Source: a virus
Length of the DNA stretch: 64,000 bases
IMG/VR virus record: IMGVR_UViG_3300032236_001503
Coordinates: 62,001-126,000 of that record
Direction: 5' to 3' (one strand)
Shown here: piece by piece, positions 1 through 64,000 of the stretch
Layout: each line of letters starts with the position of its first letter
Numbering within the stretch: position 1 is the stretch's first letter
The notes under the pieces: generated by a model
Seen by the model: only the letters and a program-made list of their open reading frames with translations
Told to the model about the DNA's origin: nothing
Databases searched by the model: none
Translations under genes and position numbers: made by a program

Positions 1-2
1 TT

Positions 3-494
3 AAACATTTAAATTATGCTTTACACGGTAATCACAATAGAGATAATTACGGTAATGCACTCGTAAGAAAGACTGTTAACTATCCAGACAATACAAAAGT
101 AGATTTATATCCAAATTTACTTGGTGCATTTAGTTATTTTCATAATAGCTGCTTAGATGAAATTGGATTAATCGATCCCGATTATTATAATGCTATGGAA
201 CACGTAGATCATACATATAGAGCGATTAAAGCAGCATATCACCCACCCTTTAGGTGGTTTGCTGATGTTCATGGTTCGGATAAAATGCTTAAAGATATAG
301 TTCCAGACCATCAACAAAGTAAAATTAGAAATGAGGCTAATTTTCAAGAAACTTTTAAGAAAGGTGTTGATCTTTTTATCGAAAAGCAAGGGTTTAGTGT
401 TATTGGTGGGTACGGACCACCAGAAAAACACTATACCGAAGAGGAATGCCTAAAATCATTACAAGATATATGGAAAAAGAGAAAATCGGAGTAG
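3..494 (+). CDS. Glycosyltransferase, GT-A type (5' end outside window)
   Basis: The reading frame is open from the window edge, so the N-terminal catalytic part is missing and only about 163 C-terminal residues are seen. The segment from CLDEIGLIDPDYY to FRWFADVHGS aligns by eye with the C-terminal part of the next gene (CFEKVGLYDTQFRDP to FWWFADIADAD), so the two are tandem paralogues. The family role would be transfer of a sugar from a nucleotide-sugar donor; the substrate is unknown. It is the first visible member of a sugar-gene operon. Confidence 0.6.
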   Translation, partial: KHLNYALHGNHNRDNYGNALVRKTVNYPDNTKVDLYPNLLGAFSYFHNSCLDEIGLIDPDYYNAMEHVDHTYRAIKAAYHPPFRWFADVHGSDKMLKDIVPDHQQSKIRNEANFQETFKKGVDLFIEKQGFSVIGGYGPPEKHYTEEECLKSLQDIWKKRKSE

Positions 495-1246
495 GAATAG
501 TTACATATAACTCAGAAGAATACTTTAAAACTCTTTATGAGTCACTTCCGCTTGCAAAAATTGATGAATTGGTTGTGATTAACGGTGGAAATCACTATAG
601 GGAAAATTATGCATGTCATTGGGTTCAACATAATACAAATTGTTACCCATCAGTTTGCAGAAATGATGCTGTAAGCTTCCTTTTAAATCGAAATTGTGAG
701 CATATTTTTATAATTGAAGATGATATGATAATAAAAAGACCTGATATTTTTGATGCATATATTAATGCTTCAAAAGAATCAGGTTTAAAGTATCTTTGCT
801 TTACTAGTATGGCTTGGGAATCGGGTTCTATTGGTAATAGGACACCACGATTAACCGTAAACTACAAAAATGATGTAAAAATATCTCTTTATAAGAATAT
901 GTGTAATGAATTTACATATCATCATAAATCATGTTTTGAAAAAGTTGGATTATATGACACACAATTTAGAGATCCATTTGATATTGATATGGCTTATAGA
1001 GAATCGCAACAAGACTACGCCGCACCATTCTGGTGGTTTGCTGATATAGCTGACGCAGATTTATATATTGAAAATAACCCAAATGCCACTAGCCGTTTAC
1101 AAGCTGAAAGACCAGATGGATCAAGAGAAACTAGAATACAAGAGCAATGGCAACTGTTTATTAAAAAACATGGGTTACAAGTAAATCAAATACCGGATAT
1201 TTCACAAATAGACGTAGTTGATAAGTTAAAAAATATTAAACCATGA
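470..1246 (+). CDS. Glycosyltransferase, GT-A type
   Basis: About 258 residues. The N-terminus IGVGIVTYNSEEYF is the usual first strand of family 2-like nucleotide-sugar transferases. IIEDDMII (acidic residues near 83-85) is the probable metal and nucleotide-sugar binding DXD-like motif. The C-terminal FWWFADIADAD block is shared with the upstream paralogue. I chose ATG 470; an ATG at 446 would add eight residues and more overlap. It overlaps the upstream gene by 25 bases and the downstream gene by 4 (ATGA), indicating translational coupling. Acceptor unknown. Confidence 0.7.
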   Translation: MEKEKIGVGIVTYNSEEYFKTLYESLPLAKIDELVVINGGNHYRENYACHWVQHNTNCYPSVCRNDAVSFLLNRNCEHIFIIEDDMIIKRPDIFDAYINASKESGLKYLCFTSMAWESGSIGNRTPRLTVNYKNDVKISLYKNMCNEFTYHHKSCFEKVGLYDTQFRDPFDIDMAYRESQQDYAAPFWWFADIADADLYIENNPNATSRLQAERPDGSRETRIQEQWQLFIKKHGLQVNQIPDISQIDVVDKLKNIKP

Positions 1247-2019
1247 AAATAGCAATAGGAATCAATATTTTTGGTTATTATACCAGACAAGATCAATGTA
1301 TAGAAGTTTTAAACCGTTTTGTGTCAAAACATTCAAATATTTCTCTCTATAATATAACATTTGAAAATGAAAAAAACTACACTTTAGGTTTTAAACATCT
1401 ACCGATCTTAAAAAGAAGAGCAAAAGATATAATTCAAGGGTCAGTTTCGGACAAACCAATAGCCAAAGATTTTTTCGATGCATTATCTACGGTTGATTGT
1501 GATTATTTTTTATTTTTAAACAGTGATATATTAATAACCGAAAAATTAATCAAGTTGATAGAAAAGGGAGAATATGAAACCTATTCCTTTTCAAGACATG
1601 ATTGCTATAAGATCGAATCCCTGAGTAATATTATTCCATTTAGGATAGAAATAGCAGGATTTGACGCATGGTGCGTTAAAAAAGATTGGTGGATTGAAAA
1701 TAGAGATTATTTCAATGATTATGTTTATGCTGAACACTTATGGGATGTTGCTTTTACGGTAGAAATGTACAATCGAAGCAATTCATTCATTGGTAACAAA
1801 GAAGTTTATCTTTGTCACGAAAAACATGAACTAAAGTGGAATGAATTTTCACCTGAAGCAACTCATAATTCAAAATTATGGGAAAATACACCATATCATA
1901 AGAGATGGCACGAGTTTATCTACTCATACCTAGTAAAAAGAATGCCATACGGTCAATTTTTATATGCTTTACCTGACGAGCAACAAAAAGAAAAGGAATA
2001 TTTAAAAATATGCCAATAA
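1243..2019 (+). CDS. Putative glycosyltransferase
   Basis: 258 residues starting MKIAIGINIFGYYTRQDQC, a short GT-A-like opening. FLFLNSDILI, with N-S-D near 93-95, sits where the DXD motif is expected. Later parts (FRIEIAGFDAWCVKKDWW, YAEHLWDVAFTVEMY) are consistent with an acceptor-binding half. It starts in an ATGA overlap and its end overlaps the next gene by 10 bases. The family assignment rests on the fold-like pattern and the operon context, not on a close match. Confidence 0.55.
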   Translation: MKIAIGINIFGYYTRQDQCIEVLNRFVSKHSNISLYNITFENEKNYTLGFKHLPILKRRAKDIIQGSVSDKPIAKDFFDALSTVDCDYFLFLNSDILITEKLIKLIEKGEYETYSFSRHDCYKIESLSNIIPFRIEIAGFDAWCVKKDWWIENRDYFNDYVYAEHLWDVAFTVEMYNRSNSFIGNKEVYLCHEKHELKWNEFSPEATHNSKLWENTPYHKRWHEFIYSYLVKRMPYGQFLYALPDEQQKEKEYLKICQ

Positions 2020-2684
2020 GTGATTCATTTATAAAAGATTTTTATAGTAAAATCTATATAATCCATTGGAAACCTTTAACAGATAGAAGGAAATACATGG
2101 AAGAGAAGTTAGAAGAGTTTGGTTTAACTGATTTAGTTGAATGGGTGGATCAATATGATACACCGCAAACCGTTAAAAAGATAAAAAACGTATTCCATAT
2201 TAATCCAAGATTAATTTGTGTTAATCAATCACACATATATTGCTATCAGCAACAGATAAAAAACAAATACAAACATATTCTAATATTAGAAGATGATGTT
2301 GATTTTGAAAATATAGATTTTCGAATGTATTTGGAGCAAGCAGCATTTGAATTTGAAAAATTAGATGGCGATGTTGCATTTTTAAGCTCTTGTTGTGGGT
2401 TAGAAGTTAAAAATAAAAAGCCACCAACTCTTTTATACTACGATGCATCATATGTAACTAGATGTACTGGTGCTTATATAGTAAATTTAAGATGCGCAGA
2501 GAGTCTTTTAACCGCTGCTAGGTTAAACTGTCACGCAATCGATAGAGTTTTAAATTTCTTTATACCTCAAATGAAAATAAGAGTTTTATGGTCAGGATTA
2601 GTGTTAAAACAGGGTTCTGAAACTGGAAAATACAAGAGTTCTTTTCTTGATATAAGAGATAAAAACGGTAATTACAAATCATAA
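2010..2684 (+). CDS. Glycosyltransferase family 25-like (LPS type)
   Basis: 224 residues. The opening IYIIHWKPLTDRRKYMEEKL and the later HILILEDDVDFE (acidic motif near 94-96) match the layout of GT25 enzymes, many of which add galactose or glucose to lipooligosaccharide. The middle part TGAYIVNLRCAESLLTAA also fits that family (TGxYxI block). A GGA-containing purine stretch lies just upstream of ATG 2010. A second GT25-like gene lies at 7498-8193. Donor and acceptor unknown. Confidence 0.7.
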   Translation: MPISDSFIKDFYSKIYIIHWKPLTDRRKYMEEKLEEFGLTDLVEWVDQYDTPQTVKKIKNVFHINPRLICVNQSHIYCYQQQIKNKYKHILILEDDVDFENIDFRMYLEQAAFEFEKLDGDVAFLSSCCGLEVKNKKPPTLLYYDASYVTRCTGAYIVNLRCAESLLTAARLNCHAIDRVLNFFIPQMKIRVLWSGLVLKQGSETGKYKSSFLDIRDKNGNYKS

Positions 2685-2685
2685 G

Positions 2686-3285
2686 ATGAATATTAATTTA
2701 GAATTGATTAAAAAATATTTCTATCCTAAAAATATATTGGATATAGGTGCTCATTGTGGTGAATTTAATGCTCATTGTAAACATTTTTTTCCTGATAGTA
2801 AAATAATCTCAATTGAGGGAAACGAATCATGTGAAAAGGATTTAAAAAATAATAATTGTGATTACAAGATACTTTTACTAGGTAAAGAAAATAAAAAAGT
2901 CATCTTTTATAAACAAAAAAATGATTTAGCATGTACTGGCAATTCAATCTATAAAGAGTTAACGGAGCATTTTAATGATGATGCTTTGATTAAAGAAGAA
3001 AAGAATCTTAAAATGTTAGATGAAGTTTTTGATCAAACTACTACATTTGATTTAATCAAAATAGATACACAAGGTTCTGAATTAGATATACTAGAAGGTG
3101 GCAAAAATCTTGCACAAAAAGCAAATGGAATACTGTTAGAGGTCTCATTAGAGCCTTATAATGAAGGTGCTCCGTTATATGATGAAGTTGTAAAATACAT
3201 GAATAGTATTGGGTTTGAAGAAAAGGAAACATTGGATAGAAGCACAAATCCCCCACAATTAGATATTCTCTTTATAAAAAAATGA
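2686..3285 (+). CDS. FkbM-type SAM-dependent methyltransferase
   Basis: 199 residues. NILDIGAHCGEFNAH (SAM-binding motif I, about 17-30) and FDLIKIDTQGSELDILEGG followed by ILLEVSLEPYNEGAP are the hallmark blocks of FkbM methyltransferases, which O-methylate sugars or polyketides. Placed between glycosyltransferases, it most likely caps or decorates a sugar. It begins one base after the upstream stop and overlaps the next gene by 4 bases. A second FkbM gene lies at 8195-8866. Confidence 0.8.
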   Translation: MNINLELIKKYFYPKNILDIGAHCGEFNAHCKHFFPDSKIISIEGNESCEKDLKNNNCDYKILLLGKENKKVIFYKQKNDLACTGNSIYKELTEHFNDDALIKEEKNLKMLDEVFDQTTTFDLIKIDTQGSELDILEGGKNLAQKANGILLEVSLEPYNEGAPLYDEVVKYMNSIGFEEKETLDRSTNPPQLDILFIKK

Positions 3286-3974
3286 AATTATATACCGTAT
3301 TCACAGAATCACATTATGGAATGTTCAAAGATTACTTTATAAAAAGTTTTCCATTTGATCCAAATTTAGAACTTGTAGTTAAATTCAAACCTCAAGTTTG
3401 CGCCAGTTCGGAATTTCAAAGCGAAGGATGGAGAGAAACTATGATGTACAAGGTTCAATGTTTCATTGATGCAGCATATGAAACCGAATATGGACAGTGT
3501 TTCATGTTTGCAGACCCAGACATTCAATTTTTTAAACCATTTCATGATGACGTTTTAAAACATCTTGGTGATGCGGATGCAATTTTTCAAAATGATTTCG
3601 GAGGTGGTGTTAATACTGGATTTTTTATGATGAGATCAACTCCCGTTACAAGAGCATTTCTTCAAACAGTAAAGGGCAATCTCCATAACTTCCCAGAAGA
3701 ACAAGTTTGCTTCAATCATTTATTGAGAAATTTTCAAATATATCCAAAAATTGCATTTAAATGGGGAATGCTACCAAAAGAATATTGGACTTATGGTGAA
3801 TTAGCAATTCATAGAGCTACACAACAAAATCCAGCAGGTACATGGCAAGGTAATGAAGAATTTGATATACCTGAAAATATAATAATTCACCATGCCAACT
3901 GGACAACTCCATTTAAAAATAAAATAAAGTTATTAGATGTCGTAAAGGAGAAATACAATGCTAGATCAGTTTAA
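3282..3974 (+). CDS. Nucleotide-diphospho-sugar transferase
   Basis: 230 residues. MKLYTVFTESHYGMF is followed by YKVQCFIDAAYETEYGQCFMFADPDIQFF, where D-P-D near 78-80 is the DXD metal motif. VNTGFFMMRSTPVTRAFL and EEQVCFNHLL are typical of the Nucleotid_trans (GT77-like) fold. Overlaps the upstream gene by 4 and the downstream gene by 17 bases. Sugar and acceptor unknown. Confidence 0.65.
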   Translation: MKLYTVFTESHYGMFKDYFIKSFPFDPNLELVVKFKPQVCASSEFQSEGWRETMMYKVQCFIDAAYETEYGQCFMFADPDIQFFKPFHDDVLKHLGDADAIFQNDFGGGVNTGFFMMRSTPVTRAFLQTVKGNLHNFPEEQVCFNHLLRNFQIYPKIAFKWGMLPKEYWTYGELAIHRATQQNPAGTWQGNEEFDIPENIIIHHANWTTPFKNKIKLLDVVKEKYNARSV

Positions 3975-4839
3975 AAAATACTGCGTACAAGCGGTTTATC
4001 CACCATATCCATTCTACCATCAGGGGAAATATATAGAACAATATTTTTTAGATTTTTATTTAAAAAATATCGATATTTTTGAAAAATTAGATAGACAATA
4101 TATTCCAGTTACATGGACTGATGTGTATTTAAAGGCAATGAACGTTGTTCCTGAACTCCAAAAGGAAATAAACAATCTTGATAGATCTAAGAAATATTTT
4201 ACGGTATCTCAACATGACGATGCTCCATTTCAAAAATTTCCACCAAATACGATACATTTTTCTGCTGGTGGCAATATGCCAAATACCATACCAATTCCTT
4301 TAATTTGTAGTGAAATACCAAACAAACCTGTTGTTGAAAAGGATATATTTTGCAGTTTCGTAGGGAGTATAACTGATGCTGGTACAGGTTGGGGTAAAGT
4401 TGCACATCAAATTAGAATGAAAATGCTGGAAGTCTTGATAGATAAACCAGAATATGTTTTAAAACCTAAAAATTGGTCAGAAGAAGTTAAAAATGAAAGG
4501 CAAGATTTGTTTTTAAACACAACGGCACGAAGTAAATTTACATTATGCCCAAGAGGTTACGGAGCAACTAGTTTCAGATTATATGAATCAATGCAATTAG
4601 GTTCGGTTCCAGTTTATATCTATTTCCAAAGACCATTTCTACCATTTGTTGATGATATTAATTGGGATGATATATGTGTATTGGTTGATTTTGATGATAT
4701 TGAAAGCTTAGATGATAGATTAAAATCTATTTCGGATGAAAGATATAACTTTATGCTTGAAAAAATAAAAGAAGTTTATCCAAAGTATTTTACTTTACAG
4801 GCAATGTGTGATAATATCTTAAAAACATTGCAAAAATGA
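3958..4839 (+). CDS. Exostosin-like (GT47-type) glycosyltransferase
   Basis: 293 residues. The C-terminal half contains ARSKFTLCPRGYGATSFRLYESMQLGSVPVYI, the exostosin signature with its conserved CPRG, the R-xx-E spacing and the G-xx-P turn. VDDINWDDICVLVDFDD follows as in that family. One of the few genes in the operon with a good ribosome binding site (AAAGGAG about 7 bases before ATG 3958). Overlaps both neighbours. Substrate unknown. Confidence 0.75.
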   Translation: MLDQFKKYCVQAVYPPYPFYHQGKYIEQYFLDFYLKNIDIFEKLDRQYIPVTWTDVYLKAMNVVPELQKEINNLDRSKKYFTVSQHDDAPFQKFPPNTIHFSAGGNMPNTIPIPLICSEIPNKPVVEKDIFCSFVGSITDAGTGWGKVAHQIRMKMLEVLIDKPEYVLKPKNWSEEVKNERQDLFLNTTARSKFTLCPRGYGATSFRLYESMQLGSVPVYIYFQRPFLPFVDDINWDDICVLVDFDDIESLDDRLKSISDERYNFMLEKIKEVYPKYFTLQAMCDNILKTLQK

Positions 4840-5600
4840 AAAAAGTATTATTTGTAATTGCCCGTTATAACGATTATAGGCAAAAAATATTTGACGAGAT
4901 CATCTCACCTAGAAATAAAGCTTATTGTGATAAGCATGGATTCAAATATATCGCAATAGGAAACGAAACACCGCTTGAATTATATAGAGGTAATCCAACT
5001 TGGTGGAAATTTTCAATAGTAAAGGATTTAATTGATAATGGAACTCTTAAAGACGGAGATATTCTTGCACATATTGATGCAGATATGTATTTCGTTAACG
5101 ATTCTGTCTCAATTGAGACACCAAAATCATTTTCTTATGCAATAGATTCAGGAAATACTCATTGCATGGGTTGGTATAGTATAAAAATTAATGATTGGTC
5201 AAAAAAATTAATCAATAACATTCTTTCAGAGGAAAGGTTTAATAAATTATATAAAAAAATTTCAATACATGAAAGATTCAAAACCCATTCTAGTTTTTGG
5301 CATGAGTTTAGAGAACAGGCAAGTTGGTATAGTTTAGCAGGAATTAAAAGACATTCGGATAAATCATTTTGGGAATACCCAAATAATGGTTTTCATAGTG
5401 AAATGAACGAAGATGTAATCTATTCCTTGGATGAACTCAATGAAAACGTTCAGATATTCGATACTGGATTTAATGTAACCGAATGGGTTGGTGAAAGTAG
5501 TTGCCAATTTGATATAAACAGAGTATCTATTGATAATATTGTCATTAGACACTTTGCTGGTGGTCAAGATTGGAATAATGTAAGAAATTGGATAAATTAA
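4836..5600 (+). CDS. GT34-like glycosyltransferase
   Basis: 254 residues. Pattern: ARYNDYRQKIFDE, then NKAYCDKHGFKYIA, then PTWWKFSIVKDLI, then ILAHIDADMYFVN with the DXD motif D-A-D at 81-83. This order resembles galactosyltransferases of the GMA12/MNN10 type (GT34). Starts in an ATGA overlap; 3 bases separate it from the next gene. The assignment to GT34 rather than another GT-A family is tentative. Confidence 0.6.
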   Translation: MKKVLFVIARYNDYRQKIFDEIISPRNKAYCDKHGFKYIAIGNETPLELYRGNPTWWKFSIVKDLIDNGTLKDGDILAHIDADMYFVNDSVSIETPKSFSYAIDSGNTHCMGWYSIKINDWSKKLINNILSEERFNKLYKKISIHERFKTHSSFWHEFREQASWYSLAGIKRHSDKSFWEYPNNGFHSEMNEDVIYSLDELNENVQIFDTGFNVTEWVGESSCQFDINRVSIDNIVIRHFAGGQDWNNVRNWIN

Positions 5601-5603
5601 AAC

Positions 5604-6638
5604 ATGAAAAAAGTTTTAATTACTGGTTCTGGTGGATTAATCGGTTCTGAAGCCGTTGAATATTATTGCAATAAAGGATATCAAGTTGTTGGAACTGATA
5701 ATAATTTCAGAGAGTATTTTTTTGGTAAAGGTGGATCGGTTAATTGGAGAATTGATGAATTAAAAAAACATAAAAACTATACTCATTATAGTTCCAATAT
5801 TGTTAATAATGAAGAAGTTGAAAATATCTTTATACAACAGGGTAAATTTGATTTAATTATCCACACTGCGGCTCAGCCATCTCATGATTGGGCATGTAAG
5901 GAGCCATTAACAGATTTTAACGTTAATGCAGTTGGTACAATTAATCTTTTGGAGTCTTATAGATTACACTCACCAGATGCAGTTTTTATTTTTACATCAA
6001 CTAATAAGGTTTATGGTGATACCCCAAATAGAATTGCACTTCACGAAGACGAAACTAGATTTAGCCCTCTTTTACCCGACCATGAAAACGGTTTTGATGA
6101 ATGGGTATCAATAGATCATTGTCTACATAGCGTATTTGGTGCTAGTAAAGTGGCTGCTGATATAATGGTTCAAGAGTATGGAAAATATTTTAATTTAAAA
6201 ACTGTTGTATTTAGAGGTGGTTGCTTAACCGGACAGAAACATTCTGGTGTTGAACTTCATGGATTTCTTTCATACTTGGTAAAATGTTGTGTAAATGACA
6301 TTCCATACACAATTTTTGGGTATAAAGGTAAGCAAGTAAGAGATAATATCCATTCCTCAGATTTAATATCAGCCTTTGATGCATATTTTGAATCACCTAG
6401 ATCAAATGGCGAAGTTTATAATATCGGTGGAGGAATTTATTCAAATTGTTCGGTCTTAGAAGCTATTTCTCTAATAGAAACTATGACAAATAAGAAATTA
6501 AACTATACTATTAAAGATGAAAACCGAATGGGTGATCATATATGGTGGATTTCTGATACTAGAAAATTTAAAAGACATTTTCCAAATTGGAAACAAGAAT
6601 ATAACATGGAAAAAATCATAGAAACCTTTTTAAAATAA
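5604..6638 (+). CDS. NAD-dependent nucleotide-sugar epimerase (SDR)
   Basis: 344 residues of extended SDR fold. LITGSGGLIGSEAVEYY (about 5-21) is the Rossmann GxxGxxG loop. LIIHTAAQPSHDWA, FTSTNKVYGD and DNIHSSDLISAFDAYF are the blocks expected of CDP-paratose/tyvelose 2-epimerases and UDP-glucose 4-epimerase relatives. The usual Y-xxx-K catalytic pair reads F-G-A-S-K (SVFGASKVAAD), with Phe where Tyr is expected. I believe this occurs in some close CDP-paratose epimerase relatives, but it should be checked. It probably makes an activated sugar for the surrounding transferases. Confidence 0.75.
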   Translation: MKKVLITGSGGLIGSEAVEYYCNKGYQVVGTDNNFREYFFGKGGSVNWRIDELKKHKNYTHYSSNIVNNEEVENIFIQQGKFDLIIHTAAQPSHDWACKEPLTDFNVNAVGTINLLESYRLHSPDAVFIFTSTNKVYGDTPNRIALHEDETRFSPLLPDHENGFDEWVSIDHCLHSVFGASKVAADIMVQEYGKYFNLKTVVFRGGCLTGQKHSGVELHGFLSYLVKCCVNDIPYTIFGYKGKQVRDNIHSSDLISAFDAYFESPRSNGEVYNIGGGIYSNCSVLEAISLIETMTNKKLNYTIKDENRMGDHIWWISDTRKFKRHFPNWKQEYNMEKIIETFLK

Positions 6639-7501
6639 TGAAAATATCTTTTCTAGATTTTTGGGATGGATTTGATGCTGAAAATAATTTTTTAATTGAT
6701 TTAATCAGATCCTTTAAATATGATGTTTATATATCTGAACCACACCAAGCCGATTTAATTATATTTTCATGTTTTGGTAATTCAAATAAACAATTTAATC
6801 ATTGCAAAAAGATATTTTATACCGGAGAAAATCTAAGACCTAATTTCAATGATTGTGATTACTCTTTAACATTTGATTTTGATGATTATGATGGCAAAAA
6901 TATTAGATTACCATTATGGTTAATGCAAATAGACTTTTTTAACAAAAAAAGTTATGGAAATCCTAAGTTTTTAATCAATTTAAAAACATTATTAGATAAT
7001 GAGGAAAATCCCTATTCAAAAATTAAAAAAGAAAATTTTTGCGTAATTGTAAACAATCATTTGGGTAATAAGCGTGAAGAAATACTGAGATGTTTAATAA
7101 AAAATAAACATAAACAAGTTAATGGTTATGGTAAAATATTTAACAATTGGTTTTATGGTGAGGATACCAAATTAGATATCCTTTCAAAGTTTAAATTTAA
7201 CATATGTTTTGAAAATTCAATACATTCAGGTTATTATACTGAAAAATTGATACATGCAAAGGCAGCTTTCACGATACCTGTTTATTATTCTGATAGTAAT
7301 ATCGAAAAGGATTTCAATAAAAATTCATTTTTAAATCTAAATGATTATGAATCAATGGAGCATTTTTGCGATAGAATATTAGAAATAGATTCTAACGAAT
7401 CTTTATATAAAGATATAGTTGAACAACCATTATTCAATAAACCTGATCACGCAATTCAATTATTAAGTGACATATCATATAAAATATCCAAAATACTATG
7501 A
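6638..7501 (+). CDS. GT10-like fucosyltransferase
   Basis: 287 residues. IFYTGENLRPNFNDCDYSL in the N-terminal half, then FKFNICFENSIHSGYYTEKL and AFTIPVYYSD in the C-terminal half, are the defining blocks of alpha-1,3-fucosyltransferase (GT10) enzymes such as those in Helicobacter. The family moves fucose from GDP-fucose. No GDP-fucose synthesis gene is seen in this window. Shares one base with the upstream gene (TAATG) and overlaps the downstream gene by 4. Confidence 0.75.
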   Translation: MKISFLDFWDGFDAENNFLIDLIRSFKYDVYISEPHQADLIIFSCFGNSNKQFNHCKKIFYTGENLRPNFNDCDYSLTFDFDDYDGKNIRLPLWLMQIDFFNKKSYGNPKFLINLKTLLDNEENPYSKIKKENFCVIVNNHLGNKREEILRCLIKNKHKQVNGYGKIFNNWFYGEDTKLDILSKFKFNICFENSIHSGYYTEKLIHAKAAFTIPVYYSDSNIEKDFNKNSFLNLNDYESMEHFCDRILEIDSNESLYKDIVEQPLFNKPDHAIQLLSDISYKISKIL

Positions 7502-8193
7502 AGTTAAACACATATGTTATTCATTATACTAAGTTAAAAGAGAGAAAAGATAATATTATTTCTCTTTTTAATGATAATGATTTTAATTTAAATTTTATAG
7601 AAGAATTTGATAAAGAAGAGATAACAAAAGAAAACATAAGGTTGTTTTACAATCCAAATAAAGAATTATTTGATTCGAAAATCAGCCCCCTATGGGATAA
7701 CTCAATCCATAAATTTCGTTATTTAACTTACCCAGAGGCATCTTGTGCTATAAAACAAGTTTTAGCGATAAAACAAGTTTCAGAACAAGAAAATGAATAC
7801 GCATTAATCATAGAAGATGATGTTTTGCCAAAAAATTCAAATTTTTCAAAAGAAATTGAAAATGTGATATCAAACTCACCCAAAGATTGGGATGCAATAT
7901 TTATAGGTGAAGGTTGTGGTGAGGAATTTATTAAATTTAAACTAAATGATTTTCAAAAAATAAATGATAAAGTCTATAAAGCTAATCATCCAGCAACAAA
8001 TTGTGCAGAAGCATATATTTTAAAGAAAAGTTCAGCCCAAAAGATATATGAAAATATCATACCATTCCAACTTGCATTTGATTGGGAACTTGCATATATA
8101 TTCTATAAGCTAAAAATGAATATATACTGGGCTATACCGCCTATTTTTGTTCAGGGTTCAAAAAACGGAACTTACAACACAAGCATACAATAA
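7498..8193 (+). CDS. Glycosyltransferase family 25-like
   Basis: 231 residues. LNTYVIHYTKLKERKDNI at the N-terminus, EASCAIKQVLAIKQV in the middle and EYALIIEDDVLPKN (E-D-D near 106-108) are the GT25 blocks. It is more divergent from the gene at 2010-2684 than a recent duplicate would be. Overlaps the preceding GT10-like gene by 4 bases. Acceptor unknown. Confidence 0.65.
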   Translation: MKLNTYVIHYTKLKERKDNIISLFNDNDFNLNFIEEFDKEEITKENIRLFYNPNKELFDSKISPLWDNSIHKFRYLTYPEASCAIKQVLAIKQVSEQENEYALIIEDDVLPKNSNFSKEIENVISNSPKDWDAIFIGEGCGEEFIKFKLNDFQKINDKVYKANHPATNCAEAYILKKSSAQKIYENIIPFQLAFDWELAYIFYKLKMNIYWAIPPIFVQGSKNGTYNTSIQ

Positions 8194-8194
8194 A

Positions 8195-8866
8195 ATGAAA
8201 GAAATAATAGACATATACGAACATCCAAAATACAAACATCTATACGATTGCATAGCACCGAGACCGCAACCACCAGATTTTGCATTACATTACTTTAACA
8301 ATGCCGAAAATTTAACTTTTGTTGATATTGGTGCAAACGATGGTGTTACTTGGAGCAATTCCTTATCAATGGAAATAAATTATGGATGGAATGGTATATG
8401 TATTGAGCCACATCCAGTTGCATATAAAAAATTAACCGAAAATAGAACTTGTAAATGCTTAAATTTAGCAGTTTCCGATGTGGATTTAGAGTTAGATTTT
8501 CTTGTTATTGAAGGAAAAGCCGAAATGCTTAGCGGATTGATTAAAGATTTCCACCCTGAACATAAAATAAGAATAAATGAAGAAGTAGCCAAAAATGGAG
8601 ATAAGGCATACAAACAAAAAGTTCATTCTAAACCTTTGCATTCTATTTTACAGGAAAATAATATTAGTAAAGTGAATTATTTATCAATTGATACAGAAGG
8701 ATCAGAGCTATCCATCATAAAGGGAATAGATTTTTCAAAAACCGACATAGACTTGATAAGCCTTGAGGTAAATTACGAAATAGAACCCACTAATCAATTA
8801 ATGGATTCCGTTGGTTATAAATTTTTAAATAAAATCTGCGGTGATGCTTTCTATTGCAAGAAATGA
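8195..8866 (+). CDS. FkbM-type SAM-dependent methyltransferase
   Basis: 223 residues. TFVDIGANDGVTWSNSL (about 41-57) is SAM motif I; ICIEPHPVAYKKL and VNYLSIDTEGSELSIIKGI are the remaining FkbM blocks. ATG 8195 lies one base after the upstream stop and is preferred over a start at 8147 inside the upstream gene. The second methyltransferase of the island suggests that more than one sugar position is methylated (inference). Confidence 0.8.
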   Translation: MKEIIDIYEHPKYKHLYDCIAPRPQPPDFALHYFNNAENLTFVDIGANDGVTWSNSLSMEINYGWNGICIEPHPVAYKKLTENRTCKCLNLAVSDVDLELDFLVIEGKAEMLSGLIKDFHPEHKIRINEEVAKNGDKAYKQKVHSKPLHSILQENNISKVNYLSIDTEGSELSIIKGIDFSKTDIDLISLEVNYEIEPTNQLMDSVGYKFLNKICGDAFYCKK

Positions 8867-9816
8867 AAATAGGTTTTTATCTACCTCATTTAGATATACA
8901 AGGAACAGGTGTTAGTTGCTTTGATTATGCATACTATAATGAAAAAATTCTTGGAAATAAATCTTATTTTTTCTGCGTCAAGAATCATCAAGGTACACAT
9001 CCTCTAGCAGAAAAAAAGTTTAAAGATAATTTAGATGTAATTGAAATAGAAAACGAATCAGACATGTTATCTTTGGATAAACATTGTAAAGATTTAGGAT
9101 TAGATGCTCTTTATATCCAAAAATTAGGTAAAAAATACGAAGGTGGTTATGTAGAAAGCACACCAATGCTTATTCATTGCGTAGGAGCCTATAATGAGCC
9201 ACATGGTAAGGTTTATTCATATGTCAGCGAATGGTTAAGTTCACATTGTTCCAATAACAGAATACCATTTGTTCCATACATGGTTCATCTACCAGAAACG
9301 GATGAAAACCTAAGAAAAGAACTTGGAATCCCATCTGATGCGATTGTTTTTGGTAGAACTGGTGGACCTTACTCATGGAATATACCATTTGTTAATGATG
9401 TGATTAAAAAAATATTAGATGAGAAAAAAAATGTGTATTTTTTATTTGCTAACACAAATCATTTTATAAATCATGATCGTGTAATATTTCATGAACCATT
9501 TGCTGATTTAATTTATAAAAGAAAATTTATAAATACGTGTGATGCGTTTTTACACGCAAGAAGTGAAGGTGAATCATTCGGTGCATCCGTAGCCGAATTC
9601 TCTATTTGTAATAAACCAATAATAACTTTTTCAAATTCACCAGAAAGAAATCATATTTTAACATTAAAGGAAAAAGGAATATATTATAATGATTTTATTT
9701 CATTATATAACATATTAAATGAATTTACACCACAAACAGATATTGAATGGAACGCATATCAAGCATTTACCCCAGAAAAAGTAATGGAAAAATTTAAAAA
9801 TGTCTTTTTAAGTTGA
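8863..9816 (+). CDS. GT4-like glycosyltransferase
   Basis: 317 residues. GFYLPHLDIQGTGVSCFDYA resembles the start of GT-B enzymes. FLHARSEGESFGASVAEFSICNKPIITF in the C-terminal half matches the GT4 donor-site block, with the E-x7-E spacing loosely kept. I chose ATG 8863 in an ATGA overlap; a TTG at 8854 is less likely. Last gene of the sugar island; a new promoter follows. Confidence 0.65.
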   Translation: MKIGFYLPHLDIQGTGVSCFDYAYYNEKILGNKSYFFCVKNHQGTHPLAEKKFKDNLDVIEIENESDMLSLDKHCKDLGLDALYIQKLGKKYEGGYVESTPMLIHCVGAYNEPHGKVYSYVSEWLSSHCSNNRIPFVPYMVHLPETDENLRKELGIPSDAIVFGRTGGPYSWNIPFVNDVIKKILDEKKNVYFLFANTNHFINHDRVIFHEPFADLIYKRKFINTCDAFLHARSEGESFGASVAEFSICNKPIITFSNSPERNHILTLKEKGIYYNDFISLYNILNEFTPQTDIEWNAYQAFTPEKVMEKFKNVFLS

Positions 9817-9840
9817 TTAAATTATTTTTCAGTGTATACT
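9813..9840 (+). promoter_or_regulatory. Early (sigma70-type) promoter for gp46-like gene
   Basis: TTGATT, 16 bases, TATACT. The -10 box ends 11 bases before ATG 9852, so the transcript would carry a leader of only a few bases. Seen by eye; no start site mapped. Confidence 0.55.
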
Positions 9841-9851
9841 TCTTTAAGTAA

Positions 9852-11648
9852 ATGAAAAAAGTTCAGTTTAATTCTGTAAAAATACAAAATTTTCTTTCTA
9901 TTGGAAAAGATCCAATAGTAATCGAATTCCAAAAAGGGATAAATCTTATTACTGGTGAGAATAAAGATAAGGGTGGCAAGAATGGAATTGGTAAAAGTTC
10001 TATATTAGAGTCAATTTATTGGTGTTTATTTGGAAATACCATTCGTGATCTCAAAAAGGATAAGATTATACACAATCTTAGTAAAAAGGATTGTAAGGTT
10101 ACTCTAGATATTTCGGTAGAAACTACGTCAGGTATAAAGAATTACTTGATAATTCGTTCAATTGAACCCACAAAAATATCTATTATTTGTGATGGTGAAG
10201 ATGTAACGCATTCTACTATGCCAGAAAACGATTCTTTTATTAAAGAAATTATCGGAGCTTCAGAAGAAGTCTTTCAGAATGCGGTCATAATGTCTGCAAA
10301 CAATACTTTGCCTTTCATGGCGCAGAAAAAAATCGATAAAAGAAAATTTATCGAAGGAATTCTTAATTTAAACATTTTTAGTGAAATGTTATTAAAGGCG
10401 AGAAGTGATTACAATGATCTAAAGAAGGAAAATGATCTCTTAAGTAATACATTCATTAATTTACAAAGAAATTTAACTACCTTTGAAGATCAAAAAGCTA
10501 ATGCTGAAACAAAAAAGCAAGAAAAGATCGACGCATTTAAAAATCGCATTAAAGAAAACGAAAAAACCATAGAAGATTTAAAGAATAATAATCTTCCTTT
10601 ACTTATTGATGTCAATAAAGAGATAAAAGAATTAGAAGATAAATGTAATACATTAAAAAATGGCGTAAAATCATTTAATAAAACAAAATCAGAACTTATA
10701 ACAAAGAGTTCAAATATATCTGCTGAAATAAGACAACTAGAAAAAGAAAAACAAAATATCATTAATAAGGGAAATACTTGCCCAACATGCAATAGAGAGT
10801 ATTGTGAGGACGATATTAAAGCAGTTCAAGAGAAATTAAAAGATATTGACTCTCAACTAATAGTTCTTGCTAACGAATCCTTTACTATTAACTCCGAAAA
10901 GATTGTTTGGGATGATAAAATCGAAGAAGTAGAAGAAGGAATTGAAAAAATCAATAAAAAAATCAGAAGTTTAGATCAAATTAAATCTGATATAAAACTT
11001 AATGATCAAAAAATTTCTAATTGCGAAGGAAATATTATAGATTGCTTAAAATGGATTGAAGAAACTAAGAAAGATGATCCATCAATTGATTCAAATATTG
11101 AAAAAACCCAAAAAGAAATTGAAAAAACCGAAAAAGAGTTGACCGATATTAAAAAAGATATGGCAATTCTTGATACTGTGAAATTTATTGTTTCGGAAGA
11201 AGGTGTTAAGACTTATATCGTTAAGAAAATGCTTACACTTCTTAACAATAAAATTAATTTTTATCTCCAAGCACTTGATACACCTTGTAAATGTGAATTT
11301 AATGAGTTGTTTGAAGAAACTATTATCAATGAAACAGGCAAAGAGTGTTCATATTTTAATTTTAGTGGTGGAGAAAGAAAAAGAATTGATACAGCAATCC
11401 TATTTATGTTTCAAGATTTATTGAGAATTCAAACCGGAACGTCATATTCTCTCAATATCTATGATGAAATGATCGATTCTGCATTAGATCAGAAGGGAAC
11501 TGATAAGATTCTTGAGTTACTTAAAGAAAAGGTTACGAAATATGATGAATCTGTCTACATTGTTAGTCATAAATCTTCCGATATGGCAAATATCGATAAC
11601 GTAATTCTTCTAGAAAAGGAAGATGGTGTAACTAAAATTGTTAGTTGA
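9852..11648 (+). CDS. 46: Recombination endonuclease subunit, Rad50/SbcC-like (T4 gp46)
   Basis: 598 residues, close to T4 gp46 (about 560). Walker A GGKNGIGKSS lies at about 41-50. Long coiled-coil arms flank a zinc hook NTCPTCNREYC near residue 310. The ABC signature FSGGERKRID (about 503-512) and Walker B LNIYDEMIDSA (about 535) are near the C-terminus. With gp47 nuclease this family resects DNA ends for recombination-dependent replication. No gp47 gene is visible in this window, although in T4 the two lie together. Has its own promoter after the sugar island. Confidence 0.92.
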   Translation: MKKVQFNSVKIQNFLSIGKDPIVIEFQKGINLITGENKDKGGKNGIGKSSILESIYWCLFGNTIRDLKKDKIIHNLSKKDCKVTLDISVETTSGIKNYLIIRSIEPTKISIICDGEDVTHSTMPENDSFIKEIIGASEEVFQNAVIMSANNTLPFMAQKKIDKRKFIEGILNLNIFSEMLLKARSDYNDLKKENDLLSNTFINLQRNLTTFEDQKANAETKKQEKIDAFKNRIKENEKTIEDLKNNNLPLLIDVNKEIKELEDKCNTLKNGVKSFNKTKSELITKSSNISAEIRQLEKEKQNIINKGNTCPTCNREYCEDDIKAVQEKLKDIDSQLIVLANESFTINSEKIVWDDKIEEVEEGIEKINKKIRSLDQIKSDIKLNDQKISNCEGNIIDCLKWIEETKKDDPSIDSNIEKTQKEIEKTEKELTDIKKDMAILDTVKFIVSEEGVKTYIVKKMLTLLNNKINFYLQALDTPCKCEFNELFEETIINETGKECSYFNFSGGERKRIDTAILFMFQDLLRIQTGTSYSLNIYDEMIDSALDQKGTDKILELLKEKVTKYDESVYIVSHKSSDMANIDNVILLEKEDGVTKIVS

Positions 11649-11677
11649 TAAACAAATACAAACTTATAAATTTCAAT

Positions 11678-12988
11678 ATGGCACTTAAACTTAAAGAACA
11701 ACCAAAACCAGTTTCAAATGGAAACATTACCTTTGAATATTCCCCTTTATATGCAGGAATACCCAATCCACCTGCTGGATTGCCAGTTGGTATGCCCGTT
11801 TATTCCCATGTTTCGTTAAAACCGATTAATATTCCTGCTCCACCACCACTTGAAATGCCAGAAAGCTCACTTCCAAGAGCATTAAATTATTATGCTGATT
11901 ACGGTGGTTGTGGTTTTTGGAGAATGATATGGCCCGAATTCATGCTAAATCAATACCAGAAGGCTTGTATATCTGGATTGACTTGCATGGTTATGGATGT
12001 TCGCTTTTATCAAGGAATAAAGGCAATTAGAATGCAAAGACAGGCAACACCAATTCAAAGAGACTTTATTAAAGAGCTTAGAAAGGCAAGTAAGCAATTT
12101 GATTTTAGATTAATCTATGAAGTTGATGATATCGTATTCAAAGATGATATCCCAGATTACAATCGCTGCAAAGATGCATTCTGTGATCAATCAATTATCG
12201 ATAGTATTTTAGAAATTATGGGTATGATGGATGAAATTACCGTTACATGTCCATTCATGAAGGAATATTATCAAAATAAAACCGGAAATAAGAATATTAC
12301 CGTTATTCCAAACTATGCACCGAAGTTTTGGCTTGATAGATTCTACGATAAACAAAAAATTGAAAGATTATACGATGAAAACAAGAAAAGACCTCGTATT
12401 CTTTATTCTGGATCAGGTACACATATTGACGTTCTCAACAGAACGGGTCTTAAAGACGATTTCCATCACGTTGTTGATGCAATTATTAAAGCTCGTAAGA
12501 AATTTAAGTTTGTTTGGAAGGGTTGTTTCCCATTAGCAGTAAAACCATACATTGATAATGGCGAAATGGAATTCCTTGATTGGTCTCCTCTTCCAAATTA
12601 CCCACAAGGTCTTGTTGACGCTAATTGTAATGCTGTTTTTGCGCCATTAGTTGATAATATATTCAACAAGTCAAAGAGTAACATCAAAATGATTGAAGCT
12701 GGTGGTCTTGGACTACCGGGTGCGTATCAGGATATGTGTACATATGCTGAAGCAGAGCAAAAATTCAAGAATGGTGATGATTTAATCAATCAATTAGAAT
12801 ATATCACCTCTGATTTTGATCGTTATATGGATCTTTCGGGTAAAGCTAGAGAGTTTACGGAAGGATTATGGCTTGAAGATCATATGGATGAGTACGAAGC
12901 ACTCTATTTCACTGATTTTGGTTCAAAAGAGAGAAAAGAAAAGGCTCCAAGACTCATAGAACTCAATCCCGACCAAGATATTTCTTGA
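11678..12988 (+). CDS. GT-B type glycosyltransferase embedded in replication block
   Basis: 436 residues. A proline-rich N-terminus (IPAPPPLEMPESSLPRA) is followed by an N-terminal Rossmann half (FRLIYEVDDIVF). The C-terminal half has VIPNYAPKFW, RPRILYSGSGTHIDV, FKFVWKGCFP and KMIEAGGLGLPGAY, the pattern of GT4-like enzymes. ATG 11678 is preferred over an in-frame TTG at 11645 that would overlap gp46. It may glycosylate a phage product, but the target cannot be read from the sequence. Confidence 0.65.
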   Translation: MALKLKEQPKPVSNGNITFEYSPLYAGIPNPPAGLPVGMPVYSHVSLKPINIPAPPPLEMPESSLPRALNYYADYGGCGFWRMIWPEFMLNQYQKACISGLTCMVMDVRFYQGIKAIRMQRQATPIQRDFIKELRKASKQFDFRLIYEVDDIVFKDDIPDYNRCKDAFCDQSIIDSILEIMGMMDEITVTCPFMKEYYQNKTGNKNITVIPNYAPKFWLDRFYDKQKIERLYDENKKRPRILYSGSGTHIDVLNRTGLKDDFHHVVDAIIKARKKFKFVWKGCFPLAVKPYIDNGEMEFLDWSPLPNYPQGLVDANCNAVFAPLVDNIFNKSKSNIKMIEAGGLGLPGAYQDMCTYAEAEQKFKNGDDLINQLEYITSDFDRYMDLSGKAREFTEGLWLEDHMDEYEALYFTDFGSKERKEKAPRLIELNPDQDIS

Positions 12989-13013
12989 TTTATGCAACCA
13001 TATGGTGCATAAT
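12985..13013 (+). promoter_or_regulatory. Early promoter for DNA polymerase gene
   Basis: TTGATT, 17 bases, CATAAT; the -10 box ends 6 bases before ATG 13020, which predicts a leaderless mRNA. The -35 box overlaps the stop codon of the upstream gene. Confidence 0.6.
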
Positions 13014-13019
13014 TGAGTA

Positions 13020-15647
13020 ATGGCTTATAGAAATGTCTATTATGACAACAATAATGAGGTAATTCACCTCTTTACTTGGGATAAAGACGGCAATAGGACG
13101 AAAGTTCTATGCTCATATGAGCCATATCTATATCTAGAATCGCAAAATGGTTGCGATGGCAAGTCAATTTTTAATTCTACCCTTAAAAAGGTTAAATTTA
13201 ATAACCAAAGAGCTAGAAATAAGTTCGTACAAGAGACTCCGATTACGAGATTGTTCTATAATCTTGGAACTGATCAACAATTTCTTCTTGATAACTTTAA
13301 AAATGACGTAGATAAAGAAGATTATGGTAAACAACCATTAAAAATCTTCTATATTGATATTGAGACTTATTCTGATGGCACAGGCTTCTCAAAGGCATCG
13401 GATGCCGATGATCCAATTAACCTTATTACGATTTACGACTCATTAAGTGAAATGTTTTATACTTTTGGCTGTAAAACATACGCAACTTTAGAAAAAAACG
13501 TAAGATATATCAAATGTACATCAGAAAGAGATCTTCTTACTCAATTTATTAAGTTTTGGAAGAAAGATTACCCTGATATTGTTACCGGATGGAACATCGA
13601 TGGCTATGATATTCCCTATATCATCAATAGAATTTCAAAAATATGGGATAATGAAGATAAACCAAAGGAATTATCACCTGTTGGTAGAATTCAGTTTAGA
13701 GAAAACGTAGCAGTTAATAAATTAGGTCAACAAATTGATCGTTGGTATATTCACGGCATCAGTATTTTGGATTATATGGAAGTTTATAAGACTTTCGCAC
13801 AAGGAAATCGTGAAAATTATAGTTTAAACTATATTGGTGAATATGAATTAGGCGAAGGAAAGGTTGCAGTTGGTAGTTATTCCCTTTCTCGTCTGGCTGA
13901 TGAGGATTGGATGAAGTTTGTTGACTACAACATTCAGGACGTTCGCATATTGGTTAAGCTTGAGGAGACTTTGAAGTATTTAAAGCTAATTCGCAACCTT
14001 TCTTATAGGGGGTTTGTTCCATTCACAAAGGCACTGGCAAAGGTTTCGGTCATTACTGGTGCAGTTGCGCACCAAGCATTAAAGGATGGATATATAATCC
14101 CAACATTTACTGATGAAAGAGAGAAGAAAAAGTTTGCTGGTGGTTATGTTTATGAGCCTAAACCGGGTCTTTACGAAGATCTAGTCACATATGACGCAAA
14201 TAGTCTATATCCCAATACAATTATCACATTAAATATTTCACCAGAGACCAAAATCGGTAAAATATTGTCATTTGAAGACAATAAATTTCAAGTTTTACTC
14301 ACAAATCAAAAAACAGTTTCCTTTACAAAGGAAAACTTTAAAAAGTTTATTGATGAACAACAGCTTTCTATCACGAAGGCAAACATTCTTTACTCGCAGA
14401 AAGCAAAAGGAGTTGTTCCAAAGTTAATTGATAAACTTTACAAAGAAAGAATTGCAGCAAAGACAAAAATGTTAGAGGCAGAAAAGAAATTAGTTAAAAC
14501 TACCGATGAGAATCAGAAAAAGGTATTGGAAGAAGAGGTGGTAGATAACTACACACTTCAGAACGTGTATAAAACTTTGCTCAACTCCATTTATGGTGTC
14601 TTTTCCAACATCTACTCGCCACTTTTTGATATTGAACATGCCGAAAGCGTCACACTAACTGGTCAAGCAGTTGTAAAAACTGGTGCAAAGATCGTTCACG
14701 AATATGCAGTTGGTAAGGGATTTGATGGAAACCTGCATGATATATGCGTTTACTCTGATACCGATAGCGTATACTTCAGTTTTAGTAAATTATTTGCTAA
14801 GAATGGTATCACTTTGTCCAATAAAGATGGTGAAATTACTCCAGAAGCTAATCAATTGATTAAAGATATCGGTGCGGATCTCAATACTAAAATTAATGAA
14901 TGGGCAAAGGCTGAATTAAAAACTATTGACCCAAGATATTTCTTTAAAAGAGAGAAAATTTGTGATGTTGCCTTGCTTCAGGCTAAGAAATATTACATTC
15001 TTCACATCTTGGATAGCGAAGGTGTTCCAACCAATGAATTCTTATATAAGGGAATTGAAATTGCTACATCGAAAATATCAAAGGAGATTAAACAAATGTT
15101 AAAAAATGTTGTTGAGTCTGCAATTCTCTCAAAGGATAGAAATAAAGCTGGTCAATTATTTCAAGATAGTTACGAAGAGTTTTGTAAACTCCCCGTTGAC
15201 GCAATTGCAACAAGAAAAAAGGTAAACAATTATAAAAAATATGAAGGAATGATTCAGGAAAGCGGTGAAGTTGGTAAAGGAACACCGGGTCATACCAAAG
15301 CAGCTATTCATTTTAATACACTTCTTGAGAAATTAAATTTAACTAACAAGTATCATACAATTCAAACTGGAACAACTATCAAAGTTTTTTATTGTAAGAA
15401 AAACAAATATAATTATGATGTTCTTGCGTTCGGTGATGAATTTCCTCAAGAGATCCAAGAATATATCAAACCAGATTATAAGATGATGTTTGAAAAGAAT
15501 GTTATGCCAGTTGTAACAAGAATTTTTGAAATCATTGGGTGGCCCACACCAGCAATCGGTTGCCAAGAACATACTGATCTTATTGATTTATTCTCCCAAG
15601 ACATAAATGATTTTTTATATGAAGACGAAACTAATATCGATAACTAA
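13020..15647 (+). CDS. 43: DNA polymerase, family B (T4 gp43-like)
   Basis: 875 residues, close to T4 gp43 (898). The 3'-5' exonuclease has FYIDIETYSDG near 110 (Exo I) and a D-I-E pair. Polymerase motif A is YDANSLYPN (about 391-399), motif B TLLNSIYGVFSN (about 518) and motif C VYSDTDSVYF (about 577-586). It replicates the phage chromosome with the gp45 clamp and gp32 encoded downstream. No intein or intron is apparent; the motifs are uninterrupted. The C-terminus overlaps thyX. Confidence 0.96.
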   Translation: MAYRNVYYDNNNEVIHLFTWDKDGNRTKVLCSYEPYLYLESQNGCDGKSIFNSTLKKVKFNNQRARNKFVQETPITRLFYNLGTDQQFLLDNFKNDVDKEDYGKQPLKIFYIDIETYSDGTGFSKASDADDPINLITIYDSLSEMFYTFGCKTYATLEKNVRYIKCTSERDLLTQFIKFWKKDYPDIVTGWNIDGYDIPYIINRISKIWDNEDKPKELSPVGRIQFRENVAVNKLGQQIDRWYIHGISILDYMEVYKTFAQGNRENYSLNYIGEYELGEGKVAVGSYSLSRLADEDWMKFVDYNIQDVRILVKLEETLKYLKLIRNLSYRGFVPFTKALAKVSVITGAVAHQALKDGYIIPTFTDEREKKKFAGGYVYEPKPGLYEDLVTYDANSLYPNTIITLNISPETKIGKILSFEDNKFQVLLTNQKTVSFTKENFKKFIDEQQLSITKANILYSQKAKGVVPKLIDKLYKERIAAKTKMLEAEKKLVKTTDENQKKVLEEEVVDNYTLQNVYKTLLNSIYGVFSNIYSPLFDIEHAESVTLTGQAVVKTGAKIVHEYAVGKGFDGNLHDICVYSDTDSVYFSFSKLFAKNGITLSNKDGEITPEANQLIKDIGADLNTKINEWAKAELKTIDPRYFFKREKICDVALLQAKKYYILHILDSEGVPTNEFLYKGIEIATSKISKEIKQMLKNVVESAILSKDRNKAGQLFQDSYEEFCKLPVDAIATRKKVNNYKKYEGMIQESGEVGKGTPGHTKAAIHFNTLLEKLNLTNKYHTIQTGTTIKVFYCKKNKYNYDVLAFGDEFPQEIQEYIKPDYKMMFEKNVMPVVTRIFEIIGWPTPAIGCQEHTDLIDLFSQDINDFLYEDETNIDN

Positions 15648-16260
15648 ACCAGAAGTTGAAGGATTAACAACCGCAGAAGAATTAATTTCTTATTGTGCAA
15701 GAGTTTCAAATCCATCTAATCAGATGAATACTGAAACAGCACCAAGACTTCTTGCTTATTTAATTAAGCATAAGCACTGGAGTCCTTTTGAAATGGCAAG
15801 TATGACCGTAGAAATCAAAACTTCTCGTGCAATTGCTGCACAAATCCTTCGTCATCGTAGTTTTTCTTTTCAAGAATTTTCTCAAAGATATGCATCAGTT
15901 ATCGGTACTGAAAGAATTGAATGGAGAAAACAAGGTAAGACTAATAGACAAGTTGGTGATGAAGTTATAAAACTTCCGATTAAATTAGAAGATGATTTTC
16001 AATGGATTCAAGATAAATGTGAAGATCTTTATCATGATTTAATTAAAGAAGGAATTGCAAAAGAATGCGCTAGGATGGTTCTCCCTCTCAATACTTCAAC
16101 TACAATCTATATGAGTGGAACTATTCGTAGTTGGATTCACTACATTGATATTAGAGCAAAGGAAGACACTCAAAAAGAGCATCGTGAGATTGCATTAGAG
16201 ATTAAAGAAATATTCAAAAATAATTTTCCTAATACAGCAGAAGCATTAGATTGGAAATAA
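15619..16260 (+). CDS. thyX: Flavin-dependent thymidylate synthase ThyX
   Basis: 213 residues. The ThyX signature RHRSFSFQEFSQR (RHRxxSxxxxSxR) is at about 78-90. SYCARVSNP and KHKHWSPFEMASMTVEI are further conserved blocks. It makes dTMP from dUMP using methylenetetrahydrofolate and FADH2, feeding replication. ATG 15619 (MKTKLISIT) is preferred; ATG 15607 adds four residues. It overlaps the polymerase gene by 29 bases. Confidence 0.95.
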   Translation: MKTKLISITKPEVEGLTTAEELISYCARVSNPSNQMNTETAPRLLAYLIKHKHWSPFEMASMTVEIKTSRAIAAQILRHRSFSFQEFSQRYASVIGTERIEWRKQGKTNRQVGDEVIKLPIKLEDDFQWIQDKCEDLYHDLIKEGIAKECARMVLPLNTSTTIYMSGTIRSWIHYIDIRAKEDTQKEHREIALEIKEIFKNNFPNTAEALDWK

Positions 16261-16274
16261 TTTTATTTTGTCTA

Positions 16275-16302
16275 TTGATTTTGTTATAAAGTGTGTTAAA
16301 TT
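16275..16302 (+). promoter_or_regulatory. Early promoter (weak) for 130-residue protein gene
   Basis: TTGATT, 16 bases, TAAATT; the -10 box ends 6 bases before ATG 16309. The -10 match is only moderate, but the spacing repeats that of the other early promoters in the window. Confidence 0.4.
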
Positions 16303-16308
16303 TATTAT

Positions 16309-16701
16309 ATGTCAAATACAACAACGCCAACATTAACCGTAATATTAGATTCAGTCGGACGCACTATTCTCGGTGAGTCAGCTACATCAACTGATGCAGC
16401 TAAGATTGCTATCAAAAACCCAGTGGTTCTTCATGTTATCCCTGCTGATAATCAGGGTAAGATGTCAGTTCAGCTTCTTCCAATTTTCTTCAGAGAATTT
16501 CTCGGAGATAAGACCGGAGACGTTACCGTAACTTACGATACCGCTCGTGTTAGTACAACCGACATAGATGCTCTTGATTTCAGACTTCAGGCTCAATATG
16601 CTCAGATGTTTAACAAGGGTAATAGTTTTGTAACACCAGCATCACAGCCAACTAATGGCGGTGGTTCGAATCAGAGTGTAATTAATTTATTTGACGAGTA
16701 A
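16309..16701 (+). CDS. Conserved hypothetical protein between thyX and uvsX
   Basis: 130 residues, not recognised. A strand-rich N-terminal half (TLTVILDSVGRTILGE, NPVVLHVIPADNQG, MSVQLLPIFFREFL) loosely recalls small Sm-like beta barrels; this is only an impression. The C-terminus is a disordered N/G/S stretch ending in a hydrophobic-acidic tail, SVINLFDE. Codons are richer in C-ending forms than in neighbouring genes, suggesting high expression. It has its own promoter and a strong terminator, so it is a single-gene unit. Confidence 0.75.
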   Translation: MSNTTTPTLTVILDSVGRTILGESATSTDAAKIAIKNPVVLHVIPADNQGKMSVQLLPIFFREFLGDKTGDVTVTYDTARVSTTDIDALDFRLQAQYAQMFNKGNSFVTPASQPTNGGGSNQSVINLFDE

Positions 16702-16724
16702 ACTGCGATAAAAAATAACTCGCT

Positions 16725-16762
16725 AAAAATCCCAGATTGTCTTTGACTTTCTGGGATTTTTT
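16725..16762 (+). terminator. Rho-independent terminator upstream of uvsX
   Basis: A 12-bp stem of AAAAATCCCAGA pairing with TCTGGGATTTTT around a 13-base loop, ending in a T run. It ends the 16309-16701 unit. The -35 box of the uvsX promoter lies inside the loop. Confidence 0.85.
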
Positions 16763-16770
16763 GTTATTAT
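16743..16770 (+). promoter_or_regulatory. Early promoter for uvsX, nested in terminator
   Basis: TTGACT in the loop of the preceding terminator, 16 bases (the 3' stem arm), TATTAT; the -10 box ends 7 bases before ATG 16778. Confidence 0.55.
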
Positions 16771-16777
16771 ATATTAT

Positions 16778-17878
16778 ATGGCTAAAAAGAAAAACGACGA
16801 AGTAGAACAAATTAAAAATGGAAATATTGAAGATGCTTTTCAAGTGCTATCGGATCTTAATCCAGAGGCAGCATTCCTTGATGATGGTAGTCTTTCGAGT
16901 GTGAATGAATGGATTGATACTGGATCTCTTGCACTTAATGCAATTATATCTGGTTCACTTTATGGTGGAGTCCCAATGGGAAGACTTACTGGATTTGTTG
17001 GTCCTGAATCTTGCGGTAAAACTTTGATGGTAAACAAAATCATGGCAAATGCTCAAAAGAAAGGTATGCATATCGCATATTTTGATACGGAAGGTGCATT
17101 AGATGAGAACACAGCAAAGAGACTTGGTTGCGATACTTCAAAAATTAAACATATCCCAAGTGAAGTTACTGAAAATTGTAGAAATCAAATTGTAAAGTTT
17201 CTTGATACCGTTGTTGAAAAGGGTCTTCAAGGAAAAGTTCTTCTTGCTATTGATTCTCTTGGTAACTTAATTACTGCACAGGAAAAAAAGAAGATTGAAG
17301 AAGGATCAGATACTCCAGATATGGGAAATAGAGCAAAGGCTCTTAAATCTATGATGAGAGCTATCACTCACTCCGCTGCAAAAGCTAATTGCCCTGTCAT
17401 TTTTACTAATCATATTTATGATGATCCATCTCAGCTTCATCCATCAGCAATCAAGAAGCAAGCAGGTGGTTCTGGACCCCTCTATATGGCTTCTGTAATT
17501 GTTCAAATGGCTAAAAAGGCAGAAAGAGCAGAGGATAGTAAGAACAAAGATTCAAATACCGAAACAACTCTTTTGTCAAAGGGTATTAATGGCTTAACAC
17601 TGAGAGCATTAACGACAAAAAATCGTTTTGTTACACCATTTCTTGAGATTGAGATGTATCTCAATTTTAGAACAGGTCTTAATAAATATTCTGGTCTTGT
17701 TGAAATGGCAGAAGGTTATGGTGTCATTGAGAAAAATGGTCATCGTTACGTTTTTAATGGAGAAAATCTCGGATTCTTTAAAGAATGGAAAGATAATGAA
17801 GAAGTATGGGCTAAGATCCTTCCTGTTCTTGAAGAGAAGCTACAAGTAGGTCTTGCATTCAAGAATGAATGCGCATAA
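16778..17878 (+). CDS. uvsX: Recombinase UvsX (RecA family)
   Basis: 366 residues, near T4 UvsX (about 390). Walker A GPESCGKT is at 75-82, Walker B VLLAIDSLGNL near 165, and KKQAGGSGPLYMASVIVQM covers the L2/ATPase region. Like RecA, the family drives strand invasion for recombination-dependent replication and repair. Own promoter; no Shine-Dalgarno sequence before ATG. Confidence 0.94.
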   Translation: MAKKKNDEVEQIKNGNIEDAFQVLSDLNPEAAFLDDGSLSSVNEWIDTGSLALNAIISGSLYGGVPMGRLTGFVGPESCGKTLMVNKIMANAQKKGMHIAYFDTEGALDENTAKRLGCDTSKIKHIPSEVTENCRNQIVKFLDTVVEKGLQGKVLLAIDSLGNLITAQEKKKIEEGSDTPDMGNRAKALKSMMRAITHSAAKANCPVIFTNHIYDDPSQLHPSAIKKQAGGSGPLYMASVIVQMAKKAERAEDSKNKDSNTETTLLSKGINGLTLRALTTKNRFVTPFLEIEMYLNFRTGLNKYSGLVEMAEGYGVIEKNGHRYVFNGENLGFFKEWKDNEEVWAKILPVLEEKLQVGLAFKNECA

Positions 17879-17888
17879 ATAAACATAT

Positions 17889-18140
17889 ATGACAACATTA
17901 TTTCAAATTTTAAGTGGCAAAGAAGAAGATCTTTTGTCTTATTTTAAAGAAAAATATAATTTGGTAGAAAGGGAAGTAAAAGAAATTGCTACCATGATAG
18001 AAAAATCGGAAAAAGCTAACGAAATATCCGATCCACATGCAGTACCAAATGCATTTCAAAATAAACCAGCAACCGATACTAATAAAGTTAGTAAAGGTAT
18101 TGGTAATCTTTTTGGTGGTACTAGTTGGGGTAAAAATTAA
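17889..18140 (+). CDS. Small hypothetical protein between uvsX and gp41
   Basis: 83 residues, not recognised. A helical N-terminal half (LLSYFKEKYNLVEREVKEIATMIEK) is followed by a polar linker and a Gly-rich C-terminus (IGNLFGGTSWGKN). It lies 10 bases after uvsX and just before the helicase promoter, so it is probably co-transcribed with uvsX. Confidence 0.7.
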   Translation: MTTLFQILSGKEEDLLSYFKEKYNLVEREVKEIATMIEKSEKANEISDPHAVPNAFQNKPATDTNKVSKGIGNLFGGTSWGKN

Positions 18141-18151
18141 TGATTTATAGG

Positions 18152-18180
18152 TTGCTTTTGTGTGAGAAGCAATCTATAAT
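18152..18180 (+). promoter_or_regulatory. Early promoter for gp41 helicase gene
   Basis: TTGCTT, 17 bases, TATAAT (perfect -10); the -10 box ends 6 bases before ATG 18187, predicting a leaderless transcript. Confidence 0.65.
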
Positions 18181-18186
18181 ATTCTA

Positions 18187-19584
18187 ATGGTAAATAAACC
18201 AATCCCTTTAGATCATGACGAGTATGAAAAGATCGTTATGTATAATTCTTTGTTCGATGAGTCATATCTCGAAACGATCATTGAACATATAAATCCATCC
18301 TTTTTTAAGGATAAGGATACCAAAACCATTTTTAAAGTTGTAAACTCTTTTTACCAAGAGTTTAAAAAAACTCCAAACGTAACGGAGATTAAAGCCCACC
18401 TACCCTCAGAGGAGGAAAAACAAGCTCTTAAGAGAGTCATATTATCCTTTAACAATATTGATAAGGAATACGATAAAGAAGTATTGCTTAAAAATACAGA
18501 AAGATGGTTGAGGGAAAAGGCAATCTTAAATACATATTTTAATACATCGGTTGAAGTTCAAACTGGTGATATTGATAGCACAACTCTCCTTAAGAAGTTT
18601 GAAGAGGCATGTAATCTTTCATTGGTTGATAATCTTGGATTGGATTACTTGGAGAGTATCGATGAACACGTTGATGAACTTTTAAAAACCGAAGAAAAAA
18701 TTTCTACTGGATGGAAATGGCTTGATAAAAATCTTGGTGGTGGCTTTCTTAAAGATGGTAGAGCATTGTATGTATTTTATGGTTCAACCAATGTTGGTAA
18801 ATCTATCTTCTTGGGTAACATGGCAACCAATATTCTTAGTCAAAATAAAACAGTTGTTTTGATATCTTTGGAAATGCCAGAGCATGTTTATGCGAAGAGA
18901 ATTAGTGCATGCTTATCAAAGATCCCATCAAATGATCTGAAACTACAAATCGATCCACTTAAAACAAAACTTAATCAATATAAGGTTAAAAACAGTGAAA
19001 GTAAGCTTATTATTAAAGAATTCCCAACAAAGGGTGTAACGGTTTTGGGTATTAAGACGTATATCGAAAAGCTTGTCAGAAAGGGTGTAAAACCAGACGT
19101 AATCATTCTTGATTATTTGAATCTGATTGCACCACCACATGCCAATAAGAATTCTTATGAGTCAATTAAAGAAATTACGGAATATGTTAGAGCATTGACT
19201 TATAAGTTTGAATGCCCAATTATAACAGCAACCCAAACAAATCGTTCTGGATATAAGAACGAGATGCCAGATTTGGAAACCACTAGTGAATCAATGGGTC
19301 TTGCTCATACGGCTGATGCACAGTTCCCAATTTGGGTTGATGATCAGGATTTTGAACTTGGTATTATCCACTTGGGTATTGCTAAAAATCGTTTTGGTAG
19401 TAGAGGTATTCATACTCAATTAAAAATTGATTACCCGACTCTATCAATTACTGAAATGGATGATATTGTATTTACAAATACACCAAAGGGTAAAATTCCA
19501 ACCAATTTGGTTGATGATTCTAATCCTAATATATCAGATATTCTTAATAGTGTAGAAAAATATGCAAATGATGATGAAAATTAA
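18187..19584 (+). CDS. 41: Replicative DNA helicase, DnaB/T4 gp41-like
   Basis: 465 residues, close to T4 gp41 (475). The RecA-like core starts near 175 (ISTGWKWLDKNLGGGF). Walker A YGSTNVGKS is near 198-206, LISLEMPEHVYAKR is motif H1a, Walker B is DVIILDYLNLIAP, and PIITATQTNRSGY is H3. It unwinds DNA 5'-3' ahead of the polymerase. No separate primase (gp61) is seen in this window. Confidence 0.93.
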   Translation: MVNKPIPLDHDEYEKIVMYNSLFDESYLETIIEHINPSFFKDKDTKTIFKVVNSFYQEFKKTPNVTEIKAHLPSEEEKQALKRVILSFNNIDKEYDKEVLLKNTERWLREKAILNTYFNTSVEVQTGDIDSTTLLKKFEEACNLSLVDNLGLDYLESIDEHVDELLKTEEKISTGWKWLDKNLGGGFLKDGRALYVFYGSTNVGKSIFLGNMATNILSQNKTVVLISLEMPEHVYAKRISACLSKIPSNDLKLQIDPLKTKLNQYKVKNSESKLIIKEFPTKGVTVLGIKTYIEKLVRKGVKPDVIILDYLNLIAPPHANKNSYESIKEITEYVRALTYKFECPIITATQTNRSGYKNEMPDLETTSESMGLAHTADAQFPIWVDDQDFELGIIHLGIAKNRFGSRGIHTQLKIDYPTLSITEMDDIVFTNTPKGKIPTNLVDDSNPNISDILNSVEKYANDDEN

Positions 19585-19607
19585 TAGGTTAGTAGTAAAT
19601 AACCTTA

Positions 19608-19922
19608 ATGATTATTACGTCATCACAGCAATTTGATAACTTAAGCAACCCATATGATGCATTAAATGTTGAAGAATTTGAAGATATTACTTTAAAATTC
19701 GGATCTTTTGTTTGTATTGCCAAAGGTAAAAAAATGAATTATCTCAATTTTTTAAAATTTTTGGTAGACGATAAAAGAACTCAAAAAATTTATTTTGCAT
19801 TACTTGGAGAATATTCTTTACAAAATATTATAAAGACGTATCTTGGATCTACACCAAATGTCTATAAAAAGATATTTAGATCCAAATTAAATCGTAAGAA
19901 AAATGCTAAACCTGTCAGATAA
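19608..19922 (+). CDS. Hypothetical protein
   Basis: 104 residues, not recognised. Acidic at the N-terminus and strongly basic at the C-terminus (IFRSKLNRKKNAKPVR), which suggests nucleic-acid contact. Its 3' end overlaps the next gene by 20 bases. Position between helicase and SSB genes points to replication or transcription, but nothing specific can be claimed. Confidence 0.65.
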   Translation: MIITSSQQFDNLSNPYDALNVEEFEDITLKFGSFVCIAKGKKMNYLNFLKFLVDDKRTQKIYFALLGEYSLQNIIKTYLGSTPNVYKKIFRSKLNRKKNAKPVR

Positions 19923-20571
19923 AGAAAAATCCATATATAACTGCTATTTGAAATTTTCTAGGAAAGGTCAACCCTTTAACCCTAGAAAAGATTTTACTGA
20001 TTTGGATGATAACACCATCGTCTCTCTTAAAAAGATTGCTATTTTCCTTTCTCGCTATCCACATATAAGAATGGAAGATTATTTTAATGCGCCAACCGAA
20101 TTACATCCCGATGAAAAATATCCAAGTCTTGCCTTTTTTACAACACTAGCAGCTACAAAAAATTATACACTTTTTAAAAAGAAACAAGAGGATGAAGACC
20201 CTGAAAAACAAATTGACCTTATTAAGGAAAGTTTTAGATTTATTGGCATGTTCTGCCTTGAAAACAATATTCCATTGGAAAAATATCTGACCCATAAAAC
20301 GGGATATATGCTTTCGTGGTTAAATCATTATAGGGAGCATCGTATCAATCCGTATAGCCTTATGGAAATTAATGGACTTTATGAAAGTCTTTCAACCCTT
20401 CCCAAAGATGAAGTAGAACTTTTTGCAAAAAACCTTAATGAAAATTTCGTTGCTTATAAAAATAGATACAATTCATCACAAGAGACAAAAACACTTGTAA
20501 AAGAGGCAACAAATAAAATTAAGATTTTTATAAAAAACAACTTGCAATCTAGCAAAAAACTGTTAGTATAA
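19903..20571 (+). CDS. Hypothetical protein upstream of SSB (possible helicase loader)
   Basis: 222 residues, mostly helical. Notable blocks are YPHIRMEDYFNAPTELHPDE and KYPSLAFFTTLAATKNYTLFKK. T4 gp59, the gp41 loader, is also all-helical, about 217 residues, and encoded next to gene 32, so position and size fit; I cannot see a sequence match. Overlaps the previous gene by 20 bases. Confidence 0.7.
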   Translation: MLNLSDKEKSIYNCYLKFSRKGQPFNPRKDFTDLDDNTIVSLKKIAIFLSRYPHIRMEDYFNAPTELHPDEKYPSLAFFTTLAATKNYTLFKKKQEDEDPEKQIDLIKESFRFIGMFCLENNIPLEKYLTHKTGYMLSWLNHYREHRINPYSLMEINGLYESLSTLPKDEVELFAKNLNENFVAYKNRYNSSQETKTLVKEATNKIKIFIKNNLQSSKKLLV

Positions 20572-20575
20572 GGAG
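20542..20575 (+). promoter_or_regulatory. Promoter plus Shine-Dalgarno for SSB gene
   Basis: TTGCAA, 18 bases, GTATAA, then AAGGAG at 20570-20575, 6 bases before ATG 20582. It is the clearest ribosome binding site in the replication block. The AAGGAG touches the -10 box, so a transcript from this promoter would not carry it; the site can serve only read-through mRNA or a promoter further upstream. Confidence 0.5.
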
Positions 20576-20581
20576 AACAAT

Positions 20582-21439
20582 ATGACAACAAAATACAACT
20601 CAAACCTATTCGATTCACTCAAGGATGCCCTTTCCACTAAGGAAAGCAATTCCGAAAATAGCTTCAAGGATTTCTTGAAGTTTGAAACGGACAAGACTTA
20701 TATCATTCGTCTTTTTCCAAATCTTGAAAACACCAAGCTTACTCGTTTTCACTATTATCAACACGTTTTTAAGTCCATCGTAAACGGCAAGTATATCAGT
20801 GTTCTTTGTCCTCACACTTATGGTGAGAAATGCCCAATTGATGAGTATCGTAGCAAGGTTTATGCCGCCAAGAATGATACTCTCATCGAACAGTCTCGCC
20901 CTCTCAAGAGAACTGAAAAGTGGCTTTATAACGCTTATGTTATTAAAGATCCTACCAATCCTGACAACCAAGGTCAGGTTAAAATTGTCAATGCTGGAAC
21001 CCAGCTTAACAAGATCATCCAGAATGCAATTGATGGTGATGATGCAGAAGAGTTTGGTGCTCACAAAATCTTCAATCTCTCCCCTACTGGTTGCAATTTG
21101 AAGGTTAAGGTTGAGAAAAATGATGGTGGTTATCCAACTTATGTTAGTTCCAAGTTTACCTCACCTAGTGAGATTGAGGGTCTTGATGATATTGATGAAG
21201 TGTATGGACAGTTCAAGAGTCTTGATACGGTCTTTCAACCCAAGTCTTATGATGATATTAAGAAGCTTCTTGATGTTCATTTCTTTGGTAAGGATGAAAC
21301 TTCAGCTACCACAAGTCACATTGAAGACGAGGATGAGGACGATGATGATGTTGTAGTAACGCCTAAGTCCGTAACAGAATCTTCGGCAACTCTATCCGAT
21401 CACGATAAGAAGATGCAGGATATCCTTAAGGATCTCTAA
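20582..21439 (+). CDS. 32: Single-stranded DNA-binding protein (T4 gp32-like)
   Basis: 285 residues (T4 gp32: 301). The core DKTYIIRLFPNLENTKLTRFHYYQH and a Cys/His zinc site CPHTYGEKC (about 79-87) match gp32-like proteins. The C-terminus is highly acidic (EDEDEDDDDVVV), the usual protein-interaction tail, and ends in KKMQDILKDL. The codon choice is clearly shifted to C-ending codons, as expected of an abundant protein. Strong ribosome binding site. Confidence 0.88.
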   Translation: MTTKYNSNLFDSLKDALSTKESNSENSFKDFLKFETDKTYIIRLFPNLENTKLTRFHYYQHVFKSIVNGKYISVLCPHTYGEKCPIDEYRSKVYAAKNDTLIEQSRPLKRTEKWLYNAYVIKDPTNPDNQGQVKIVNAGTQLNKIIQNAIDGDDAEEFGAHKIFNLSPTGCNLKVKVEKNDGGYPTYVSSKFTSPSEIEGLDDIDEVYGQFKSLDTVFQPKSYDDIKKLLDVHFFGKDETSATTSHIEDEDEDDDDVVVTPKSVTESSATLSDHDKKMQDILKDL

Positions 21440-21441
21440 TA

Positions 21442-21894
21442 ATGAGCCATCGTCAACAAGAAGAAGCACTAGAAGTCGCTAAACTTGCGGCGATGGTTGG
21501 TGGACAATTAAGGGCTGTTGATCAATTAAGATCTGATAGTGGTGGTATGCCAGCAAATCGAATTGATATCAACAGCTTTATTGCCAAAGCAAAAGGTCAA
21601 AATGTCAGACAACAGGGTGGCTTTCTTCCAGTAGATAATCTACAAAAGAAAGCAATGGAAGATGCAATGCGTGAAGCCATGATGGTTCCAGATGTTCCAT
21701 CATGGTCTCCACCTCCATCTGATGTTTCATCACAAATGATTCCTTTGCCACCTAACCCAATCCCAGCACCTAATACTGGTGCAGTTATCGCATCTGATGC
21801 ATTAAAAAACATTGAAGAAAAGATAGAAAAGATTGGCAATACGTTAGAAAATCTGTTAGAATTGATTCAAACAACATTGAATCAAAATGAGTGA
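21442..21894 (+). CDS. Hypothetical protein between SSB and clamp
   Basis: 150 residues, not recognised. A helical N-terminus (EEALEVAKLAAMVGGQLRA) is followed by a Pro/Ser-rich linker and a C-terminal coiled coil of about 30 residues (LKNIEEKIEKIGNTLENLLE). Starts 2 bases after SSB and overlaps the clamp gene by 8 bases, so the three are probably translated together. Confidence 0.7.
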   Translation: MSHRQQEEALEVAKLAAMVGGQLRAVDQLRSDSGGMPANRIDINSFIAKAKGQNVRQQGGFLPVDNLQKKAMEDAMREAMMVPDVPSWSPPPSDVSSQMIPLPPNPIPAPNTGAVIASDALKNIEEKIEKIGNTLENLLELIQTTLNQNE

Positions 21895-22651
21895 TAACGA
21901 AAAACTTCTTCCCCTTCCAAAGACATCTTTAGAAAAGCTTTTAAAGCCTATTAATCGGCTCACTGAAAGCTGTGTTCTAAAAACTAGAGGAGATGTTTTG
22001 GATTCTATTTGTACATCACAGGACAATAGCGTAATTCTTTATGCTAATTGTAAACTCCCTATGGAGATTGATGATAGTAAATTGAATCTTATTAACATTA
22101 AGAAGTTTCTAACCGGATTAGAATGTTTAGGTGATGACGGTCAATTTACTTTGAAAATTCTTCCAAATAGCATTAAATGCCAATCTAAAAATGAAGAAAC
22201 TGGTGAGAATACTCATTTTAAATATCACTTAGTTGATGATGGTATTATTAAGGAAGCACCAGTTAAAATTGAAAATATAGCGGCTCTTGAGTTTGATACC
22301 GAATTTGAAATATCTTTACAGAAAATCAGACAAATTATGTCTGCTTATTCTTTCGTTTCTGATGTAACAAAGATATATTTTTATACTAAAGACGGTAAGG
22401 TTTACGCCGAAATTGATGATAAAACTATGCAGAATGTCGATAATGTTTCATTGTTATTGGCATCAGAATATCAAGGCGAAGATATGCAACATATTTCTAT
22501 TAAAATAGAGGTCTTTAAAAGTCTCGTAAGTAGCAAATATCCAGTAAAGGTAAAGGTTAAAAATAACAATAAAATGAAAGTATTCGTTTTTAATACTAGA
22601 GAAGATGAAAATGTACAACTTAAATATATTGTTTCTGCTCTTGTTAAATAG
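21887..22651 (+). CDS. 45: Sliding clamp (T4 gp45-like)
   Basis: 254 residues (T4 gp45: 228). Repeated beta/alpha clamp-like segments: SVILYANCKLPMEID, LNLINIKKFLTGLECL, then FEISLQKIRQIMSAYSFVSDVTKIYFY and a C-terminal strand VQLKYIVSALV. The region VSLLLASEYQGEDMQHISIKI parallels the gp45 LGDYDGENTF segment. It tethers polymerase and, in T4, activates late promoters. Clamp-loader genes 44 and 62 are not seen here. Confidence 0.75.
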   Translation: MSDNEKLLPLPKTSLEKLLKPINRLTESCVLKTRGDVLDSICTSQDNSVILYANCKLPMEIDDSKLNLINIKKFLTGLECLGDDGQFTLKILPNSIKCQSKNEETGENTHFKYHLVDDGIIKEAPVKIENIAALEFDTEFEISLQKIRQIMSAYSFVSDVTKIYFYTKDGKVYAEIDDKTMQNVDNVSLLLASEYQGEDMQHISIKIEVFKSLVSSKYPVKVKVKNNNKMKVFVFNTREDENVQLKYIVSALVK

Positions 22652-22672
22652 AATAAACAAATAAATAATATT

Positions 22673-22993
22673 ATGGCTAAAAATAAACTGACAACATGTA
22701 GTTACTTCATTAAACGTCTCCGTGATAGCGGTTATGTTACCGATAAAGTATTCACTGATTATGCTGATACAGATCCAAGATCTTGGACTGTTGTTATTGA
22801 TCCAAAAGTATCATCCGTGATGATTACTTGTTTCAATAATCATAATTATTTAGGTGAAGAATATTTTGAAATGCATGATGGTGGTCAATTTATTCCAGAA
22901 CATTTTAAGATTAAGACTAGCTCAATTGAAGTTCTTATCGAATATCTTGTAAAATTTGGTATTAATAATAAAGCAGAAACATATCAAAAGTAA
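22673..22993 (+). CDS. Conserved phage hypothetical protein
   Basis: 106 residues, a mixed alpha/beta domain starting CSYFIKRLRDSGYVTDKVF and continuing WTVVIDPKVSSVMITCF. It resembles small conserved proteins of T4-like phages with no known role. A TTGTTA / AATAAT pair spaced 17 bases lies just upstream, but its -10 box is only 3 bases from ATG, so I do not call it. Confidence 0.75.
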   Translation: MAKNKLTTCSYFIKRLRDSGYVTDKVFTDYADTDPRSWTVVIDPKVSSVMITCFNNHNYLGEEYFEMHDGGQFIPEHFKIKTSSIEVLIEYLVKFGINNKAETYQK

Positions 22994-22997
22994 TTTT

Positions 22998-23393
22998 ATG
23001 TCAAACCGAAAAAGGAAAACAAATATACCTTCATTGTCTTCGGTTGAAAACATAAAAAACAACATAAAAACAAAATCCACTGATTCAGTAGAAGAAATTT
23101 CAAAAAAAGTTTTTGAGGCAATATCAAATGTTGAACTTCAAAAAAGTATAGATAAGTGGATGAAAGAAAATAAAAAAGAACAAGTAGTATCAATGCGAGA
23201 TTTAGGTATTCTTAAGGGTATTATTTCGGAATACCTTGATACCTATTTAGTATTTGGATATAATGTAAATGGAGAAAGAATAATTTTACAAAACTTTAAA
23301 AATGCAAGAGATAGGGATGCTATTATGGAATTCCTTAAAACCATTTTTCTTAAACAACAACACGAGAATTTCTTAGATCAAGACGATGAGTAA
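22998..23393 (+). CDS. Hypothetical protein
   Basis: 131 residues, not recognised. Basic N-terminus (SNRKRKTNIP), helical middle, and a C-terminus with a hydrophobic-acidic tail (HENFLDQDDE). ATG 22998 is chosen over an in-frame start at 22956 inside the previous gene. Encoded next to the clamp; T4 gp33, a late-transcription co-activator, is of similar size, but no match can be claimed. Confidence 0.65.
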   Translation: MSNRKRKTNIPSLSSVENIKNNIKTKSTDSVEEISKKVFEAISNVELQKSIDKWMKENKKEQVVSMRDLGILKGIISEYLDTYLVFGYNVNGERIILQNFKNARDRDAIMEFLKTIFLKQQHENFLDQDDE

Positions 23394-24384
23394 CCAAGAT
23401 CCATTATGTAATCCCCCATTATTGGATTCATCATTGTTTCCAACTGGTTCTACCTTGGCTACACAAGGTTCTGATTACAATATATTACCATTTTTATGTA
23501 ATTTAGTTAATCTAGCAACTAACCCAAATGTAGATCCCGTATTAGTTACGCCTCCAGCATACGATTGGACACCACATGTAAACTTTTCAGCATTAACTGG
23601 TGTTGGTGATCCTAGGTTCTCAGATGGTGCGATTTTATCCGCTTGTTTCACTGAATTTTTACCAAAAATATTAACGCAGCTTGAGGTTAAAAAAGCTGGT
23701 GGTTATCAAGTCGTAGACACATACATTTGCGATGCCGATGGCAATCCAATTTTAACAAAAACCGAACAACCAATTCAAACTACAGTTGGAAACGGTAATA
23801 TAAATTTATATGGGTATCAGATAGGTTCTGTAACAACAGAACAATTAATGGAACCAATTACTGAGCAATCTATTGCTACATTTTATGCTAATTATATTCA
23901 ATCGCAGCAAAATATTTATGCTGGAGCTTTTGCTACATATATAAACACGGTTTACACACCAACTGCATGCAAAAACAACGTATTTTCTTCTAATGGTTGG
24001 AGAGCCACCTTAAACACGACATCCATATTCCCTTTATTTTACGTTCAATTAGACTTTTTAATCAATGGCAATGTTGATCATAGTGTATATTTAAAATATT
24101 ATAATGATTCTCAACAAGCAGTTCTCAATAATTTAATTAGTCTTAATTATATACCCAATAATTCAGTAATAAATGTTCAACCAACAATGAAAGCATCAAG
24201 TAATGCAATGATTGCAATGGTTATGAATCCAATTCCTGATTATACAAATACTAATAATTTTGTTAATATCGCAACAAACCAAGTGAATATGTTCTCAGCA
24301 TCGGTTCTTCAAAATTATACGAACCAATATAGTACTTTTATTAAAAATCCGTCAGCATTTAAAGCTACTTATAAGCTCAGTTAA
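23386..24384 (+). CDS. Putative virion protein
   Basis: 332 residues, not recognised. Asn/Thr/Tyr/Gln-rich with repeated NTNNF-like stretches, the composition of the structural proteins encoded convergently. It overlaps the upstream gene by 8 bases, and its stop codon overlaps the stop of the spike gene on the other strand. Transcribed with the replication block, yet structural in composition. Confidence 0.6.
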   Translation: MSNQDPLCNPPLLDSSLFPTGSTLATQGSDYNILPFLCNLVNLATNPNVDPVLVTPPAYDWTPHVNFSALTGVGDPRFSDGAILSACFTEFLPKILTQLEVKKAGGYQVVDTYICDADGNPILTKTEQPIQTTVGNGNINLYGYQIGSVTTEQLMEPITEQSIATFYANYIQSQQNIYAGAFATYINTVYTPTACKNNVFSSNGWRATLNTTSIFPLFYVQLDFLINGNVDHSVYLKYYNDSQQAVLNNLISLNYIPNNSVINVQPTMKASSNAMIAMVMNPIPDYTNTNNFVNIATNQVNMFSASVLQNYTNQYSTFIKNPSAFKATYKLS

Positions 24385-26465
24385 CAATTTCTGAATGGAC
24401 TTAATGTTGGTGGTGGATTGAGTGATCCATCCGCATTGTAATTAGGATACGCTTCAACGTAATTTGTACCATCAGCTACACCATTACCATCACCTTGGAT
24501 GCCATATGCCATATTTCTTGCTCCTGTTCCAGCATTTCGCCCTAATCCTAATCCCAAGCAAAGCGAAATAGGGAGTGATCCAGAATCAGCAGGACTTGTT
24601 CCAGTGCCATTACCTCTAGGTGGCGTTGGTATATTACTAGGTGAAGGTCTTTGACTTTGGAATCCAGCGGTTGTGTCACAATGAACACCTTCATGACCAA
24701 CGTATTGGTGAGTATGCATTCCTGATATATTGTCATGATTGTGAGGACCGGTATAAACGGGTAACATATCAGCATCAACAAATGTATTAGTAAACACAAC
24801 AGGGAAAGTTCCTGCTGCTCCATATGCTCCTGCTGGTGGTACTGTCACCCAAGCAATACTTTCTTTAGCCACCATTAATGGCGTATAACCATTCGCATTA
24901 ACAGCCCAAGCTAATCCTGTAGGTATGCCTTGATTATCTAATGGTACTGCCAATTTAGTTGAATTTATAGCTCTTTTTACCACATTATATAAACCAGTAA
25001 CAGTTAATAATTCACCAGTAATAGCATCAAATCCAGCTTTAATAGCGTGTAATGCTTCGGAGAAAACATTTTGACTAGTAGCTTGTTGATTTGCATTAAA
25101 TGGTGGTGGACTATTCCAAGATGAACAATTACCAACCGACTGAATTGATGCCGATGGCTCGGTTTGCATCGACATACTTTTTGTAACTAAATTTGGTGCA
25201 TATAAAGTACCATCATGAGTTATCATTCCTTGAACCGATAAATCACCATTAACGCTTACTTGTCCAGTAAAAAGGGTGTGATCGGAATTTACATGAACTC
25301 CACCATCACCACTATTATCTTTTGCGTCAATTATTACTTGCTTACCTTTAATTTGAGTTAAACCAGCACCAAATAAATTTAAATCACCATGAGTTGTTGA
25401 CATCTCAACGTGACCAACTTTTACTTCAAGTGGTCCATCAGATACCATATGAGTTCCATTACCACCAGAAGTTATATCAACACTATGGGTAGCATCTAAA
25501 TGGATATTACCAACTGGTGAATGATCGGGTGTTAGATAATAATTTAATTCTGATGGAGCACCATTAGAAACTTGAGCCAATTTTCCACCATTAGATTCAT
25601 GTGCAGTTGGGAAATTTGAATTATTTACGTTTTTAACATATGGTGAAACTGTGCTTCTTGTTCCATGTCCTGCTCTAACCACATAATTATCAGCCATGTG
25701 AGCGTGTGTAGTATCCTGACTACCCATTGCTTGCTCATTTTGTTGTATTGATGGATCGCTTTTTATTGCCGAAATAGCCGCTTGGTTTGCAGCATCATAA
25801 TCGGGAACTTTTATATGCGAACCATCACAATTTGGATGATTACAAGTTCCACTTTTAGTAAATGTATTATTAGTAAAAATACTCATCATTGGTATGACTA
25901 ATCCACCAATAACTTTTCTAAAGGTTGCATAAGAAAATGGCATATATGGGGGCCAAATTTGACCCAATCCACCAAGCATTCTATCTAAAAATGCACTAGC
26001 TCTATCATTTGTTACTTTTTGATTACATACTGGACATGGAACTGTTTTAGTAGCATCTTTAAATGCATCATTTTTTGCCTGTTGAACATTATCTAAAGAT
26101 TTTTGATGAGCAGTTTGTGCTGCAATTGCTTGTGGACTTCTATTTGCTTTTATTTCAGTTCCACCAGTTTGAGCCATAATATGACTTTGACCTAAACATG
26201 TAAACTGTGAATCACCACCAACCGAATAAGAAACATTTTGCCCAATTGCAAAATGAAAATCGGCTTGCGTATTAAATAAACCATCACCACCTATAAATTG
26301 TAAGAAATTTCCACTCTTATGAAATATTCCAGCCATTGATTGATCCCTAATAATACTGGAACCAGACATTGCTTGGTAATATGAATTCAATTGAATACTA
26401 CCAGCATCAGATGCTAAATTATTAGTCTGACTACTAACTACATTATTTGATACATCTGCTGGCAT
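24381..26465 (-). CDS. Baseplate central spike protein (gp5 C-terminal-like)
   Basis: 694 residues. The middle has strand repeats typical of a trimeric beta-helix or beta-prism (VEMSTTHGDLNLFGAG, KGKQVIIDAKDNSGDG, HTLFTGQVSVNGDLSVQG). Two Cys clusters, CPVC at 144-147 and CNHPNC at 208-213, could bind zinc. Near residues 580-605 a His-rich stretch with HNH and HTH recalls metal-binding spike tips. It follows the gp5-like hub gene by 16 bases and has its own late promoter, so it would correspond to the beta-helix that in T4 is part of gp5. Confidence 0.65.
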   Translation of the reverse strand: MPADVSNNVVSSQTNNLASDAGSIQLNSYYQAMSGSSIIRDQSMAGIFHKSGNFLQFIGGDGLFNTQADFHFAIGQNVSYSVGGDSQFTCLGQSHIMAQTGGTEIKANRSPQAIAAQTAHQKSLDNVQQAKNDAFKDATKTVPCPVCNQKVTNDRASAFLDRMLGGLGQIWPPYMPFSYATFRKVIGGLVIPMMSIFTNNTFTKSGTCNHPNCDGSHIKVPDYDAANQAAISAIKSDPSIQQNEQAMGSQDTTHAHMADNYVVRAGHGTRSTVSPYVKNVNNSNFPTAHESNGGKLAQVSNGAPSELNYYLTPDHSPVGNIHLDATHSVDITSGGNGTHMVSDGPLEVKVGHVEMSTTHGDLNLFGAGLTQIKGKQVIIDAKDNSGDGGVHVNSDHTLFTGQVSVNGDLSVQGMITHDGTLYAPNLVTKSMSMQTEPSASIQSVGNCSSWNSPPPFNANQQATSQNVFSEALHAIKAGFDAITGELLTVTGLYNVVKRAINSTKLAVPLDNQGIPTGLAWAVNANGYTPLMVAKESIAWVTVPPAGAYGAAGTFPVVFTNTFVDADMLPVYTGPHNHDNISGMHTHQYVGHEGVHCDTTAGFQSQRPSPSNIPTPPRGNGTGTSPADSGSLPISLCLGLGLGRNAGTGARNMAYGIQGDGNGVADGTNYVEAYPNYNADGSLNPPPTLSPFRNC

Positions 26466-26471
26466 ATTATA

Positions 26472-26479
26472 TATTTATG
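26472..26479 (-). promoter_or_regulatory. Late promoter for spike gene
   Basis: CATAAATA read on the minus strand, 6 bases before the ATG at 26465. One mismatch from the T4 late box TATAAATA. Confidence 0.6.
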
Positions 26480-26481
26480 AT

Positions 26482-27687
26482 TTAAGATTGATATGCAACA
26501 TTTGAACCATTCAAAACTGATCCAAAATAAACGGGTTTTTGAACATCTCCACCATAGAAAAATACCCAAACTTTAGCACCAACTGCTGGTTTTGAGAAGA
26601 ATCCATTTGCTCCACCATTAGCTACATGAGCAGTGACCATATTAGCAACCATACTTCTATTATTACTATAACCAATAACAGATGTGCCTCCTTGTGGTAC
26701 ATTACCATTTCCTAAATTATTAGCTAAAACGTTACCAGAACCAGCAGCTTCACCTGCTGTGCCATATGCCCTGCTAATTCCACCCATTACTGAGTTATTT
26801 TGATTCAATAATGAATTGAATGCAGCAGCGGTTGCATTAGCTTGAGCATTTGGATCATAGATATTATCAGCAGTTAATCCCCATTGACCTATTGTATTAC
26901 TAAATAAACCTTCAGAAATAACATTTTGACCATTATCACCTTTAAAATTTTCGACATACTGTTCATTAACGGCAATATAACCATTAACAGTAGTAGATTC
27001 ATGAACCATAATTGAATCCATCAAATTAGCCCATTGATCTGCCGTGGTAGTATTACTACTCATATCGAATCCATAATTTGCACCATCTGACGGAGGTGGT
27101 CTACCAGCTAAACTTTGGGCAGCAGCTAAATTTGCAGCATGTGCATCTGCTATTGAAATGAATTGTAAATCACTTGCTGGTTTTTGTACATTAATTCCAC
27201 CTGCCTCATTGCCAACTATTCTATTACCCAATCCCAATGATGCTCCGCTATAAACAGTATATTGTGATGGTTGTGCATTTGCACTTTGATTTAAATTTAA
27301 AGCTGGTGTTATCGGTGTATTCGCACTCGTATTACTAATTGGTGTTGGTGGGTTATTCTGTGCTTGTACAGCATTTGATTGGGGATTTGCTGTAGCAGCA
27401 CCTAAAGATGGATTAACTGGTGCTGATGTGCCACCACCAAAATGTGGAGCAGATGCTTCAGCCCAAGGCAAAACTTCGTATAATTTCTGTGCAACTGCTT
27501 GCGAAATTCCACCAGCTGCTTGTTGAGTTTCAAAAGTTTTAAATGATAAATCTTTTAACTGATCATTCCACCCAGAATAAACCGTGTTACTAACGTTTGG
27601 TATAAAAACCTGTAATCTACTTCTTTTTTCTGGATCTTGGTCATTTATTACAATACCAATATGATTTCCGTGAACAGGCTCGTACAT
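26482..27687 (-). CDS. 5: Baseplate hub OB-fold protein with lysozyme-like domain (gp5-like)
   Basis: 401 residues. HIGIVINDQDPEKRSRLQVFIP (about 9-30) and LPWAEA (73-78) are the first half of the gp5 OB-fold; PAVGAKVWVFFYGGDVQKPVYFGSV (367-391) completes it. In between lie a low-complexity linker and, at about 215-310, a segment resembling lytic transglycosylases (IMVHES with Glu230, then EGLFSNTIGQWG and DPNAQANATAAAFNSLL). It would cut peptidoglycan during infection. The beta-helix that ends T4 gp5 is absent here and appears to be the next gene. Confidence 0.72.
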   Translation of the reverse strand: MYEPVHGNHIGIVINDQDPEKRSRLQVFIPNVSNTVYSGWNDQLKDLSFKTFETQQAAGGISQAVAQKLYEVLPWAEASAPHFGGGTSAPVNPSLGAATANPQSNAVQAQNNPPTPISNTSANTPITPALNLNQSANAQPSQYTVYSGASLGLGNRIVGNEAGGINVQKPASDLQFISIADAHAANLAAAQSLAGRPPPSDGANYGFDMSSNTTTADQWANLMDSIMVHESTTVNGYIAVNEQYVENFKGDNGQNVISEGLFSNTIGQWGLTADNIYDPNAQANATAAAFNSLLNQNNSVMGGISRAYGTAGEAAGSGNVLANNLGNGNVPQGGTSVIGYSNNRSMVANMVTAHVANGGANGFFSKPAVGAKVWVFFYGGDVQKPVYFGSVLNGSNVAYQS

Positions 27688-27688
27688 A

Positions 27689-29260
27689 TTATTTCTTCGG
27701 TGTATTATTACCAGTAAAGACTGAACCTAAATTTGAAAAAGATGTTCCAATATTATTTAAATCATTTCCGATATTATTAAATCCAGCATTGGGTGTATTA
27801 AATGCTGCAAATGGATTTGGTACATTACTAATACCAGTTATGTTTATCGTTTGTGGGATGTGTGGCATGTTATTAACATATGTAGCAGTTCCCTGATTAT
27901 TAACATATGTATTATAATTGAATGTTGATGGAGCAGGTGGAAATGGTGAAACATTTCCATTTTGATTTTGACCCATTGGAGACAATGCAGCGAAATTAGG
28001 TCCGTATTTACTTATTATTTGACCCATTAAATTAGCTTGTAAACTAATTAATGATTGATGATAACCATAATTCATCATACCAGTTCCCAAAGAAGGATTT
28101 AATCCAATTTGATTAACCATATTAATTATTTGATTAACCTGTGGAGGAAAATGTGACTGAGGAGACCCCAATACATTACCAGCTAAGTTATTGGTGTTCA
28201 TAAAAGACTGAAACTGATTTGTATATTGATTTAAAAATGCAGATTGATTAAATAAAGATGAGTAAAATTGACTATCACCAAAAAACGATTCTAATAATTC
28301 TAATATTAAACATAATAAATCTATTGGTATTATGTATTTGTTAATTAAACTTAAAATATAATACTGTATTGCTGCTATAATACCGTTTATTACTGCATAA
28401 ATTTGTTGTACAAGTTGAATTACCCCTTGATAGATATCTCTTAATAAAGCTTCAAATGCAACCATAATTCCATTTATAGCAGCAATAGCTTTTTGAAAAC
28501 TTGCAAATGCAGTCGCAGGTAATGAAAGATAAGCTTGAGTTCTTGCTTTTCCTACATTTTGTTCCAATGCACTATTAATACCTTTATTAACAGTGTTTAA
28601 TAATCTTTCAACTAAGCTGGTTCCTGCTTGTTTTGTGGGTCCGGACATTGGATTGGCTGGTTGTTTATTTGAATTAACACCATGAGTAACTCCGAAATAA
28701 CCTACATCATCAAAACAACCTTTTTTATAAGCTGGTGTTTTTTTAATTATGTTTAAAATAGTTGGATTTAACGGTCCAGCTAATGATTTAAAATCTCTAA
28801 TAAAATTTTGATCTACGTGTGCTTGAGCGTGATCAGGATTTTGCTTTGCTGTCATTACATGGTAATCAAAACCATAAACTAAAAAACATAATAACAAATA
28901 CCAATAGTTATCATTAAGTCTAGAAAAAAAGGATTTAAGTATTGTTAACTCCTGAGTAGTTAATCCAACTTTTTGTTCCAAATCCTTCAAAGAATCTGGT
29001 TGATTATTGTACCAAGCTTTTTGTATACTAGCCTGATGTGTTTGATTTACATTTGCAGCTTCTTTTTCTGCTACTGGTGTCGCTGGCGGTGGGTTCGTAC
29101 CAATAGTCATATTATTGGATACTGAATTTTCACTTGTCAAAGAGGGTGCAGCAACAATGGGTGTAGTTGCAGCTACGACATTAGGATTAGTTACTATCCC
29201 ACTGAATGTACTGGTTCCACCACCTATGGTTAAACTTGATGTATTTGATGAATCAGCCAT
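27689..29260 (-). CDS. Putative baseplate/tail structural protein
   Basis: 523 residues, not recognised. After a low-complexity N-terminus the central part (about 230-340) holds long hydrophobic helices (AIAAINGIMVAFEALLRDIY, YILSLINKYIIPIDLLCLIL) that could span a membrane or pack in a core. The C-terminus is Asn/Gly-rich and repetitive. It is the first gene of the 29260-26482 late operon with the gp5-like hub, so a hub or tail-tip role is plausible by context only. Confidence 0.65.
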   Translation of the reverse strand: MADSSNTSSLTIGGGTSTFSGIVTNPNVVAATTPIVAAPSLTSENSVSNNMTIGTNPPPATPVAEKEAANVNQTHQASIQKAWYNNQPDSLKDLEQKVGLTTQELTILKSFFSRLNDNYWYLLLCFLVYGFDYHVMTAKQNPDHAQAHVDQNFIRDFKSLAGPLNPTILNIIKKTPAYKKGCFDDVGYFGVTHGVNSNKQPANPMSGPTKQAGTSLVERLLNTVNKGINSALEQNVGKARTQAYLSLPATAFASFQKAIAAINGIMVAFEALLRDIYQGVIQLVQQIYAVINGIIAAIQYYILSLINKYIIPIDLLCLILELLESFFGDSQFYSSLFNQSAFLNQYTNQFQSFMNTNNLAGNVLGSPQSHFPPQVNQIINMVNQIGLNPSLGTGMMNYGYHQSLISLQANLMGQIISKYGPNFAALSPMGQNQNGNVSPFPPAPSTFNYNTYVNNQGTATYVNNMPHIPQTINITGISNVPNPFAAFNTPNAGFNNIGNDLNNIGTSFSNLGSVFTGNNTPKK

Positions 29261-29268
29261 ATTTTTAG

Positions 29269-29296
29269 TTGATATTTATAAATTTACCTCTATAAT
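29269..29296 (+). promoter_or_regulatory. Early promoter for dNMP kinase gene
   Basis: TTGATA, 16 bases, TATAAT; the -10 box ends 6 bases before ATG 29303. The spacer contains the divergent late promoter box. Confidence 0.65.
29273..29280 (-). promoter_or_regulatory. Late promoter for hub operon
   Basis: Exact TATAAATA on the minus strand, 12 bases before the ATG at 29260. It lies inside the -35/-10 spacer of the divergent early promoter. Confidence 0.7.
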
Positions 29297-29302
29297 ATAT
29301 TT

Positions 29303-29914
29303 ATGCCTGAAACTCTATTTTCATACCCCAATGTCATTGGTATAGCTGGTGCTGCTCGTGCTGGTAAAGATACTTTATGTAGGTCTCTACAGAGAGAATT
29401 TATAAAAAAAGGTATTCTAGCCGTTAGAAAATCTATAGCTGGTGATACCGTCAAAGGTGATTTACAAGAACTTCTTGAAAGAAAGTTCAAATTGGATTCT
29501 TTTACTGAAATTACCGAGCAAAAGGAATTTATGAGACCGCTTTTGGTTGAATATGGTAAAATGCAAAGAGCAAAAACGCAAGGTAGATATTTTATTGAGC
29601 AATTTGAACCAGAACAAGATGCGATAAACATTTTACCAGATATCAGATATGTTGAATATCCAAAAGATGAGGTTTTTTGGCTTAAAAATGAAATGAATGG
29701 TTTTCTAATCTTTATTGAAAGAAAAGGAAATTACGATGCTAATGATACAGAAAAGGTAAACAATAAAATCATCAAAAATATGGCAGATTATGTTGTTCAA
29801 TGGGATACAATGCCCGAATGGTCAGAAGAAGGCAGAAAGCTTATTGATCAATATGCTGAAAAGATTATTAAAAAAATGGCTACCATTTACCAAGAGGACA
29901 TGACGCAGCCTTAA
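29303..29914 (+). CDS. 1: Deoxynucleoside monophosphate kinase (T4 gp1-like)
   Basis: 203 residues. The P-loop GIAGAARAGKDTL (about 13-25) with an Asp after Lys is typical of T4 gp1-like dNMP kinases. ILPDIRYVEYPKDEVFWLK is the later conserved R/D block. It phosphorylates dNMPs, linking ThyX and dCMP deaminase to dNTP synthesis. It sits alone on the plus strand within minus-strand structural genes, has its own early promoter, and overlaps the convergent gene by 35 bases. Confidence 0.8.
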   Translation: MPETLFSYPNVIGIAGAARAGKDTLCRSLQREFIKKGILAVRKSIAGDTVKGDLQELLERKFKLDSFTEITEQKEFMRPLLVEYGKMQRAKTQGRYFIEQFEPEQDAINILPDIRYVEYPKDEVFWLKNEMNGFLIFIERKGNYDANDTEKVNNKIIKNMADYVVQWDTMPEWSEEGRKLIDQYAEKIIKKMATIYQEDMTQP

Positions 29915-30173
29915 GGTAAGTTTTTATTGCCATATTGCAACCGCATTTAGTACATCTATCTTGAGCTTTGTTAAAAGATGGACATGAATTACATGTATTT
30001 TTTCTTTTACTGATAACATCGTCTGGTGCATTTAGTGGATTTCCAGCAGCAACAGATTTAACTGTTGCTATAGCAGTTTGTGCTAAATTTTTAGCCATTT
30101 GAACAGGAGATGGCATTGATTTATTCTTATTAGCGTTTTCAATTAATATTTTTTTTAATTTTTCTTTATCCAT
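29880..30173 (-). CDS. Small zinc-binding hypothetical protein
   Basis: 97 residues. The C-terminal 40 residues carry CNSC, CTKCGC and a final ASCPLGKW, a compact zinc-ribbon pattern found in several phage proteins of unknown role. The N-terminus is helical (MDKEKLKKILIENANKNK). ATG 30173 lies 1 base after the upstream stop. The 3' end overlaps the convergent dNMP kinase gene by 35 bases. Confidence 0.75.
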   Translation of the reverse strand: MDKEKLKKILIENANKNKSMPSPVQMAKNLAQTAIATVKSVAAGNPLNAPDDVISKRKNTCNSCPSFNKAQDRCTKCGCNMAIKTYLKAASCPLGKW

Positions 30174-30174
30174 A

Positions 30175-31818
30175 TTAAATTGTTGTGTCGTTTTGAGTCC
30201 AAAGTTTTGAATTGCTATCAACTTTTACTGCACATACATTATTTACATAAGCATTTTTAGTAAAAATATGATTTACTTTAACTGTTAACCATTGACCTAA
30301 AAATCTATCATCAAATGGGTTTGATGTAGAACTTGAAAATCTATCAATAAAAATGAATTTACCTGCTGTTCTTAATGTTATACCGTTAACATCAAATGAA
30401 ATTGCTTCATTTAAAAATAATGCATCCTTTAACATTTTGTTTCCAGCATAATTTGGTGGATAAAAAGTGGATGTAACATGAACATTTTCTAAAATCGTTC
30501 CGTTTTGTTTTGATTGATTTAAATTCAATAATACATGAGCATTACTAGAATTTGTATTATTACTTGAAAAATTATAAAGACCCATTTTTGCATTTGATTG
30601 CATATTATCTCTTACGCTTTTTGCGGTATTATTAGTAAATGTTATAGAATATGTACCAGTATTAAAATCATAATGATGTACAGGTGAATTCGTTTGTCTT
30701 GCGTCATCTGCTGCAACCATCGGTGAGTATTTATAATTTTGAATTCTTGAACCCATTGGTGATACATAGTTTATGTTGTTACCCTGTGGAGCATCCCATG
30801 ATCTAGGTATATATGGCGTAGAAGATGGAATACCGTCTTCAATAAATAATCTTTCAGTTTGATAAGCAGCCGAATTAGAAAATAATGATTCTAATGAAAT
30901 TAATTTCCATGTTTTATCATCTGTTGTTCTTCCAAAACGTAAAAATACCGGTCCGTTACTTTTATTTGAAACGCAATGTTCTAAAACAATAGATATATCA
31001 TTTATTGCTTTTGAATTAGCTGGTGATGTATAAAGATATAAATTATTTTGACTACCATTATCCCAATTATTTGAAGAACTATTTTTAATACCATCATCAA
31101 AACTAGCCATTGGCTGAGTTGGATTTGATATAACTTCACCTTTAAGATAATTAAATCCAACTTTAATACTCGTTGGTGTATTAGTAATACCCTTTTTCAT
31201 CACTGGTGGATTTGATGCAGCAGTTGTAATAATATCCTTTATCATCAAATTAGGATTAAATGCTCTTTGCTTATCAGTTAAACCAGTTGTAACTGTAAGA
31301 TTAGGATTACTATAAACAGAAGAATAATCTATATTTCTTTCACATAATATTTGGTATCTTTCATCCCAGAAATAATATTTTCTATATTTTCTACCATTAT
31401 CATCGGACTCTAAATCTTCAATATCATAAATTACACAATCGAAAGACATTTCCCAATCTTTATCTAGGTATTCGCCAGATGTGTTATTAGAAAATAATGG
31501 TTTTATTCTAAAACTAATTTTGTTTCGACCATCGGTTCTAAAAACATAGGGTGCTTTTATTAATGGAGTATTAGCAATAGCTAATGCACCTCGTTCTAAT
31601 ATTTCAAAATCAGAATTTAATGTTATATAACCTTTTACAATCCATGTCATTAAACTTTCCTCAATTGATAATTCATCAACAATTTTAAATGACAATGGTA
31701 CGGGGGCATATCCATCACTTTCTAAGGCATTATAAAGAAATATTTCAATATAATATGGTTGATTACCTATAGTAACAACAAAATTTTGATTTAAATTGTC
31801 TGTTGTTGTATCAGCCAT
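30175..31818 (-). CDS. Putative baseplate hub protein (gp27-like by context)
   Basis: 547 residues. N-terminal strand-rich domain (FVVTIGNQPYYIEIFLYN, SFKIVDELSIEESLMTWIVKGYITLN) and a C-terminal domain rich in Asn/Ser with further strands. The order terminase, tube-fold protein, this protein, then the gp5 operon fits a gp27-type hub that sits on the gp5 spike, but there is no recognised motif. ATG 31818 chosen over a TTG at 31827. Confidence 0.55.
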   Translation of the reverse strand: MADTTTDNLNQNFVVTIGNQPYYIEIFLYNALESDGYAPVPLSFKIVDELSIEESLMTWIVKGYITLNSDFEILERGALAIANTPLIKAPYVFRTDGRNKISFRIKPLFSNNTSGEYLDKDWEMSFDCVIYDIEDLESDDNGRKYRKYYFWDERYQILCERNIDYSSVYSNPNLTVTTGLTDKQRAFNPNLMIKDIITTAASNPPVMKKGITNTPTSIKVGFNYLKGEVISNPTQPMASFDDGIKNSSSNNWDNGSQNNLYLYTSPANSKAINDISIVLEHCVSNKSNGPVFLRFGRTTDDKTWKLISLESLFSNSAAYQTERLFIEDGIPSSTPYIPRSWDAPQGNNINYVSPMGSRIQNYKYSPMVAADDARQTNSPVHHYDFNTGTYSITFTNNTAKSVRDNMQSNAKMGLYNFSSNNTNSSNAHVLLNLNQSKQNGTILENVHVTSTFYPPNYAGNKMLKDALFLNEAISFDVNGITLRTAGKFIFIDRFSSSTSNPFDDRFLGQWLTVKVNHIFTKNAYVNNVCAVKVDSNSKLWTQNDTTI

Positions 31819-31820
31819 AA

Positions 31821-32420
31821 TTAGCAATTAACTTGGTCAACGTTATTTAATAATGAAACGTTTAATTGATTAAAAGCAAATGTAACAGAACAATTTACTT
31901 CACTTGGATCTTGATTAGAAAAATTAATTTCACTTAATCCCGTTGGAAATGCGTTAGTATATGAAAAATTAATTACTTTATTATTATATTCATCCAAAGA
32001 AAATATATTAAAAGTGGAAAAATAATTTGAAACTGGATTGTGAGTATGACCTAAATTTTTAGGAACATCTGGATATGATACTATAGGTGAAGTTGATTTT
32101 TGTGAATTATTAAAAAGATTTAACCAATTCCAAAGTATCCAATAATTTTTATATCCATTATCAACTAAAAATTTTATAGTTAATGGATTATAAGCAGGTC
32201 TTGAATTTGATGATATTTTTGCAACTTGACCACCAAATGGTAAACTAATATCGGGGACTGTTATTGCAGGTACAGGAGAACCATAAATTGTAAATTGTAT
32301 TGGATCAGCCGAATAATTAGTACCAAGAACAGGATCTGATATTGCTTTCATAGCAATAGGTAAATCCAAAATCATGGTGAATTTATCATTTCTAGATCTG
32401 TTTAAAGGTGCTTGGTACAT
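31821..32420 (-). CDS. Tail-tube-fold baseplate protein
   Basis: 199 residues. NPLTIKFLVDNGYKNYWILWNWL, then NYFSTFNIFSLDEYNNKVINFSYTNAFPTGLSEINFS and a final CSVTFAFNQLNVSLL, form the strand order of the T4 gp19-like tube fold. It is one of several tube-fold proteins in this window; position between terminase and hub suggests a hub-to-tube adaptor. Starts 3 bases after the terminase stop. Confidence 0.6.
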   Translation of the reverse strand: MYQAPLNRSRNDKFTMILDLPIAMKAISDPVLGTNYSADPIQFTIYGSPVPAITVPDISLPFGGQVAKISSNSRPAYNPLTIKFLVDNGYKNYWILWNWLNLFNNSQKSTSPIVSYPDVPKNLGHTHNPVSNYFSTFNIFSLDEYNNKVINFSYTNAFPTGLSEINFSNQDPSEVNCSVTFAFNQLNVSLLNNVDQVNC

Positions 32421-32423
32421 AAA

Positions 32424-34304
32424 TTAAAAAAGTATTGATGGCATATAACCATCTCCTTCATATTTATCAGTATCAACTGGTTTAAATGGTCTAGAAATTG
32501 GTTTATCTATTGGTGGTGGTGTTTTACCATCCCAAGCATGTAACCATGCTGAGAAATTAGCAACATCTTGATCCATATCAGGACTGGTATTTTCATCATA
32601 TCTACCTATCCAAGTTAAAGGTGTACTGGTTATTGCTGTTTTCTTATAAATTGATACCTGTCCTTGGAAAATGGGACTTTTTCTGATCAAGTCGGCATTA
32701 TCTATAAGTGGTTTTATCTTTAATGGTCTACCTTGATCATCCAAATCAATGATATTAAAATACTTTGTTGCTAAAGAAGGATCTAATAAAAATAATGCCC
32801 AAACTAATGCTAAAACTCGGTCATCCAAATCTTTATCAGTTCTTTTACTAAAGGTAAAATTTGGTAAACGAACAAAATTTGCCAATTCTAATGCCGTATC
32901 TAAATCATTTAATTTTAAAGCCTTTAAACTATTTGCCCAATATCTAAAGTTAGTAATACCTTTATAACGAGTATTTGTATGATTATGAATACCCATACGA
33001 TTATCGTTATTATAATGCTTACTCATACCTTCAAAAGTATAGGTAACGATATTTTCATAATTATGTGTTTTTGATAAAACGTTCAATACTTCCACACCAT
33101 TGTTATTATTTTCAATTAATATAGGTGGTCGCCCCCAATCTTCTAATATACCCATTATTCTTGTTCCAAAATTATATGGACTAATGTTATTACTAGCAAA
33201 TACTGCAACTTGATCAATGTTACCCAAATCAGATACATCCAATATCTGACAAACGCTATTTGATCTACCAATTCCTTCACCTACGTCAACACCAATTACA
33301 TAGAAAGAACCTTCTTTTGGTTGATTAAATATTTTATAATCACCATTATCCATTACTAAAATTGGTTCTTTACATTGAGCTTTTAATCGTTCTAATTCAG
33401 CAGGATCTATTGCGGTTTTTCCTTTTTCATGGAATACATTTCCATATTCTTGATCAAAATCGTCTTTTGAACCAATAGCATCAGTAGCTTCTTTTTTCCA
33501 TTGTTCATCTCTACCGGGTACGTCCCACCAATTAACCGTTTCTAAATGCCAATCACTATCAGGTTTTTTAGCTTGTTCAACCAATTCATAAAACTTATTA
33601 TCAACACCATTAGGCGTACTAATAACAACGAGTTGTGATTTTTTCATGGAAGAAATAATAGGAATAGCGGATTTCCATAATTCTTTCATGAGATCATTAG
33701 GACAGTGTGCCATTTCGTCAATAATAAGAAGATTACTTGTGCTACCACGAGGACCTGCACTACTGGTAGAACTAATAGTTATTCTAGAACCGTTCTCTAA
33801 TTCGAACCCATCTTTTCTCCAAGACTTAACAGATGGTTTCATCCAAATTGGAAGTTCTTCAAATGACATTCTAATACGAGCAAAAATTTCCTTTGCTGTA
33901 TCTTCTTTATTTGCAACAATTGTGATTCGTTTATCATCTTGAAAACACACCATCCAAAGAGCATAAATGGTGATTGTAGTTGTTTTTCCACTCTGACGGC
34001 TGGAAAGCACCACGTTGAATCTATTATTAACAAATGCTTTTAATAAATTCTTTTGATATTTGTATAATTTAATTCGTTCTTTACCATCTTCGGTAATAAT
34101 ATAGAAATAATTTTCCGCAAAATGCAAAACTTTTTTTGCACAAATCTTTATCTCCTCAATCATCTCAGGAGTCCACTTTATTTGTGCATTACCCCTTAAA
34201 AGATTTTCATTTCCTTTATAAAAACTACCATCTATTAACACATCTTCATTATTAAGATCTGCTAAAGATGATGCATTATCTACTATTTTAGGTTTTCTTC
34301 CCAT
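32424..34304 (-). CDS. 17: Terminase large subunit (T4 gp17-like)
   Basis: 626 residues (T4 gp17: 610). Walker A is SSRQSGKT (about 101-108), Walker B LLIIDEMAHC, and VVISTPNGV the coupling motif. The C-terminal nuclease has VIGVDVGEG with its metal-binding Asp, ILIENNNNGVEV, and the final Asp block. It packages DNA into proheads and cuts it. I chose the ATG encoding MGRKPKIVD at 34304; the upstream extension is not protein-like. No intron or homing gene within it. Confidence 0.93.
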   Translation of the reverse strand: MGRKPKIVDNASSLADLNNEDVLIDGSFYKGNENLLRGNAQIKWTPEMIEEIKICAKKVLHFAENYFYIITEDGKERIKLYKYQKNLLKAFVNNRFNVVLSSRQSGKTTTITIYALWMVCFQDDKRITIVANKEDTAKEIFARIRMSFEELPIWMKPSVKSWRKDGFELENGSRITISSTSSAGPRGSTSNLLIIDEMAHCPNDLMKELWKSAIPIISSMKKSQLVVISTPNGVDNKFYELVEQAKKPDSDWHLETVNWWDVPGRDEQWKKEATDAIGSKDDFDQEYGNVFHEKGKTAIDPAELERLKAQCKEPILVMDNGDYKIFNQPKEGSFYVIGVDVGEGIGRSNSVCQILDVSDLGNIDQVAVFASNNISPYNFGTRIMGILEDWGRPPILIENNNNGVEVLNVLSKTHNYENIVTYTFEGMSKHYNNDNRMGIHNHTNTRYKGITNFRYWANSLKALKLNDLDTALELANFVRLPNFTFSKRTDKDLDDRVLALVWALFLLDPSLATKYFNIIDLDDQGRPLKIKPLIDNADLIRKSPIFQGQVSIYKKTAITSTPLTWIGRYDENTSPDMDQDVANFSAWLHAWDGKTPPPIDKPISRPFKPVDTDKYEGDGYMPSILF

Positions 34305-34308
34305 CGTT

Positions 34309-34316
34309 AATAAATA
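34309..34316 (+). promoter_or_regulatory. Late promoter for 34322 gene
   Basis: AATAAATA, one mismatch from TATAAATA, 5 bases before the GTG start at 34322. Confidence 0.45.
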
Positions 34317-34321
34317 CTTAT

Positions 34322-34708
34322 GTGAATCCCTCCGAATCTGAACCACTAGAAAACGAAAAAATTGTTGATTTAGGTAAAAAAGATGGTGTTTTTGCTTATG
34401 ATAGCCAATGGCCCGTGTTTGTTTTACATAAAACTGATCCAAATGGTATATGGACTAGATTTAAAACAAAAATAGATATTTTAGAATATCAAAATTCTTT
34501 ACAAGATCTTACCATAGAAGAAATAGAAGAATTTCTATATCATAATTCTGATATAGATTTAGATATGAATATATTTGAAGAAGAGATGCCAGAATTTAAT
34601 TTCTTTAAATACAAAAACGAAATATATTGTTACACTTATGGTAAAAAGGGAAAGGATAAAAGTCGATTTTACGTTCGTTTTTACTTTGATCTTGAAGAGA
34701 TTTTTTAA
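34322..34708 (+). CDS. Acidic hypothetical protein
   Basis: 128 residues, not recognised. The start is a GTG; an ATG two bases upstream is in another frame and meets a stop at once. Acidic overall, with WPVFVLHKTDPNGIWTRFKTK and a C-terminal beta segment (RFYVRFYFDLEEIF). It lies on the plus strand between terminase and gp53-like genes, and its stop overlaps the convergent gp53 stop. Confidence 0.6.
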   Translation: MNPSESEPLENEKIVDLGKKDGVFAYDSQWPVFVLHKTDPNGIWTRFKTKIDILEYQNSLQDLTIEEIEEFLYHNSDIDLDMNIFEEEMPEFNFFKYKNEIYCYTYGKKGKDKSRFYVRFYFDLEEIF

Positions 34709-35064
34709 TTATTATTTTGTAGATTTAACTGTTGTAAAACTGGAGAAACGTATTGAGATTTTAATAACTTTAATTTTGTTCCTACTTGAGGCATAATAGT
34801 TGGATTAGTAATCTGATTATATTCACACACCAACCACCATAAATCCATAGTTCCATAATAGTTATGCGATATTAAATACCAAGTATCATTAAATTTTGTA
34901 GTATATGTATCTTCAATTGATGTATTATCAGCTGGTAATACAGTAATATTTCTTAGTAAATTATAAAAATATGTACCATCATCATTCTGATAAACATTTA
35001 AAAAATTCTCATATCTGTAAGGAGAATTTATTTTTGGTAGATTTGAAAAATTATTTTGGTTCAT
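34705..35064 (-). CDS. 53: Baseplate wedge protein gp53-like (LysM fold)
   Basis: 119 residues, shorter than T4 gp53 (196). The second half is a LysM-like domain: DTWYLISHNYYGTMDLWWLVCEYNQITNP then VGTKLKLL. T4 gp53 also has a LysM-like fold and clamps neighbouring wedges of the baseplate. Starts 3 bases after the gp48-like stop in the late operon. Confidence 0.7.
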   Translation of the reverse strand: MNQNNFSNLPKINSPYRYENFLNVYQNDDGTYFYNLLRNITVLPADNTSIEDTYTTKFNDTWYLISHNYYGTMDLWWLVCEYNQITNPTIMPQVGTKLKLLKSQYVSPVLQQLNLQNNN

Positions 35065-35067
35065 AGA

Positions 35068-36135
35068 TTATTGTTTAATTCCTATAAGATTTTCTGCTCC
35101 ACCAACAACGGTTTTTGCTACACCGTTAATCGCAGCAGCAGCAGTACTAGCTGTTTTATTAACGACATTCATGGCTTCATTATTTAATGGGTTTACAACT
35201 TGAACTTTAGTACCACCCATTGTACCTGCGAATATATTAGAACTGTCAGGAAGCAATTGTTTGAATGTTATACTGACTTTATAAGCCTCTGGAACTAATA
35301 ATGCATTACCATTAGTATTACCAGTGTAACCAGTTTCAGATAGATATCTTGTTGTACCTATACTTTGAATATCAAGATTACTGACATATGCTGCGGGCCA
35401 ATATATTCCACCAAATGCCCAACCATCAAGAGTATAAATTTTAGGTGGAATATATGTAATAAAAGATGTTCTATTTTTTAAATTTTGAAAGGTAAACAAA
35501 GTGACAAAACAATAATTGTCAAATGCACTTTTTGTATCAAATGTATTATATAAAGGAAAACTTATAGTTATTTCTTGTAAAGCGGTATCTGTATATTGAT
35601 ATGTTGATTCAATACCCATACCCGGTGACACCACACCACCTAATGCTGCTATACCAGCACCGATTTGATTACCCTTTGATGATTTATCACCTTTACCCTC
35701 AAACAAACCAAGAATATCACCCATTCCAGCTGCGTTATCCCATTGATTATTAAAAGATCTTATTTTTGGGTTATCACTACTAATTAACCAAGGAAATGCA
35801 TAACTAAATCCAGTTGGGTTAGCAGCATATAATGTTAAATACGGATCTACGTTTGCTAAACTTCCAGTAACGGTTGCGTTAGCAACAACTAATGCATTAG
35901 CTATATTTTGAACCCACGCACCATATTGTAATTCACTTTCGGTTACTAAAATATATGGAACCTCGGATACATCACCTGAATTTGACCAAGTGAATTCATT
36001 CAATATATCAATTAAACCGGAACCATTTGGTTTTAAATATGGGATATTTTTACTGACTAAATTTAAACCCGGTATATTGGCATTACTATTAGTATAACCA
36101 ACATTTGAAAATAATCTATTTGATGGTATAGCCAT
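35068..36135 (-). CDS. Baseplate tail-tube cap/initiator (T4 gp48/gp54-like)
   Basis: 355 residues, similar in length to T4 gp48 (364) and gp54 (320). Strand-rich with QEITISFPLYNTFDT, NRTSFITYIPPKIYTLDG and a final tube-like segment VPEAYKVSITFKQLLPDSSNIF. Its place between tape measure and gp53 genes fits the protein that starts tube polymerisation on the baseplate. ATG 36135 is 2 bases after the tape measure stop. Confidence 0.6.
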   Translation of the reverse strand: MAIPSNRLFSNVGYTNSNANIPGLNLVSKNIPYLKPNGSGLIDILNEFTWSNSGDVSEVPYILVTESELQYGAWVQNIANALVVANATVTGSLANVDPYLTLYAANPTGFSYAFPWLISSDNPKIRSFNNQWDNAAGMGDILGLFEGKGDKSSKGNQIGAGIAALGGVVSPGMGIESTYQYTDTALQEITISFPLYNTFDTKSAFDNYCFVTLFTFQNLKNRTSFITYIPPKIYTLDGWAFGGIYWPAAYVSNLDIQSIGTTRYLSETGYTGNTNGNALLVPEAYKVSITFKQLLPDSSNIFAGTMGGTKVQVVNPLNNEAMNVVNKTASTAAAAINGVAKTVVGGAENLIGIKQ

Positions 36136-36137
36136 AA

Positions 36138-38189
36138 TTAACAGTACACTCCCCCTCTTTTCATTGTCATTGCATGCCAATTAACTCTCATGTCATGTAA
36201 TGGATCTCTTGATGATCCTTTAGAACCATTATTTGATGTTATACTGACATTCGAAACATTATTAGATGTTGGAATATTATTATTGTTGTTATTTTTCTGC
36301 ATTGCTATGATAGCTTTCGCTAAATCTTGTACGTTTTTATTTAAGCTATTAATAGACTTATCTATTGAACCACCTGATTTTGTAGCAATTACTGTGTCAG
36401 CCTTACTATTGGGAACATATGTTTTACCATCTATACCAGTAATATATGTTGCATCAATTTGAGCATCTTCAGTTGGTATAGGGTTATTAACATTTCTTCT
36501 ACCTGCTTGTAATTCCTCTTTTGTTGGCGGTGGTAATGTGGATGATGCAGTCATTCCTTTCCAGACGTTACTAAAAAATCCACCTTCCGATTGATTAGAT
36601 TCCTTTTCTAAATCAACTGTTTTTTTACCTAATGAAACACCTAATGATTCTCCACCAGTAAAATTATTTAATCCTTTGGAAACCGCATTTTCAGTTTTAA
36701 ATCCTTTACCCATCAACCAACTGAATGCACCAGATGATAATTTAGCAACCCAATCAGTTATGGTAACTAAAATATCACCAAATCCTCCAATAAACGACAT
36801 TAATACTGCTGTTGTTTTTTGAATTGGTGACAATTTATCATCGGAAAATACAGAAAATAAAGTTTTAATTGAATCAACAACTGGGTCAATTAATAACGCA
36901 ATCGGTCCTAAAAACTTTTCCAATACATCAAATAATGGTGCGAATTTTGAAAATAATTCTATTACACCAGCAAACGGTCCTCTTATCTTGGATATCCAAG
37001 ATAATAATCCTTCACCAGCTTCAGCAAACCCTTTAAAAAATTTAGTAATACCAGAAAAACGTCCACCTTCAGCAAATAATCCTTCTATACCCTTTCCAGC
37101 ATCTTCTACAAATTTTCCTGCTGATTTTATAGGAGATGTAAGCTTTTCAAATCCCTTTGTAAAATCTGCAACAATTTTATCAAAATTAGTAGCTTCTTTT
37201 ATTTTAGTTATTAAATTTGTCCATTTTGTATTAACCCATGCCGAAATATCATCAAATTTTATTAAACGTTTAATACCATCAATCATCGCATTCCATTTTT
37301 CACCAAACCATTCGGATACTTTTATTAATGTTTTACTTGATCTAAATGATTCTTCCCATTCACCTAAAACTCTTTCGGGTAAACCAAATAACCATTCAAA
37401 TGCTTTTGATAATTTACCAGCCAATAATATACCATCGGAAATTAATCCTAATAATAATAAAAATAATCCTGACATTCCACCCTTTGCTTGTTCTTCTTGA
37501 TTATTACCAGTGATAGAAATTTTTGGAAATTTCTTGATAGCGTTATCTAAAAGATCGGTTATAAATTCTTTACCACTTTTTGAAAATCCAATAAGAGTTT
37601 CTTGTGGACCGAAATTCTTCTGCTCCTGATCAGCAGGTTCATTTGGTTTGATATTCTTAACCGAATCGGGAATTATATTTTGAATTGGTTGATTTACTTT
37701 ATTTAAATTCTCTGTTGGATTTGCAGCAGAAGCCTGTTGAGCAAGAAATTGATCTCTTACTTCATTAGATACGAATCTATTATTTTGATCAACATATTGA
37801 CCAGCTTTATTTTGTTTTATAGCTGGTATATTCTTTTTATATTCTTCACTGGGTTCAAATTTCTTGTTGAGAAATTTTTCCATATTTGTTTTATATTTCT
37901 TAATAGCATCCTCATACTCTTTATTGATGTTAGATAACCCAAAAGGATCTGTTAATTTATCAACGGTTGTATTGTTTACTGTATCTAATTTCTTCTTTAT
38001 TAAAGAATAGAAATCTTTTAACTTAGTTGAAACGGGATTAAAGAAATTTTCCTTAAATGATGCATGGAATTCATCTATATAGGCAGTATTATCCCCAAAT
38101 AGAAGCTTATTGATAAGTTCTTGGGAATTAATTTCCCCTGTCAAATTATCTTTAAGACTGTCTAGGACTTTTAAAATGTCTTCACCCAT
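36138..38189 (-). CDS. Tail tape measure protein (T4 gp29 position)
   Basis: 683 residues. Long alpha-helical protein with a Glu/Lys/Gln-rich N-terminal 200 residues, then hydrophobic and amphipathic helices from about 230 to 510 (GLFLLLLGLISDGILLAGKL, FLGPIALLIDPVVDSIKTLF), and a polar Asn-rich C-terminus. This is the pattern of tape measure proteins, which set tail length and exit into the host membrane. Flanked by chaperone-like and tube-cap genes. Own exact late promoter. Confidence 0.72.
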   Translation of the reverse strand: MGEDILKVLDSLKDNLTGEINSQELINKLLFGDNTAYIDEFHASFKENFFNPVSTKLKDFYSLIKKKLDTVNNTTVDKLTDPFGLSNINKEYEDAIKKYKTNMEKFLNKKFEPSEEYKKNIPAIKQNKAGQYVDQNNRFVSNEVRDQFLAQQASAANPTENLNKVNQPIQNIIPDSVKNIKPNEPADQEQKNFGPQETLIGFSKSGKEFITDLLDNAIKKFPKISITGNNQEEQAKGGMSGLFLLLLGLISDGILLAGKLSKAFEWLFGLPERVLGEWEESFRSSKTLIKVSEWFGEKWNAMIDGIKRLIKFDDISAWVNTKWTNLITKIKEATNFDKIVADFTKGFEKLTSPIKSAGKFVEDAGKGIEGLFAEGGRFSGITKFFKGFAEAGEGLLSWISKIRGPFAGVIELFSKFAPLFDVLEKFLGPIALLIDPVVDSIKTLFSVFSDDKLSPIQKTTAVLMSFIGGFGDILVTITDWVAKLSSGAFSWLMGKGFKTENAVSKGLNNFTGGESLGVSLGKKTVDLEKESNQSEGGFFSNVWKGMTASSTLPPPTKEELQAGRRNVNNPIPTEDAQIDATYITGIDGKTYVPNSKADTVIATKSGGSIDKSINSLNKNVQDLAKAIIAMQKNNNNNNIPTSNNVSNVSITSNNGSKGSSRDPLHDMRVNWHAMTMKRGGVYC

Positions 38190-38195
38190 ATATAA

Positions 38196-38203
38196 TATTT
38201 ATA
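38196..38203 (-). promoter_or_regulatory. Late promoter for tape measure gene
   Basis: Exact TATAAATA on the minus strand, 6 bases before the ATG at 38189. Confidence 0.7.
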
Positions 38204-38222
38204 TGGGAATAGTGGTTTAAGC

Positions 38223-39032
38223 TTAACTTAAAAACAATAAACTATCTATAGTTATAACCTTCTTGAGATCACCATTTGTAACAGTCAATATCGAATCTAT
38301 ATCATTTTTCCATTCTGAAACTTGTGCGAGAACTTTTTGAATCAAGCCAGATGGTAATTTTTCAACAACTCTAAGTTTTTGATTGAATGTTAAAGTGTTA
38401 AAATCATATTTTGCGCCATTAATGGTGACATAATTGATATACTTTGAGGTTTCTGATATAAAAGCATCAGAAATAATAGCTTGTACATCTTTATTAGTCT
38501 TAATATCATCTATCTTTTTATAATCATTATAAAAATTTTCTTCATATTCGACTTCGGTTTTAATGGTAGGCAAAGAAACACCAACAATTAAAGAAACTGT
38601 TTCATTTTTAAGCTCAACATCAGTTAAATTTGGTGTTTTATAATCATTAAATCTAGATATAACATCATTTAAATTTATTTTTGATGATATATCATCATTG
38701 AATTTAACAGTTAATTCTTCTGATATCTGAGATTTAAGTGCAATAGCAATAAACGATTTATCTGATACTGTTAATTCATCTACGACTGACTTTTCTTCCG
38801 AGAGAATGTTTTCCTTTAAGATACTGTAAAAAGTTTTTACGAATTCCGAATTATAAACAGAATTATCCATTGCTGAGCTTAAAAGCGTTTTCTGTTGTTT
38901 TGCATCAATTTCTTTAAAGTATATGGTTTTTTCTTTTGAAGGTATATAAACGCCAATTTTGAACGATTCTGACACACTGTTGAGTGCATTTATCGCAGCA
39001 TTAAAGTCTAAAATTGTATTTTCTTCGGTCAT
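38223..39032 (-). CDS. Putative tail/baseplate assembly chaperone (gp26/gp51-type)
   Basis: 269 residues. The opening pattern YIPSKEKTIYFKEIDAKQQ is shared with the next upstream gene (LPFSNKKVKFKEITTEQQ), so the two are paralogues; the rest is helical and acidic. Tandem helical proteins just before the tape measure gene are usually tail assembly chaperones, and T4 gp26/gp51 baseplate proteins have the same character. No precise match is claimed. Exact late promoter upstream. Confidence 0.55.
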   Translation of the reverse strand: MTEENTILDFNAAINALNSVSESFKIGVYIPSKEKTIYFKEIDAKQQKTLLSSAMDNSVYNSEFVKTFYSILKENILSEEKSVVDELTVSDKSFIAIALKSQISEELTVKFNDDISSKINLNDVISRFNDYKTPNLTDVELKNETVSLIVGVSLPTIKTEVEYEENFYNDYKKIDDIKTNKDVQAIISDAFISETSKYINYVTINGAKYDFNTLTFNQKLRVVEKLPSGLIQKVLAQVSEWKNDIDSILTVTNGDLKKVITIDSLLFLS

Positions 39033-39037
39033 GAGAT

Positions 39038-39045
39038 TATTTATA
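39038..39045 (-). promoter_or_regulatory. Late promoter for chaperone gene
   Basis: Exact TATAAATA on the minus strand, 5 bases before the ATG at 39032. Confidence 0.7.
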
Positions 39046-39049
39046 TAGG

Positions 39050-40012
39050 TTACTGTCCAAATTCAAGTGCCAAATCTTGGACACTTTTACTGGCATTACT
39101 CTTAATCATGTTGTTAACGCCGTCATTTTGGTTGTTTTCTTTCCTTTTTCTTGCCTCTACTATGATTGATGAATATACTTTTCTTTCTGCTGGTGATAAT
39201 TTTAATACGTATTCAGGGGGTAAATTCTCACCTGCCATATAAAAGATCTCTTCATAAAGAGACTTTACATCATAAGAGAAAAACAACCTTATAAAATCTA
39301 TGAATGATAATGTGTATAAATTAAATGTATTATTTTTAAATGATTCAACCATGAATAAATCACATTGATTTAATTTCTTAACATTTTCTAGAACTAATTC
39401 TTGTACTTTTTTTATTAATGAAACCGATATTTTACAAAAAATTTCATTTTTTTGTATCGAATCAAAATTAGAAAAAATAATTTTCTTATCTCCTATTTTT
39501 ATATATTCTATAAATTCTTGAAAACTATCAAATACAACTTTGAAATCATTATCTATTATATCCTGAAACACTTTTATCGATTTTATGGTGGGCCAACACA
39601 ATTTAATTTCAATGTTATTTTCAGTTATTAAATTATCTTTAATAGCTTCTACTGCACCATAATATAAATTCTTTAAAAATAAATTTAAATTTATTGTAGT
39701 TTTTGCGGTTTTAAATTCAGCATTTTCAGTCTTGGTTATGAACTCTATAGATGAACCAATACTCACAATTCTTAATTTTGTTATGAATAAAACATAATCA
39801 ATTATATTAATATTATCAAAATCATCTGGTGTTTCTAAACACTCTTTAATTGTTTTTAAAACAAAGTTATTATAATCAAAATAATTTTCTTTGGTTTTAG
39901 GAAAAGACAAATTAGCTTTTGACAGAGCTATTTGCTGCTCCGTTGTAATTTCCTTAAACTTTACCTTCTTGTTTGAAAATGGTAATTCTGTACTATAGTT
40001 ATAGTATTCCAC
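39050..40012 (-). CDS. Putative tail/baseplate assembly chaperone, paralogue
   Basis: 320 residues starting at a GTG (40012). LPFSNKKVKFKEITTEQQIALSKA at the N-terminus matches the downstream gene. Helical, Lys/Glu/Asn-rich, with a C-terminal segment LPPEYVLKLSPAERKVYSSI. Probably co-expressed with the tube-like gene 8 bases upstream. The role is inferred from position. Confidence 0.55.
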   Translation of the reverse strand: MEYYNYSTELPFSNKKVKFKEITTEQQIALSKANLSFPKTKENYFDYNNFVLKTIKECLETPDDFDNINIIDYVLFITKLRIVSIGSSIEFITKTENAEFKTAKTTINLNLFLKNLYYGAVEAIKDNLITENNIEIKLCWPTIKSIKVFQDIIDNDFKVVFDSFQEFIEYIKIGDKKIIFSNFDSIQKNEIFCKISVSLIKKVQELVLENVKKLNQCDLFMVESFKNNTFNLYTLSFIDFIRLFFSYDVKSLYEEIFYMAGENLPPEYVLKLSPAERKVYSSIIVEARKRKENNQNDGVNNMIKSNASKSVQDLALEFGQ

Positions 40013-40020
40013 CTAATAAC

Positions 40021-40737
40021 TTATAAGGTCTTTATCAAAGATCCAGTAGAAGCATCGGAAACCCAATATGAATCATAAACAAATTCTATTGGACTAGTTC
40101 TTAATCCGTCTTCCATGTAGGAATAAGATTCTGGTGGAATCGTTATGGGTGCAACATTACTAAAACTATAAACTTTTCTTGGAGCCATTGGACTACCATA
40201 ACCCGTTTTAGCAAGCATTATTACATCCAATTGTCCACATTTTACATACTTCTCAGAACCCTTATCTCTAGCAACTAAACCATTATAACCAACTGAAATA
40301 GCCCAAGGTCTTAATATTAAATCGATAAATGATGCATTTGTTTCTAACATCGTGATCGATAATGGTTTATATTTTGTTCTTGTATTGGAAGTAGCAGGTG
40401 CTTGATAACCACCATAATCCAATCCTTCATGTGATGCATTTATATTCTCACCGGGTAGATCGACTTCTCTAGCCCATGCACAACCAATATTACCAGTGTA
40501 TTGGAACGTTTGACTTAATAAACTATATGAAGTACTTGGATCATAACTCCAACCAGCACTATTTTCATACGTATTTAATAAATTAGAAAAATTACTAGAT
40601 AGAACATTAATATCAGTTATTCCAGTAAACTGCAAAAACCACTGACTAGCCATTGCTAGATTAGTGGGCCAAGTACCTAGAAGACTTAAATAGTAATCAT
40701 AGGTACTTGCGTATCCAAATGTATTAATTGGTGGCAT
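40021..40737 (-). CDS. Second tail-tube-fold protein
   Basis: 238 residues. YKPLSITMLETNASFIDLILRPW, then VKCGQLDVIMLAKTG and PIEFVYDSYWVSDAS, give the strand order of gp19-like tube proteins, with an N-terminal extension of about 110 residues. It may be a tube variant or a terminator/adaptor that caps the tube. Own late promoter. Confidence 0.6.
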   Translation of the reverse strand: MPPINTFGYASTYDYYLSLLGTWPTNLAMASQWFLQFTGITDINVLSSNFSNLLNTYENSAGWSYDPSTSYSLLSQTFQYTGNIGCAWAREVDLPGENINASHEGLDYGGYQAPATSNTRTKYKPLSITMLETNASFIDLILRPWAISVGYNGLVARDKGSEKYVKCGQLDVIMLAKTGYGSPMAPRKVYSFSNVAPITIPPESYSYMEDGLRTSPIEFVYDSYWVSDASTGSLIKTL

Positions 40738-40742
40738 AATAA

Positions 40743-40750
40743 TATTTATG
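40743..40750 (-). promoter_or_regulatory. Late promoter for second tube gene
   Basis: CATAAATA on the minus strand, 5 bases before the ATG at 40737. Confidence 0.6.
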
Positions 40751-40765
40751 CCTTAGTGCTTATTA

Positions 40766-41305
40766 TTAAGACTTTCTCCAATACTGATAAGCAATTGTTG
40801 CACCTTGTGTTAAGACTGTTCCAGCATCGGTAATATCTAACGCAAGTTCACCAACTTCTTGTAACCATGCACCATAAAGTGTATAAGTTTCAAGAGGATT
40901 ACCTAACTTATCAATTAATACTAAGATAATTGAATTATTAGCATTTGTTGATGGTATATTGTAATTGCCAGTACTAGAAGAATCATCAAAAATTGATGTG
41001 ATCCACTGTTCAAGCTTTTGACGGATTGAAATATTTTGAGGTAAACGGAATTCAACTTTCCAACCAGCACTATTTGGATAGTTAACCGTACCCGGTACGT
41101 TAAACTTAAGACCCATGAATGGGAGTTCAACATTCTGGATAGCCTTTGCTGGCATTGTTGTAGTTGTGATATAAAGTAATTCTTCAGGACTGAAGGTTGT
41201 GCCTCCAATTGAGATTACTCTGAATAAGTTCTTTCTTGCGAAGTCATTAGCTGCCGCCGCATTGTAGAAGTTTTCGATTCCGTATGTGTCAAGTATTCCG
41301 CTCAT
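40766..41305 (-). CDS. 19: Tail tube protein (T4 gp19-like)
   Basis: 179 residues (T4 gp19: 163). LLYITTTTMPAKAIQNVELPFMGLKFNVPG and SAGWKVEFRLPQNISIRQKLEQW, ending ALDITDAGTVLTQGATIAYQYW, are the tube-fold strands. It forms the inner tube inside the sheath encoded immediately upstream. Codon use is shifted as expected of an abundant structural protein. Confidence 0.85.
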   Translation of the reverse strand: MSGILDTYGIENFYNAAAANDFARKNLFRVISIGGTTFSPEELLYITTTTMPAKAIQNVELPFMGLKFNVPGTVNYPNSAGWKVEFRLPQNISIRQKLEQWITSIFDDSSSTGNYNIPSTNANNSIILVLIDKLGNPLETYTLYGAWLQEVGELALDITDAGTVLTQGATIAYQYWRKS

Positions 41306-41312
41306 ATGTTAA

Positions 41313-41320
41313 TATTTATC
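41313..41320 (-). promoter_or_regulatory. Late promoter for tail tube gene
   Basis: GATAAATA on the minus strand, 7 bases before the ATG at 41305. Confidence 0.6.
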
Positions 41321-41334
41321 CTTGTTGTATACAA

Positions 41335-43809
41335 TTAGAATTGGTTATTAGCAACTAATTCAGTAAAGTCTACTCCTGTTTGGGTTGCGATGAAGTCACA
41401 CAAGATGAATTCAGCTGTTTTAACTGGTTGGATATAAATTGAAACCTTCAATTGATTATTATCAATGATGTCAGGTGTATTGTTTCTACTATCACATACA
41501 ATCAAGTAGTTGTATAAACCACTATTGATTTTTGCATTATCGAATATTGGCTTTAATGCAGCAACCAAGCGAGTTTGGGTTGTATATGTGTTTGGCTCAA
41601 ATACGAAGTACTTAAGTAATGATTGTGTTTGTTTTTCTAAGGTTAAGAAAAGTTCACGAACATTAACTCTATCGAAAGCAGATGGTGTTCTATAAAGAGT
41701 CTTCTGACCATATACAACATAACCTTCATTTGGGAAATATGCGATTGGGTTCAAGTTCACCTTATAGAGTAAATCTCTCTGCTTTTGTGTTGGGTTAATT
41801 GCGAGATCAACCACATTGGTCAATGCACCTCTTGTGAATCCAGCAACTGCATTCCAAGGGAATGTTTGTTGGAAAGATGTAGCCATTGCAGCTGCAACAT
41901 AACCAGATGATGGAATCCAAACTAATTTGTTAGTTGTTGCATCATTATACTTGATCCAGTTAGCGTATGTAGCAACATAACTACTATTGATTGAACCAAA
42001 CTGATTATTGAGGGGCCAGTAGATATCGTTTGAGAATACAAATCCATTATTGGATGTAACCTTGTTATCTGCACCCTGAACCAATAAATGTCTGATTGGG
42101 TCAGCGACGAAGATGTGATCTTTTCTATTATCATTTGCAAGTGATACGAATTGATCAGCAATACTTAAATAGTCAGCACCGGAACCACTTGTCCATCCTG
42201 AACCACTTCCAGTGATATCGTATAATCCAGTACCATTAGTTACTGAATCGGCACTTGTTCCAAGATTCCATTGGTAGTTATATGTTTCATCATAGAACCA
42301 AGGTAAACCTTGTGGTGTGGCAATTTGCTGCTGATAAGCATTAACACTTGCCCAAATTGTTCCTAATCCAGCTTCTACTGTAATATCAAGTTTAACGGTG
42401 TCATCATTTTGTATTCTTGATAAAACATTTTGTAACTTTAATGGAATATTACCGCAATCCTTTGTTTTATAATCAGTTTGGGACTGATAAACACCTGATG
42501 CATAAAGATTCTGACCAACTGGTGCAACTGAAACCTCTTTAGGTGGAATGTATGCACCATTACTATTTGTTGTACCTGTCCAATTTCCATATTGTGAAAT
42601 ATATGGATTGGTATGTACACTGATATTCTTAGAAGCTTTGTTTACAACATTGTCCAAGAAGAATGATACTGGTGCGCCACCGTTAGGGTTATTTTGGGTT
42701 CTATTTGAATAGAGTGAACCAACATAACCTTCAGCAACACTATATGATAATGTTACAGTATCTTGATTATAAGTTGATGTACCAATCTTAAAGAGAACGA
42801 GTGATAAACTGTCTTGATAAGATGGTGATGAGAAATTATATCCGGTTGGGAAAGTTTCTATAATCTCAGAAATACTCTGTCCACCAAAGGAATTAGCAAC
42901 CGATGTGATTGGACTTGAGATACTAAATCTACTAGCTGGTACAGTGTAATAATCTTGCTGTGTACCATTTTGATCAATAGCAACAACTGATCTTACACCA
43001 GTAATACTTGTAAAGTTTGTTGCTGGGTTAATATTTTGATTACCGCATAAACCAACATAATAACCTTCATAAAGATTATCAACACTTGTTTTTGATTCAT
43101 TGATAATGACTATACCACTACTGAAATTTGATGATAATTGTGCAAAACTAGTAATCGTTGGGAGAATGTATGAACCACCTGCACTTAATGCATTTGTTAA
43201 AGGATAATATGAAAGATTTACACCCGATGTTGAAGCATTGTATGAAACAGATGAAACGTCAGTTGCAGAATTAACATAATGTTGTGAATAGAATCCAGTT
43301 AACGCAGCAGCACTCGTTGATGGTGTTGAAATGATATTAACAGATGATAATACATAAGGACTTACACCCCATGTGATATTATTCTGTTTAATCTGAGCAT
43401 ATTGAGAATCATTCAATAAGATTGAAACTGGTTCTAATAATGTATAATTTGTTGCATTAGCAAAAAGAGGATTATCGGTTGATACAGGGTATACCAATGC
43501 ACTATGATTGCTAGTATATCCAGTGCCAGCACTTTGACCATAAGGTAATCTCACAATATTTAAATTTGCTGGTGATGTATTTAAAATCTGTCTAGCACTG
43601 TGATAGAGGTAACGCTCAGCGGCATTTGATGGAACACCAAAAACACTTTCGTATTCACTGATACTGCTTACATTAATAAGTTCATTTGTAGGTCCTTGTT
43701 CAGCAAATCCCACCGCAAGAACATTTGTATTTCCTGTTGTGTTAGTTATTAAACTAAGATCTACTTCATTAATCTGAACGCCCGGTGATGTTATGGTTAA
43801 AGTTGACAT
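41335..43809 (-). CDS. 18: Tail sheath protein (T4 gp18-like)
   Basis: 824 residues, longer than T4 gp18 (659). The N-terminus TSPGVQINEVDLSLITNTTG and GFAEQGPTNELINVSSISEYESVFG is the sheath signature. The C-terminal domain has GFTRGALTNVVDLAINPTQKQRDLLYKVNLNPI, YGQKTLYR and NVRELFLTLEKQTQSLLKYFVFEPN, conserved in contractile sheaths. The extra length lies in the middle, probably surface-exposed insertions. Confidence 0.92.
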   Translation of the reverse strand: MSTLTITSPGVQINEVDLSLITNTTGNTNVLAVGFAEQGPTNELINVSSISEYESVFGVPSNAAERYLYHSARQILNTSPANLNIVRLPYGQSAGTGYTSNHSALVYPVSTDNPLFANATNYTLLEPVSILLNDSQYAQIKQNNITWGVSPYVLSSVNIISTPSTSAAALTGFYSQHYVNSATDVSSVSYNASTSGVNLSYYPLTNALSAGGSYILPTITSFAQLSSNFSSGIVIINESKTSVDNLYEGYYVGLCGNQNINPATNFTSITGVRSVVAIDQNGTQQDYYTVPASRFSISSPITSVANSFGGQSISEIIETFPTGYNFSSPSYQDSLSLVLFKIGTSTYNQDTVTLSYSVAEGYVGSLYSNRTQNNPNGGAPVSFFLDNVVNKASKNISVHTNPYISQYGNWTGTTNSNGAYIPPKEVSVAPVGQNLYASGVYQSQTDYKTKDCGNIPLKLQNVLSRIQNDDTVKLDITVEAGLGTIWASVNAYQQQIATPQGLPWFYDETYNYQWNLGTSADSVTNGTGLYDITGSGSGWTSGSGADYLSIADQFVSLANDNRKDHIFVADPIRHLLVQGADNKVTSNNGFVFSNDIYWPLNNQFGSINSSYVATYANWIKYNDATTNKLVWIPSSGYVAAAMATSFQQTFPWNAVAGFTRGALTNVVDLAINPTQKQRDLLYKVNLNPIAYFPNEGYVVYGQKTLYRTPSAFDRVNVRELFLTLEKQTQSLLKYFVFEPNTYTTQTRLVAALKPIFDNAKINSGLYNYLIVCDSRNNTPDIIDNNQLKVSIYIQPVKTAEFILCDFIATQTGVDFTELVANNQF

Positions 43810-43821
43810 ATTTTCTAAATG

Positions 43822-43829
43822 TATTTACC
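43822..43829 (-). promoter_or_regulatory. Late promoter for sheath gene
   Basis: GGTAAATA on the minus strand, 12 bases before the ATG at 43809; a weaker match to TATAAATA but the same GGTAAATA form as upstream of 55946. Confidence 0.45.
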
Positions 43830-43891
43830 CTAGAAAATACCCATTTTATAAAATCTTTTTTTATTTCTCTTTAGGAGTAAGTAATAGTAAT

Positions 43892-44167
43892 ATGAATAAA
43901 TATGATTTATTAGTAGCTTCTATTCTTGAAGAATCAAATTGCACCAAAGTAACTCAAAAAACTCATTCAACTAGAAAAGGTAAGAAGTGGATGAAATGTG
44001 TTAAAAATCCAAAGGGTGGATATAAGAGAATCCATTGGGGACAAGCTGGTGTGAGAGTTACTGGTAAATCTGGAAATACAAAGAGAAAGAAATCATTTAG
44101 AGCTAGACATAAATGCTCATCAGCAAAACCGGGTACGCCTAAATATCAAGCTTGTAAAGATTGGTAA
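43892..44167 (+). CDS. Small basic Cys-containing protein, possible internal head protein
   Basis: 91 residues. The N-terminus MNKYDLLVASILEESN is a short helix ending in ILE|E, like T4 prohead-protease targeting peptides. The rest is very basic with SFRARHKCSSAKPGTPKYQACKDW, a conserved-looking block seen in large phage genomes. The ATG at 43892, after an AGGAG, is preferred over 43793, which lies inside the sheath gene. Role unknown; a DNA-binding capsid protein is plausible. Confidence 0.65.
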   Translation: MNKYDLLVASILEESNCTKVTQKTHSTRKGKKWMKCVKNPKGGYKRIHWGQAGVRVTGKSGNTKRKKSFRARHKCSSAKPGTPKYQACKDW

Positions 44168-44180
44168 TAAGTATTATAAT
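44152..44180 (+). promoter_or_regulatory. Early-type promoter for 44187 gene
   Basis: TTGTAA, 17 bases, TATAAT (perfect -10), ending 6 bases before ATG 44187. It overlaps the end of the previous gene. Confidence 0.55.
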
Positions 44181-44186
44181 AAAAAC

Positions 44187-44621
44187 ATGAGCAAACATTT
44201 CGAAACAGTTTTAAGAAAATATATATCAGAAGCAATTGGACAAGATGTTACAAGTCCATTAACACCAGCTGATATAGCAAATTCTGAAAAACAATTAAAC
44301 ACTGCTTCACCAGCAGTTAAAAAGGCAGCACAAACTGCTGCTCAAGCTTTAACACCAGCTAAACCATTTGAACAAATGTCACCAGTTGAGCAACTTCAAT
44401 CTATTATTGATCCAACTCATCCAGAAAATGATATATCAAAGGTTAGTCTAACACCCGAATTGGACGAGCATCTTAAAAAAGTAGGGATTAATATTGGCAA
44501 TCCAAGCAATTCTCAAACTACTCCATCAGCTTCTCAAGAAAAAGCTGGATCAGTTCAAACTAATCCTCAATCAGTTGAGGGTGGAACTACTTACGGTAGT
44601 GATAAAACACAAAATATATAA
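44187..44621 (+). CDS. Hypothetical protein, possible internal head protein
   Basis: 144 residues, not recognised. The N-terminal helix FETVLRKYISEAIGQD carries an ISE|A site fitting the T4 prohead protease rule (I/L)xE. The remainder is Ala/Pro/Ser/Thr-rich and probably disordered (PSNSQTTPSASQEKAGSVQ). Own sigma70-type promoter. Confidence 0.6.
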   Translation: MSKHFETVLRKYISEAIGQDVTSPLTPADIANSEKQLNTASPAVKKAAQTAAQALTPAKPFEQMSPVEQLQSIIDPTHPENDISKVSLTPELDEHLKKVGINIGNPSNSQTTPSASQEKAGSVQTNPQSVEGGTTYGSDKTQNI

Positions 44622-44652
44622 CTATTACTTTTTTAATTAGTTATTAAAATTT

Positions 44653-45555
44653 ATGAGCAAAAAAATGCGCCCAAAAAAGGGTTCTGACAGGCATCAATCT
44701 GGCAGAACTCGTAATGTAACAACAACCCCAGAAAGTGGGAAACAAGAAGACAATTCACCATATGTCTTCCAAAGAGATAAAATCGCTTTTGATTTAACAA
44801 TTAAAAATTTACCTTGGACAGAAAAACAAAAGGAAATTATTGCTAGATTTTTAGATAAAGGAACAAAAGTACTCTTACTTAAAGGACCTGCTGGTACATC
44901 TAAAACAACCCTCGCAATGTATTGCGGATTAACTCTTCTTAATATGAGAAGAATTTCCGATATGGTATTGGTTCGTTCTGCTGTTGAATCATCTGATTCA
45001 AAACTTGGATTCCTACCGGGTGATGTTGCAGAAAAGTTCAACGTTTATCTAACACCATTCCATGACAAGTTTGAAGAGCTTTTAAATAAGCCACAACTTG
45101 ATAAACTGGAAAAGGATAATCGTTTAACAATTTGCCCTATTAACTTTGCAAGAGGTCTTCACTTCTCAGCAAAGTTTGTTTGTGCTGATGAAGTTCAGAA
45201 CTTTTCAAAAAGAGAAATTCACACTCTTATGAGTCGTATTGGTGAGTTTTCAAAGGTTTTCCTTTGTGGTGATCCTGAACAAAGTGATCTTCCAATTGGT
45301 AAATCGGGATTTGATAAGGTTTATAACCTTTTCAATAATGATGAAGCAAAAGAACATGGTATTTTTTGTATGGAATTAACCGAAGATGATATCGTTCGTT
45401 CTGAACTTTGTAAATTTATTACTCATAAGTTCAAGGAATTACAGCTTGCTACCCAACAAGAGGAAGCAAATAAGGCTCAACATCACAAAGAAAATTCACA
45501 TAAAGAATTTTCCGGAACCGAAAAAAGAACTTGGAATCCTTCAAGTAATAAGTAA
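44653..45555 (+). CDS. phoH: PhoH-like ATPase
   Basis: 300 residues. Walker A LKGPAGTSKTTLA (about 77-89), then MVLVRSAVESSDSKLGFLPGD, Walker B FVCADEVQNF and VFLCGDPEQSDLP are the PhoH-family blocks. The N-terminal 35 residues and C-terminal 40 residues are polar and disordered. PhoH proteins are common in phages; a helicase or RNA-related role has been suggested for the family, without a settled function. Confidence 0.88.
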   Translation: MSKKMRPKKGSDRHQSGRTRNVTTTPESGKQEDNSPYVFQRDKIAFDLTIKNLPWTEKQKEIIARFLDKGTKVLLLKGPAGTSKTTLAMYCGLTLLNMRRISDMVLVRSAVESSDSKLGFLPGDVAEKFNVYLTPFHDKFEELLNKPQLDKLEKDNRLTICPINFARGLHFSAKFVCADEVQNFSKREIHTLMSRIGEFSKVFLCGDPEQSDLPIGKSGFDKVYNLFNNDEAKEHGIFCMELTEDDIVRSELCKFITHKFKELQLATQQEEANKAQHHKENSHKEFSGTEKRTWNPSSNK

Positions 45556-45565
45556 GTATATCACG

Positions 45566-45748
45566 ATGAATAATAATCCTCAATATCAAACATTAGAGAA
45601 TCGTCCGGTCGCTTGTACATTTTGTGGTGCGCAAGTTCAAGGTAGAATAACTCCAAAGCAAGATCCAAAAACAAAGGCAATCGTACAAGAATGTCGTTGG
45701 TCTTGTGGAAGATGTGGTAATCTAGTTAGAATTGGTAACTTAAAGTAA
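45566..45748 (+). CDS. Small zinc-ribbon protein
   Basis: 60 residues with two CxxC knuckles: ACTFCGAQVQG and WSCGRCGNLVRI, separated by 23 residues, a classic zinc ribbon. ATG 45566 lies 10 bases after the phoH stop, and 3 bases separate it from the next gene. Unknown role; such ribbons often bind nucleic acid or RNA polymerase. Confidence 0.75.
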   Translation: MNNNPQYQTLENRPVACTFCGAQVQGRITPKQDPKTKAIVQECRWSCGRCGNLVRIGNLK

Positions 45749-45751
45749 AAA

Positions 45752-46237
45752 ATGGAATTGGATAAGATCATAACAGAAGTATATGATACTGCTAATAAGT
45801 CTTATCCTGCCTATAGCTCACCAGCTAGAAAAGATTTTTCACCTCAATCTGCCAGAAACACACCAAATTTTCCTTATCAAAAACAGGATGATTTAACTAA
45901 TCCACCACCCCAATCAGTTCCTAGTTTACCGTGGCCCCTGCAAACAGTAGTGGATGATTTAACGGATAGTTTTGTGTTTTTATCACAAGCAATGGATAAA
46001 ATTTCATCAGCAGTTAAAAACAACCCATCCTTAAACGATAAACAAAAAACAAGATTAATTCGCTTTTATAAGATAGCAAAATTATCATTAAAAGGAATTA
46101 GAAAAATTGGTTTACATATTATAGATGTTGCCAACTTAGCAAGCGAACAACCATCACAGAATCCAGTTCCACCATCAGAGTATATTCCACCTGAATCTGC
46201 TCCTATGAAAAATAGGATTAAAATAAGAGTTAGATAA
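45752..46237 (+). CDS. Hypothetical protein, possible internal head protein
   Basis: 161 residues, not recognised. N-terminus MELDKIITEVYDTANK has an ITE|V site. A Pro/Ser/Gln linker (about 20-60) is followed by a helical domain (VVDDLTDSFVFLSQAMDKIS, TRLIRFYKIAKLSLKGIRKIG) and a basic C-terminus (KNRIKIRVR). Confidence 0.65.
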   Translation: MELDKIITEVYDTANKSYPAYSSPARKDFSPQSARNTPNFPYQKQDDLTNPPPQSVPSLPWPLQTVVDDLTDSFVFLSQAMDKISSAVKNNPSLNDKQKTRLIRFYKIAKLSLKGIRKIGLHIIDVANLASEQPSQNPVPPSEYIPPESAPMKNRIKIRVR

Positions 46238-46245
46238 AAAAGTAG

Positions 46246-46274
46246 TTGACATGTTATTTGCAATATTGTAATAT
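46246..46274 (+). promoter_or_regulatory. Strong early promoter for membrane protein gene
   Basis: TTGACA (perfect -35), 17 bases, TAATAT, ending 7 bases before ATG 46282. The distance puts the expected start site at or next to the ATG. Confidence 0.65.
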
Positions 46275-46281
46275 TGCTTAT

Positions 46282-46719
46282 ATGTTAAAAATAAAAATTC
46301 CTTGGATCTTTATCAGATCCACTATAACAGTATTATTTATATCCTTTATAGGATCACTAGGTGTCAAGACTATCGGTGGCAATTTTTGGGCATCCTTTGC
46401 CCTTTTTATTGCCATACAATATATTTTATTTTCTTTTGTAGCAACAATAGTTAAAAATTACATTTATCAAAAGACTCTTCAAAAAGAACTTGATGCACTT
46501 GAACCACTTTCGACCATTCTTGATTGTGCATATTGTTCAACTGCAAACGTTATGACATTCTTACCAGATCAAAATGAAAGAGCAGAATTTGTATGTACAT
46601 CTTGTGATAAAAGAAATTTAGTTAATATACAATTTGTAGTTGCTAGAATAACTGAACCCGTAAATATGCCTTCTGCAACTGGTATCCCATCCATTCAAAC
46701 TGTCGCTAATGAAAACTAA
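46282..46719 (+). CDS. Membrane protein with zinc-ribbon domain
   Basis: 145 residues. Two transmembrane helices near 8-31 and 33-57 (ITVLFISFIGSLGV, FALFIAIQYILFSFVATIV), then a soluble domain with CAYCSTANV and CTSCDKRN, a two-knuckle zinc site probably in the cytoplasm. Not recognised. It could change the host envelope or anchor a phage complex to the inner membrane. Confidence 0.75.
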   Translation: MLKIKIPWIFIRSTITVLFISFIGSLGVKTIGGNFWASFALFIAIQYILFSFVATIVKNYIYQKTLQKELDALEPLSTILDCAYCSTANVMTFLPDQNERAEFVCTSCDKRNLVNIQFVVARITEPVNMPSATGIPSIQTVANEN

Positions 46720-46981
46720 TAAATCTTGGAAAGTGATAACTGAAGATAGTGCTAAATGGGCTAGATGGATGGCTTTTTACGAAGCAGTAAATATCATCAT
46801 TGATAATGCCGAAGATAAGAAAATTCCCTTAGATAAGGTTGTTTTTAAACCTTTAAAAATTAGAGAATATATCGAAGCAACCGAAGATCTCTTTCTCAGA
46901 AAGCTTCTCAGACAAGAACATAATATTGATGTTGCTTACCAAGAAGAACCTAATACAAAGGAAGAATATCAGTTTATTTAG
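46709..46981 (+). CDS. Small hypothetical protein
   Basis: 90 residues, not recognised; Trp-rich N-terminus (SWKVITEDSAKWARWMAFYEA) and acidic C-terminus. It overlaps the upstream gene by 11 bases and its stop overlaps the stop of the convergent gene at 46978. Confidence 0.65.
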   Translation: MKTNKSWKVITEDSAKWARWMAFYEAVNIIIDNAEDKKIPLDKVVFKPLKIREYIEATEDLFLRKLLRQEHNIDVAYQEEPNTKEEYQFI

Positions 46982-47607
46982 TATTCCCCATACACACTAG
47001 TATTAGAGCATGGATTATCTATTGGGTAATGGAAGTTTCCTTCAGCTAAAGCCTCAAGAGCATCATTATCATTAACGGGTTTATTACCTTCGCCAGAACC
47101 GGGTGAACCGGGTTCGTAACTGTAATCATATCTCTTAGCTTTAAAGAACCAAACATAGTGACCACCTAATGCGTTAATAACAAACTCATCTATAACCTCT
47201 GTTAATTCATAGACAGTAGGACCTCTTTTTGGATAATTGATTCTATCGCTTCCAAATTCTGTTAATTGTAATAGATCGCTTGGTTTTGGTTCACTTGCTG
47301 TACCAAAAACTTCCGTAAAATCATCAGGGTGTAAAACACCGTTTAAATCACTATCAGCAATGATACCAAATTTAGATAACAAATATGAATCGTTACTAAG
47401 ATTTAATAAAACGATTAATGGTTTTGGTGGAGCAAATCCAGCATCTGGTTCTTCACCATAAAGTATATTAACACCAGATAATGCAGTTTTATTTTGATAA
47501 TAATTTATCAATTGACCATTAACATGGATTTGTTCTTTCCAGTAATTACTGAACAGTTGTCTTTCATTACTATTAATTCCTTTATTTAAATAGCGTAGCG
47601 ATTCCAT
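46978..47607 (-). CDS. Putative neck/head-completion protein (gp14-like)
   Basis: 209 residues. NERQLFSNYWKEQIHVNGQLINYY and NILYGEEPD recall the start of T4 gp14 neck proteins. The C-terminal part SDLLQLTEFGSDRINYPKRG, then GGHYVWFFKAKRYDYSYEPG, parallels the gp14 pattern ending in a FxYSxE-like motif. Assignment is by eye and tentative. Starts 1 base after the upstream stop. Confidence 0.5.
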   Translation of the reverse strand: MESLRYLNKGINSNERQLFSNYWKEQIHVNGQLINYYQNKTALSGVNILYGEEPDAGFAPPKPLIVLLNLSNDSYLLSKFGIIADSDLNGVLHPDDFTEVFGTASEPKPSDLLQLTEFGSDRINYPKRGPTVYELTEVIDEFVINALGGHYVWFFKAKRYDYSYEPGSPGSGEGNKPVNDNDALEALAEGNFHYPIDNPCSNTSVYGEY

Positions 47608-47608
47608 T

Positions 47609-47959
47609 TTATTTTTCTAGATAAGGTTTACCTGTTATTGGATTTCTTTTTATTTTGACACCATTAGCTAATGATTTACCTTTGGTTCCAATTTTATTAA
47701 TATTGATTTTTCCACCATTAGAGCTTTTAGCTATAATCTTTTTAAGTTCAACTTGTGATGCAACTGGTACTTTTGTTTTTGGGTTGTTGTTTGCTCTCTT
47801 AACTTTTTGATTTTTTCTTTGTTCTTTTTTAATACTATCTGCCACTAATCCCATTGACTTTGGAATAACTGCACTTGCTATTTTAGATCCAGTTGCAGCT
47901 GCTATGGATTGGTGATGAGGACCACTCTTACGTTCTAAGAAAAATTGCTTGAAGTTCAT
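47609..47959 (-). CDS. Basic hypothetical protein, possible internal head protein
   Basis: 116 residues, very basic (NQKVKRANNNPKTKVP, GVKIKRNPITGKP). The short N-terminal helix MNFKQFFLERKSG resembles the targeting peptides of T4 internal proteins, though its FLE is not a perfect (I/L)xE site. Encoded just after a terminator and before the putative neck gene. Confidence 0.65.
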   Translation of the reverse strand: MNFKQFFLERKSGPHHQSIAAATGSKIASAVIPKSMGLVADSIKKEQRKNQKVKRANNNPKTKVPVASQVELKKIIAKSSNGGKININKIGTKGKSLANGVKIKRNPITGKPYLEK

Positions 47960-47976
47960 TAATATTACTTACCAAC

Positions 47977-48004
47977 AAAAAAGCCCTCCGAAGAGGGCTT
48001 TTTT
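47977..48004 (-). terminator. Rho-independent terminator with UUCG tetraloop
   Basis: On the minus strand, a 12-bp stem with GCCCTC pairing with GAGGGC around a TTCG loop closed by C-G, the very stable C(UUCG)G tetraloop, then a T run. It ends the 48931-48026 gene. A-rich and T-rich flanks make it able to work in both directions. Confidence 0.9.
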
Positions 48005-48025
48005 TATTTATGGTTTTATTTTAAC

Positions 48026-48931
48026 TTATTCTCCACGCTGATCGTCAAAGAGGAACTTACCAGCTTTTACACCCTTTGCATCATGGGATGCCTTGGCTTG
48101 AAGTTTACTTACACCTTCTTTGTTTTCGAAAGCTTCTGGCTTACCAGTTACTTTCTTACCCTTTACAACTTCAGCCTTTGTGCCAGCCTTTGGTACTGCA
48201 CCCTTAACGTTCCATGCAGTTTTCTTTGTGTGACCAGCTTCTAACTTTTCTTGGTCAACGAGAGCGTGTCCGAGAACTTCAGCATCAACAGCTTCTTCAC
48301 TGAGATCTTCATCTTCGTGTTCTGTTTCTTCTTCACCCTCTTCTCTTGAATCCTCTGGGAACTCCTCGCCCTCTTCTCCCTCTTCATGTTCGATATGACC
48401 TTCTAAGTGGGACTCAAGTTTACCAACTAATTCTTTAAGTTGTGAAACAAGGGATTCAAGATCCTCATGTTCGTCTTCTTCAAAATCTTCTACGTCATCC
48501 TCGTCACCAAATGCCTCTTCGTCACTGAGTTCTTCATCATGACCACCAAGACCTTCAGGACCACCGAAATTATCTTCTGGTTGTACACCCTCTTCTGAAC
48601 CAAATGCAAATGAATCTTCGGAAATGATCTTATTGAATAACACATCAAATGGATTTCTTGAATCCTTTAATGTTAACTTCTCACTAGCCTTGAATTCCTT
48701 TGGCTCATTTTCTGGATCTTCTGAGAGTTCAGCAGGTGCTTCAACTGGAGCTTTAACATCTTTCTTGGCTTTTTCTACGCCAGAATCTTTATAGAAAGTT
48801 TCGGTATTCTTTTTATTTTCGGAATGACCAAATGGTTCTCCAACTTTTAAGGATTGTCCTTCGACTTTTCCAGATGCTGAGTTTTCTTCAATTACCTTGA
48901 GGTAGGCTGATGTGAGAGGATCTTGTTTCAT
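48026..48931 (-). CDS. Highly acidic protein, possible prohead core/scaffold
   Basis: 301 residues. Positions about 110-220 are dominated by Glu and Asp (EEAFGDEDDVEDFEEDEHED, HEEGEEGEEFPEDSREEGEE) with one coiled-coil-like helix (LESLVSQLKELVGKLESHL). The ends are basic. The N-terminus SAYLKVIEENS and an internal KIISEDSFAF offer (I/L)xE-type cleavage sites. Acidic, cleavable proteins of this size act as prohead core scaffolds in T4-like phages. Own late promoter and terminator. Confidence 0.7.
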   Translation of the reverse strand: MKQDPLTSAYLKVIEENSASGKVEGQSLKVGEPFGHSENKKNTETFYKDSGVEKAKKDVKAPVEAPAELSEDPENEPKEFKASEKLTLKDSRNPFDVLFNKIISEDSFAFGSEEGVQPEDNFGGPEGLGGHDEELSDEEAFGDEDDVEDFEEDEHEDLESLVSQLKELVGKLESHLEGHIEHEEGEEGEEFPEDSREEGEEETEHEDEDLSEEAVDAEVLGHALVDQEKLEAGHTKKTAWNVKGAVPKAGTKAEVVKGKKVTGKPEAFENKEGVSKLQAKASHDAKGVKAGKFLFDDQRGE

Positions 48932-48943
48932 ATGTGTTTTGAA

Positions 48944-48951
48944 TATTTACT
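48944..48951 (-). promoter_or_regulatory. Late promoter for acidic protein gene
   Basis: AGTAAATA on the minus strand, 12 bases before the ATG at 48931; it overlaps the stop of the upstream gene. Confidence 0.4.
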
Positions 48952-49228
48952 CCTGACCTATTCCATTTTCAATATTTTTTTTAAAATGTTGATTATTATT
49001 TTTATAATATTGATTAGGTTTATCTGGACGTTCTACGCCATAAGTTAGGTTCTCAACACCTCTACAATCTTTAATATCGAAATAAAGATATTCACCCGTT
49101 TCATGTAAATGAACCAAAAATACACCATTTTGATTCATACCATAATCTATATGAATTATGGCGAATCCTTCACCCTTTGGGGTTTGAATCCAAAGGGGTG
49201 GTTCTAGTTGTAATTGTGAAACACTCAT
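48947..49228 (-). CDS. Small hypothetical protein downstream of nuclease
   Basis: 93 residues, mostly beta (PLWIQTPKGEGFAIIHIDYG, GVFLVHLHETGEYLYFDIKD) and a polar C-terminus. Its start overlaps the stop of the nuclease gene by 4 bases (ATGA), so they are coupled. Not recognised. Confidence 0.7.
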   Translation of the reverse strand: MSVSQLQLEPPLWIQTPKGEGFAIIHIDYGMNQNGVFLVHLHETGEYLYFDIKDCRGVENLTYGVERPDKPNQYYKNNNQHFKKNIENGIGQE

Positions 49229-50076
49229 GCGTTATTAATTAATAATTCTGCTTCTCTTTCGAGATTAAGAATATTTATCAACTCGTAATCATCTTGACCA
49301 GCAACCCAAATAATATTACAATCACCAACTTCAAATGGTGTATTTCTTTCTAGTATTAGTTTATACAAACAAAGCTGAAGACTATATTTACCAAGTTCAC
49401 ATTTAGGAACCGTATCAATTGGTGATAACATAGTTTCACCTTTATAACCTTGCCTTTTTATTTCCTTATTAGTTTTATAATCGAATAAGGCAAGTTTACC
49501 AGTTTTCTTATTAAATGAAAGGTTATCAATGGTTCCACAGATTTTAGTTTCTTTATCACCAACGACAAATTCAGATTTTAGAAGAATATGATCTTGTCTC
49601 CACCATTCATAAAAATTTTTAAAATTCTTAAGCATAAGAGCCATATCCATATAATATGTTGCGAGTTGATCATCGGTATATCGACCATTATGTTTTCTGT
49701 TTAAGAATTTAATAATGTCTTCCTTATCAATCGGGATAGTTCTCCTCTGATAAAATTCTTCAACCATTAAATGAAACTCGTTGCCTTTATGACAAGAGTA
49801 ATCTTTATTATATTCCCATTGCCATAAAACATCTTCAACTAATTTACCATCTCTTTTTGCAACCCTGTGTGCAATACTATTATCAAATGGTTTTTCGTAT
49901 TTTGAAATAAGTTGAGAAACAGACATTGCTGCTCTCTTACCATCAATTTCGTAATGGTGATCCTTCTCAAAAAACTTGATAGAAGAAAATGCTTCTTCTA
50001 AAAGTATTAAGCTATTAAAATTAATTTCTACCGAATCCGACGATTCTTTCTTTATCTTCATTTGTTTTTTCTTCAT
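49225..50076 (-). CDS. PD-(D/E)XK nuclease (Cas4/RecB-like)
   Basis: 283 residues. The nuclease core has CHKGNEFHLMVEEF (conserved His/Glu), CGTIDNLSF (Asp), LALFDYKTNK (D-x-K-like catalytic strand) and YSLQLCLYKLILE (QxxxY), the RecB/Cas4 order. No Cys cluster for an iron-sulphur centre is evident. ATG 50076 or 50061 (five residues shorter) may be the start; either overlaps the AAA ATPase gene. It probably degrades or processes DNA ends together with its neighbours. Confidence 0.75.
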   Translation of the reverse strand: MKKKQMKIKKESSDSVEINFNSLILLEEAFSSIKFFEKDHHYEIDGKRAAMSVSQLISKYEKPFDNSIAHRVAKRDGKLVEDVLWQWEYNKDYSCHKGNEFHLMVEEFYQRRTIPIDKEDIIKFLNRKHNGRYTDDQLATYYMDMALMLKNFKNFYEWWRQDHILLKSEFVVGDKETKICGTIDNLSFNKKTGKLALFDYKTNKEIKRQGYKGETMLSPIDTVPKCELGKYSLQLCLYKLILERNTPFEVGDCNIIWVAGQDDYELINILNLEREAELLINNA

Positions 50077-51235
50077 TTAAATCAACTTCTTTTTCCAGAT
50101 TATAAATATCAGCAACTGACATTGGTTTGGTAATGTCATCGATAGTTTTCTTTTTATATTTCAAACTCTTTGCGAGTTTTTTTGCATCCGATATTGGCAA
50201 TGCACCAAACTCGTAATCAACTTGCAATCTTCCTTTTCTCCTAAGTGCCGAATCAATTTCATTCTTTGGGCAGTTGTAAGTTAATATCACAGAAGTCTTT
50301 AAGATATCACTCATAATACCATCGGATAGATTAAGGAGAGAAGAAACCGCAGATGAATCCATACCATCACCGTGTCTTTTCATGATTGCTTTCTCCGCAT
50401 CTTCTAAAATAATAACCGAATTGGGCTTTTGAATTAAAACACTTAAGCAATTGGGATCAGAGGTAAATGTCTCAACCATAGTAGTTGGGATATAAATAAA
50501 GTCCCTATCAACCTGACTAGCAAGATATTTAATATATGTAGTTTTACCAGTACCCGGTAACCCATGAAACATAAACAACCCACTCTTATTATTTGTTAAT
50601 CTTTCTTTAATGGTTTTATCAGTTTCCAAAAACTTTGATCCATAATTAAGTTCAAGATCAATGTTTTCGGGTACATTTACACTAATAGGCTCAAATGAAT
50701 AATCACCATATTGATTCTTTATGAACAAATGAACCTTTGATCCTTCTTCTTTGGATATGAATTTTTCAAAATCTTCAAAGTGATAATCTTGAACACTAGT
50801 TGGTGCAGCTATCATAATATCATATTTTTTAGTATTAATTTTATTTTCTTTTCTAGCCTTTTCGTCTTCGTCAAAATTAAACGGAAGACCAGCAACATCC
50901 ATTGTCATGTTGTCATCTTCTTGTCCACTTGCTGAAAGTTTGATATAAATGTCTTTATAATGAAACCAAAATGTGCCACCCCTAAAATGTTTGTAATTTT
51001 TAGTTAAATGCTTTATTTTACCTGTTGAACTTGATTTAATAAGTTTGGAATTTTCCAAAAGAAAGTCAAAAACATCTTCGTTAAATTTTTCATCAATGAA
51101 GAAAAATGAAGGAGAACAGTCATAAGTTTTTGAAATGAAACGAGTTATATTAAAATCATTTCCATTTGATAATGAATACAAATCTTTATTATCTTCGTTA
51201 TGTTTGTAGATCTTGGATTCTTTTAACTTAAACAT
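50021..51235 (-). CDS. AAA ATPase (BCS1-like)
   Basis: 404 residues. Walker A HGLPGTGKTTY is at about 224-234 and Walker B NSVIILEDAEKAI near 275; VILTYNCPKNEIDSALRRKGR is sensor 1 and the arginine finger region. The N-terminal 200 residues form an unrecognised domain. BCS1-like AAA proteins remodel or unfold partners; here it is coupled by overlap with the PD-(D/E)XK nuclease and has its own early promoter. Confidence 0.82.
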   Translation of the reverse strand: MFKLKESKIYKHNEDNKDLYSLSNGNDFNITRFISKTYDCSPSFFFIDEKFNEDVFDFLLENSKLIKSSSTGKIKHLTKNYKHFRGGTFWFHYKDIYIKLSASGQEDDNMTMDVAGLPFNFDEDEKARKENKINTKKYDIMIAAPTSVQDYHFEDFEKFISKEEGSKVHLFIKNQYGDYSFEPISVNVPENIDLELNYGSKFLETDKTIKERLTNNKSGLFMFHGLPGTGKTTYIKYLASQVDRDFIYIPTTMVETFTSDPNCLSVLIQKPNSVIILEDAEKAIMKRHGDGMDSSAVSSLLNLSDGIMSDILKTSVILTYNCPKNEIDSALRRKGRLQVDYEFGALPISDAKKLAKSLKYKKKTIDDITKPMSVADIYNLEKEVDLNEEKTNEDKERIVGFGRN

Positions 51236-51241
51236 CCATTA

Positions 51242-51269
51242 AATCTAACACAAATATCATATAAAGCAA
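51242..51269 (-). promoter_or_regulatory. Early promoter for AAA/nuclease operon
   Basis: On the minus strand TTGCTT, 16 bases, TAGATT, ending 6 bases before the ATG at 51235. Divergent from the promoter at 51284. Confidence 0.45.
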
Positions 51270-51283
51270 CAAAAAAATTCCAT

Positions 51284-51312
51284 TTGACTTTTTGGCTTAG
51301 ATATTCGATAAT
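51284..51312 (+). promoter_or_regulatory. Early promoter for small membrane protein
   Basis: TTGACT, 17 bases, GATAAT, ending 7 bases before ATG 51320. Confidence 0.6.
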
Positions 51313-51319
51313 ATAAGCA

Positions 51320-51517
51320 ATGAAAATTGCTATCATTGTTACAGTTGTCCTATTTTCTCTTTTAGTCCTACCATTATTAATAATCTGGAGTTTAAACAAT
51401 ATTTTTAAACTTGGGATTGCTTACAATGTTTCGGATTGGTTTTCAATTTTAGTGCTACTTACAATTTTAAATGCCATTTTTAAGGCATCCGTAACACCAT
51501 CAAAAAAAGATAAATAG
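51320..51517 (+). CDS. Small two-helix membrane protein
   Basis: 65 residues with transmembrane helices at about 4-26 (AIIVTVVLFSLLVLPLLIIW) and 41-56 (FSILVLLTILNAIF) and a basic tail. Not recognised. First gene after a strong early promoter, so probably made early; it may act on the host membrane. Confidence 0.7.
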   Translation: MKIAIIVTVVLFSLLVLPLLIIWSLNNIFKLGIAYNVSDWFSILVLLTILNAIFKASVTPSKKDK

Positions 51518-51523
51518 TAGGGT

Positions 51524-51907
51524 ATGGAAAAGCTAGGAAAATTAAAAACTAAAAAACTTTATACTAGATGCTTGAACCTAGCTAGAAGAAAACCCCCAGA
51601 GTTTTTTAATTTTAGAAAAATGAGGGGAACTCATGGGTATTGTAATTGGACAGACTTAGAATTTAATCCCGGTGGCGAATTGCTTTCAACAGCATACCAT
51701 GAATGTATCCACTATTTAGAACAAGATTGGAGCGAAACTCAAGTCCTTTACGCTGAATCAAGAATAAGAAACGTTATGTCTTATTTAGAACACGCAAGAT
51801 TTTTAAAATATATTTCTGTTAAATTATATAAATCAGAATTAATGAAACACGTTTTCAATAAACCTAAAAAAAGAAAAAAAAAGCTTTCCAACAATAAGAA
51901 AAACTAA
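51524..51907 (+). CDS. Small putative zinc metallopeptidase (HExxH)
   Basis: 127 residues. TAYHECIHYLEQDWSE contains an HExxH zinc-binding motif (H-E-C-I-H), followed by YAESRIRN with a candidate third ligand Glu. Basic N- and C-termini (KPKKRKKKLSNNKK). It is shorter than typical SprT or minigluzincin domains, so the enzyme role is uncertain. Starts 6 bases after the membrane protein gene. Confidence 0.65.
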   Translation: MEKLGKLKTKKLYTRCLNLARRKPPEFFNFRKMRGTHGYCNWTDLEFNPGGELLSTAYHECIHYLEQDWSETQVLYAESRIRNVMSYLEHARFLKYISVKLYKSELMKHVFNKPKKRKKKLSNNKKN

Positions 51908-51929
51908 TACAATTTACTAAATAAAATTT

Positions 51930-52901
51930 ATGATATTCGAAGAACAAATCAGCCGTAAACCCAACCATTACAAATGGACAGAAGAATTTATCGAAGCTAT
52001 GCACAATGGTTTCTGGACAGATAAAGAATTTAATTTTAAATCTGACGTTCAACAATTCAAAGTGAATTTAAACGATCAGGAAAGAGACATTATCATTCGC
52101 ACCCTTTCAGCAATTGGTCAAATTGAAATTGCTGTAAAAACATTTTGGGCAAAACTCGGAGAGAATCTCCCTCATCCATCATTAACCGATCTTGGTTATG
52201 TAATGGCTAACGTAGAAGTTATTCATAATAATGCTTACGAAAGACTTATATCAGTCCTTGGACTTGAAGATGTATTTGAAAAGAATTTAAAGTTGAGTTG
52301 GATAGAAGGTCGTGTGAAATATCTAAGAAAATACACCCATCGTTTTTATAAAGATAGTAAAAAGCAGTATCTATATGCTCTCATTTTATTCACACTCTTT
52401 GTTGAGAATGTTTCCTTATTCTCACAATTCTATGTTATCAATTGGTTTGCTCGTTTTAAGAATGTTCTTAAAGATACAGATCAACAAGTAAAATATACTC
52501 GTAACGAAGAAAATATTCATGCTCTTGTTGGTATTAAGATTATTAATACAATTCGTGAGGAATATCCTGATTTATTCGATGATGAACTTGAACAGAGAAT
52601 TACACATGAAGCAAAGATGGCATTTGAATCGGAATCAGAAATTGTCGATTGGATGGTTAATGGAATCCAAGAAGAAAATTTAACTGCTCCTATTTTAAAA
52701 GAATTCATTAAGAATCGTATTAATGAATCACTTGCTCAAATCGGTTTTAAGCAACCATTTGAAATTAATAAAGATCTTTTAAGTAAAACTAAATGGTTTG
52801 AAGAAGAACTTCTTGGTAATAATATGACTGATTTTTTCCATTCTAGACCAGTAGAATACTCAAAGAAGAATCAATCGTTCACGGAAGACGATTTATTCTA
52901 A
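51930..52901 (+). CDS. nrdB: Ribonucleotide reductase, small subunit NrdB (class I)
   Basis: 323 residues. Metal ligands appear at Glu66 (IGQIEIAVKTFW, Glu where many enzymes have Asp), Glu96 and His99 (NVEVIHNNAY), Glu159 (LFVENVS), Glu194 and His197 (EENIHA). The radical Tyr is present as Tyr103, four residues after His99. It makes the radical for NrdA, encoded 51 bases downstream, in dNDP synthesis. Confidence 0.93.
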   Translation: MIFEEQISRKPNHYKWTEEFIEAMHNGFWTDKEFNFKSDVQQFKVNLNDQERDIIIRTLSAIGQIEIAVKTFWAKLGENLPHPSLTDLGYVMANVEVIHNNAYERLISVLGLEDVFEKNLKLSWIEGRVKYLRKYTHRFYKDSKKQYLYALILFTLFVENVSLFSQFYVINWFARFKNVLKDTDQQVKYTRNEENIHALVGIKIINTIREEYPDLFDDELEQRITHEAKMAFESESEIVDWMVNGIQEENLTAPILKEFIKNRINESLAQIGFKQPFEINKDLLSKTKWFEEELLGNNMTDFFHSRPVEYSKKNQSFTEDDLF

Positions 52902-52952
52902 AATTTGATTGCTATTAAGCGTCATTTTGATAAGATAGATATATCAAATTTT

Positions 52953-54620
52953 ATGAGTACCGAAACGCAGAATTCCGACATTTATTGGCTTAACAAAGAT
53001 TCTAGAAAGTTCCTTCAAAGAGGTTATTTGTTAGAAGGCGAAACACCAGAGCAAAGAATTCATGATATTGCAAAAACAGCCGAAAAGTTTTTAATCAAAA
53101 CTGGCTTTGCAAAAAAGTTTGAGAACTATATGCACAGAGGATTTTATTCTCTCGCATCTCCTATTTGGTCGAACTTTGGTCGCAAGAGGGGTCTTCCTAT
53201 TTCTTGTTTTGGTTCTTATATTGAAGATACTATTGAAAGTATCTTAGGAACTAAACACGGAGAAGTAGCTGTAATGACAAAGACAGGCGGTGGAACTTCT
53301 GGATATTTTGGAGAAATAAGAGGAAGAGGAGAGTCGATTTCTTCTAATGGTGAATCTACTGGTTCTGTCCATTTTATGGAGAGTTACAATAAACTAATGA
53401 ATGTAGTTTCTCAAGGTAATGTAAGAAGAGGTAGCTTTGCTGCATATCTACCAATTGACCATAAAGATATTGAAGAATTTTTAAAAATTCGCTCGGAAGG
53501 AAATGAGATACAAGATCTATCTATCGGTGTGTGTGTTTCTGATGAGTGGATGAAGTCCATGCTTGATGGCGATAAGGAAAAAAGAAGAATTTGGGGTCTT
53601 GTTATCAAGAAGCGTTTTGAATCGGGTTATCCTTATATCTTCTTTAAAGACAATGCAAATAATCAAGCACCGCAAGTTTATAAAGATAAAGGATTAACAA
53701 TTCACCATAGCAATCTTTGTAGCGAAATCATGCTTCCTAATTCACCAGATGAATCATTTGTTTGTGATTTATCATCAATGAATCTTGAGCGTTGGGAAGA
53801 ATGGAAGGATACTGATGCAGTCGAAACGATGATTTGGTTTTTGGATGCAGTGATGGAAGAGTTTATTGAAAAAACCGAAGGGATGAAATTCATGGAAGCT
53901 GCTAGAAAGTTTGCTATTCGTCATCGTGCATTAGGTCTTGGTGTTCTCGGTTGGCATTCACTTTTGCAATCCAAGATGATTGCATTTGAATCGATGGAAG
54001 CAAAGTTCCTTAATGGAACTATTTGGAAAACTATCCGTGAAAGAGCAGATAAGGCAACAGCTGAACTTGCTCAAAAATACGGTGAACCAGATATCCTTCA
54101 AGGATATGGTCGTAGAAACACAACTACGCTTGCTGTTGCACCCACAACATCTTCCTCATTTATTCTGGGGCAAGTATCTCCAAGCATTGAACCTAACAAT
54201 AGTAACTACTATGTTAAGGATCTTGCTAAAGGAAAGTTCTCATATAAGAATCCTTATCTTAAGAAACTTTTGAAAGAAAAAGGTAAAAATGATGATGATA
54301 CTTGGCTTGATATTCTCAAGCATAGTGGATCGGTTCAGCATTTAGATTTTCTTACGCAAGAAGAAAAAGATGTATTTAAGACATTTGAAGAAACATCTCA
54401 AAGGGAAATTATCATTCAAGCTGCTGGTAGACAAAGGTATATTGATCAGGGTCAAAGTTTAAACATGCTTATCCCTGCTGGTACACCCCCTAAAGCAGTT
54501 AATGAGCTTATCATCTTTGCTTGGGAAAATGGAATCAAGAGTCTTTATTATCAAAGATCTACCAATCCAGCCAAAGAATTAGCTAGATCAATTATGACTT
54601 GCAAATCATGTGAAGCATAA
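52953..54620 (+). CDS. nrdA: Ribonucleotide reductase, large subunit NrdA (class I)
   Basis: 555 residues, short for the family (about 750) because the N-terminal ATP-cone regulatory domain is missing. Active-site Cys are in LPISCFGSY and FVCDLSSMNL; the radical loop is HHSNLCSEIMLP (N, C, E); the C-terminal redox pair is CKSCEA. An in-frame TTG at 52905 would add 16 residues. Lack of the ATP cone suggests loss of overall dATP inhibition, as expected in a phage. Confidence 0.9.
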   Translation: MSTETQNSDIYWLNKDSRKFLQRGYLLEGETPEQRIHDIAKTAEKFLIKTGFAKKFENYMHRGFYSLASPIWSNFGRKRGLPISCFGSYIEDTIESILGTKHGEVAVMTKTGGGTSGYFGEIRGRGESISSNGESTGSVHFMESYNKLMNVVSQGNVRRGSFAAYLPIDHKDIEEFLKIRSEGNEIQDLSIGVCVSDEWMKSMLDGDKEKRRIWGLVIKKRFESGYPYIFFKDNANNQAPQVYKDKGLTIHHSNLCSEIMLPNSPDESFVCDLSSMNLERWEEWKDTDAVETMIWFLDAVMEEFIEKTEGMKFMEAARKFAIRHRALGLGVLGWHSLLQSKMIAFESMEAKFLNGTIWKTIRERADKATAELAQKYGEPDILQGYGRRNTTTLAVAPTTSSSFILGQVSPSIEPNNSNYYVKDLAKGKFSYKNPYLKKLLKEKGKNDDDTWLDILKHSGSVQHLDFLTQEEKDVFKTFEETSQREIIIQAAGRQRYIDQGQSLNMLIPAGTPPKAVNELIIFAWENGIKSLYYQRSTNPAKELARSIMTCKSCEA

Positions 54621-54627
54621 ATATAAT
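54599..54627 (+). promoter_or_regulatory. Early promoter for HNH protein gene
   Basis: TTGCAA, 17 bases, TATAAT (perfect -10), ending 9 bases before ATG 54637; it overlaps the end of nrdA. Confidence 0.5.
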
Positions 54628-54636
54628 AGTTAGATT

Positions 54637-55224
54637 ATGAGTCATCTTAATAGAACTACAGTTCTGGTGCTTAATCGCAACTGGCAAGCTATTCACGTTA
54701 AATCGCCAGCGGAAGCATTGTCGATGATGTATACTGATGCCGCAACCGGATTAGATATATTAGGAGAGGATCAAATGGTTCCATATCGTTGGAAAGATTG
54801 GATTAAGTTACCAAAGGACGACGATTCTGATTACGTATCAACTGTTAATGGCAATATCAAAATACCAAAAGTAATTGTGCTTTGTAAATTTAATAAAGTT
54901 CCGATGAAAAGACCTAAGTTCTCCCTGAGTGGCGTTTGGAATCGTGACAATGGTATTTGTCAATATACGGGTAAAAAACTTTCAAAGAACGAAGGTAATG
55001 TTGATCACGTTATGCCAAGAAGTAGAGGTGGTAAAACTGATTGGAGTAATTGTGTTCTTGCTCATAAAGAAGTTAATGCGCAAAAAGCCAATAGAACACC
55101 AGAAGAAGCTGGTTTAAAGCTCATTAAACCACCAGCTATTCCTAGGCATATGCCGACAACATTCTATATTAAAAATAAACATAATATCAAGGAATGGGAT
55201 ATGTTCCTTAATTTTGAATCATGA
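54637..55224 (+). CDS. HNH endonuclease-like protein
   Basis: 195 residues. The N-terminal part TTVLVLNRNWQAIHVKSPAE is the domain found ahead of HNH in many bacterial and phage proteins. The HNH core is NVDHVMPRSRGG, then WSNCVLAHKEVNAQK. The first zinc knuckle, usually CxxC, reads CQYTGKKL with Thr for the second Cys, so metal binding may be altered. It sits after nrdA, a common site for homing endonucleases, but its layout is that of free-standing HNH proteins. Confidence 0.8.
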   Translation: MSHLNRTTVLVLNRNWQAIHVKSPAEALSMMYTDAATGLDILGEDQMVPYRWKDWIKLPKDDDSDYVSTVNGNIKIPKVIVLCKFNKVPMKRPKFSLSGVWNRDNGICQYTGKKLSKNEGNVDHVMPRSRGGKTDWSNCVLAHKEVNAQKANRTPEEAGLKLIKPPAIPRHMPTTFYIKNKHNIKEWDMFLNFES

Positions 55225-55625
55225 AAAGCTGGGAACAATACGCATATGATCTTGCCATAGTCGCTGCGAGTAAGTCTAAAGATCCTTATGTAAAAGTTGG
55301 ATGTTGTTTACTCAGAGATGACAATAGTGTTGCATCTTTAGGTTATAATGGATTTCCTGCTGGTATGCTAGAGGATTGGTCGGATCGTGATGAACGCAGA
55401 AAATACGTTGTTCACTCTGAAATTAATGCACTTCGTTATATTAAACCTAATGAGTGCTATTTAGCTGCGACAACACTCCTCCCCTGCAATGATTGTTTAA
55501 AATCTCTTGCATCCTATGGGATTAAGAAGATCATATACGGCGAGGTCTATAAACAAGACCCATCAACTCTTGAACTAGCTAAAAAGTTCGGAATTGAATT
55601 AGTCAATATCGTGTCTGTAGACTAA
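55221..55625 (+). CDS. cd: dCMP deaminase
   Basis: 134 residues. Zinc motifs are VVHSEINAL (HxE) and TLLPCNDCLKSLA (PCxxC), in the order of deoxycytidylate deaminases; the N-terminus SWEQYAYDLAIVAASKSKDP and GYNGFPAGM are also typical. It converts dCMP to dUMP, the ThyX substrate. Starts in an ATGA overlap with the HNH gene; the 3' end overlaps the convergent gene by 27 bases. Confidence 0.92.
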   Translation: MKSWEQYAYDLAIVAASKSKDPYVKVGCCLLRDDNSVASLGYNGFPAGMLEDWSDRDERRKYVVHSEINALRYIKPNECYLAATTLLPCNDCLKSLASYGIKKIIYGEVYKQDPSTLELAKKFGIELVNIVSVD

Positions 55626-55946
55626 TACGTTAGCTACCTTCACAATATGTTCTTCTGCTGATGTAATCAGATCTTGCATCCAAGGTTCAATCACACTACC
55701 TTTCTTTATTGCATCAACTGCCTGATGAGCATGCGCAACAACCGAGCGTAGGCGAGTTTCAACCATACGGATTTTTTCATGTTCTAAATTTTCTAAATTT
55801 TCACCATCTTCTAAGTGTTCAGATGGTTCGATATCCTTACTGAAGTCACTATCATCTTCATGATGTGAATGCTCTTCTGGTGCAACTTCAAAGGAAGCAA
55901 CTTCTTCATATGCTTCCATTAAACTTCTGATATCTTTTTTATTCAT
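55599..55946 (-). CDS. Acidic protein, possible prohead core component
   Basis: 115 residues. N-terminus MNKKDIRSLMEAYEEV is a short helix of the targeting-peptide type; residues 20-55 are very acidic with His (EEHSHHEDDSDFSKDIEP). The C-terminal half is helical (MVETRLRSVVAHAHQAVDAI, EPWMQDLITSAEEHIVKVAN), a pattern I associate with conserved small proteins of large phages. Own late-type promoter. Overlaps the dCMP deaminase gene. Confidence 0.65.
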   Translation of the reverse strand: MNKKDIRSLMEAYEEVASFEVAPEEHSHHEDDSDFSKDIEPSEHLEDGENLENLEHEKIRMVETRLRSVVAHAHQAVDAIKKGSVIEPWMQDLITSAEEHIVKVANVLVYRHDID

Positions 55947-55952
55947 ATGGAA

Positions 55953-55960
55953 TATTTACC
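55953..55960 (-). promoter_or_regulatory. Late-type promoter for 55946 gene
   Basis: GGTAAATA on the minus strand, 6 bases before the ATG at 55946; the same form as upstream of the sheath gene. Confidence 0.45.
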
Positions 55961-55976
55961 CATATGAGTAACAAAA

Positions 55977-56225
55977 TCAGAAATTTATTTTTATAGTCGT
56001 ATAAGTTCTAACTCTGTTAATACTGTTAAAATTATTATAATCTAATAAATTTTCGCCAGTTAATTTAACTTCAAATGTTTTATGTTTAGATACTTGTAAA
56101 AAGTAAAGATTCTCTAACCTATCTTGCGCATAATCCTTTATAGGTAAATTAATATAATTTATTTCATTAGTATCTGCAAAACAGATACTGGTAAAAAATA
56201 TATTACATATGAGTAATAACCTCAT
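55977..56225 (-). CDS. Small secreted protein with signal peptide
   Basis: 82 residues. MRLLLICNIFFTSICFADTN is a clear signal peptide with likely cleavage after CFA. The mature part of about 65 residues is polar with no recognised motif. ATG 56225 lies inside the 3' end of the macro domain gene (23-base overlap). A periplasmic or surface role during infection is inferred from export only. Confidence 0.55.
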   Translation of the reverse strand: MRLLLICNIFFTSICFADTNEINYINLPIKDYAQDRLENLYFLQVSKHKTFEVKLTGENLLDYNNFNSINRVRTYTTIKINF

Positions 56226-56598
56226 GAAACTCTTTCGGAATAATAACATTATTTGGATGGTTTTTAAACATTGGAGCAATATCTTCAGGCGTATATCCTG
56301 CTAAACCACAACCAATTTGAGTTACTAAAAAGGTTTTATCTGAGTTTTCTTTAGCATATTCCAAGAAATCAATAACATATTCTTCAATTCTGGTTAATGG
56401 AAGAGTCCAAATCATTTCATCTTTAGTTGGGATTGCATAACATTGCCCAGTGATACCTATACCAACTCCCATTTGAGCACCAAATTTTTCTCTTGCGAGT
56501 TTAGCTGCTCCTGCACCATGAACACCTTTGAGATTTGAACCAAATACAAAAATCTCATTTGCTTTAAGTTCGTTTATATAGTTATCTGTGTATTTCAT
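56203..56598 (-). CDS. Macro domain-like ADP-ribose-binding protein
   Basis: 131 residues. IFVFGSNLKGVHGAGAAKLAREKFGA (about 16-41) and TFLVTQIGCGLAGYTPEDIAPMF (about 89-111) are the two ligand loops of a phage-type macro domain family. Such domains bind or hydrolyse ADP-ribose products, which in phages may undo host ADP-ribosylation or signalling. ATG overlaps the methyltransferase stop by 4 bases. Confidence 0.8.
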   Translation of the reverse strand: MKYTDNYINELKANEIFVFGSNLKGVHGAGAAKLAREKFGAQMGVGIGITGQCYAIPTKDEMIWTLPLTRIEEYVIDFLEYAKENSDKTFLVTQIGCGLAGYTPEDIAPMFKNHPNNVIIPKEFHEVITHM

Positions 56599-57578
56599 AT
56601 TTTTTTAAAAACAAAAACTGGTTCATATTTGAATCCACCTTTAGTGATACTGGAAAGTTGAAGTTTAAGAGTTTCAATCAATTCAAATCCTTCTTCCTGT
56701 GCAATTCTAACAGTATCTGCCTCCAGTGTATTATGCGTTATTACGTTGGCTACGTTCAATATCATATGTCCAGTTGATTTAAGACAACTATAACAGTTTT
56801 GTATGGTCTTACGCAAGAAGTTTTCATTCCAAGATTGAACATTATCATATGCCATATAACTCTGGGTTGCTTCATCAGAATACTTTTCAGTATTAAAATA
56901 CGGTGGTGATGTAAAGCATAAATCAACATCTTGTGAAAATAAGAATTTATCTTCACTTCCTCTTTTCTGGATAAGAGAAAACATATTCATATATTGAAAA
57001 TCTTCCTGCATTTGCTGTAAACCATTAAACGTTTCGGTGCAAGGATCAGTACCATAATAAAACTTCACTACACCGCTTGCTAATGCCCCTAGGAACCTCC
57101 CACCAAAGCCACATGACATATCCCATACAATTCCATCTCCTGCATATTTACGATAAATTCCAGCGGCTGCTGATGGTCTGAAATTTGATACGGATTGAAC
57201 ACCAGAATGACTTCTGAGAGCTTTTCTAATTTGAGAATCAGTCATTGAACCATCTGGTTTTAGCATTGGAAACCCACCTCTTTTTAGTCTTCTCTCGACC
57301 GCTTTTTTAAGAAGATCTTTATCATTAAAAACTTCCATTGGTGTTTTCATATTCCTAGTCTTCACACTCCATGCATGAGGGAAGTATGACCAAGCTAAAC
57401 CCAATCCATGCATGGTTTGTCTAACTGTATCACCTTGGATTATCTTAGATAAATCATACTTCTTAATCTTTTCCAATTCCTTTTTCTTCTCATTTAGTGA
57501 GAATTCATAATATGGGAATCCCCTGCTTAATACATAAGCATAGGCGGTATCCAATACGCTACTATCAAATGTGTACAT
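56595..57578 (-). CDS. DNA methyltransferase (N4/N6 amino type)
   Basis: 327 residues. SAM motif I is IVWDMSCGFGGRFLGAL (about 151-167). The catalytic motif IV is LCFTSPPYFN (TSPPY), the form most often seen in N4-cytosine enzymes but also in N6-adenine ones. VFVFKK closes the protein. No restriction nuclease lies beside it, so it more likely protects or marks phage DNA. Its start overlaps the upstream gene by 14 bases. Confidence 0.8.
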   Translation of the reverse strand: MYTFDSSVLDTAYAYVLSRGFPYYEFSLNEKKKELEKIKKYDLSKIIQGDTVRQTMHGLGLAWSYFPHAWSVKTRNMKTPMEVFNDKDLLKKAVERRLKRGGFPMLKPDGSMTDSQIRKALRSHSGVQSVSNFRPSAAAGIYRKYAGDGIVWDMSCGFGGRFLGALASGVVKFYYGTDPCTETFNGLQQMQEDFQYMNMFSLIQKRGSEDKFLFSQDVDLCFTSPPYFNTEKYSDEATQSYMAYDNVQSWNENFLRKTIQNCYSCLKSTGHMILNVANVITHNTLEADTVRIAQEEGFELIETLKLQLSSITKGGFKYEPVFVFKKI

Positions 57579-57747
57579 TATCCTTGGATATCAAATTAGG
57601 ATTAAACTCAATAATTCTAGAAATTATACCAATTATATCCCTAGGTGTAATGGTAGAAACCCAATCACAATCATCACATATACGATCAACTTCATCCATG
57701 TAAAGATTGTAAAGTTTTTCTCTATCTATTTTAATATCTTCAAACAT
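57565..57747 (-). CDS. Small hypothetical protein
   Basis: 60 residues, acidic and helical, with ICDDCDW (a CxxC) in the middle. It overlaps both neighbours (8 and 14 bases), typical of a real gene in this operon. Not recognised. Confidence 0.55.
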   Translation of the reverse strand: MFEDIKIDREKLYNLYMDEVDRICDDCDWVSTITPRDIIGIISRIIEFNPNLISKDNVHI

Positions 57748-58054
57748 TTTTAAGTCCTTTGAAAATTGGATCATCCTTTAAAGCTTCTTTCAATTTATTA
57801 TTAATGACATCATTAATAGAAATATCTTTATCACAAGATTCTTTAATTAAGAAGTGAAGAAGTTCGACGGGCCATTCTTCCAAATCAAGCTCCATTTTTA
57901 CAAATGGAATTAACTGAACAGATCCATCATCAAGAGCTTTGAACTCAAATTTTTGACCTTTCTCCCAACCAAATTCCTCAATCTCTTCATCAGTAAACTG
58001 AATGTAGACATCATTTGTCGGTACTACCTTTTTAATAAAAGTTTTAGCAACCAT
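57740..58054 (-). CDS. Hypothetical protein with AbrB/MazE-like N-terminus
   Basis: 104 residues. VYIQFTDEEIEEFGWEKGQKFEFKALDDGSVQLIPF has the strand-turn-strand pattern of SpoVT/AbrB-type DNA-binding domains, followed by a helical part (LEEWPVELLHFLIKESCDK). ATG 58054 is preferred over 58105, which would lie far inside the upstream gene. It may be a small regulator; nothing pairs with it as a toxin. Confidence 0.65.
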   Translation of the reverse strand: MVAKTFIKKVVPTNDVYIQFTDEEIEEFGWEKGQKFEFKALDDGSVQLIPFVKMELDLEEWPVELLHFLIKESCDKDISINDVINNKLKEALKDDPIFKGLKNV

Positions 58055-58064
58055 TGATGATTTA

Positions 58065-58391
58065 TTATTTGTTGTTTTCTTTAATTTGCTTTTTTGCTTC
58101 TTCATAGTTTAATTTTATATCTTTAACCGCCTGATCCTTATAGAGATCAAATTTACTCTCAAACAAATAATAATCGGTGAAATCACGAGCCGTAAATTTA
58201 GGAAGTGGTTTTTCGTGTTTCTTTATCTTCTCAATATGAAAGAAATAATGATATCCTAAAAGTAAACCAAGGATAAAAATTCCAGCGATTACAGTTTTAA
58301 ATGCGCCAGCAATAACTCTTTCAATTAACCAAAGAGATAGAATAATAAGAAAAGCTAGAATTACAATTTCAAGAGGGTTATCTAAGTTCAT
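58065..58391 (-). CDS. Small membrane protein
   Basis: 108 residues with hydrophobic helices at about 6-26 (LEIVILAFLIILSLWLIERV) and 28-50 (AFKTVIAGIFILGLLLGYHY), then a charged cytoplasmic tail of about 55 residues. Starts in an ATGA overlap with the APS-kinase-like gene. Not recognised. Confidence 0.7.
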   Translation of the reverse strand: MNLDNPLEIVILAFLIILSLWLIERVIAGAFKTVIAGIFILGLLLGYHYFFHIEKIKKHEKPLPKFTARDFTDYYLFESKFDLYKDQAVKDIKLNYEEAKKQIKENNK

Positions 58392-58957
58392 AAAATATTT
58401 GGATTTGTGATACGATTATAGACTATATCAACTGCCCTGTCAACTGTCATTTTACCATAAGCTGTTGATCTCGGATGTATTCTTACTTCAGGAAATTCTG
58501 GTACTTCATAAGGTGAATCAATTCCGGTAAAATCTTTAATCTCACCTGCACGAGCTTTTTTATATAAACCTTTAGGATCTCTCTCTTCGCATATTTCTAA
58601 CGGCGTATCCATATAAACTTCTATAAATCTAGCGTTACAATATTTTGTAAGAATATCTCTAGCAATATCCCTCATTTCTTTTAATGGTGAAATTAGAGCA
58701 ACAATTACAACTTCTGTTTTTTGAAATTGAAACATATTACTTGCCATGTAAACTACATTATTAACAAATTGTTTTCTATCCTCTATAGTGAAACCATAAT
58801 CTCTTCCCTTATTTTCTTTTAAATATTTTCTAACGTCATCACCATCCAAAACACCAATTTTCACTCCATCGGCTTTTAAACGAGCTTCTAAAGCTTTAGC
58901 AACTGTTGTTTTACCGGAACCCGATAATCCAGTTAACCATATGACTGCCTTCTCCAT
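58388..58957 (-). CDS. cysC: Adenylylsulfate (APS) kinase-like protein
   Basis: 189 residues, the normal CysC length. P-loop WLTGLSGSGKTT (7-18), LDGDDVRKYL (about 39-48), GFTIEDRKQFVNNVVYMA and a C-terminal TGIDSPYEVPEFPEVRI are the family blocks. The enzyme phosphorylates APS to PAPS, the sulfate donor. ATG 58957 follows the upstream stop by 1 base. No sulfotransferase is recognised here, so the product may feed another enzyme or the protein may act on another substrate. Confidence 0.88.
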   Translation of the reverse strand: MEKAVIWLTGLSGSGKTTVAKALEARLKADGVKIGVLDGDDVRKYLKENKGRDYGFTIEDRKQFVNNVVYMASNMFQFQKTEVVIVALISPLKEMRDIARDILTKYCNARFIEVYMDTPLEICEERDPKGLYKKARAGEIKDFTGIDSPYEVPEFPEVRIHPRSTAYGKMTVDRAVDIVYNRITNPNIL

Positions 58958-58958
58958 A

Positions 58959-59294
58959 TTATCCTCCAAGTCTACTATCAAAATCTGCTTGTTCACCAGC
59001 TTCGCAGACAGTCTCCCACAAAGAATCAATAGTGTGACAAATTTCTACTTTCTTTCTCCCAACTTTTTTATAAGCTTTATTTTTTTTACCACTGAGACCT
59101 TCCCTTTCATATAGATACCAATCAATCCATCCCAATTGATCTGGGTTGAATGATGCCTTGAATAATTCATCAATTGCATGTTCATAGTTCTCATCATATT
59201 GCATGAGATCGACACCAAGTTTGTAGAGTTCATGAGATCTCTTACGTGCAACCTGAAGGTTTAAGATAATCTTTTCGAATGAATGTTTTGTCAT
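58959..59294 (-). CDS. Conserved phage hypothetical protein
   Basis: 111 residues, helical N-terminus (SFEKIILNLQVARKRSHELY) with LGWIDWYLYEREGL and a basic KKVGRKKVEI stretch ending in LWETVCEAGEQ. It resembles conserved small proteins of large phages with no known role. Overlaps the upstream gene by 4 bases. Confidence 0.7.
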   Translation of the reverse strand: MTKHSFEKIILNLQVARKRSHELYKLGVDLMQYDENYEHAIDELFKASFNPDQLGWIDWYLYEREGLSGKKNKAYKKVGRKKVEICHTIDSLWETVCEAGEQADFDSRLGG

Positions 59295-59521
59295 TTGTCT
59301 AAATTTAAATTTTGCTCATCGATAAGTTGCCAAAGCTCATCTCTTACTAGTTGAAAAGTATCAATGTCGGCTTGTGGCATTTCATCACTAGCATATTTGA
59401 TACTATTTCTCAAGTATTGATCTAAGTTCCAAAGAATGGAATAATACTTTCCAGCATTAGTAGCAGTTTCGAATTCATCCTGCTCTTCTGGTAAATTAAA
59501 TTCTAGGATTGCTTTTGGCAT
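59291..59521 (-). CDS. Conserved small phage protein
   Basis: 76 residues: MPKAILEFNLPEEQDEFE, then YYSILWNLDQYLRNSIKYAS, a strand followed by a helix. I recognise this pattern from many phage genomes but know of no function. ATG 59521 lies 1 base after the upstream stop. Confidence 0.8.
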   Translation of the reverse strand: MPKAILEFNLPEEQDEFETATNAGKYYSILWNLDQYLRNSIKYASDEMPQADIDTFQLVRDELWQLIDEQNLNLDK

Positions 59522-59522
59522 A

Positions 59523-60083
59523 TTATATATTTTTTTTAATTTGTGGAAACCACCTATAATCAAAAACCCAATTAGCCTTTCCGTTTCCCTTTGTATCATT
59601 TATACGATTTTGTAAAATATGTTTTTTTGCTTTATTTTCAGATATAAGCTCAAGAATATGATGCATGCTTGTTATTCTAATTTCTCTATCTTCCATCCAA
59701 TCGTTATACATGATATCAAACACTAAAATAAAATAAGGATAATTTTTATATCTTTGAACATCTTTATCATTCATTGTAATTGCATATCTGCTTTCGATAT
59801 TATATAAATCAAATGCTTTATAAAAAGGTGTTCTAATTGTTTTTAAATCTGAAGGGAATGCAGTCCATATATCATGAGTATAAGGATTAGTTTCCTTTTC
59901 TTTATTTTTCTTAATTATAATATTATAATTTTTAGCATGATTATCAAGAAAATCTTTTTCTTGATCTTCACCAAATTTACACCATGCTTTTTTATCTTCT
60001 ACATCTTTGGCGGGATTATAAATTCCATTAAAAATAGGTTGATTATTTTTATTCCAAGGTTTAACTTCATATTTATTACTCAT
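59523..60083 (-). CDS. Hypothetical protein, possible nuclease fold
   Basis: 186 residues. EDQEKDFLDNHAKNYNIII, then PYTHDIWTAFPSDLKTIRTPFYKA, recalls a PD-(D/E)XK-like arrangement (Glu, then D-x18 or so, then D-L-K), but this is a weak resemblance. The C-terminus is basic. It follows the ATPase gene by 7 bases. Otherwise unrecognised. Confidence 0.6.
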   Translation of the reverse strand: MSNKYEVKPWNKNNQPIFNGIYNPAKDVEDKKAWCKFGEDQEKDFLDNHAKNYNIIIKKNKEKETNPYTHDIWTAFPSDLKTIRTPFYKAFDLYNIESRYAITMNDKDVQRYKNYPYFILVFDIMYNDWMEDREIRITSMHHILELISENKAKKHILQNRINDTKGNGKANWVFDYRWFPQIKKNI

Positions 60084-60090
60084 ATTAATA

Positions 60091-60876
60091 TTATAATTTT
60101 GTTGAACACTCTTTAATAATATTCTTACAGGTATTAATATAATCGGATTCCATTTCGATTATATTAATATTATCTTCAAATAGAATAAATGGTGAGTGAG
60201 TTGAAATAATGATTTGAAATTTGTCTTGAAAACTCTTAAGAAGTCTAAACAATTCAATTTGCTTTGGAATTGAAAGTGACTTCTCTGGTTCATCAAGAAG
60301 AATAGTAACTTTACCATTACGAGGAAGAGAACGAATGTATTGAACTTCCATTTGTTCAAATCTGTTACCGGGATTTGGCGTAGTTAAAGTAAAATCAGGT
60401 GGATTCATTGCGATGTTAAAAATCTTATTTAACTTTTGCATACGAGTCTGACCAGAAGACGGTCTTCTTGCCATATAATCCATCTGCTCTGCTGGTGAAG
60501 TCAATCCTTCTTGAGCTAGGATATCTTTATTGTAAAACCATGCCATATCATCAATACGAAGATCACTATCATTATAAAAGGTAGGAGTTCCATCCCATTC
60601 AACAATGGTATCACATTCTTTAGTCGGGGTTAATGCACGATAAACCATCGGGAAGTTTTTAACTCCACCAACACCTAATGACATGTAGTTACTGATCTTA
60701 CTCCAGCCACCATGTTCAATTGCACAATAAGCTTTGATACATTTCATGAGTGTGGATTTACCACAACCATTACTACCAAATAATACGTTAAATCCATCAT
60801 TAAATTGGAATACTCTGTCCTTTAGACAAACCAATTCTGATGCGAACCCTTTTAATACTTTTACTCTATTAATCAT
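60091..60876 (-). CDS. ABC-type ATPase (SMC/RecF/OLD-like)
   Basis: 261 residues. Walker A VLFGSNGCGKSTLMK (31-45), a likely signature region RPSSGQTRMQK near 143, Walker B VTILLDEPEKSLS and the H-loop IIISTHSPFIL are clear. The part between motifs is short and lacks long coiled coils. Such stand-alone ATPases serve in DNA repair or in defence-like pairs. Its start overlaps the coiled-coil partner gene by 4 bases. Confidence 0.82.
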   Translation of the reverse strand: MINRVKVLKGFASELVCLKDRVFQFNDGFNVLFGSNGCGKSTLMKCIKAYCAIEHGGWSKISNYMSLGVGGVKNFPMVYRALTPTKECDTIVEWDGTPTFYNDSDLRIDDMAWFYNKDILAQEGLTSPAEQMDYMARRPSSGQTRMQKLNKIFNIAMNPPDFTLTTPNPGNRFEQMEVQYIRSLPRNGKVTILLDEPEKSLSIPKQIELFRLLKSFQDKFQIIISTHSPFILFEDNINIIEMESDYINTCKNIIKECSTKL

Positions 60877-61445
60877 GACTTTTTATTTATATTAACTTGT
60901 GAATTAATCAATTTCAATTCTTCAACTTGCTTTTCAAGTTTTACAACTCTTAAAGCTAAATCCGAAGTTGCTTGCTCCCAAGTGGTATCTACACTATATC
61001 CACCCCAATGTATAGGATATATTGGATGTTTTTGTAATCTTACATCACCACAATCCTTTGGTGGAAAAATCTTTAATGAGTTATTTTCATTTTTAACATC
61101 TTGCAGATCCTTTTTTAGTTTATCAATTGTTTCCTTTGCTCCATCGATTATCTTATGAAGAGCCTTGATTTGAAGCTCTAGCTTTTGATTTAATTCACCA
61201 ACTGGTTCACATGCATAACAAGAGCCTTGATAACCATCTCTATATTTTGCAAGCATTTCCATTAGATCAACATTCTCTTGCTTAAGATGTCTGAGATCTT
61301 TAATCTCTTTCATAAGCTCGTCAATAATTTCTTGTTGTTCCTGTAGATAACCAACTGGTTCCCAATCTGTAGTAGGAAACGGAGATAATCCATTATCTTC
61401 TAAAATTTCATCAACACTTTTTTTTGGGGGAAATAAATTGAACAT
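60873..61445 (-). CDS. Coiled-coil protein coupled to ATPase
   Basis: 190 residues. Coiled coils at about 35-65 (LQEQQEIIDELMKEIKDLRH) and 85-120 (LNQKLELQIKALHKIIDGAK), with a CYAC pair between them, then a C-terminal helix (ALRVVKLEKQVEELKLINSQ). First gene of a unit with a perfect -35 box; overlaps the ATPase gene by 4 bases, so it is probably its partner. Confidence 0.75.
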   Translation of the reverse strand: MFNLFPPKKSVDEILEDNGLSPFPTTDWEPVGYLQEQQEIIDELMKEIKDLRHLKQENVDLMEMLAKYRDGYQGSCYACEPVGELNQKLELQIKALHKIIDGAKETIDKLKKDLQDVKNENNSLKIFPPKDCGDVRLQKHPIYPIHWGGYSVDTTWEQATSDLALRVVKLEKQVEELKLINSQVNINKKS

Positions 61446-61451
61446 AACACT

Positions 61452-61479
61452 ATGATAGATGAAATTATATGGATGTCAA
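61452..61479 (-). promoter_or_regulatory. Strong early promoter for coiled-coil/ATPase unit
   Basis: On the minus strand TTGACA (perfect -35), 16 bases, TATCAT, ending 6 bases before the ATG at 61445. Confidence 0.6.
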
Positions 61480-61486
61480 ATAAATA
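61479..61486 (+). promoter_or_regulatory. Late-type promoter for 61492 gene
   Basis: AATAAATA, one mismatch from TATAAATA, 5 bases before ATG 61492. It shares one base with the divergent early promoter. Confidence 0.4.
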
Positions 61487-61491
61487 ATTCT

Positions 61492-61650
61492 ATGCAACAG
61501 AGAATTGGTAAAACTGGAAAAAAACATGACACAATCGAACATTGGTTAGGGCATCACAATCGAAAGTTTGAAATGCTTAGAACAATCACTAGTCTCATTA
61601 GTGCCGTTGCTTCTACAATCGTATTATTAAAACTTTTTAATGTTATATAA
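61492..61650 (+). CDS. Small membrane-anchored protein
   Basis: 52 residues: basic N-terminus (MQQRIGKTGKKHDTIEHW) and one C-terminal hydrophobic helix (TSLISAVASTIVLLKLFNVI). A start at 61459 would add 11 residues but loses the promoter spacing. An isolated plus-strand gene. Not recognised. Confidence 0.55.
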   Translation: MQQRIGKTGKKHDTIEHWLGHHNRKFEMLRTITSLISAVASTIVLLKLFNVI

Positions 61651-61652
61651 TA

Positions 61653-62144
61653 TTAACGATAAAAAAGATACATTTTTTTATCATTTTCATATATAAATGT
61701 AAAGTATTTATAATTTATGGTATGAGCCAAAGTTGATACCATTTTATCATAGAGCTTAACTCTGGATGGTTCAATAGCCATAATTCTGGCAAATTTTGGA
61801 TTAAATTTATCAGCAAAATCTTTTAATCTAGCAAAAACATTACTAAAAACTTCTACTGATTCACCAGAACCTGTTACACCATAAGATGCTTCATTACCTT
61901 TTTCTTCAAATACGATATTCCATACCAATTCATTTGGATGATTTAATACCATATCGTTTAAATCATCTGGTGGAACCGATCCATCATTAACAATAAACAT
62001 AAATTTTTTTATATTCGTGGGATCTGATTCTATGTAAACTCTGTATTCTTTATTATTTTTTGTTATAAAATCCGAAAAGAATTCACCAGCACGAGAACCT
62101 TCTTGCCAGTTTATATCCACATCTATGTTAGTAATATCAAACAT
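61653..62144 (-). CDS. Hypothetical protein
   Basis: 163 residues, alpha/beta (FMFIVNDGSVPPDDL, SVEVFSNVFARLKDFADKFN, CYS-free). It resembles small conserved proteins of large phages, with no known role. Starts 21 bases after the upstream stop. Confidence 0.7.
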   Translation of the reverse strand: MFDITNIDVDINWQEGSRAGEFFSDFITKNNKEYRVYIESDPTNIKKFMFIVNDGSVPPDDLNDMVLNHPNELVWNIVFEEKGNEASYGVTGSGESVEVFSNVFARLKDFADKFNPKFARIMAIEPSRVKLYDKMVSTLAHTINYKYFTFIYENDKKMYLFYR

Positions 62145-62165
62145 TAATATAATTAGTTATTTGAT

Positions 62166-62525
62166 TTATATTTCAAGAACTCTATTTTTAATTTCTCCAA
62201 GCTGTTTTTTATCATACCTTGCGTGTCTATCACAAGCATATTGAATATCATCATCAGGCATTTCCAGATAAAAATTAATCTCTTCGATTATGGTTTCCTT
62301 TAAAAGGCGAATCATTTCTAATTCTGCTTCTTCGTATGTGTTCCATATGGTATCTTCATATCTGTGGTTTATATAACCTTTATGCTCGACAATATATTCG
62401 ATTGAATCACCATAAAAATAATGAGAATAGATATAAAAATGACAATCTCTATCTTTATGATATTCACTCGTAATAAGGTTATACCATATTGTATTAAGCG
62501 TTATTATTTTTTGATTATTTGTCAT
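62166..62525 (-). CDS. Hypothetical protein
   Basis: 119 residues, mixed alpha/beta with many aromatic residues (DCHFYIYSHYFYGDS) and a C-terminal helix. ATG 62525 overlaps the epimerase gene by 11 bases. Not recognised. Confidence 0.65.
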   Translation of the reverse strand: MTNNQKIITLNTIWYNLITSEYHKDRDCHFYIYSHYFYGDSIEYIVEHKGYINHRYEDTIWNTYEEAELEMIRLLKETIIEEINFYLEMPDDDIQYACDRHARYDKKQLGEIKNRVLEI

Positions 62526-63096
62526 ATATTTTAGTTCCTTCTTCGTAATCTTTAAATAAATGTCCATTTTTATCTTTGTCGGAAAGAATAGGTACTCTAT
62601 CACCAATACCAAATTGCCCTAATTGCCAATCAATTTTTAAATCGGGATCATTCCACATAAGCGTTCTTTCATATTCAGGATACCTATAATCAGATACAAG
62701 ATAATTAAATCCACCTTCAATTGATTTTACCATAAACCCATGAGCGCATCCTGCTGGTATATAGAGAAGGGTTCCTCTATTTAAAACATCAAACTTATAA
62801 GAATCCCACATACCAAATGTAGGCGAATTTTTTCTTAAATCAACAAACACATCAAGTATGATACCACTATTAACCCACACTAATTTGGCTTGTGGGTGTT
62901 CAATTTGATAATGCAATCCTCTTAAAACATTCTCATTTGATTTACTTTTATTCATTTGAACGAAGTCATGATGAATACCCAATAACTCACTAAAATCATT
63001 GGAATTCCACATTTCGGAAAATGATCCTCTATCATCTTCAAAGACTTTAGGTTCAATAATCCAAGCCCCTTCTATTTTTGTTTTTGTAAATTTCAC
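62515..63096 (-). CDS. rfbC: dTDP-4-dehydrorhamnose 3,5-epimerase (RmlC)
   Basis: 193 residues. The cupin core VLRGLHYQ (active-site His), ILDVFVDLRKNSPTFG and YIPAGCAHGFMV are the RmlC signatures; N-terminal FEDDRGSFSEMW is also typical. It epimerises a dTDP-keto-sugar on the way to dTDP-rhamnose or a related sugar. GTG start in a GTGA overlap. RmlA, B and D are not seen in this window, so the substrate must come from the host or from elsewhere in the genome. Confidence 0.9.
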   Translation of the reverse strand: MKFTKTKIEGAWIIEPKVFEDDRGSFSEMWNSNDFSELLGIHHDFVQMNKSKSNENVLRGLHYQIEHPQAKLVWVNSGIILDVFVDLRKNSPTFGMWDSYKFDVLNRGTLLYIPAGCAHGFMVKSIEGGFNYLVSDYRYPEYERTLMWNDPDLKIDWQLGQFGIGDRVPILSDKDKNGHLFKDYEEGTKIYDK

Positions 63097-63572
63097 CTCT
63101 TTATAAGTTCTGGTGAATATTGTGGAATCAAAGATGGTGGTTCCGGTTGACCTTTAAGACCTTCTTGATGCGCTGTCCTCCTTCTCAAATCACTGGAAGA
63201 AAAATCATGTTTACGAGTATGATAATAAATTTCAATTCCGTGATCAATACAGTATTGCTTACCAGTAAAATCACGATCCTTATATTCCTCAGAAAGAAAA
63301 CGAATATGCATCGTTTGAGTCATAATCATTTGAAGAAGATCATACTCAGTTGAATACACTAAAATCTCATCCACATATTTGCAACCTTGAAGTTGAACAT
63401 ATCTCTCATAGATAGATTGAATTGGTTTGTTTTTAATACCGGGTCTATCAATAGTAGGATCAACTTGAAGAGCAACCTTCAAGTAATCACACATTTCCTT
63501 TTCTTGTTTAAGCATCGTGACATGACCTGCGTGAAGTAAATCAAATGACGAGCAGTTGAATCCTATTTTCAT
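63093..63572 (-). CDS. Cytidylyltransferase (TagD/glycerol-3-phosphate type)
   Basis: 159 residues. GFNCSSFDLLHAGHVTML has the HxGH nucleotide-binding motif (14-17); RYVQLQGCKYVDEILVY and a late SSSDLRRR (the ISSTxIRR-like site) complete the family pattern. It would make a CDP-activated alcohol or sugar. Overlaps the RmlC gene by 4 bases, so both belong to a sugar-precursor pair. Confidence 0.85.
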   Translation of the reverse strand: MKIGFNCSSFDLLHAGHVTMLKQEKEMCDYLKVALQVDPTIDRPGIKNKPIQSIYERYVQLQGCKYVDEILVYSTEYDLLQMIMTQTMHIRFLSEEYKDRDFTGKQYCIDHGIEIYYHTRKHDFSSSDLRRRTAHQEGLKGQPEPPSLIPQYSPELIKR

Positions 63573-63573
63573 A

Positions 63574-64000
63574 TTAATATCCCATATTAAGCTCTTGCGC
63601 TTGCTTTGTCAATTCATCTAAAACATTTGCACGAGAATCTTTAATGCATGGTGTAATTTCACTTTGAACTATTTCTGGAAATTCACGACCAAGCATTGGT
63701 ATTATAACTTTTGGTATAGATGTGTGATCCGCAATTATATCTTGAAGAACTTGAATAGCAGCATCTTTTTGTTTACATGATAGTTCAAGTTCTTTGATCT
63801 CTTCTTCCAATAATGAAATTTTTTTATTTGCTTTTTGTAGTTTCAAATCGGATTCAAGACCATCAAGATAAAAATTATTTTTCTTTTGAATTTCAATACA
63901 ACATCTTGTTTGCGCATCATACATATTCTCTTCCCACCCACAGAGATATTGCATCTTACCAGATAATGTAACCAATTCTTGTTCAGAACCGCAGTGTGGA
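63574..64000 (-). CDS. Coiled-coil protein (5' end outside window)
   Basis: The frame stays open to the window edge (about 141 residues seen), so the N-terminus may lie outside; internal starts exist. A coiled coil (LKLQKANKKISLLEEEIKEL) is followed by a helical C-terminus. Cys residues near the visible N-terminus (YLCGWEE, RCCIEI) might bind metal. 1 base separates its stop from the cytidylyltransferase start. Not recognised. Confidence 0.6.
   Translation of the reverse strand, partial: PHCGSEQELVTLSGKMQYLCGWEENMYDAQTRCCIEIQKKNNFYLDGLESDLKLQKANKKISLLEEEIKELELSCKQKDAAIQVLQDIIADHTSIPKVIIPMLGREFPEIVQSEITPCIKDSRANVLDELTKQAQELNMGY

Follow-up and report, generated by a model that had tools for sequence, protein, structure and literature searches.

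Translation of mRNAs that lack a leader is usually held to be rare, or to be the cellular habit of a few phyla. Leaderless phage mRNA is nevertheless already known. The lambda cI mRNA, an established case (mentioned in PMC9031893), begins at its AUG, a property there of a single gene and not the genome-wide mode proposed below. In the large Thermus phage phiYS40, most middle and late mRNAs are leaderless, and infection is accompanied by an increase in host IF2 and a decrease in IF3, changes reported to favor leaderless translation (PMC3594737). This phage belongs to another lineage and infects a thermophilic host from the Deinococcota, a phylum rich in leaderless genes, whereas the present phage is T4-like and has both early σ70-type and T4-type late promoters abutting the AUG. 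Leaderless genes are indicated by TA-like boxes located some 12 nt before the start codon (PMC3160421), and in Actinobacteria and Deinococcus-Thermus the -10 element of such TA-led genes abuts the start codon and no Shine-Dalgarno (SD) sequence is present (PMC3160421; PMC12340547), as seen here. TA-led genes comprise more than 20% of cellular genes in these groups and in D. radiodurans depend only weakly on other elements; here the arrangement is the main mode of a single virus, and its early genes have a -35 element.

Among T4-like phages, the late promoters of T4 itself, which use the gp55/gp33/gp45 system, offer the obvious comparison, since a TATAAATA box likewise precedes virion genes here. 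In T4, however, the late box mostly lies 12-35 nt before the ATG rather than 5-7 nt; TAAGTA is a common late-box variant here. The cultured, T4-like Pelagibacter phage HTVC008M has a partial version of the arrangement: at about eight genes, mostly without SD, the late box lies exactly 5 nt before the ATG, but SD sequences occur at 44% of all its starts and few early promoters lie at start codons. In the open-access literature, we found no description of a T4-like phage with such a leaderless layout.

A divergent relative of T4

The window analyzed, a 64,000-nt stretch of a 163-kb environmental record with a GC content of about 32%, is part of a divergent T4-like myovirus, an uncultured relative of T4. 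The record encodes the T4-type core set (gp43 PolB, gp41 helicase, gp46, UvsX, gp32, terminase, portal, gp23 capsid, and sheath/tube), with PHROG/Pfam matches for gp43 (1.5e-183), gp46 (4e-100), the major head protein (5e-90), and the portal (5e-97). Its core proteins are about 30-37% identical to those of cultured phages, megablast with 20 kb gave no match, and neither comparison revealed close nucleotide or protein kinship to any cultured genus. A polymerase search of one genome for each of 84,980 GTDB species recovered only T4-like contigs of about 30% identity, in mixed bins; these contigs have SD sequences and lack the late-promoter peak described below, so promoters next to start codons are not general to the superfamily. 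A σ70 region-2 match, just over the Pfam cut-off, lies at G000:59131-59826; its protein is a candidate gp55-like sigma, the match being to the σ70 region rather than directly to a gp55 profile, and the adjoining gene, in the gp47 position, is gp47-like. A probable NrdB is encoded at 51930-52901; the set scanned included an RNR small-chain Pfam match, with the member not named.

Early and late promoters beside start codons

The preliminary description listed twelve σ70-type pairs with a -10 element ending 6-11 nt before an ATG, and all twelve were found again (Table 1), with a gap of 6 or 7 nt at ten. Across the whole record, a pair ending 4-9 nt before the ATG is present at 27 of 103 spaced starts, compared with 1.5 ± 1.2 (maximum 6) of 103 in 200 dinucleotide shuffles. 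Strict pairs peak at gaps of 6 and 7 (8 each, against 0.3-0.4 expected from 6,462 non-start ATGs), and the -35 pentamer TTGAC, taken alone, clusters 34-38 nt before the ATG. The scan against shuffled controls, proposed there as a check that could refute the idea, did not refute it; it yields a sharp positional peak far above the shuffles, and an origin by chance from AT content is rejected by the shuffles and by the non-start ATGs. The early motif is degenerate, so that the case for individual sites that are weak by consensus, 16309 and 51235, depends chiefly on conservation; in their orthologs, early-type pairs are retained at gaps of 5-9. This early-type signal becomes thin among the most distant relatives. 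The spacer of the 13020 promoter holds an inverted repeat showing covariation among relatives, another inverted repeat spans the -35/-10 of the 18187 promoter, and the uvsX promoter overlaps a terminator-like hairpin. The early promoter of 29303 and a late promoter on the opposite strand lie within one 42-nt intergenic region, and at two of the twelve early sites (44187 and 54637) a late-type TAARTA is also present 13 nt before the ATG.

The layout had been ascribed to early genes; it does hold for these, but it is not confined to them, being at least as pronounced at T4-type late promoters. A late box (TAAATA/TAAGTA) likewise ends 4-9 nt before the ATG at 33 of 103 spaced starts (shuffles, 2.3 ± 1.4), an arrangement that had been missed in the preliminary description. 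As a measure independent of gene calling, the distance from every RTAARTA in the record to a following ATG was tallied: gaps of 5, 6, and 7 occur 10, 15, and 14 times, and other gaps 0-7 times. In relatives the corresponding counts are 47, 51, and 23, with other gaps mostly occurring 5-18 times and gap 12 occurring 30 times. After RTAARTA, TTG shows no peak and GTG only a small one (6 at gaps 5-7, versus 39 for ATG). The promoters sort by function, replication genes having the early type and tail genes the late type, and boxes resembling TATAAATA lie upstream of virion genes, as in T4-type late transcription.

Table 1. Early promoters and late-type boxes in the window (gap, nt between the box and the ATG)
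Type	Gene	Positions	Strand	Motif	Gap	Remarks
Early	9852, SbcC/gp46-like	9813..9851	+	TTGATT-16-TATACT	11	Upstream pairs in relatives
Early	13020, DNA polymerase (gp43)	12985..13019	+	TTGATT-17-CATAAT	6	
Early	16309	16275..16308	+	TTGATT-16-TAAATT	6	Weak match; orthologs gap 6-9
Early	16778, uvsX	16743..16777	+	TTGACT-16-TATTAT	7	Orthologs gap 6-8
Early	18187, DnaB/gp41-like helicase	18152..18186	+	TTGCTT-17-TATAAT	6	
Early	29303	29269..29302	+	TTGATA-16-TATAAT	6	
Early	44187	44152..44186	+	TTGTAA-17-TATAAT	6	TAAGTA 13 nt before ATG
Early	46282	46246..46281	+	TTGACA-17-TAATAT	7	Early pair gap 5-9 in 17/25 orthologs
Early	50021-51235, AAA-ATPase	51236..51269	-	TTGCTT-16-TAGATT	6	Weak match; gap 5-9 in 13/14 orthologs
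Early	51320	51284..51319	+	TTGACT-17-GATAAT	7	
Early	54637, HNH/endonuclease VII-like	54599..54636	+	TTGCAA-17-TATAAT	9	TAAATA 13 nt before ATG
Early	60873-61445	61446..61479	-	TTGACA-16-TATCAT	6	
Late	19608	19596..19607	+	AGTAAATA	6	
Late	24381-26465	26466..26477	-	CATAAATA	6	
Late	27689-29260	29261..29278	-	TATAAATA	12	Short-leader class
Late	Terminase large subunit, ATG 34304	34305..34320	-	TAAGTA	10	
Late	36138-38189	38190..38201	-	TATAAATA	6	Orthologs gap 6-7
Late	38223-39032	39033..39043	-	TATAAATA	5	Gap 5-7 in 24/37 orthologs
Late	40021-40737	40738..40748	-	CATAAATA	5	Gap 5-6 in 23/28 orthologs
Late	40766-41305, tail tube	41306..41318	-	GATAAATA	7	Gap 5-7 in 31/45 orthologs
Late	41335-43809, tail sheath	43810..43827	-	GGTAAATA	12	Short-leader class; modal gap 12, 51 orthologs
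Late	47609-47959	47960..47971	-	GGTAAGTA	6	
Late	48026-48931	48932..48949	-	AGTAAATA	12	Gap 11-13 in 12/18 orthologs
Late	51524	51511..51523	+	GATAAATA	7	Orthologs mostly gap 5-8
Late	51930-52901	51918..51929	+	ACTAAATA	6	
Late	55599-55946	55947..55958	-	GGTAAATA	6	

When the motif definitions are relaxed, an early or a late box is present 4-12 nt from the ATG at about 80% of genes that have 12-119 nt free upstream, over a background of about 5%; the figure for such starts is 78-84% in the record and in close relatives, and 0-10% in T4. At about 20% of the spaced starts no near promoter was recognized; several of these starts are probably mis-called. Many intergenic gaps measure only 12-50 nt, and one could suppose that compaction simply pushes promoters against start codons, making short leaders incidental. 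This is highly improbable: near promoters are equally frequent where 60-119 nt are free (8/10 starts in the record, 59/73 in relatives), and in T4 and further compact phages of the T4 type, SD sequences are retained and late boxes stand at a greater distance upstream. Packing was therefore rejected, the spacing being independent of intergenic length. Late boxes lie further upstream in T4, Cr30, S-CRM01, and a Desulfovibrio phage, and the promoter peak near the ATG is absent from T4, Cr30, S-CRM01, and SRB7757. Within the lineage, individual genes keep both their gap and their lack of SD sequences across dozens of IMG/VR relatives, the gap in up to 51 orthologs.

Start codons and their upstream sequences

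As had been noted earlier for a smaller set of starts, SD sequences are scarce, occurring at about 5-10% of starts, which is near background, compared with about 50% in T4. The starts checked for this absence, a feature of leaderless mRNA, included gp32 orthologs; SD-like sequences remain at a few places, namely the phage's own gp32, the capsid gene, and some starts within operons. A strong preference for AUG at the promoter-proximal start, another leaderless-mRNA trait, is also evident, with ATG used at 168 of 175 starts.

The possibility that start codons have been mis-assigned, and that the true starts lie downstream behind ordinary leaders with SD sequences, can be given almost no weight. 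Some called starts are indeed uncertain because alternatives exist, and that of the terminase was corrected (its late box lies at gaps of 6-11 in 13/14 orthologs, so 34304 is likely the true start). Yet at 40-90% identity the orthologs can be aligned from residue 1, with the ATG retained and the DNA upstream of it divergent, and among 67 near-promoter genes 64 have no earlier in-frame start and 57 are preceded by an in-frame stop no more than 36 nt upstream. Mis-calling was rejected on the basis of these ortholog N-termini and in-frame stops.

It also seems very unlikely that the AT-rich boxes serve translation, as unstructured A/T-rich non-SD signals like those of Bacteroidota, within transcripts that begin further upstream. 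A/T-rich sequence does precede starts in many SD-poor bacteria, this genome is AT-rich, and operon-internal starts too are largely without SD sequences. But the early boxes are paired with a -35 element at a spacing of 16-18 nt, the TTGAC peak falls beyond the region where ribosomes usually bind, the late box is that of T4 and is sharply placed, and the peaks are not reproduced by dinucleotide shuffles. Moreover, most overlapping starts, at which translation but no promoter is required, are without either box (8/54 have one). A Bacteroidota host, still a possible one, was considered because this group is SD-poor; its promoters are of the -33/-7 type, unlike the TTGAC/TATAAT pairs with 16-17 nt spacing found here, and a bS21 gene, looked for in weighing such a host, was not found.

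Predicted leaderless transcripts

For σ70 promoters, transcription begins about 6 nt past the -10 hexamer, and the geometry of the sequence thus places the predicted +1 on the start codon. About one helical turn separates the T4 late box from +1 (PMC2988020). With these spacings, the 5' ends of early and late transcripts would coincide with the A of the AUG or lie no more than about 3 nt from it. Taken together with the sharpness of the peak, its excess over shuffles, its retention in relatives, its absence from the four comparison phages, and its extension to late genes, this geometry favors the earlier proposal of leaderless or near-leaderless reading, and we consider it likely that fusion of promoter and start codon, yielding leaderless mRNAs, is the arrangement in most genes heading a transcript. 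That proposal had been worded for most early genes; it stands for genes that head transcripts, but does not extend to overlapping downstream genes, most of which lack their own promoter. (Overlap with the upstream gene, or a position within 12 nt of it, is seen at 86 of 189 called starts.)

In the proposed mechanism, replication genes would be transcribed by host RNA polymerase from TTGAC-N16/17-TATAAT, with the -10 element usually ending 6-7 nt before the ATG, and virion genes from a late box (TATAAATA/TAAGTA) ending 5-7 nt before the ATG, presumably read by the phage's gp55-like sigma. The ribosome would then recognize these mRNAs through the 5'-terminal AUG, and overlapping or abutting downstream starts would probably be translated by coupling. 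A second, conserved late class, with gaps of 11-13 (the sheath gene, with a modal gap of 12, 48026, and 27689), is predicted to keep a leader of 5-8 nt, which is also too short for an SD sequence. This class, and the possibility that the start site shifts by a few nt, would fit ultra-short leaders of about 3-10 nt as the rule, with an SD-independent route other than recognition of a 5' AUG. We regard this as unlikely, since the main peaks (gaps 5-7 for late and 6-7 for early promoters) put +1 on or beside the A of the AUG; even so, σ70 start sites can vary by about 2 nt, and some transcripts may therefore carry leaders of 1-3 nt. The major capsid gene is an exception in bearing an SD sequence, which suggests that host ribosomes are still able to use one.

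The broader picture, which we hold with somewhat more confidence than doubt, is of a large environmental lineage of T4-like phages in which nearly all transcript-leading genes, early and late, have the promoter fused to the start codon, such that recognition by sigma also fixes translation initiation, an SD leader being retained for just a handful of highly abundant proteins, the major capsid protein among them. If so, a whole viral lineage within the best understood large-phage system would have dropped SD leaders for host-sigma and viral-sigma promoters alike, and its hosts, or a phage-made change to the ribosome, would be strongly competent for leaderless initiation. The layout provides a sequence signature by which starts in such genomes can be called correctly and hosts possibly predicted. 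In addition, the natural pairs of orthologs, leadered in T4 and apparently leaderless here, together with an SD-led capsid gene in the same phage, are suited to tests of how ribosomes choose between modes of initiation.

Early and late promoter boxes beside start codons

The preliminary description had placed the -10 boxes of σ70-type promoters close to the ATG of twelve genes; all twelve were found again with that geometry, and the comparison with shuffled DNA that it proposed yielded a peak. Strict early pairs (up to 1 mismatch to TTGACA, a 16-18 nt spacer, and up to 2 mismatches to TATAAT) were positioned against 168 ATG starts and 6,462 other ATGs; the gap between -10 box and start is 6 nt in eight cases and 7 nt in eight more (0.3-0.4 expected). 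TTGAC alone, ignoring the -10 box, is concentrated 34-38 nt upstream of ATG. Of the starts, 103 have 12 nt or more of free DNA upstream; among these, early pairs lie at a gap of 4-9 nt before 27 (200 dinucleotide shuffles, 1.5 +/- 1.2, maximum 6) and the late boxes TAAATA/TAAGTA before 33 (shuffles, 2.3 +/- 1.4, maximum 6), using motifs (the E. coli consensus and the published T4 motif, respectively) that are stricter than the looser ones described below, yet were written with the starts already seen. TAA[AGT]TA peaks at gaps of 5 (n=11), 6 (n=12) and 7 nt (n=6). Without gene calls, RTAARTA followed by ATG occurs 10, 15 and 14 times at gaps of 5, 6 and 7 nt (0-7 at other gaps), and 47, 51 and 23 times in relatives. 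Replication genes are preceded by early-type boxes, and tail and other virion genes by late-type boxes. A σ70 region-2 protein is provisionally the candidate gp55.

With looser motifs, whose definitions were relaxed after inspection of the data, a near promoter is present at 80%, 79% and 80% of starts with 12-29, 30-59 and 60-119 nt of unoccupied upstream sequence (78%, 84% and 81% in relatives). This constancy rules out tight gene packing as the cause; base composition is likewise ruled out, since flanking DNA predicts 4-9%. In T4, a near promoter is present at 0-10% of such starts. Late-box gaps are mostly 12-35 nt in T4, mostly 18-30 in S-CRM01 and 30-33 in the Desulfovibrio phage SRB7757. 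The reported rarity of Shine-Dalgarno (SD) sequences also held: SD-like tetramers precede 10% of starts (5% at a control position), compared with ~50% in T4, 40-44% in HTVC008M, 37-41% in Cr30 and 57-59% in SRB7757; the share in S-CRM01 is likewise small (18-21%).

Conservation, exceptions and associated features

The gap is kept gene by gene among orthologs, although common ancestry means that these counts are not independent. Early gaps of 5-9 nt occur in 13/14 orthologs of gene 50021-51235 and 17/25 of gene 46282; late gaps are 5-6 nt in 23/28 orthologs of gene 40021, 5-7 in 24/37 of gene 38223 and 11-13 in 12/18 of gene 48026, with a mode of 12 for the tail sheath. Boxes and ATG are retained despite divergence of the upstream DNA, and such conservation is the support for individual weak sites. 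Sheath relatives at 37-42% identity have the late peak, with SD sequences in 4-5%; across a wide range of more remote capsid relatives, ATG peaks at a gap of 5 nt (61 vs ~10). A late box upstream of the corresponding start in terminase orthologs indicates that the large subunit probably begins at ATG 34304 rather than at TTG 34442 of the longest ORF. A second late class, conserved among sheath and 48026 orthologs, has gaps of 11-13 nt, implying a 5-8 nt leader that is still too short for an SD sequence.

The major capsid gene has no near promoter; its SD-like AGGAG(G), a ATTCTATCCATAGGAG(G)-like leader, is kept in most close relatives (L191-L211). The record's gp32 gene has SD-like AAGGAG, while only 1/28 relatives, the most distant, has an SD and most have an early pair near ATG. 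These SD sequences suggest that host ribosomes retain anti-SD function and that leaders are used selectively.

Inverted repeats within early promoters have strong fold z-scores (-5.6 to -7.4). In the polymerase promoter the arms covary (TGCACC/GGTGCA vs TGCAGT/ACTGCA), as they do for the helicase; the uvsX promoter has a terminator-like repeat whose T run overlaps the -35. The repeats are possibly the 3' ends of upstream transcripts, incorporated into the next promoter.

Features of the window and of stretches outside it (G000, L-numbers); the inverted repeats also occur in relatives L008, L012, L013 and L015
Feature	Coordinates	Strand
Early-promoter inverted repeat	12985-13019	+
Early-promoter inverted repeat	16743-16777	+
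Early-promoter inverted repeat	18152-18186	+
Late box, gap 11-13 nt	before gene 27689-29260	-
Late box, gap 11-13 nt	before gene 41335-43809	-
Late box, gap 11-13 nt	before gene 48026-48931	-
Terminase large subunit	32424-34304	-
Overlapping gene run	~446-9816	
Major capsid gene	G000:21638-23104	
σ70 region-2 protein	G000:59131-59826	
tRNA genes (18)	L006:4486-12505, L007:1756-2139	

Phage identity

The window covers bases 62,001-126,000 of an IMG/VR virus record (163,237 bp; 175 genes called). The record was also analysed outside the window, and all comparisons used a second, simpler gene caller. Core proteins (gp46-like SbcC, gp43 PolB, UvsX, gp41 helicase, gp32, terminase, sheath, tube, portal and gp23-type capsid) identify, by sequence, a divergent T4-like myovirus. 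Cultured phages gave no DNA match, and their proteins are mostly 30-37% identical; IMG/VR contains many uncultured relatives whose proteins are 40-90% identical. Adenylosuccinate synthetase-like and IMPDH/GMP reductase-like proteins are phage-encoded (stretches L004, L006 and L007) and could serve purine supply or a modified base. Matches of the overlapping gene run in the scanned set to families that transfer or modify sugars (fucosyltransferase, GT25, GT47, FkbM, epimerases) suggest surface glycan modification.

Predicted leaderless transcripts

The σ70 -10 hexamer spans -12 to -7, and the T4 late box is centred near -10. With this standard geometry, we infer that promoters at a gap of 5-7 nt would place +1 on or beside the A of AUG. 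Such leaderless mRNAs would be recognised via the 5'-terminal AUG. Overlapping downstream genes (54/189 starts, 21 at an ATGA overlap; near promoter in 15%) may use translational coupling, which the overlaps fit.

In T4 late genes, about one helical turn separates the TATA box and the start site (PMC2988020). Middle and late mRNAs of phiYS40 in Thermus are leaderless (PMC3594737), and TA-led leaderless genes make up over 20% of the total in Actinobacteria and Deinococcus-Thermus (PMC3160421). HTVC008M, a cultured phage of Pelagibacter, shows the layout in part: a late box lies exactly 5 nt before ~8 ATGs, mostly without SD (seen in stretches L184 and L189), but its remaining genes are SD-led. 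This phage, which can be grown in culture, probably makes leaderless late mRNAs. No description of such a layout in T4-like phages was found in the open-access literature. Leaderless phage mRNA is already known; what is new is the joint fusion of early and late promoters to start codons across a T4-like lineage.

Follow-up and report, generated by a model that had tools for sequence, protein, structure and literature searches.

We propose that an uncultured myovirus, distantly T4-like, likely builds its central spike from two chains, an OB-fold hub carrying a putative peptidoglycan hydrolase in a loop of its barrel and a predicted membrane-piercing, metal-tipped beta-helix needle, with the OB loop as a site of exchange. 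We analyzed 64,000 nt (here called the window) of IMG/VR record IMGVR_UViG_3300032236_001503, at record positions 62,001 to 126,000. A preliminary description of this DNA had proposed that two open reading frames (ORFs) of 401 and 694 aa replace one gp5-like chain. Both ORFs are present where it placed them, with a gap of 16 nt between them on the minus strand (Table 1), and a search of relatives for the same arrangement revealed hub and spike as separate genes, in conserved order, at 26 distinct junctions, that of the window included. Because of this recurrence, we reject faulty assembly as the origin of the split. Furthermore, relatives L045 and L055 carry hub and spike in a single ORF (1131 and 1074 aa), so that the two genes of the window correspond to one gp5-like chain. 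Changes between the fused and split states numbered three on the tree, but the fused rows sit on long branches and their placement is uncertain.

TABLE 1 Positions of hub and spike features in the window
Feature	Coordinates	Strand	Details
Hub ORF	26482..27687	-	401 aa; OB-fold protein with nested cassette; PF04717 E 3.7e-9, two stretches
OB fold first half, residues 1-95	27403..27687	-	Motif ...LPWAE..xPxFGGGT; N-half profile
Swappable cassette, residues 121-336	26680..27327	-	blastn against L006: DNA similarity ends and restarts at its edges
Transglycosylase-like domain, residues 172-325	26713..27174	-	phmmer links window-L001-L023-L005/L033/L045; alignment A9
Glu230 codon, candidate catalytic residue	26998..27000	-	Invariant in 7/7 rows of A9
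OB fold second half, residues 358-401	26485..26616	-	GAKVWVFFYGGDxQxPVYF; PF04717 best stretch 355-391
Late-promoter-like motif ATAAATAT	26471..26478	-	In 16-nt hub-spike gap; 5 nt before ATG
Spike ORF	24381..26465	-	694 aa; fused to hub in L045, L055
T4 gp5 triple-stranded beta-helix-like part, residues 60-105	26151..26288	-	A3 profile positions 58-106, best E 0.0092
Four-cysteine zinc-ribbon-like module, residues 144-213	25827..26036	-	CPVC...C....C; 29/29 rows with region, 1 row truncated
Double HxH tip motif, residues 575-586	24708..24743	-	HNHDNISGMHTH; 29/29 rows with region, 1 row truncated

The description of this separation as genetic rather than proteolytic is not supported as worded. 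T4 gp5 is cleaved at Ser351-Ala352, between the lysozyme and the beta-helix, according to the account in PMC3004832. Here, the gene boundary falls between OB fold and spike, with the enzyme set within the OB fold, and does not correspond to the position of the T4 cut. The one-chain order of T4 gp5 (OB, lysozyme, beta-helix) is absent from the window, which has two ORFs, and fusion was found only in L045 and L055.

The spike gene was also thought to have its own late promoter. In T4, late genes are preceded by a consensus box resembling TATAAATA. Within the window, the strict TATAAATA sequence showed no enrichment (11 occurrences versus 13.45 expected). The sequence ATAAATA was enriched ahead of gene starts, occurring within 30 nt before 10 of the 48 starts in the window in the sense orientation and once in antisense; the shuffle mean was 2.35, and none of 300 shuffles reached 10. 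Among relatives, TAAATA preceded 20 of 27 distinct spike starts versus 2 of 31 hub starts, bearing out a late-promoter-like motif of the spike's own and suggesting that a motif of the T4-late kind is specific to the spike gene. A less favored but plausible reading is that ATAAATA ahead of the spike instead signals the start of translation and that hub and spike share one transcript. The very short leader, with almost nothing between the end of the motif and the spike ATG, agrees with this reading, as does the presence of Shine-Dalgarno-like cores in only 5 of 48 genes; the disparity between spike and hub starts of the same loci argues against it.

As predicted, the first protein contains an OB fold. 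The hub matched PF04717 (Phage_base_V) at 37.2 bits, above the cut-off of 23.8, and the only two places matching this model in the 163,237-base record are both within the hub ORF. Thus, the hub has the N-terminal OB-fold domain of the T4 gp5 family, interrupted by an insert, and the OB ends are conserved across the 30 unique hubs having both halves. Profile comparisons with T4 gp5 itself gave low probabilities (12.5, 1.8, and 3.7%), with hhalign producing a nominal match of the first OB half to T4 gp5 residues 11 to 62 at 12.5%, and the C-half profile aligned with VgrG1 residues 416 to 452 at an E value of 0.15. No match to phrog_430, the T4 gp5 PHROG, was detected anywhere in the record of the window; in relatives, this PHROG was matched via the second OB half in L061 (1.8e-4), L012 (0.0025), and L055 (0.0029). 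Structure prediction from a 19-row alignment did not confirm the OB fold (mean pLDDT 46.3, unusable), and a structural search with the hub model returned no useful match. Poor models are expected here, since these are monomer models of an intertwined trimer.

The lytic domain is nested in the OB loop and not in line between OB fold and needle as in T4, and the insert between the OB halves ranges from 37 to 495 residues among the 30 unique hubs. We scanned 29 distinct hub proteins against Pfam (E ≤ 0.01) and found a wall-enzyme match within the insert of seven. Four exceeded the curated cut-offs: Phage_lysozyme, a GH24 lysozyme, in L026 (6.7e-14), Phage_lysozyme2 in L061 (3e-9), and VanY in L064 (2.4e-16) and L074 (3e-16). 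Matches below the curated cut-offs were M15_3 (4.7e-4) and SLT (1.3e-3) in L033, SLT in L041 (5.6e-4), and GH75 in L009 (1.4e-3). The other 22 scanned hubs, with that of the window among them, had no enzyme match at this threshold. The labels SleB-like, DPBB, and amidase-like, considered for L006, L011, L066, L036, L046, and L015, were set aside as motif readings, with no such match from Pfam or NCBIfam in those that were scanned.

Insert exchange was observed between close relatives. L009 and L011 are identical at 89 of 90 and 39 of 39 OB residues and at 618 of 665 spike residues, and their DNA is 94% identical as far as hub codon 125 and from codon 314/311 onward, with nothing significant between these points, where the cassettes are unrelated. 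The closest relative of the window, L006, follows the same pattern, with hub codons 121 to 336 replaced and no similarity between the cassette proteins past the first 18 residues. As judged by these sequence comparisons, the OB loop behaves as a cassette slot for differing putative wall-cutting enzymes. On the tree, 14 cassette changes were counted for 24 labeled rows with 12 states and a floor of 11, a count that carries no weight because the states are many and some are named by motif alone. Our literature search, made by titles and the starts of abstracts, found no paper describing a phage spike whose OB loop houses a wall enzyme, which is not proof of absence.

The preliminary description had likened the lytic domain of the window to a transglycosylase (Glu230), not to the T4-lysozyme fold. 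The residue number is correct, and a chain of phmmer matches leads from the window insert to L023 and from there to L005 and L033. Direct matches were lacking: SLT (PF01464) was not found in the hub or the record of the window, a PDB profile search with the transglycosylase-like alignment returned no transglycosylase, and no GH24 lysozyme domain was matched in the window's hub. The phmmer links, together with the invariance of Glu230, indicate that the cassette is probably a lytic transglycosylase built around Glu230 and related via intermediates to SLT; the assignment is likely but indirect. The distinction from T4 lysozyme is a property of the window's cassette and not of the whole system, because L026 has a GH24 lysozyme in the same slot.

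It is conceivable, if rather unlikely, that this is an ordinary gp5-like spike whose gene was broken in two by chance, that the variable insert acts as decoration, whether structural or glycan-binding, and that the real wall enzyme lies elsewhere. Consistent with a decoration are the window insert, without a direct enzyme match, the inserts of L012, L013, L037, L040, L049, and L056, which contain no recognized domain (L037 and L040 were outside the Pfam scan), and phage P1, whose gp5 is described as lacking lysozyme and whose wall enzyme resides in the tape measure protein (PMC9024508). Weighing against it are wall hydrolases above threshold in exactly the same loop of four relatives and the phmmer links of the window insert to inserts approaching SLT, with an invariant Glu.

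The claim that the second protein is a spike stands as a remote likeness to the T4 gp5 beta-helix at the level of the family profile, and not from the single sequence, which gave no convincing family or PDB match. The 30-row spike profile matched T4 gp5 beta-helix chains, and 4 of the 30 members touched Gp5_trimer_C (best E 0.0017, below the level for a firm call). The four-cysteine module is also present in fused L045 and L055, and of the two HxH motifs, L055 has both and L045 only one. The HxH of the P2 gpV tip binds iron. The Pfam Apex model is absent from the match table of the 30 spikes and matches L049. A monomer prediction from the 30-row alignment had low confidence (mean pLDDT 58.5) and did not confirm the fold; a PDB search with this model gave the PVC central spike as top match, weakly (best E 0.23). 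That the 694-residue protein is another baseplate or fiber protein adjoining the OB gene would fit the lack of a single-sequence family match and the weak structure model but is very improbable, given that L045 and L055 have it fused to the OB protein, the meeting of its family profile with T4 gp5 beta-helix chains, the C-terminal HxH pattern in all 29 rows with the region, and the PVC central spike as weak top structural match.

In further searches, PF09097 (gp27) had no match in the record of the window. A 550-aa upstream protein was considered as a possible gp27 equivalent; its family profile found no PDB match, and two of eight members of its family touch a tail-protein PHROG. As single-sequence queries, the window's hub and spike found nothing among 50,697 phage records, and searches of phage records with L055, the L066 spike, and the L056 hub and spike were likewise negative. 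Two bacterial-genome scans with the OB alignments yielded no confirmed relative.

These findings support a model where the hub chain would be a gp5/VgrG OB-fold adapter with a peptidoglycan hydrolase plugged between the barrel halves and the second chain a beta-helix needle, metal-binding at its tip, that pierces the membrane. We infer that the OB folds of three hubs make up a collar beneath the tail tube, on which three spike chains, wound together, would dock noncovalently as the needle. The needle would pierce and then drop off, and hydrolases protruding from the OB collar, the window's own cassette presumably active among them, would open the cell wall. Recombination in the flanking linkers may swap wall-cutting enzymes with hub and needle unaffected. 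A broader proposal, for which we consider the chances about even, is that the OB loop is a dedicated exchange port at which a T4-like lineage trades entire peptidoglycan hydrolases that differ in fold, singly or in tandem, at one fixed site inside the beta-barrel. Wall chemistry could then be tuned to the host independently of adhesion, and a separate needle gene with a late promoter might let the parts evolve or be dosed apart.

The T4 spike is the textbook example of a device for puncturing cells, and its design, a single chain that is cut during assembly, is commonly regarded as the standard. The present lineage indicates that the needle can be its own gene, that a wall enzyme can sit within the OB fold, and that the slot in related phages exchanges enzymes of differing chemistry. 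Two questions can now be put to the test: for what reason T4 requires cleavage, and whether host wall chemistry, and not the receptor alone, drives phage-tail turnover. The arrangement also offers a natural design rule for fixing wall-cutting domains onto contractile tails.

Several known systems share parts of this architecture. Phage P1 gp5 likewise has an OB fold and a needle; unlike in the window, these are described as one chain without a lysozyme domain, the wall enzyme being located in the tape measure protein (PMC9024508). The gp5-like protein of Campylobacter phage CP220 and contig L049 have a T4-like OB domain related to the hub family of the window, and each joins the OB fold to a short beta-helix in a single enzyme-free chain, of 294 and 366 residues, respectively. 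Anabaena phage A-1(L) gp15 similarly places several wall-cutting domains on a myophage baseplate hub, but its enzymes are described as lying on the hub surrounding the spike, whose gp25 is one chain of OB and beta-strand domains without an enzyme (PMC10966104). The likeness to VgrG of type VI secretion and to the P2 gpV and Mu gp45 spikes lies in the second OB half, which aligns with VgrG1 and gives weak matches to VgrG and P2 V models. VgrG effector domains are reported as fused at the C terminus (PMC3004832), whereas in the window the OB loop holds the enzyme and the needle has a chain of its own. T4 gp5, the tail-associated lysozyme, has an OB adapter, a wall enzyme, and a triple-stranded beta-helix needle, as proposed for the two chains here, and the T4 needle also becomes a separate chain, gp5C, through cleavage, as described in PMC3004832. 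A single gene encodes T4 gp5, and its enzyme follows the OB fold in line, whereas the window has two genes, and the enzyme forms an insert within the OB fold. T4 has gp5.4, whereas no PAAR match was found in the record of the window, and the needle of the window has a four-cysteine module and an HxH tip, unlike T4 gp5. This lineage appears to carry a novel form of the gp5/VgrG central spike.

The window's hub matches PF04717 (Phage_base_V), which models the OB domain found in VgrG and in phage baseplates, over cut-off in two stretches (E 3.7e-9), and a 262-residue insert (residues 96-357) separates its two conserved OB halves. The second half aligned with residues 416-452 of VgrG1 (E 0.15), and the first aligned nominally with residues 11-62 of T4 gp5, at a probability of only 12.5%. 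The adjoining spike gene, separated by a 16-nt gap, lies with the hub in a 163,237-base record.

Features of the hub-spike region (positions in the window)
Feature	Positions	Strand	Size or match
ORF opposing spike gene	23386-24384	+	332 aa
Spike ORF	24381-26465	-	694 aa
Hub ORF	26482-27687	-	401 aa
Protein directly upstream of hub	27689-29260	-	523 aa
Small ORF within tail gene run	29303-29914	+	
Tail tube	31821-32420		PHROG, E 4.8e-19
Large terminase, T4-type	32424-34442		Terminase_6N, E 4.7e-19
"Baseplate hub" PHROG match	39050-40012	-	E 1.8e-11
Tail sheath	41335-43809		E 2.9e-61

Thirty unique hubs had the two OB halves, and the insert between these ranged from 37 to 495 residues. A Pfam scan of 29 distinct hub proteins, with L027, L037, and L040 left out (L numbers denote contigs with relatives of the locus), detected a wall hydrolase over the curated cut-off in four hubs: Phage_lysozyme in L026 (6.7e-14), Phage_lysozyme2 in L061 (3e-9), and VanY in L064 (2.4e-16) and L074 (3e-16). 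Three hubs had matches at E <= 0.01 yet below cut-off, L033 to M15_3 (4.7e-4) and SLT (1.3e-3), L041 to SLT (5.6e-4), and L009 to GH75 (1.4e-3). The other 22, including the window's, had no wall-enzyme match at E <= 0.01. Some hubs hold two domains, as in L033 and in L026, which also touched M15_3 (0.0075).

These cassettes are exchanged in place. The L009 and L011 phages have flanking DNA that is 94% identical on both sides; 89/90 and 39/39 residues agree in their two OB halves, and 618/665 in their spikes. Their DNA similarity ends at hub codon 125 and is back from codon 314 in L009 and codon 311 in L011; between these codons nothing significant was found (best blastp E 0.81). The window showed the same pattern against L006, the row nearest to it in a tree computed without the insert: window hub codons 121-336 are replaced, the spikes are identical at 486/676, and a faint likeness is confined to the first 18 residues of the replaced stretch (E 0.016). 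A phmmer match of this pair, nominally across insert residues 146-260, was gone once linkers were removed. The tree also placed L001 and L008 as sisters with differing inserts.

By phmmer, the window's insert is linked to those of L001 (E 1.7e-39) and L023 (5.9e-17), and that of L023 to L005, L033, and L045 (5.5e-13 to 6.5e-7). The SLT family is approached by L033 and L041; the window itself has no direct SLT match. A seven-row alignment has one invariant Glu (Glu230, the window's candidate catalytic residue), two Gly, one Ser, and one Pro, and a PDB search with it returned no transglycosylase. Judged from these sequence links, the window's cassette is probably a lytic transglycosylase, with appreciable room for doubt.

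A 30-row spike profile reached T4 gp5 beta-helix chains with a best E of 0.0092 and Mu gp45 with an E of 0.18, and 4 of the 30 members touched Gp5_trimer_C (best E 0.0017). Two HxH pairs close to the C terminus and a CxxC...C....C module were each found in 29/29 rows covering the region, with each count dropping a different truncated row. The apex of P2 gpV is a metal-binding tip, and by this analogy the spike tip should bind metal; PAAR had no match in the window's record. The conserved CxxC...C....C module, at residues 144-213 of the window's spike, is a four-cysteine, zinc-ribbon-like element, unusual in a needle.

Hub and spike are separate genes at 26 distinct gap sequences, the window's included, with gaps of 4 to 44 nt. 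Both are fused in one ORF in L045 (1131 aa) and L055 (1074 aa; the same protein in L030 and L083), where a short linker follows the OB half and leads to the spike. The fused proteins keep the four-cysteine module, with both HxH pairs in L055 and one in L045. Farther out, L049, related to Campylobacter phage gp5 proteins, has an OB domain and short needle in a single chain, and in L056 an OB protein is accompanied by a separate spike-like gene of a different kind. These arrangements indicate that the hub-needle boundary was made or lost more than once; because the fused rows are long branches in the tree, the change may have run in either direction. In L036:6992-8121, the OB barrel itself is spread over two ORFs in different frames: a stop closes the first OB half, and TAAATAATAAT then runs into a fresh ATG that opens an ORF holding a cassette and the second OB half. 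This division, seen in one contig only, may be a sequence error.

Of 27 distinct spike starts, 20 are preceded by TAAATA (antisense count 1), against a mean of 4.4 and a maximum of 10 in shuffles. Of 31 hub starts, 2 are so preceded, those of L056 and of the second L036 ORF. ATAAATA precedes 15/27 spike versus 0/31 hub starts. Among 48 window genes hand-picked from the ORF list, ATAAATA lies within 30 nt upstream of the start in 10 in sense and 1 in antisense (300 shuffles: mean 2.35, maximum 7). The preliminary description gave the spike a late promoter; since the window's motif is 5 nt from the ATG, a promoter would leave almost no leader, and the motif may be a translation signal. Shine-Dalgarno cores are scarce in the window (5/48 genes), and its gene starts are A-rich at -6, -5, and -3. 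Such starts resemble those of Bacteroidota genes, a possible hint at the host.

The neighboring tail and terminase genes, together with a T4-like replication set (DNA polymerase, helicase, single-strand binding protein, and UvsX-like recombinase), indicate a myovirus with T4-like genes. In a search of 50,697 phage records, the terminase was <60% identical to all 2,638 matching records and neither hub nor spike had a match, placing this virus far from the records searched. The protein upstream of the hub, without family or PDB match, has conserved stretches that are helical and hydrophobic, and is retained in relatives. The ORF opposing the spike gene, without family match, overlaps the spike end by 4 nt, and like-sized ORFs occupy its position in many relatives. 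Many relatives also have ORFs with a similar start (GISGAARAGKDTLC-like) at the position of the small opposite-strand ORF, which by eye may be a nucleotide kinase, given its P-loop.

In T4 gp5, the lysozyme is the middle part, following the OB domain with linkers to it and to the needle, and is blocked by the needle until the needle dissociates (PMC3004832). In contrast, the window's extra domain lies inside the OB sequence; its enzyme would hang on the OB collar, with the needle a separate chain from the start. The needle would pierce and then detach, leaving collar enzymes free. Because the enzyme does not lie between OB and needle in the chain, it could be exchanged without affecting the needle, in agreement with the swaps seen here. 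Wall-cutting domains are reported on the baseplate hub of A-1(L) (PMC10966104), and phages without them are reported for P1 gp5 (PMC9024508) and phiCD508 (PMC11948020). OB adapter, beta-helix needle, and tail-borne wall enzymes are all of known kinds. Among the literature titles and abstract openings searched, we met no OB-loop-nested enzyme exchanged in place between near-identical phages, and this combination is apparently the novel element.
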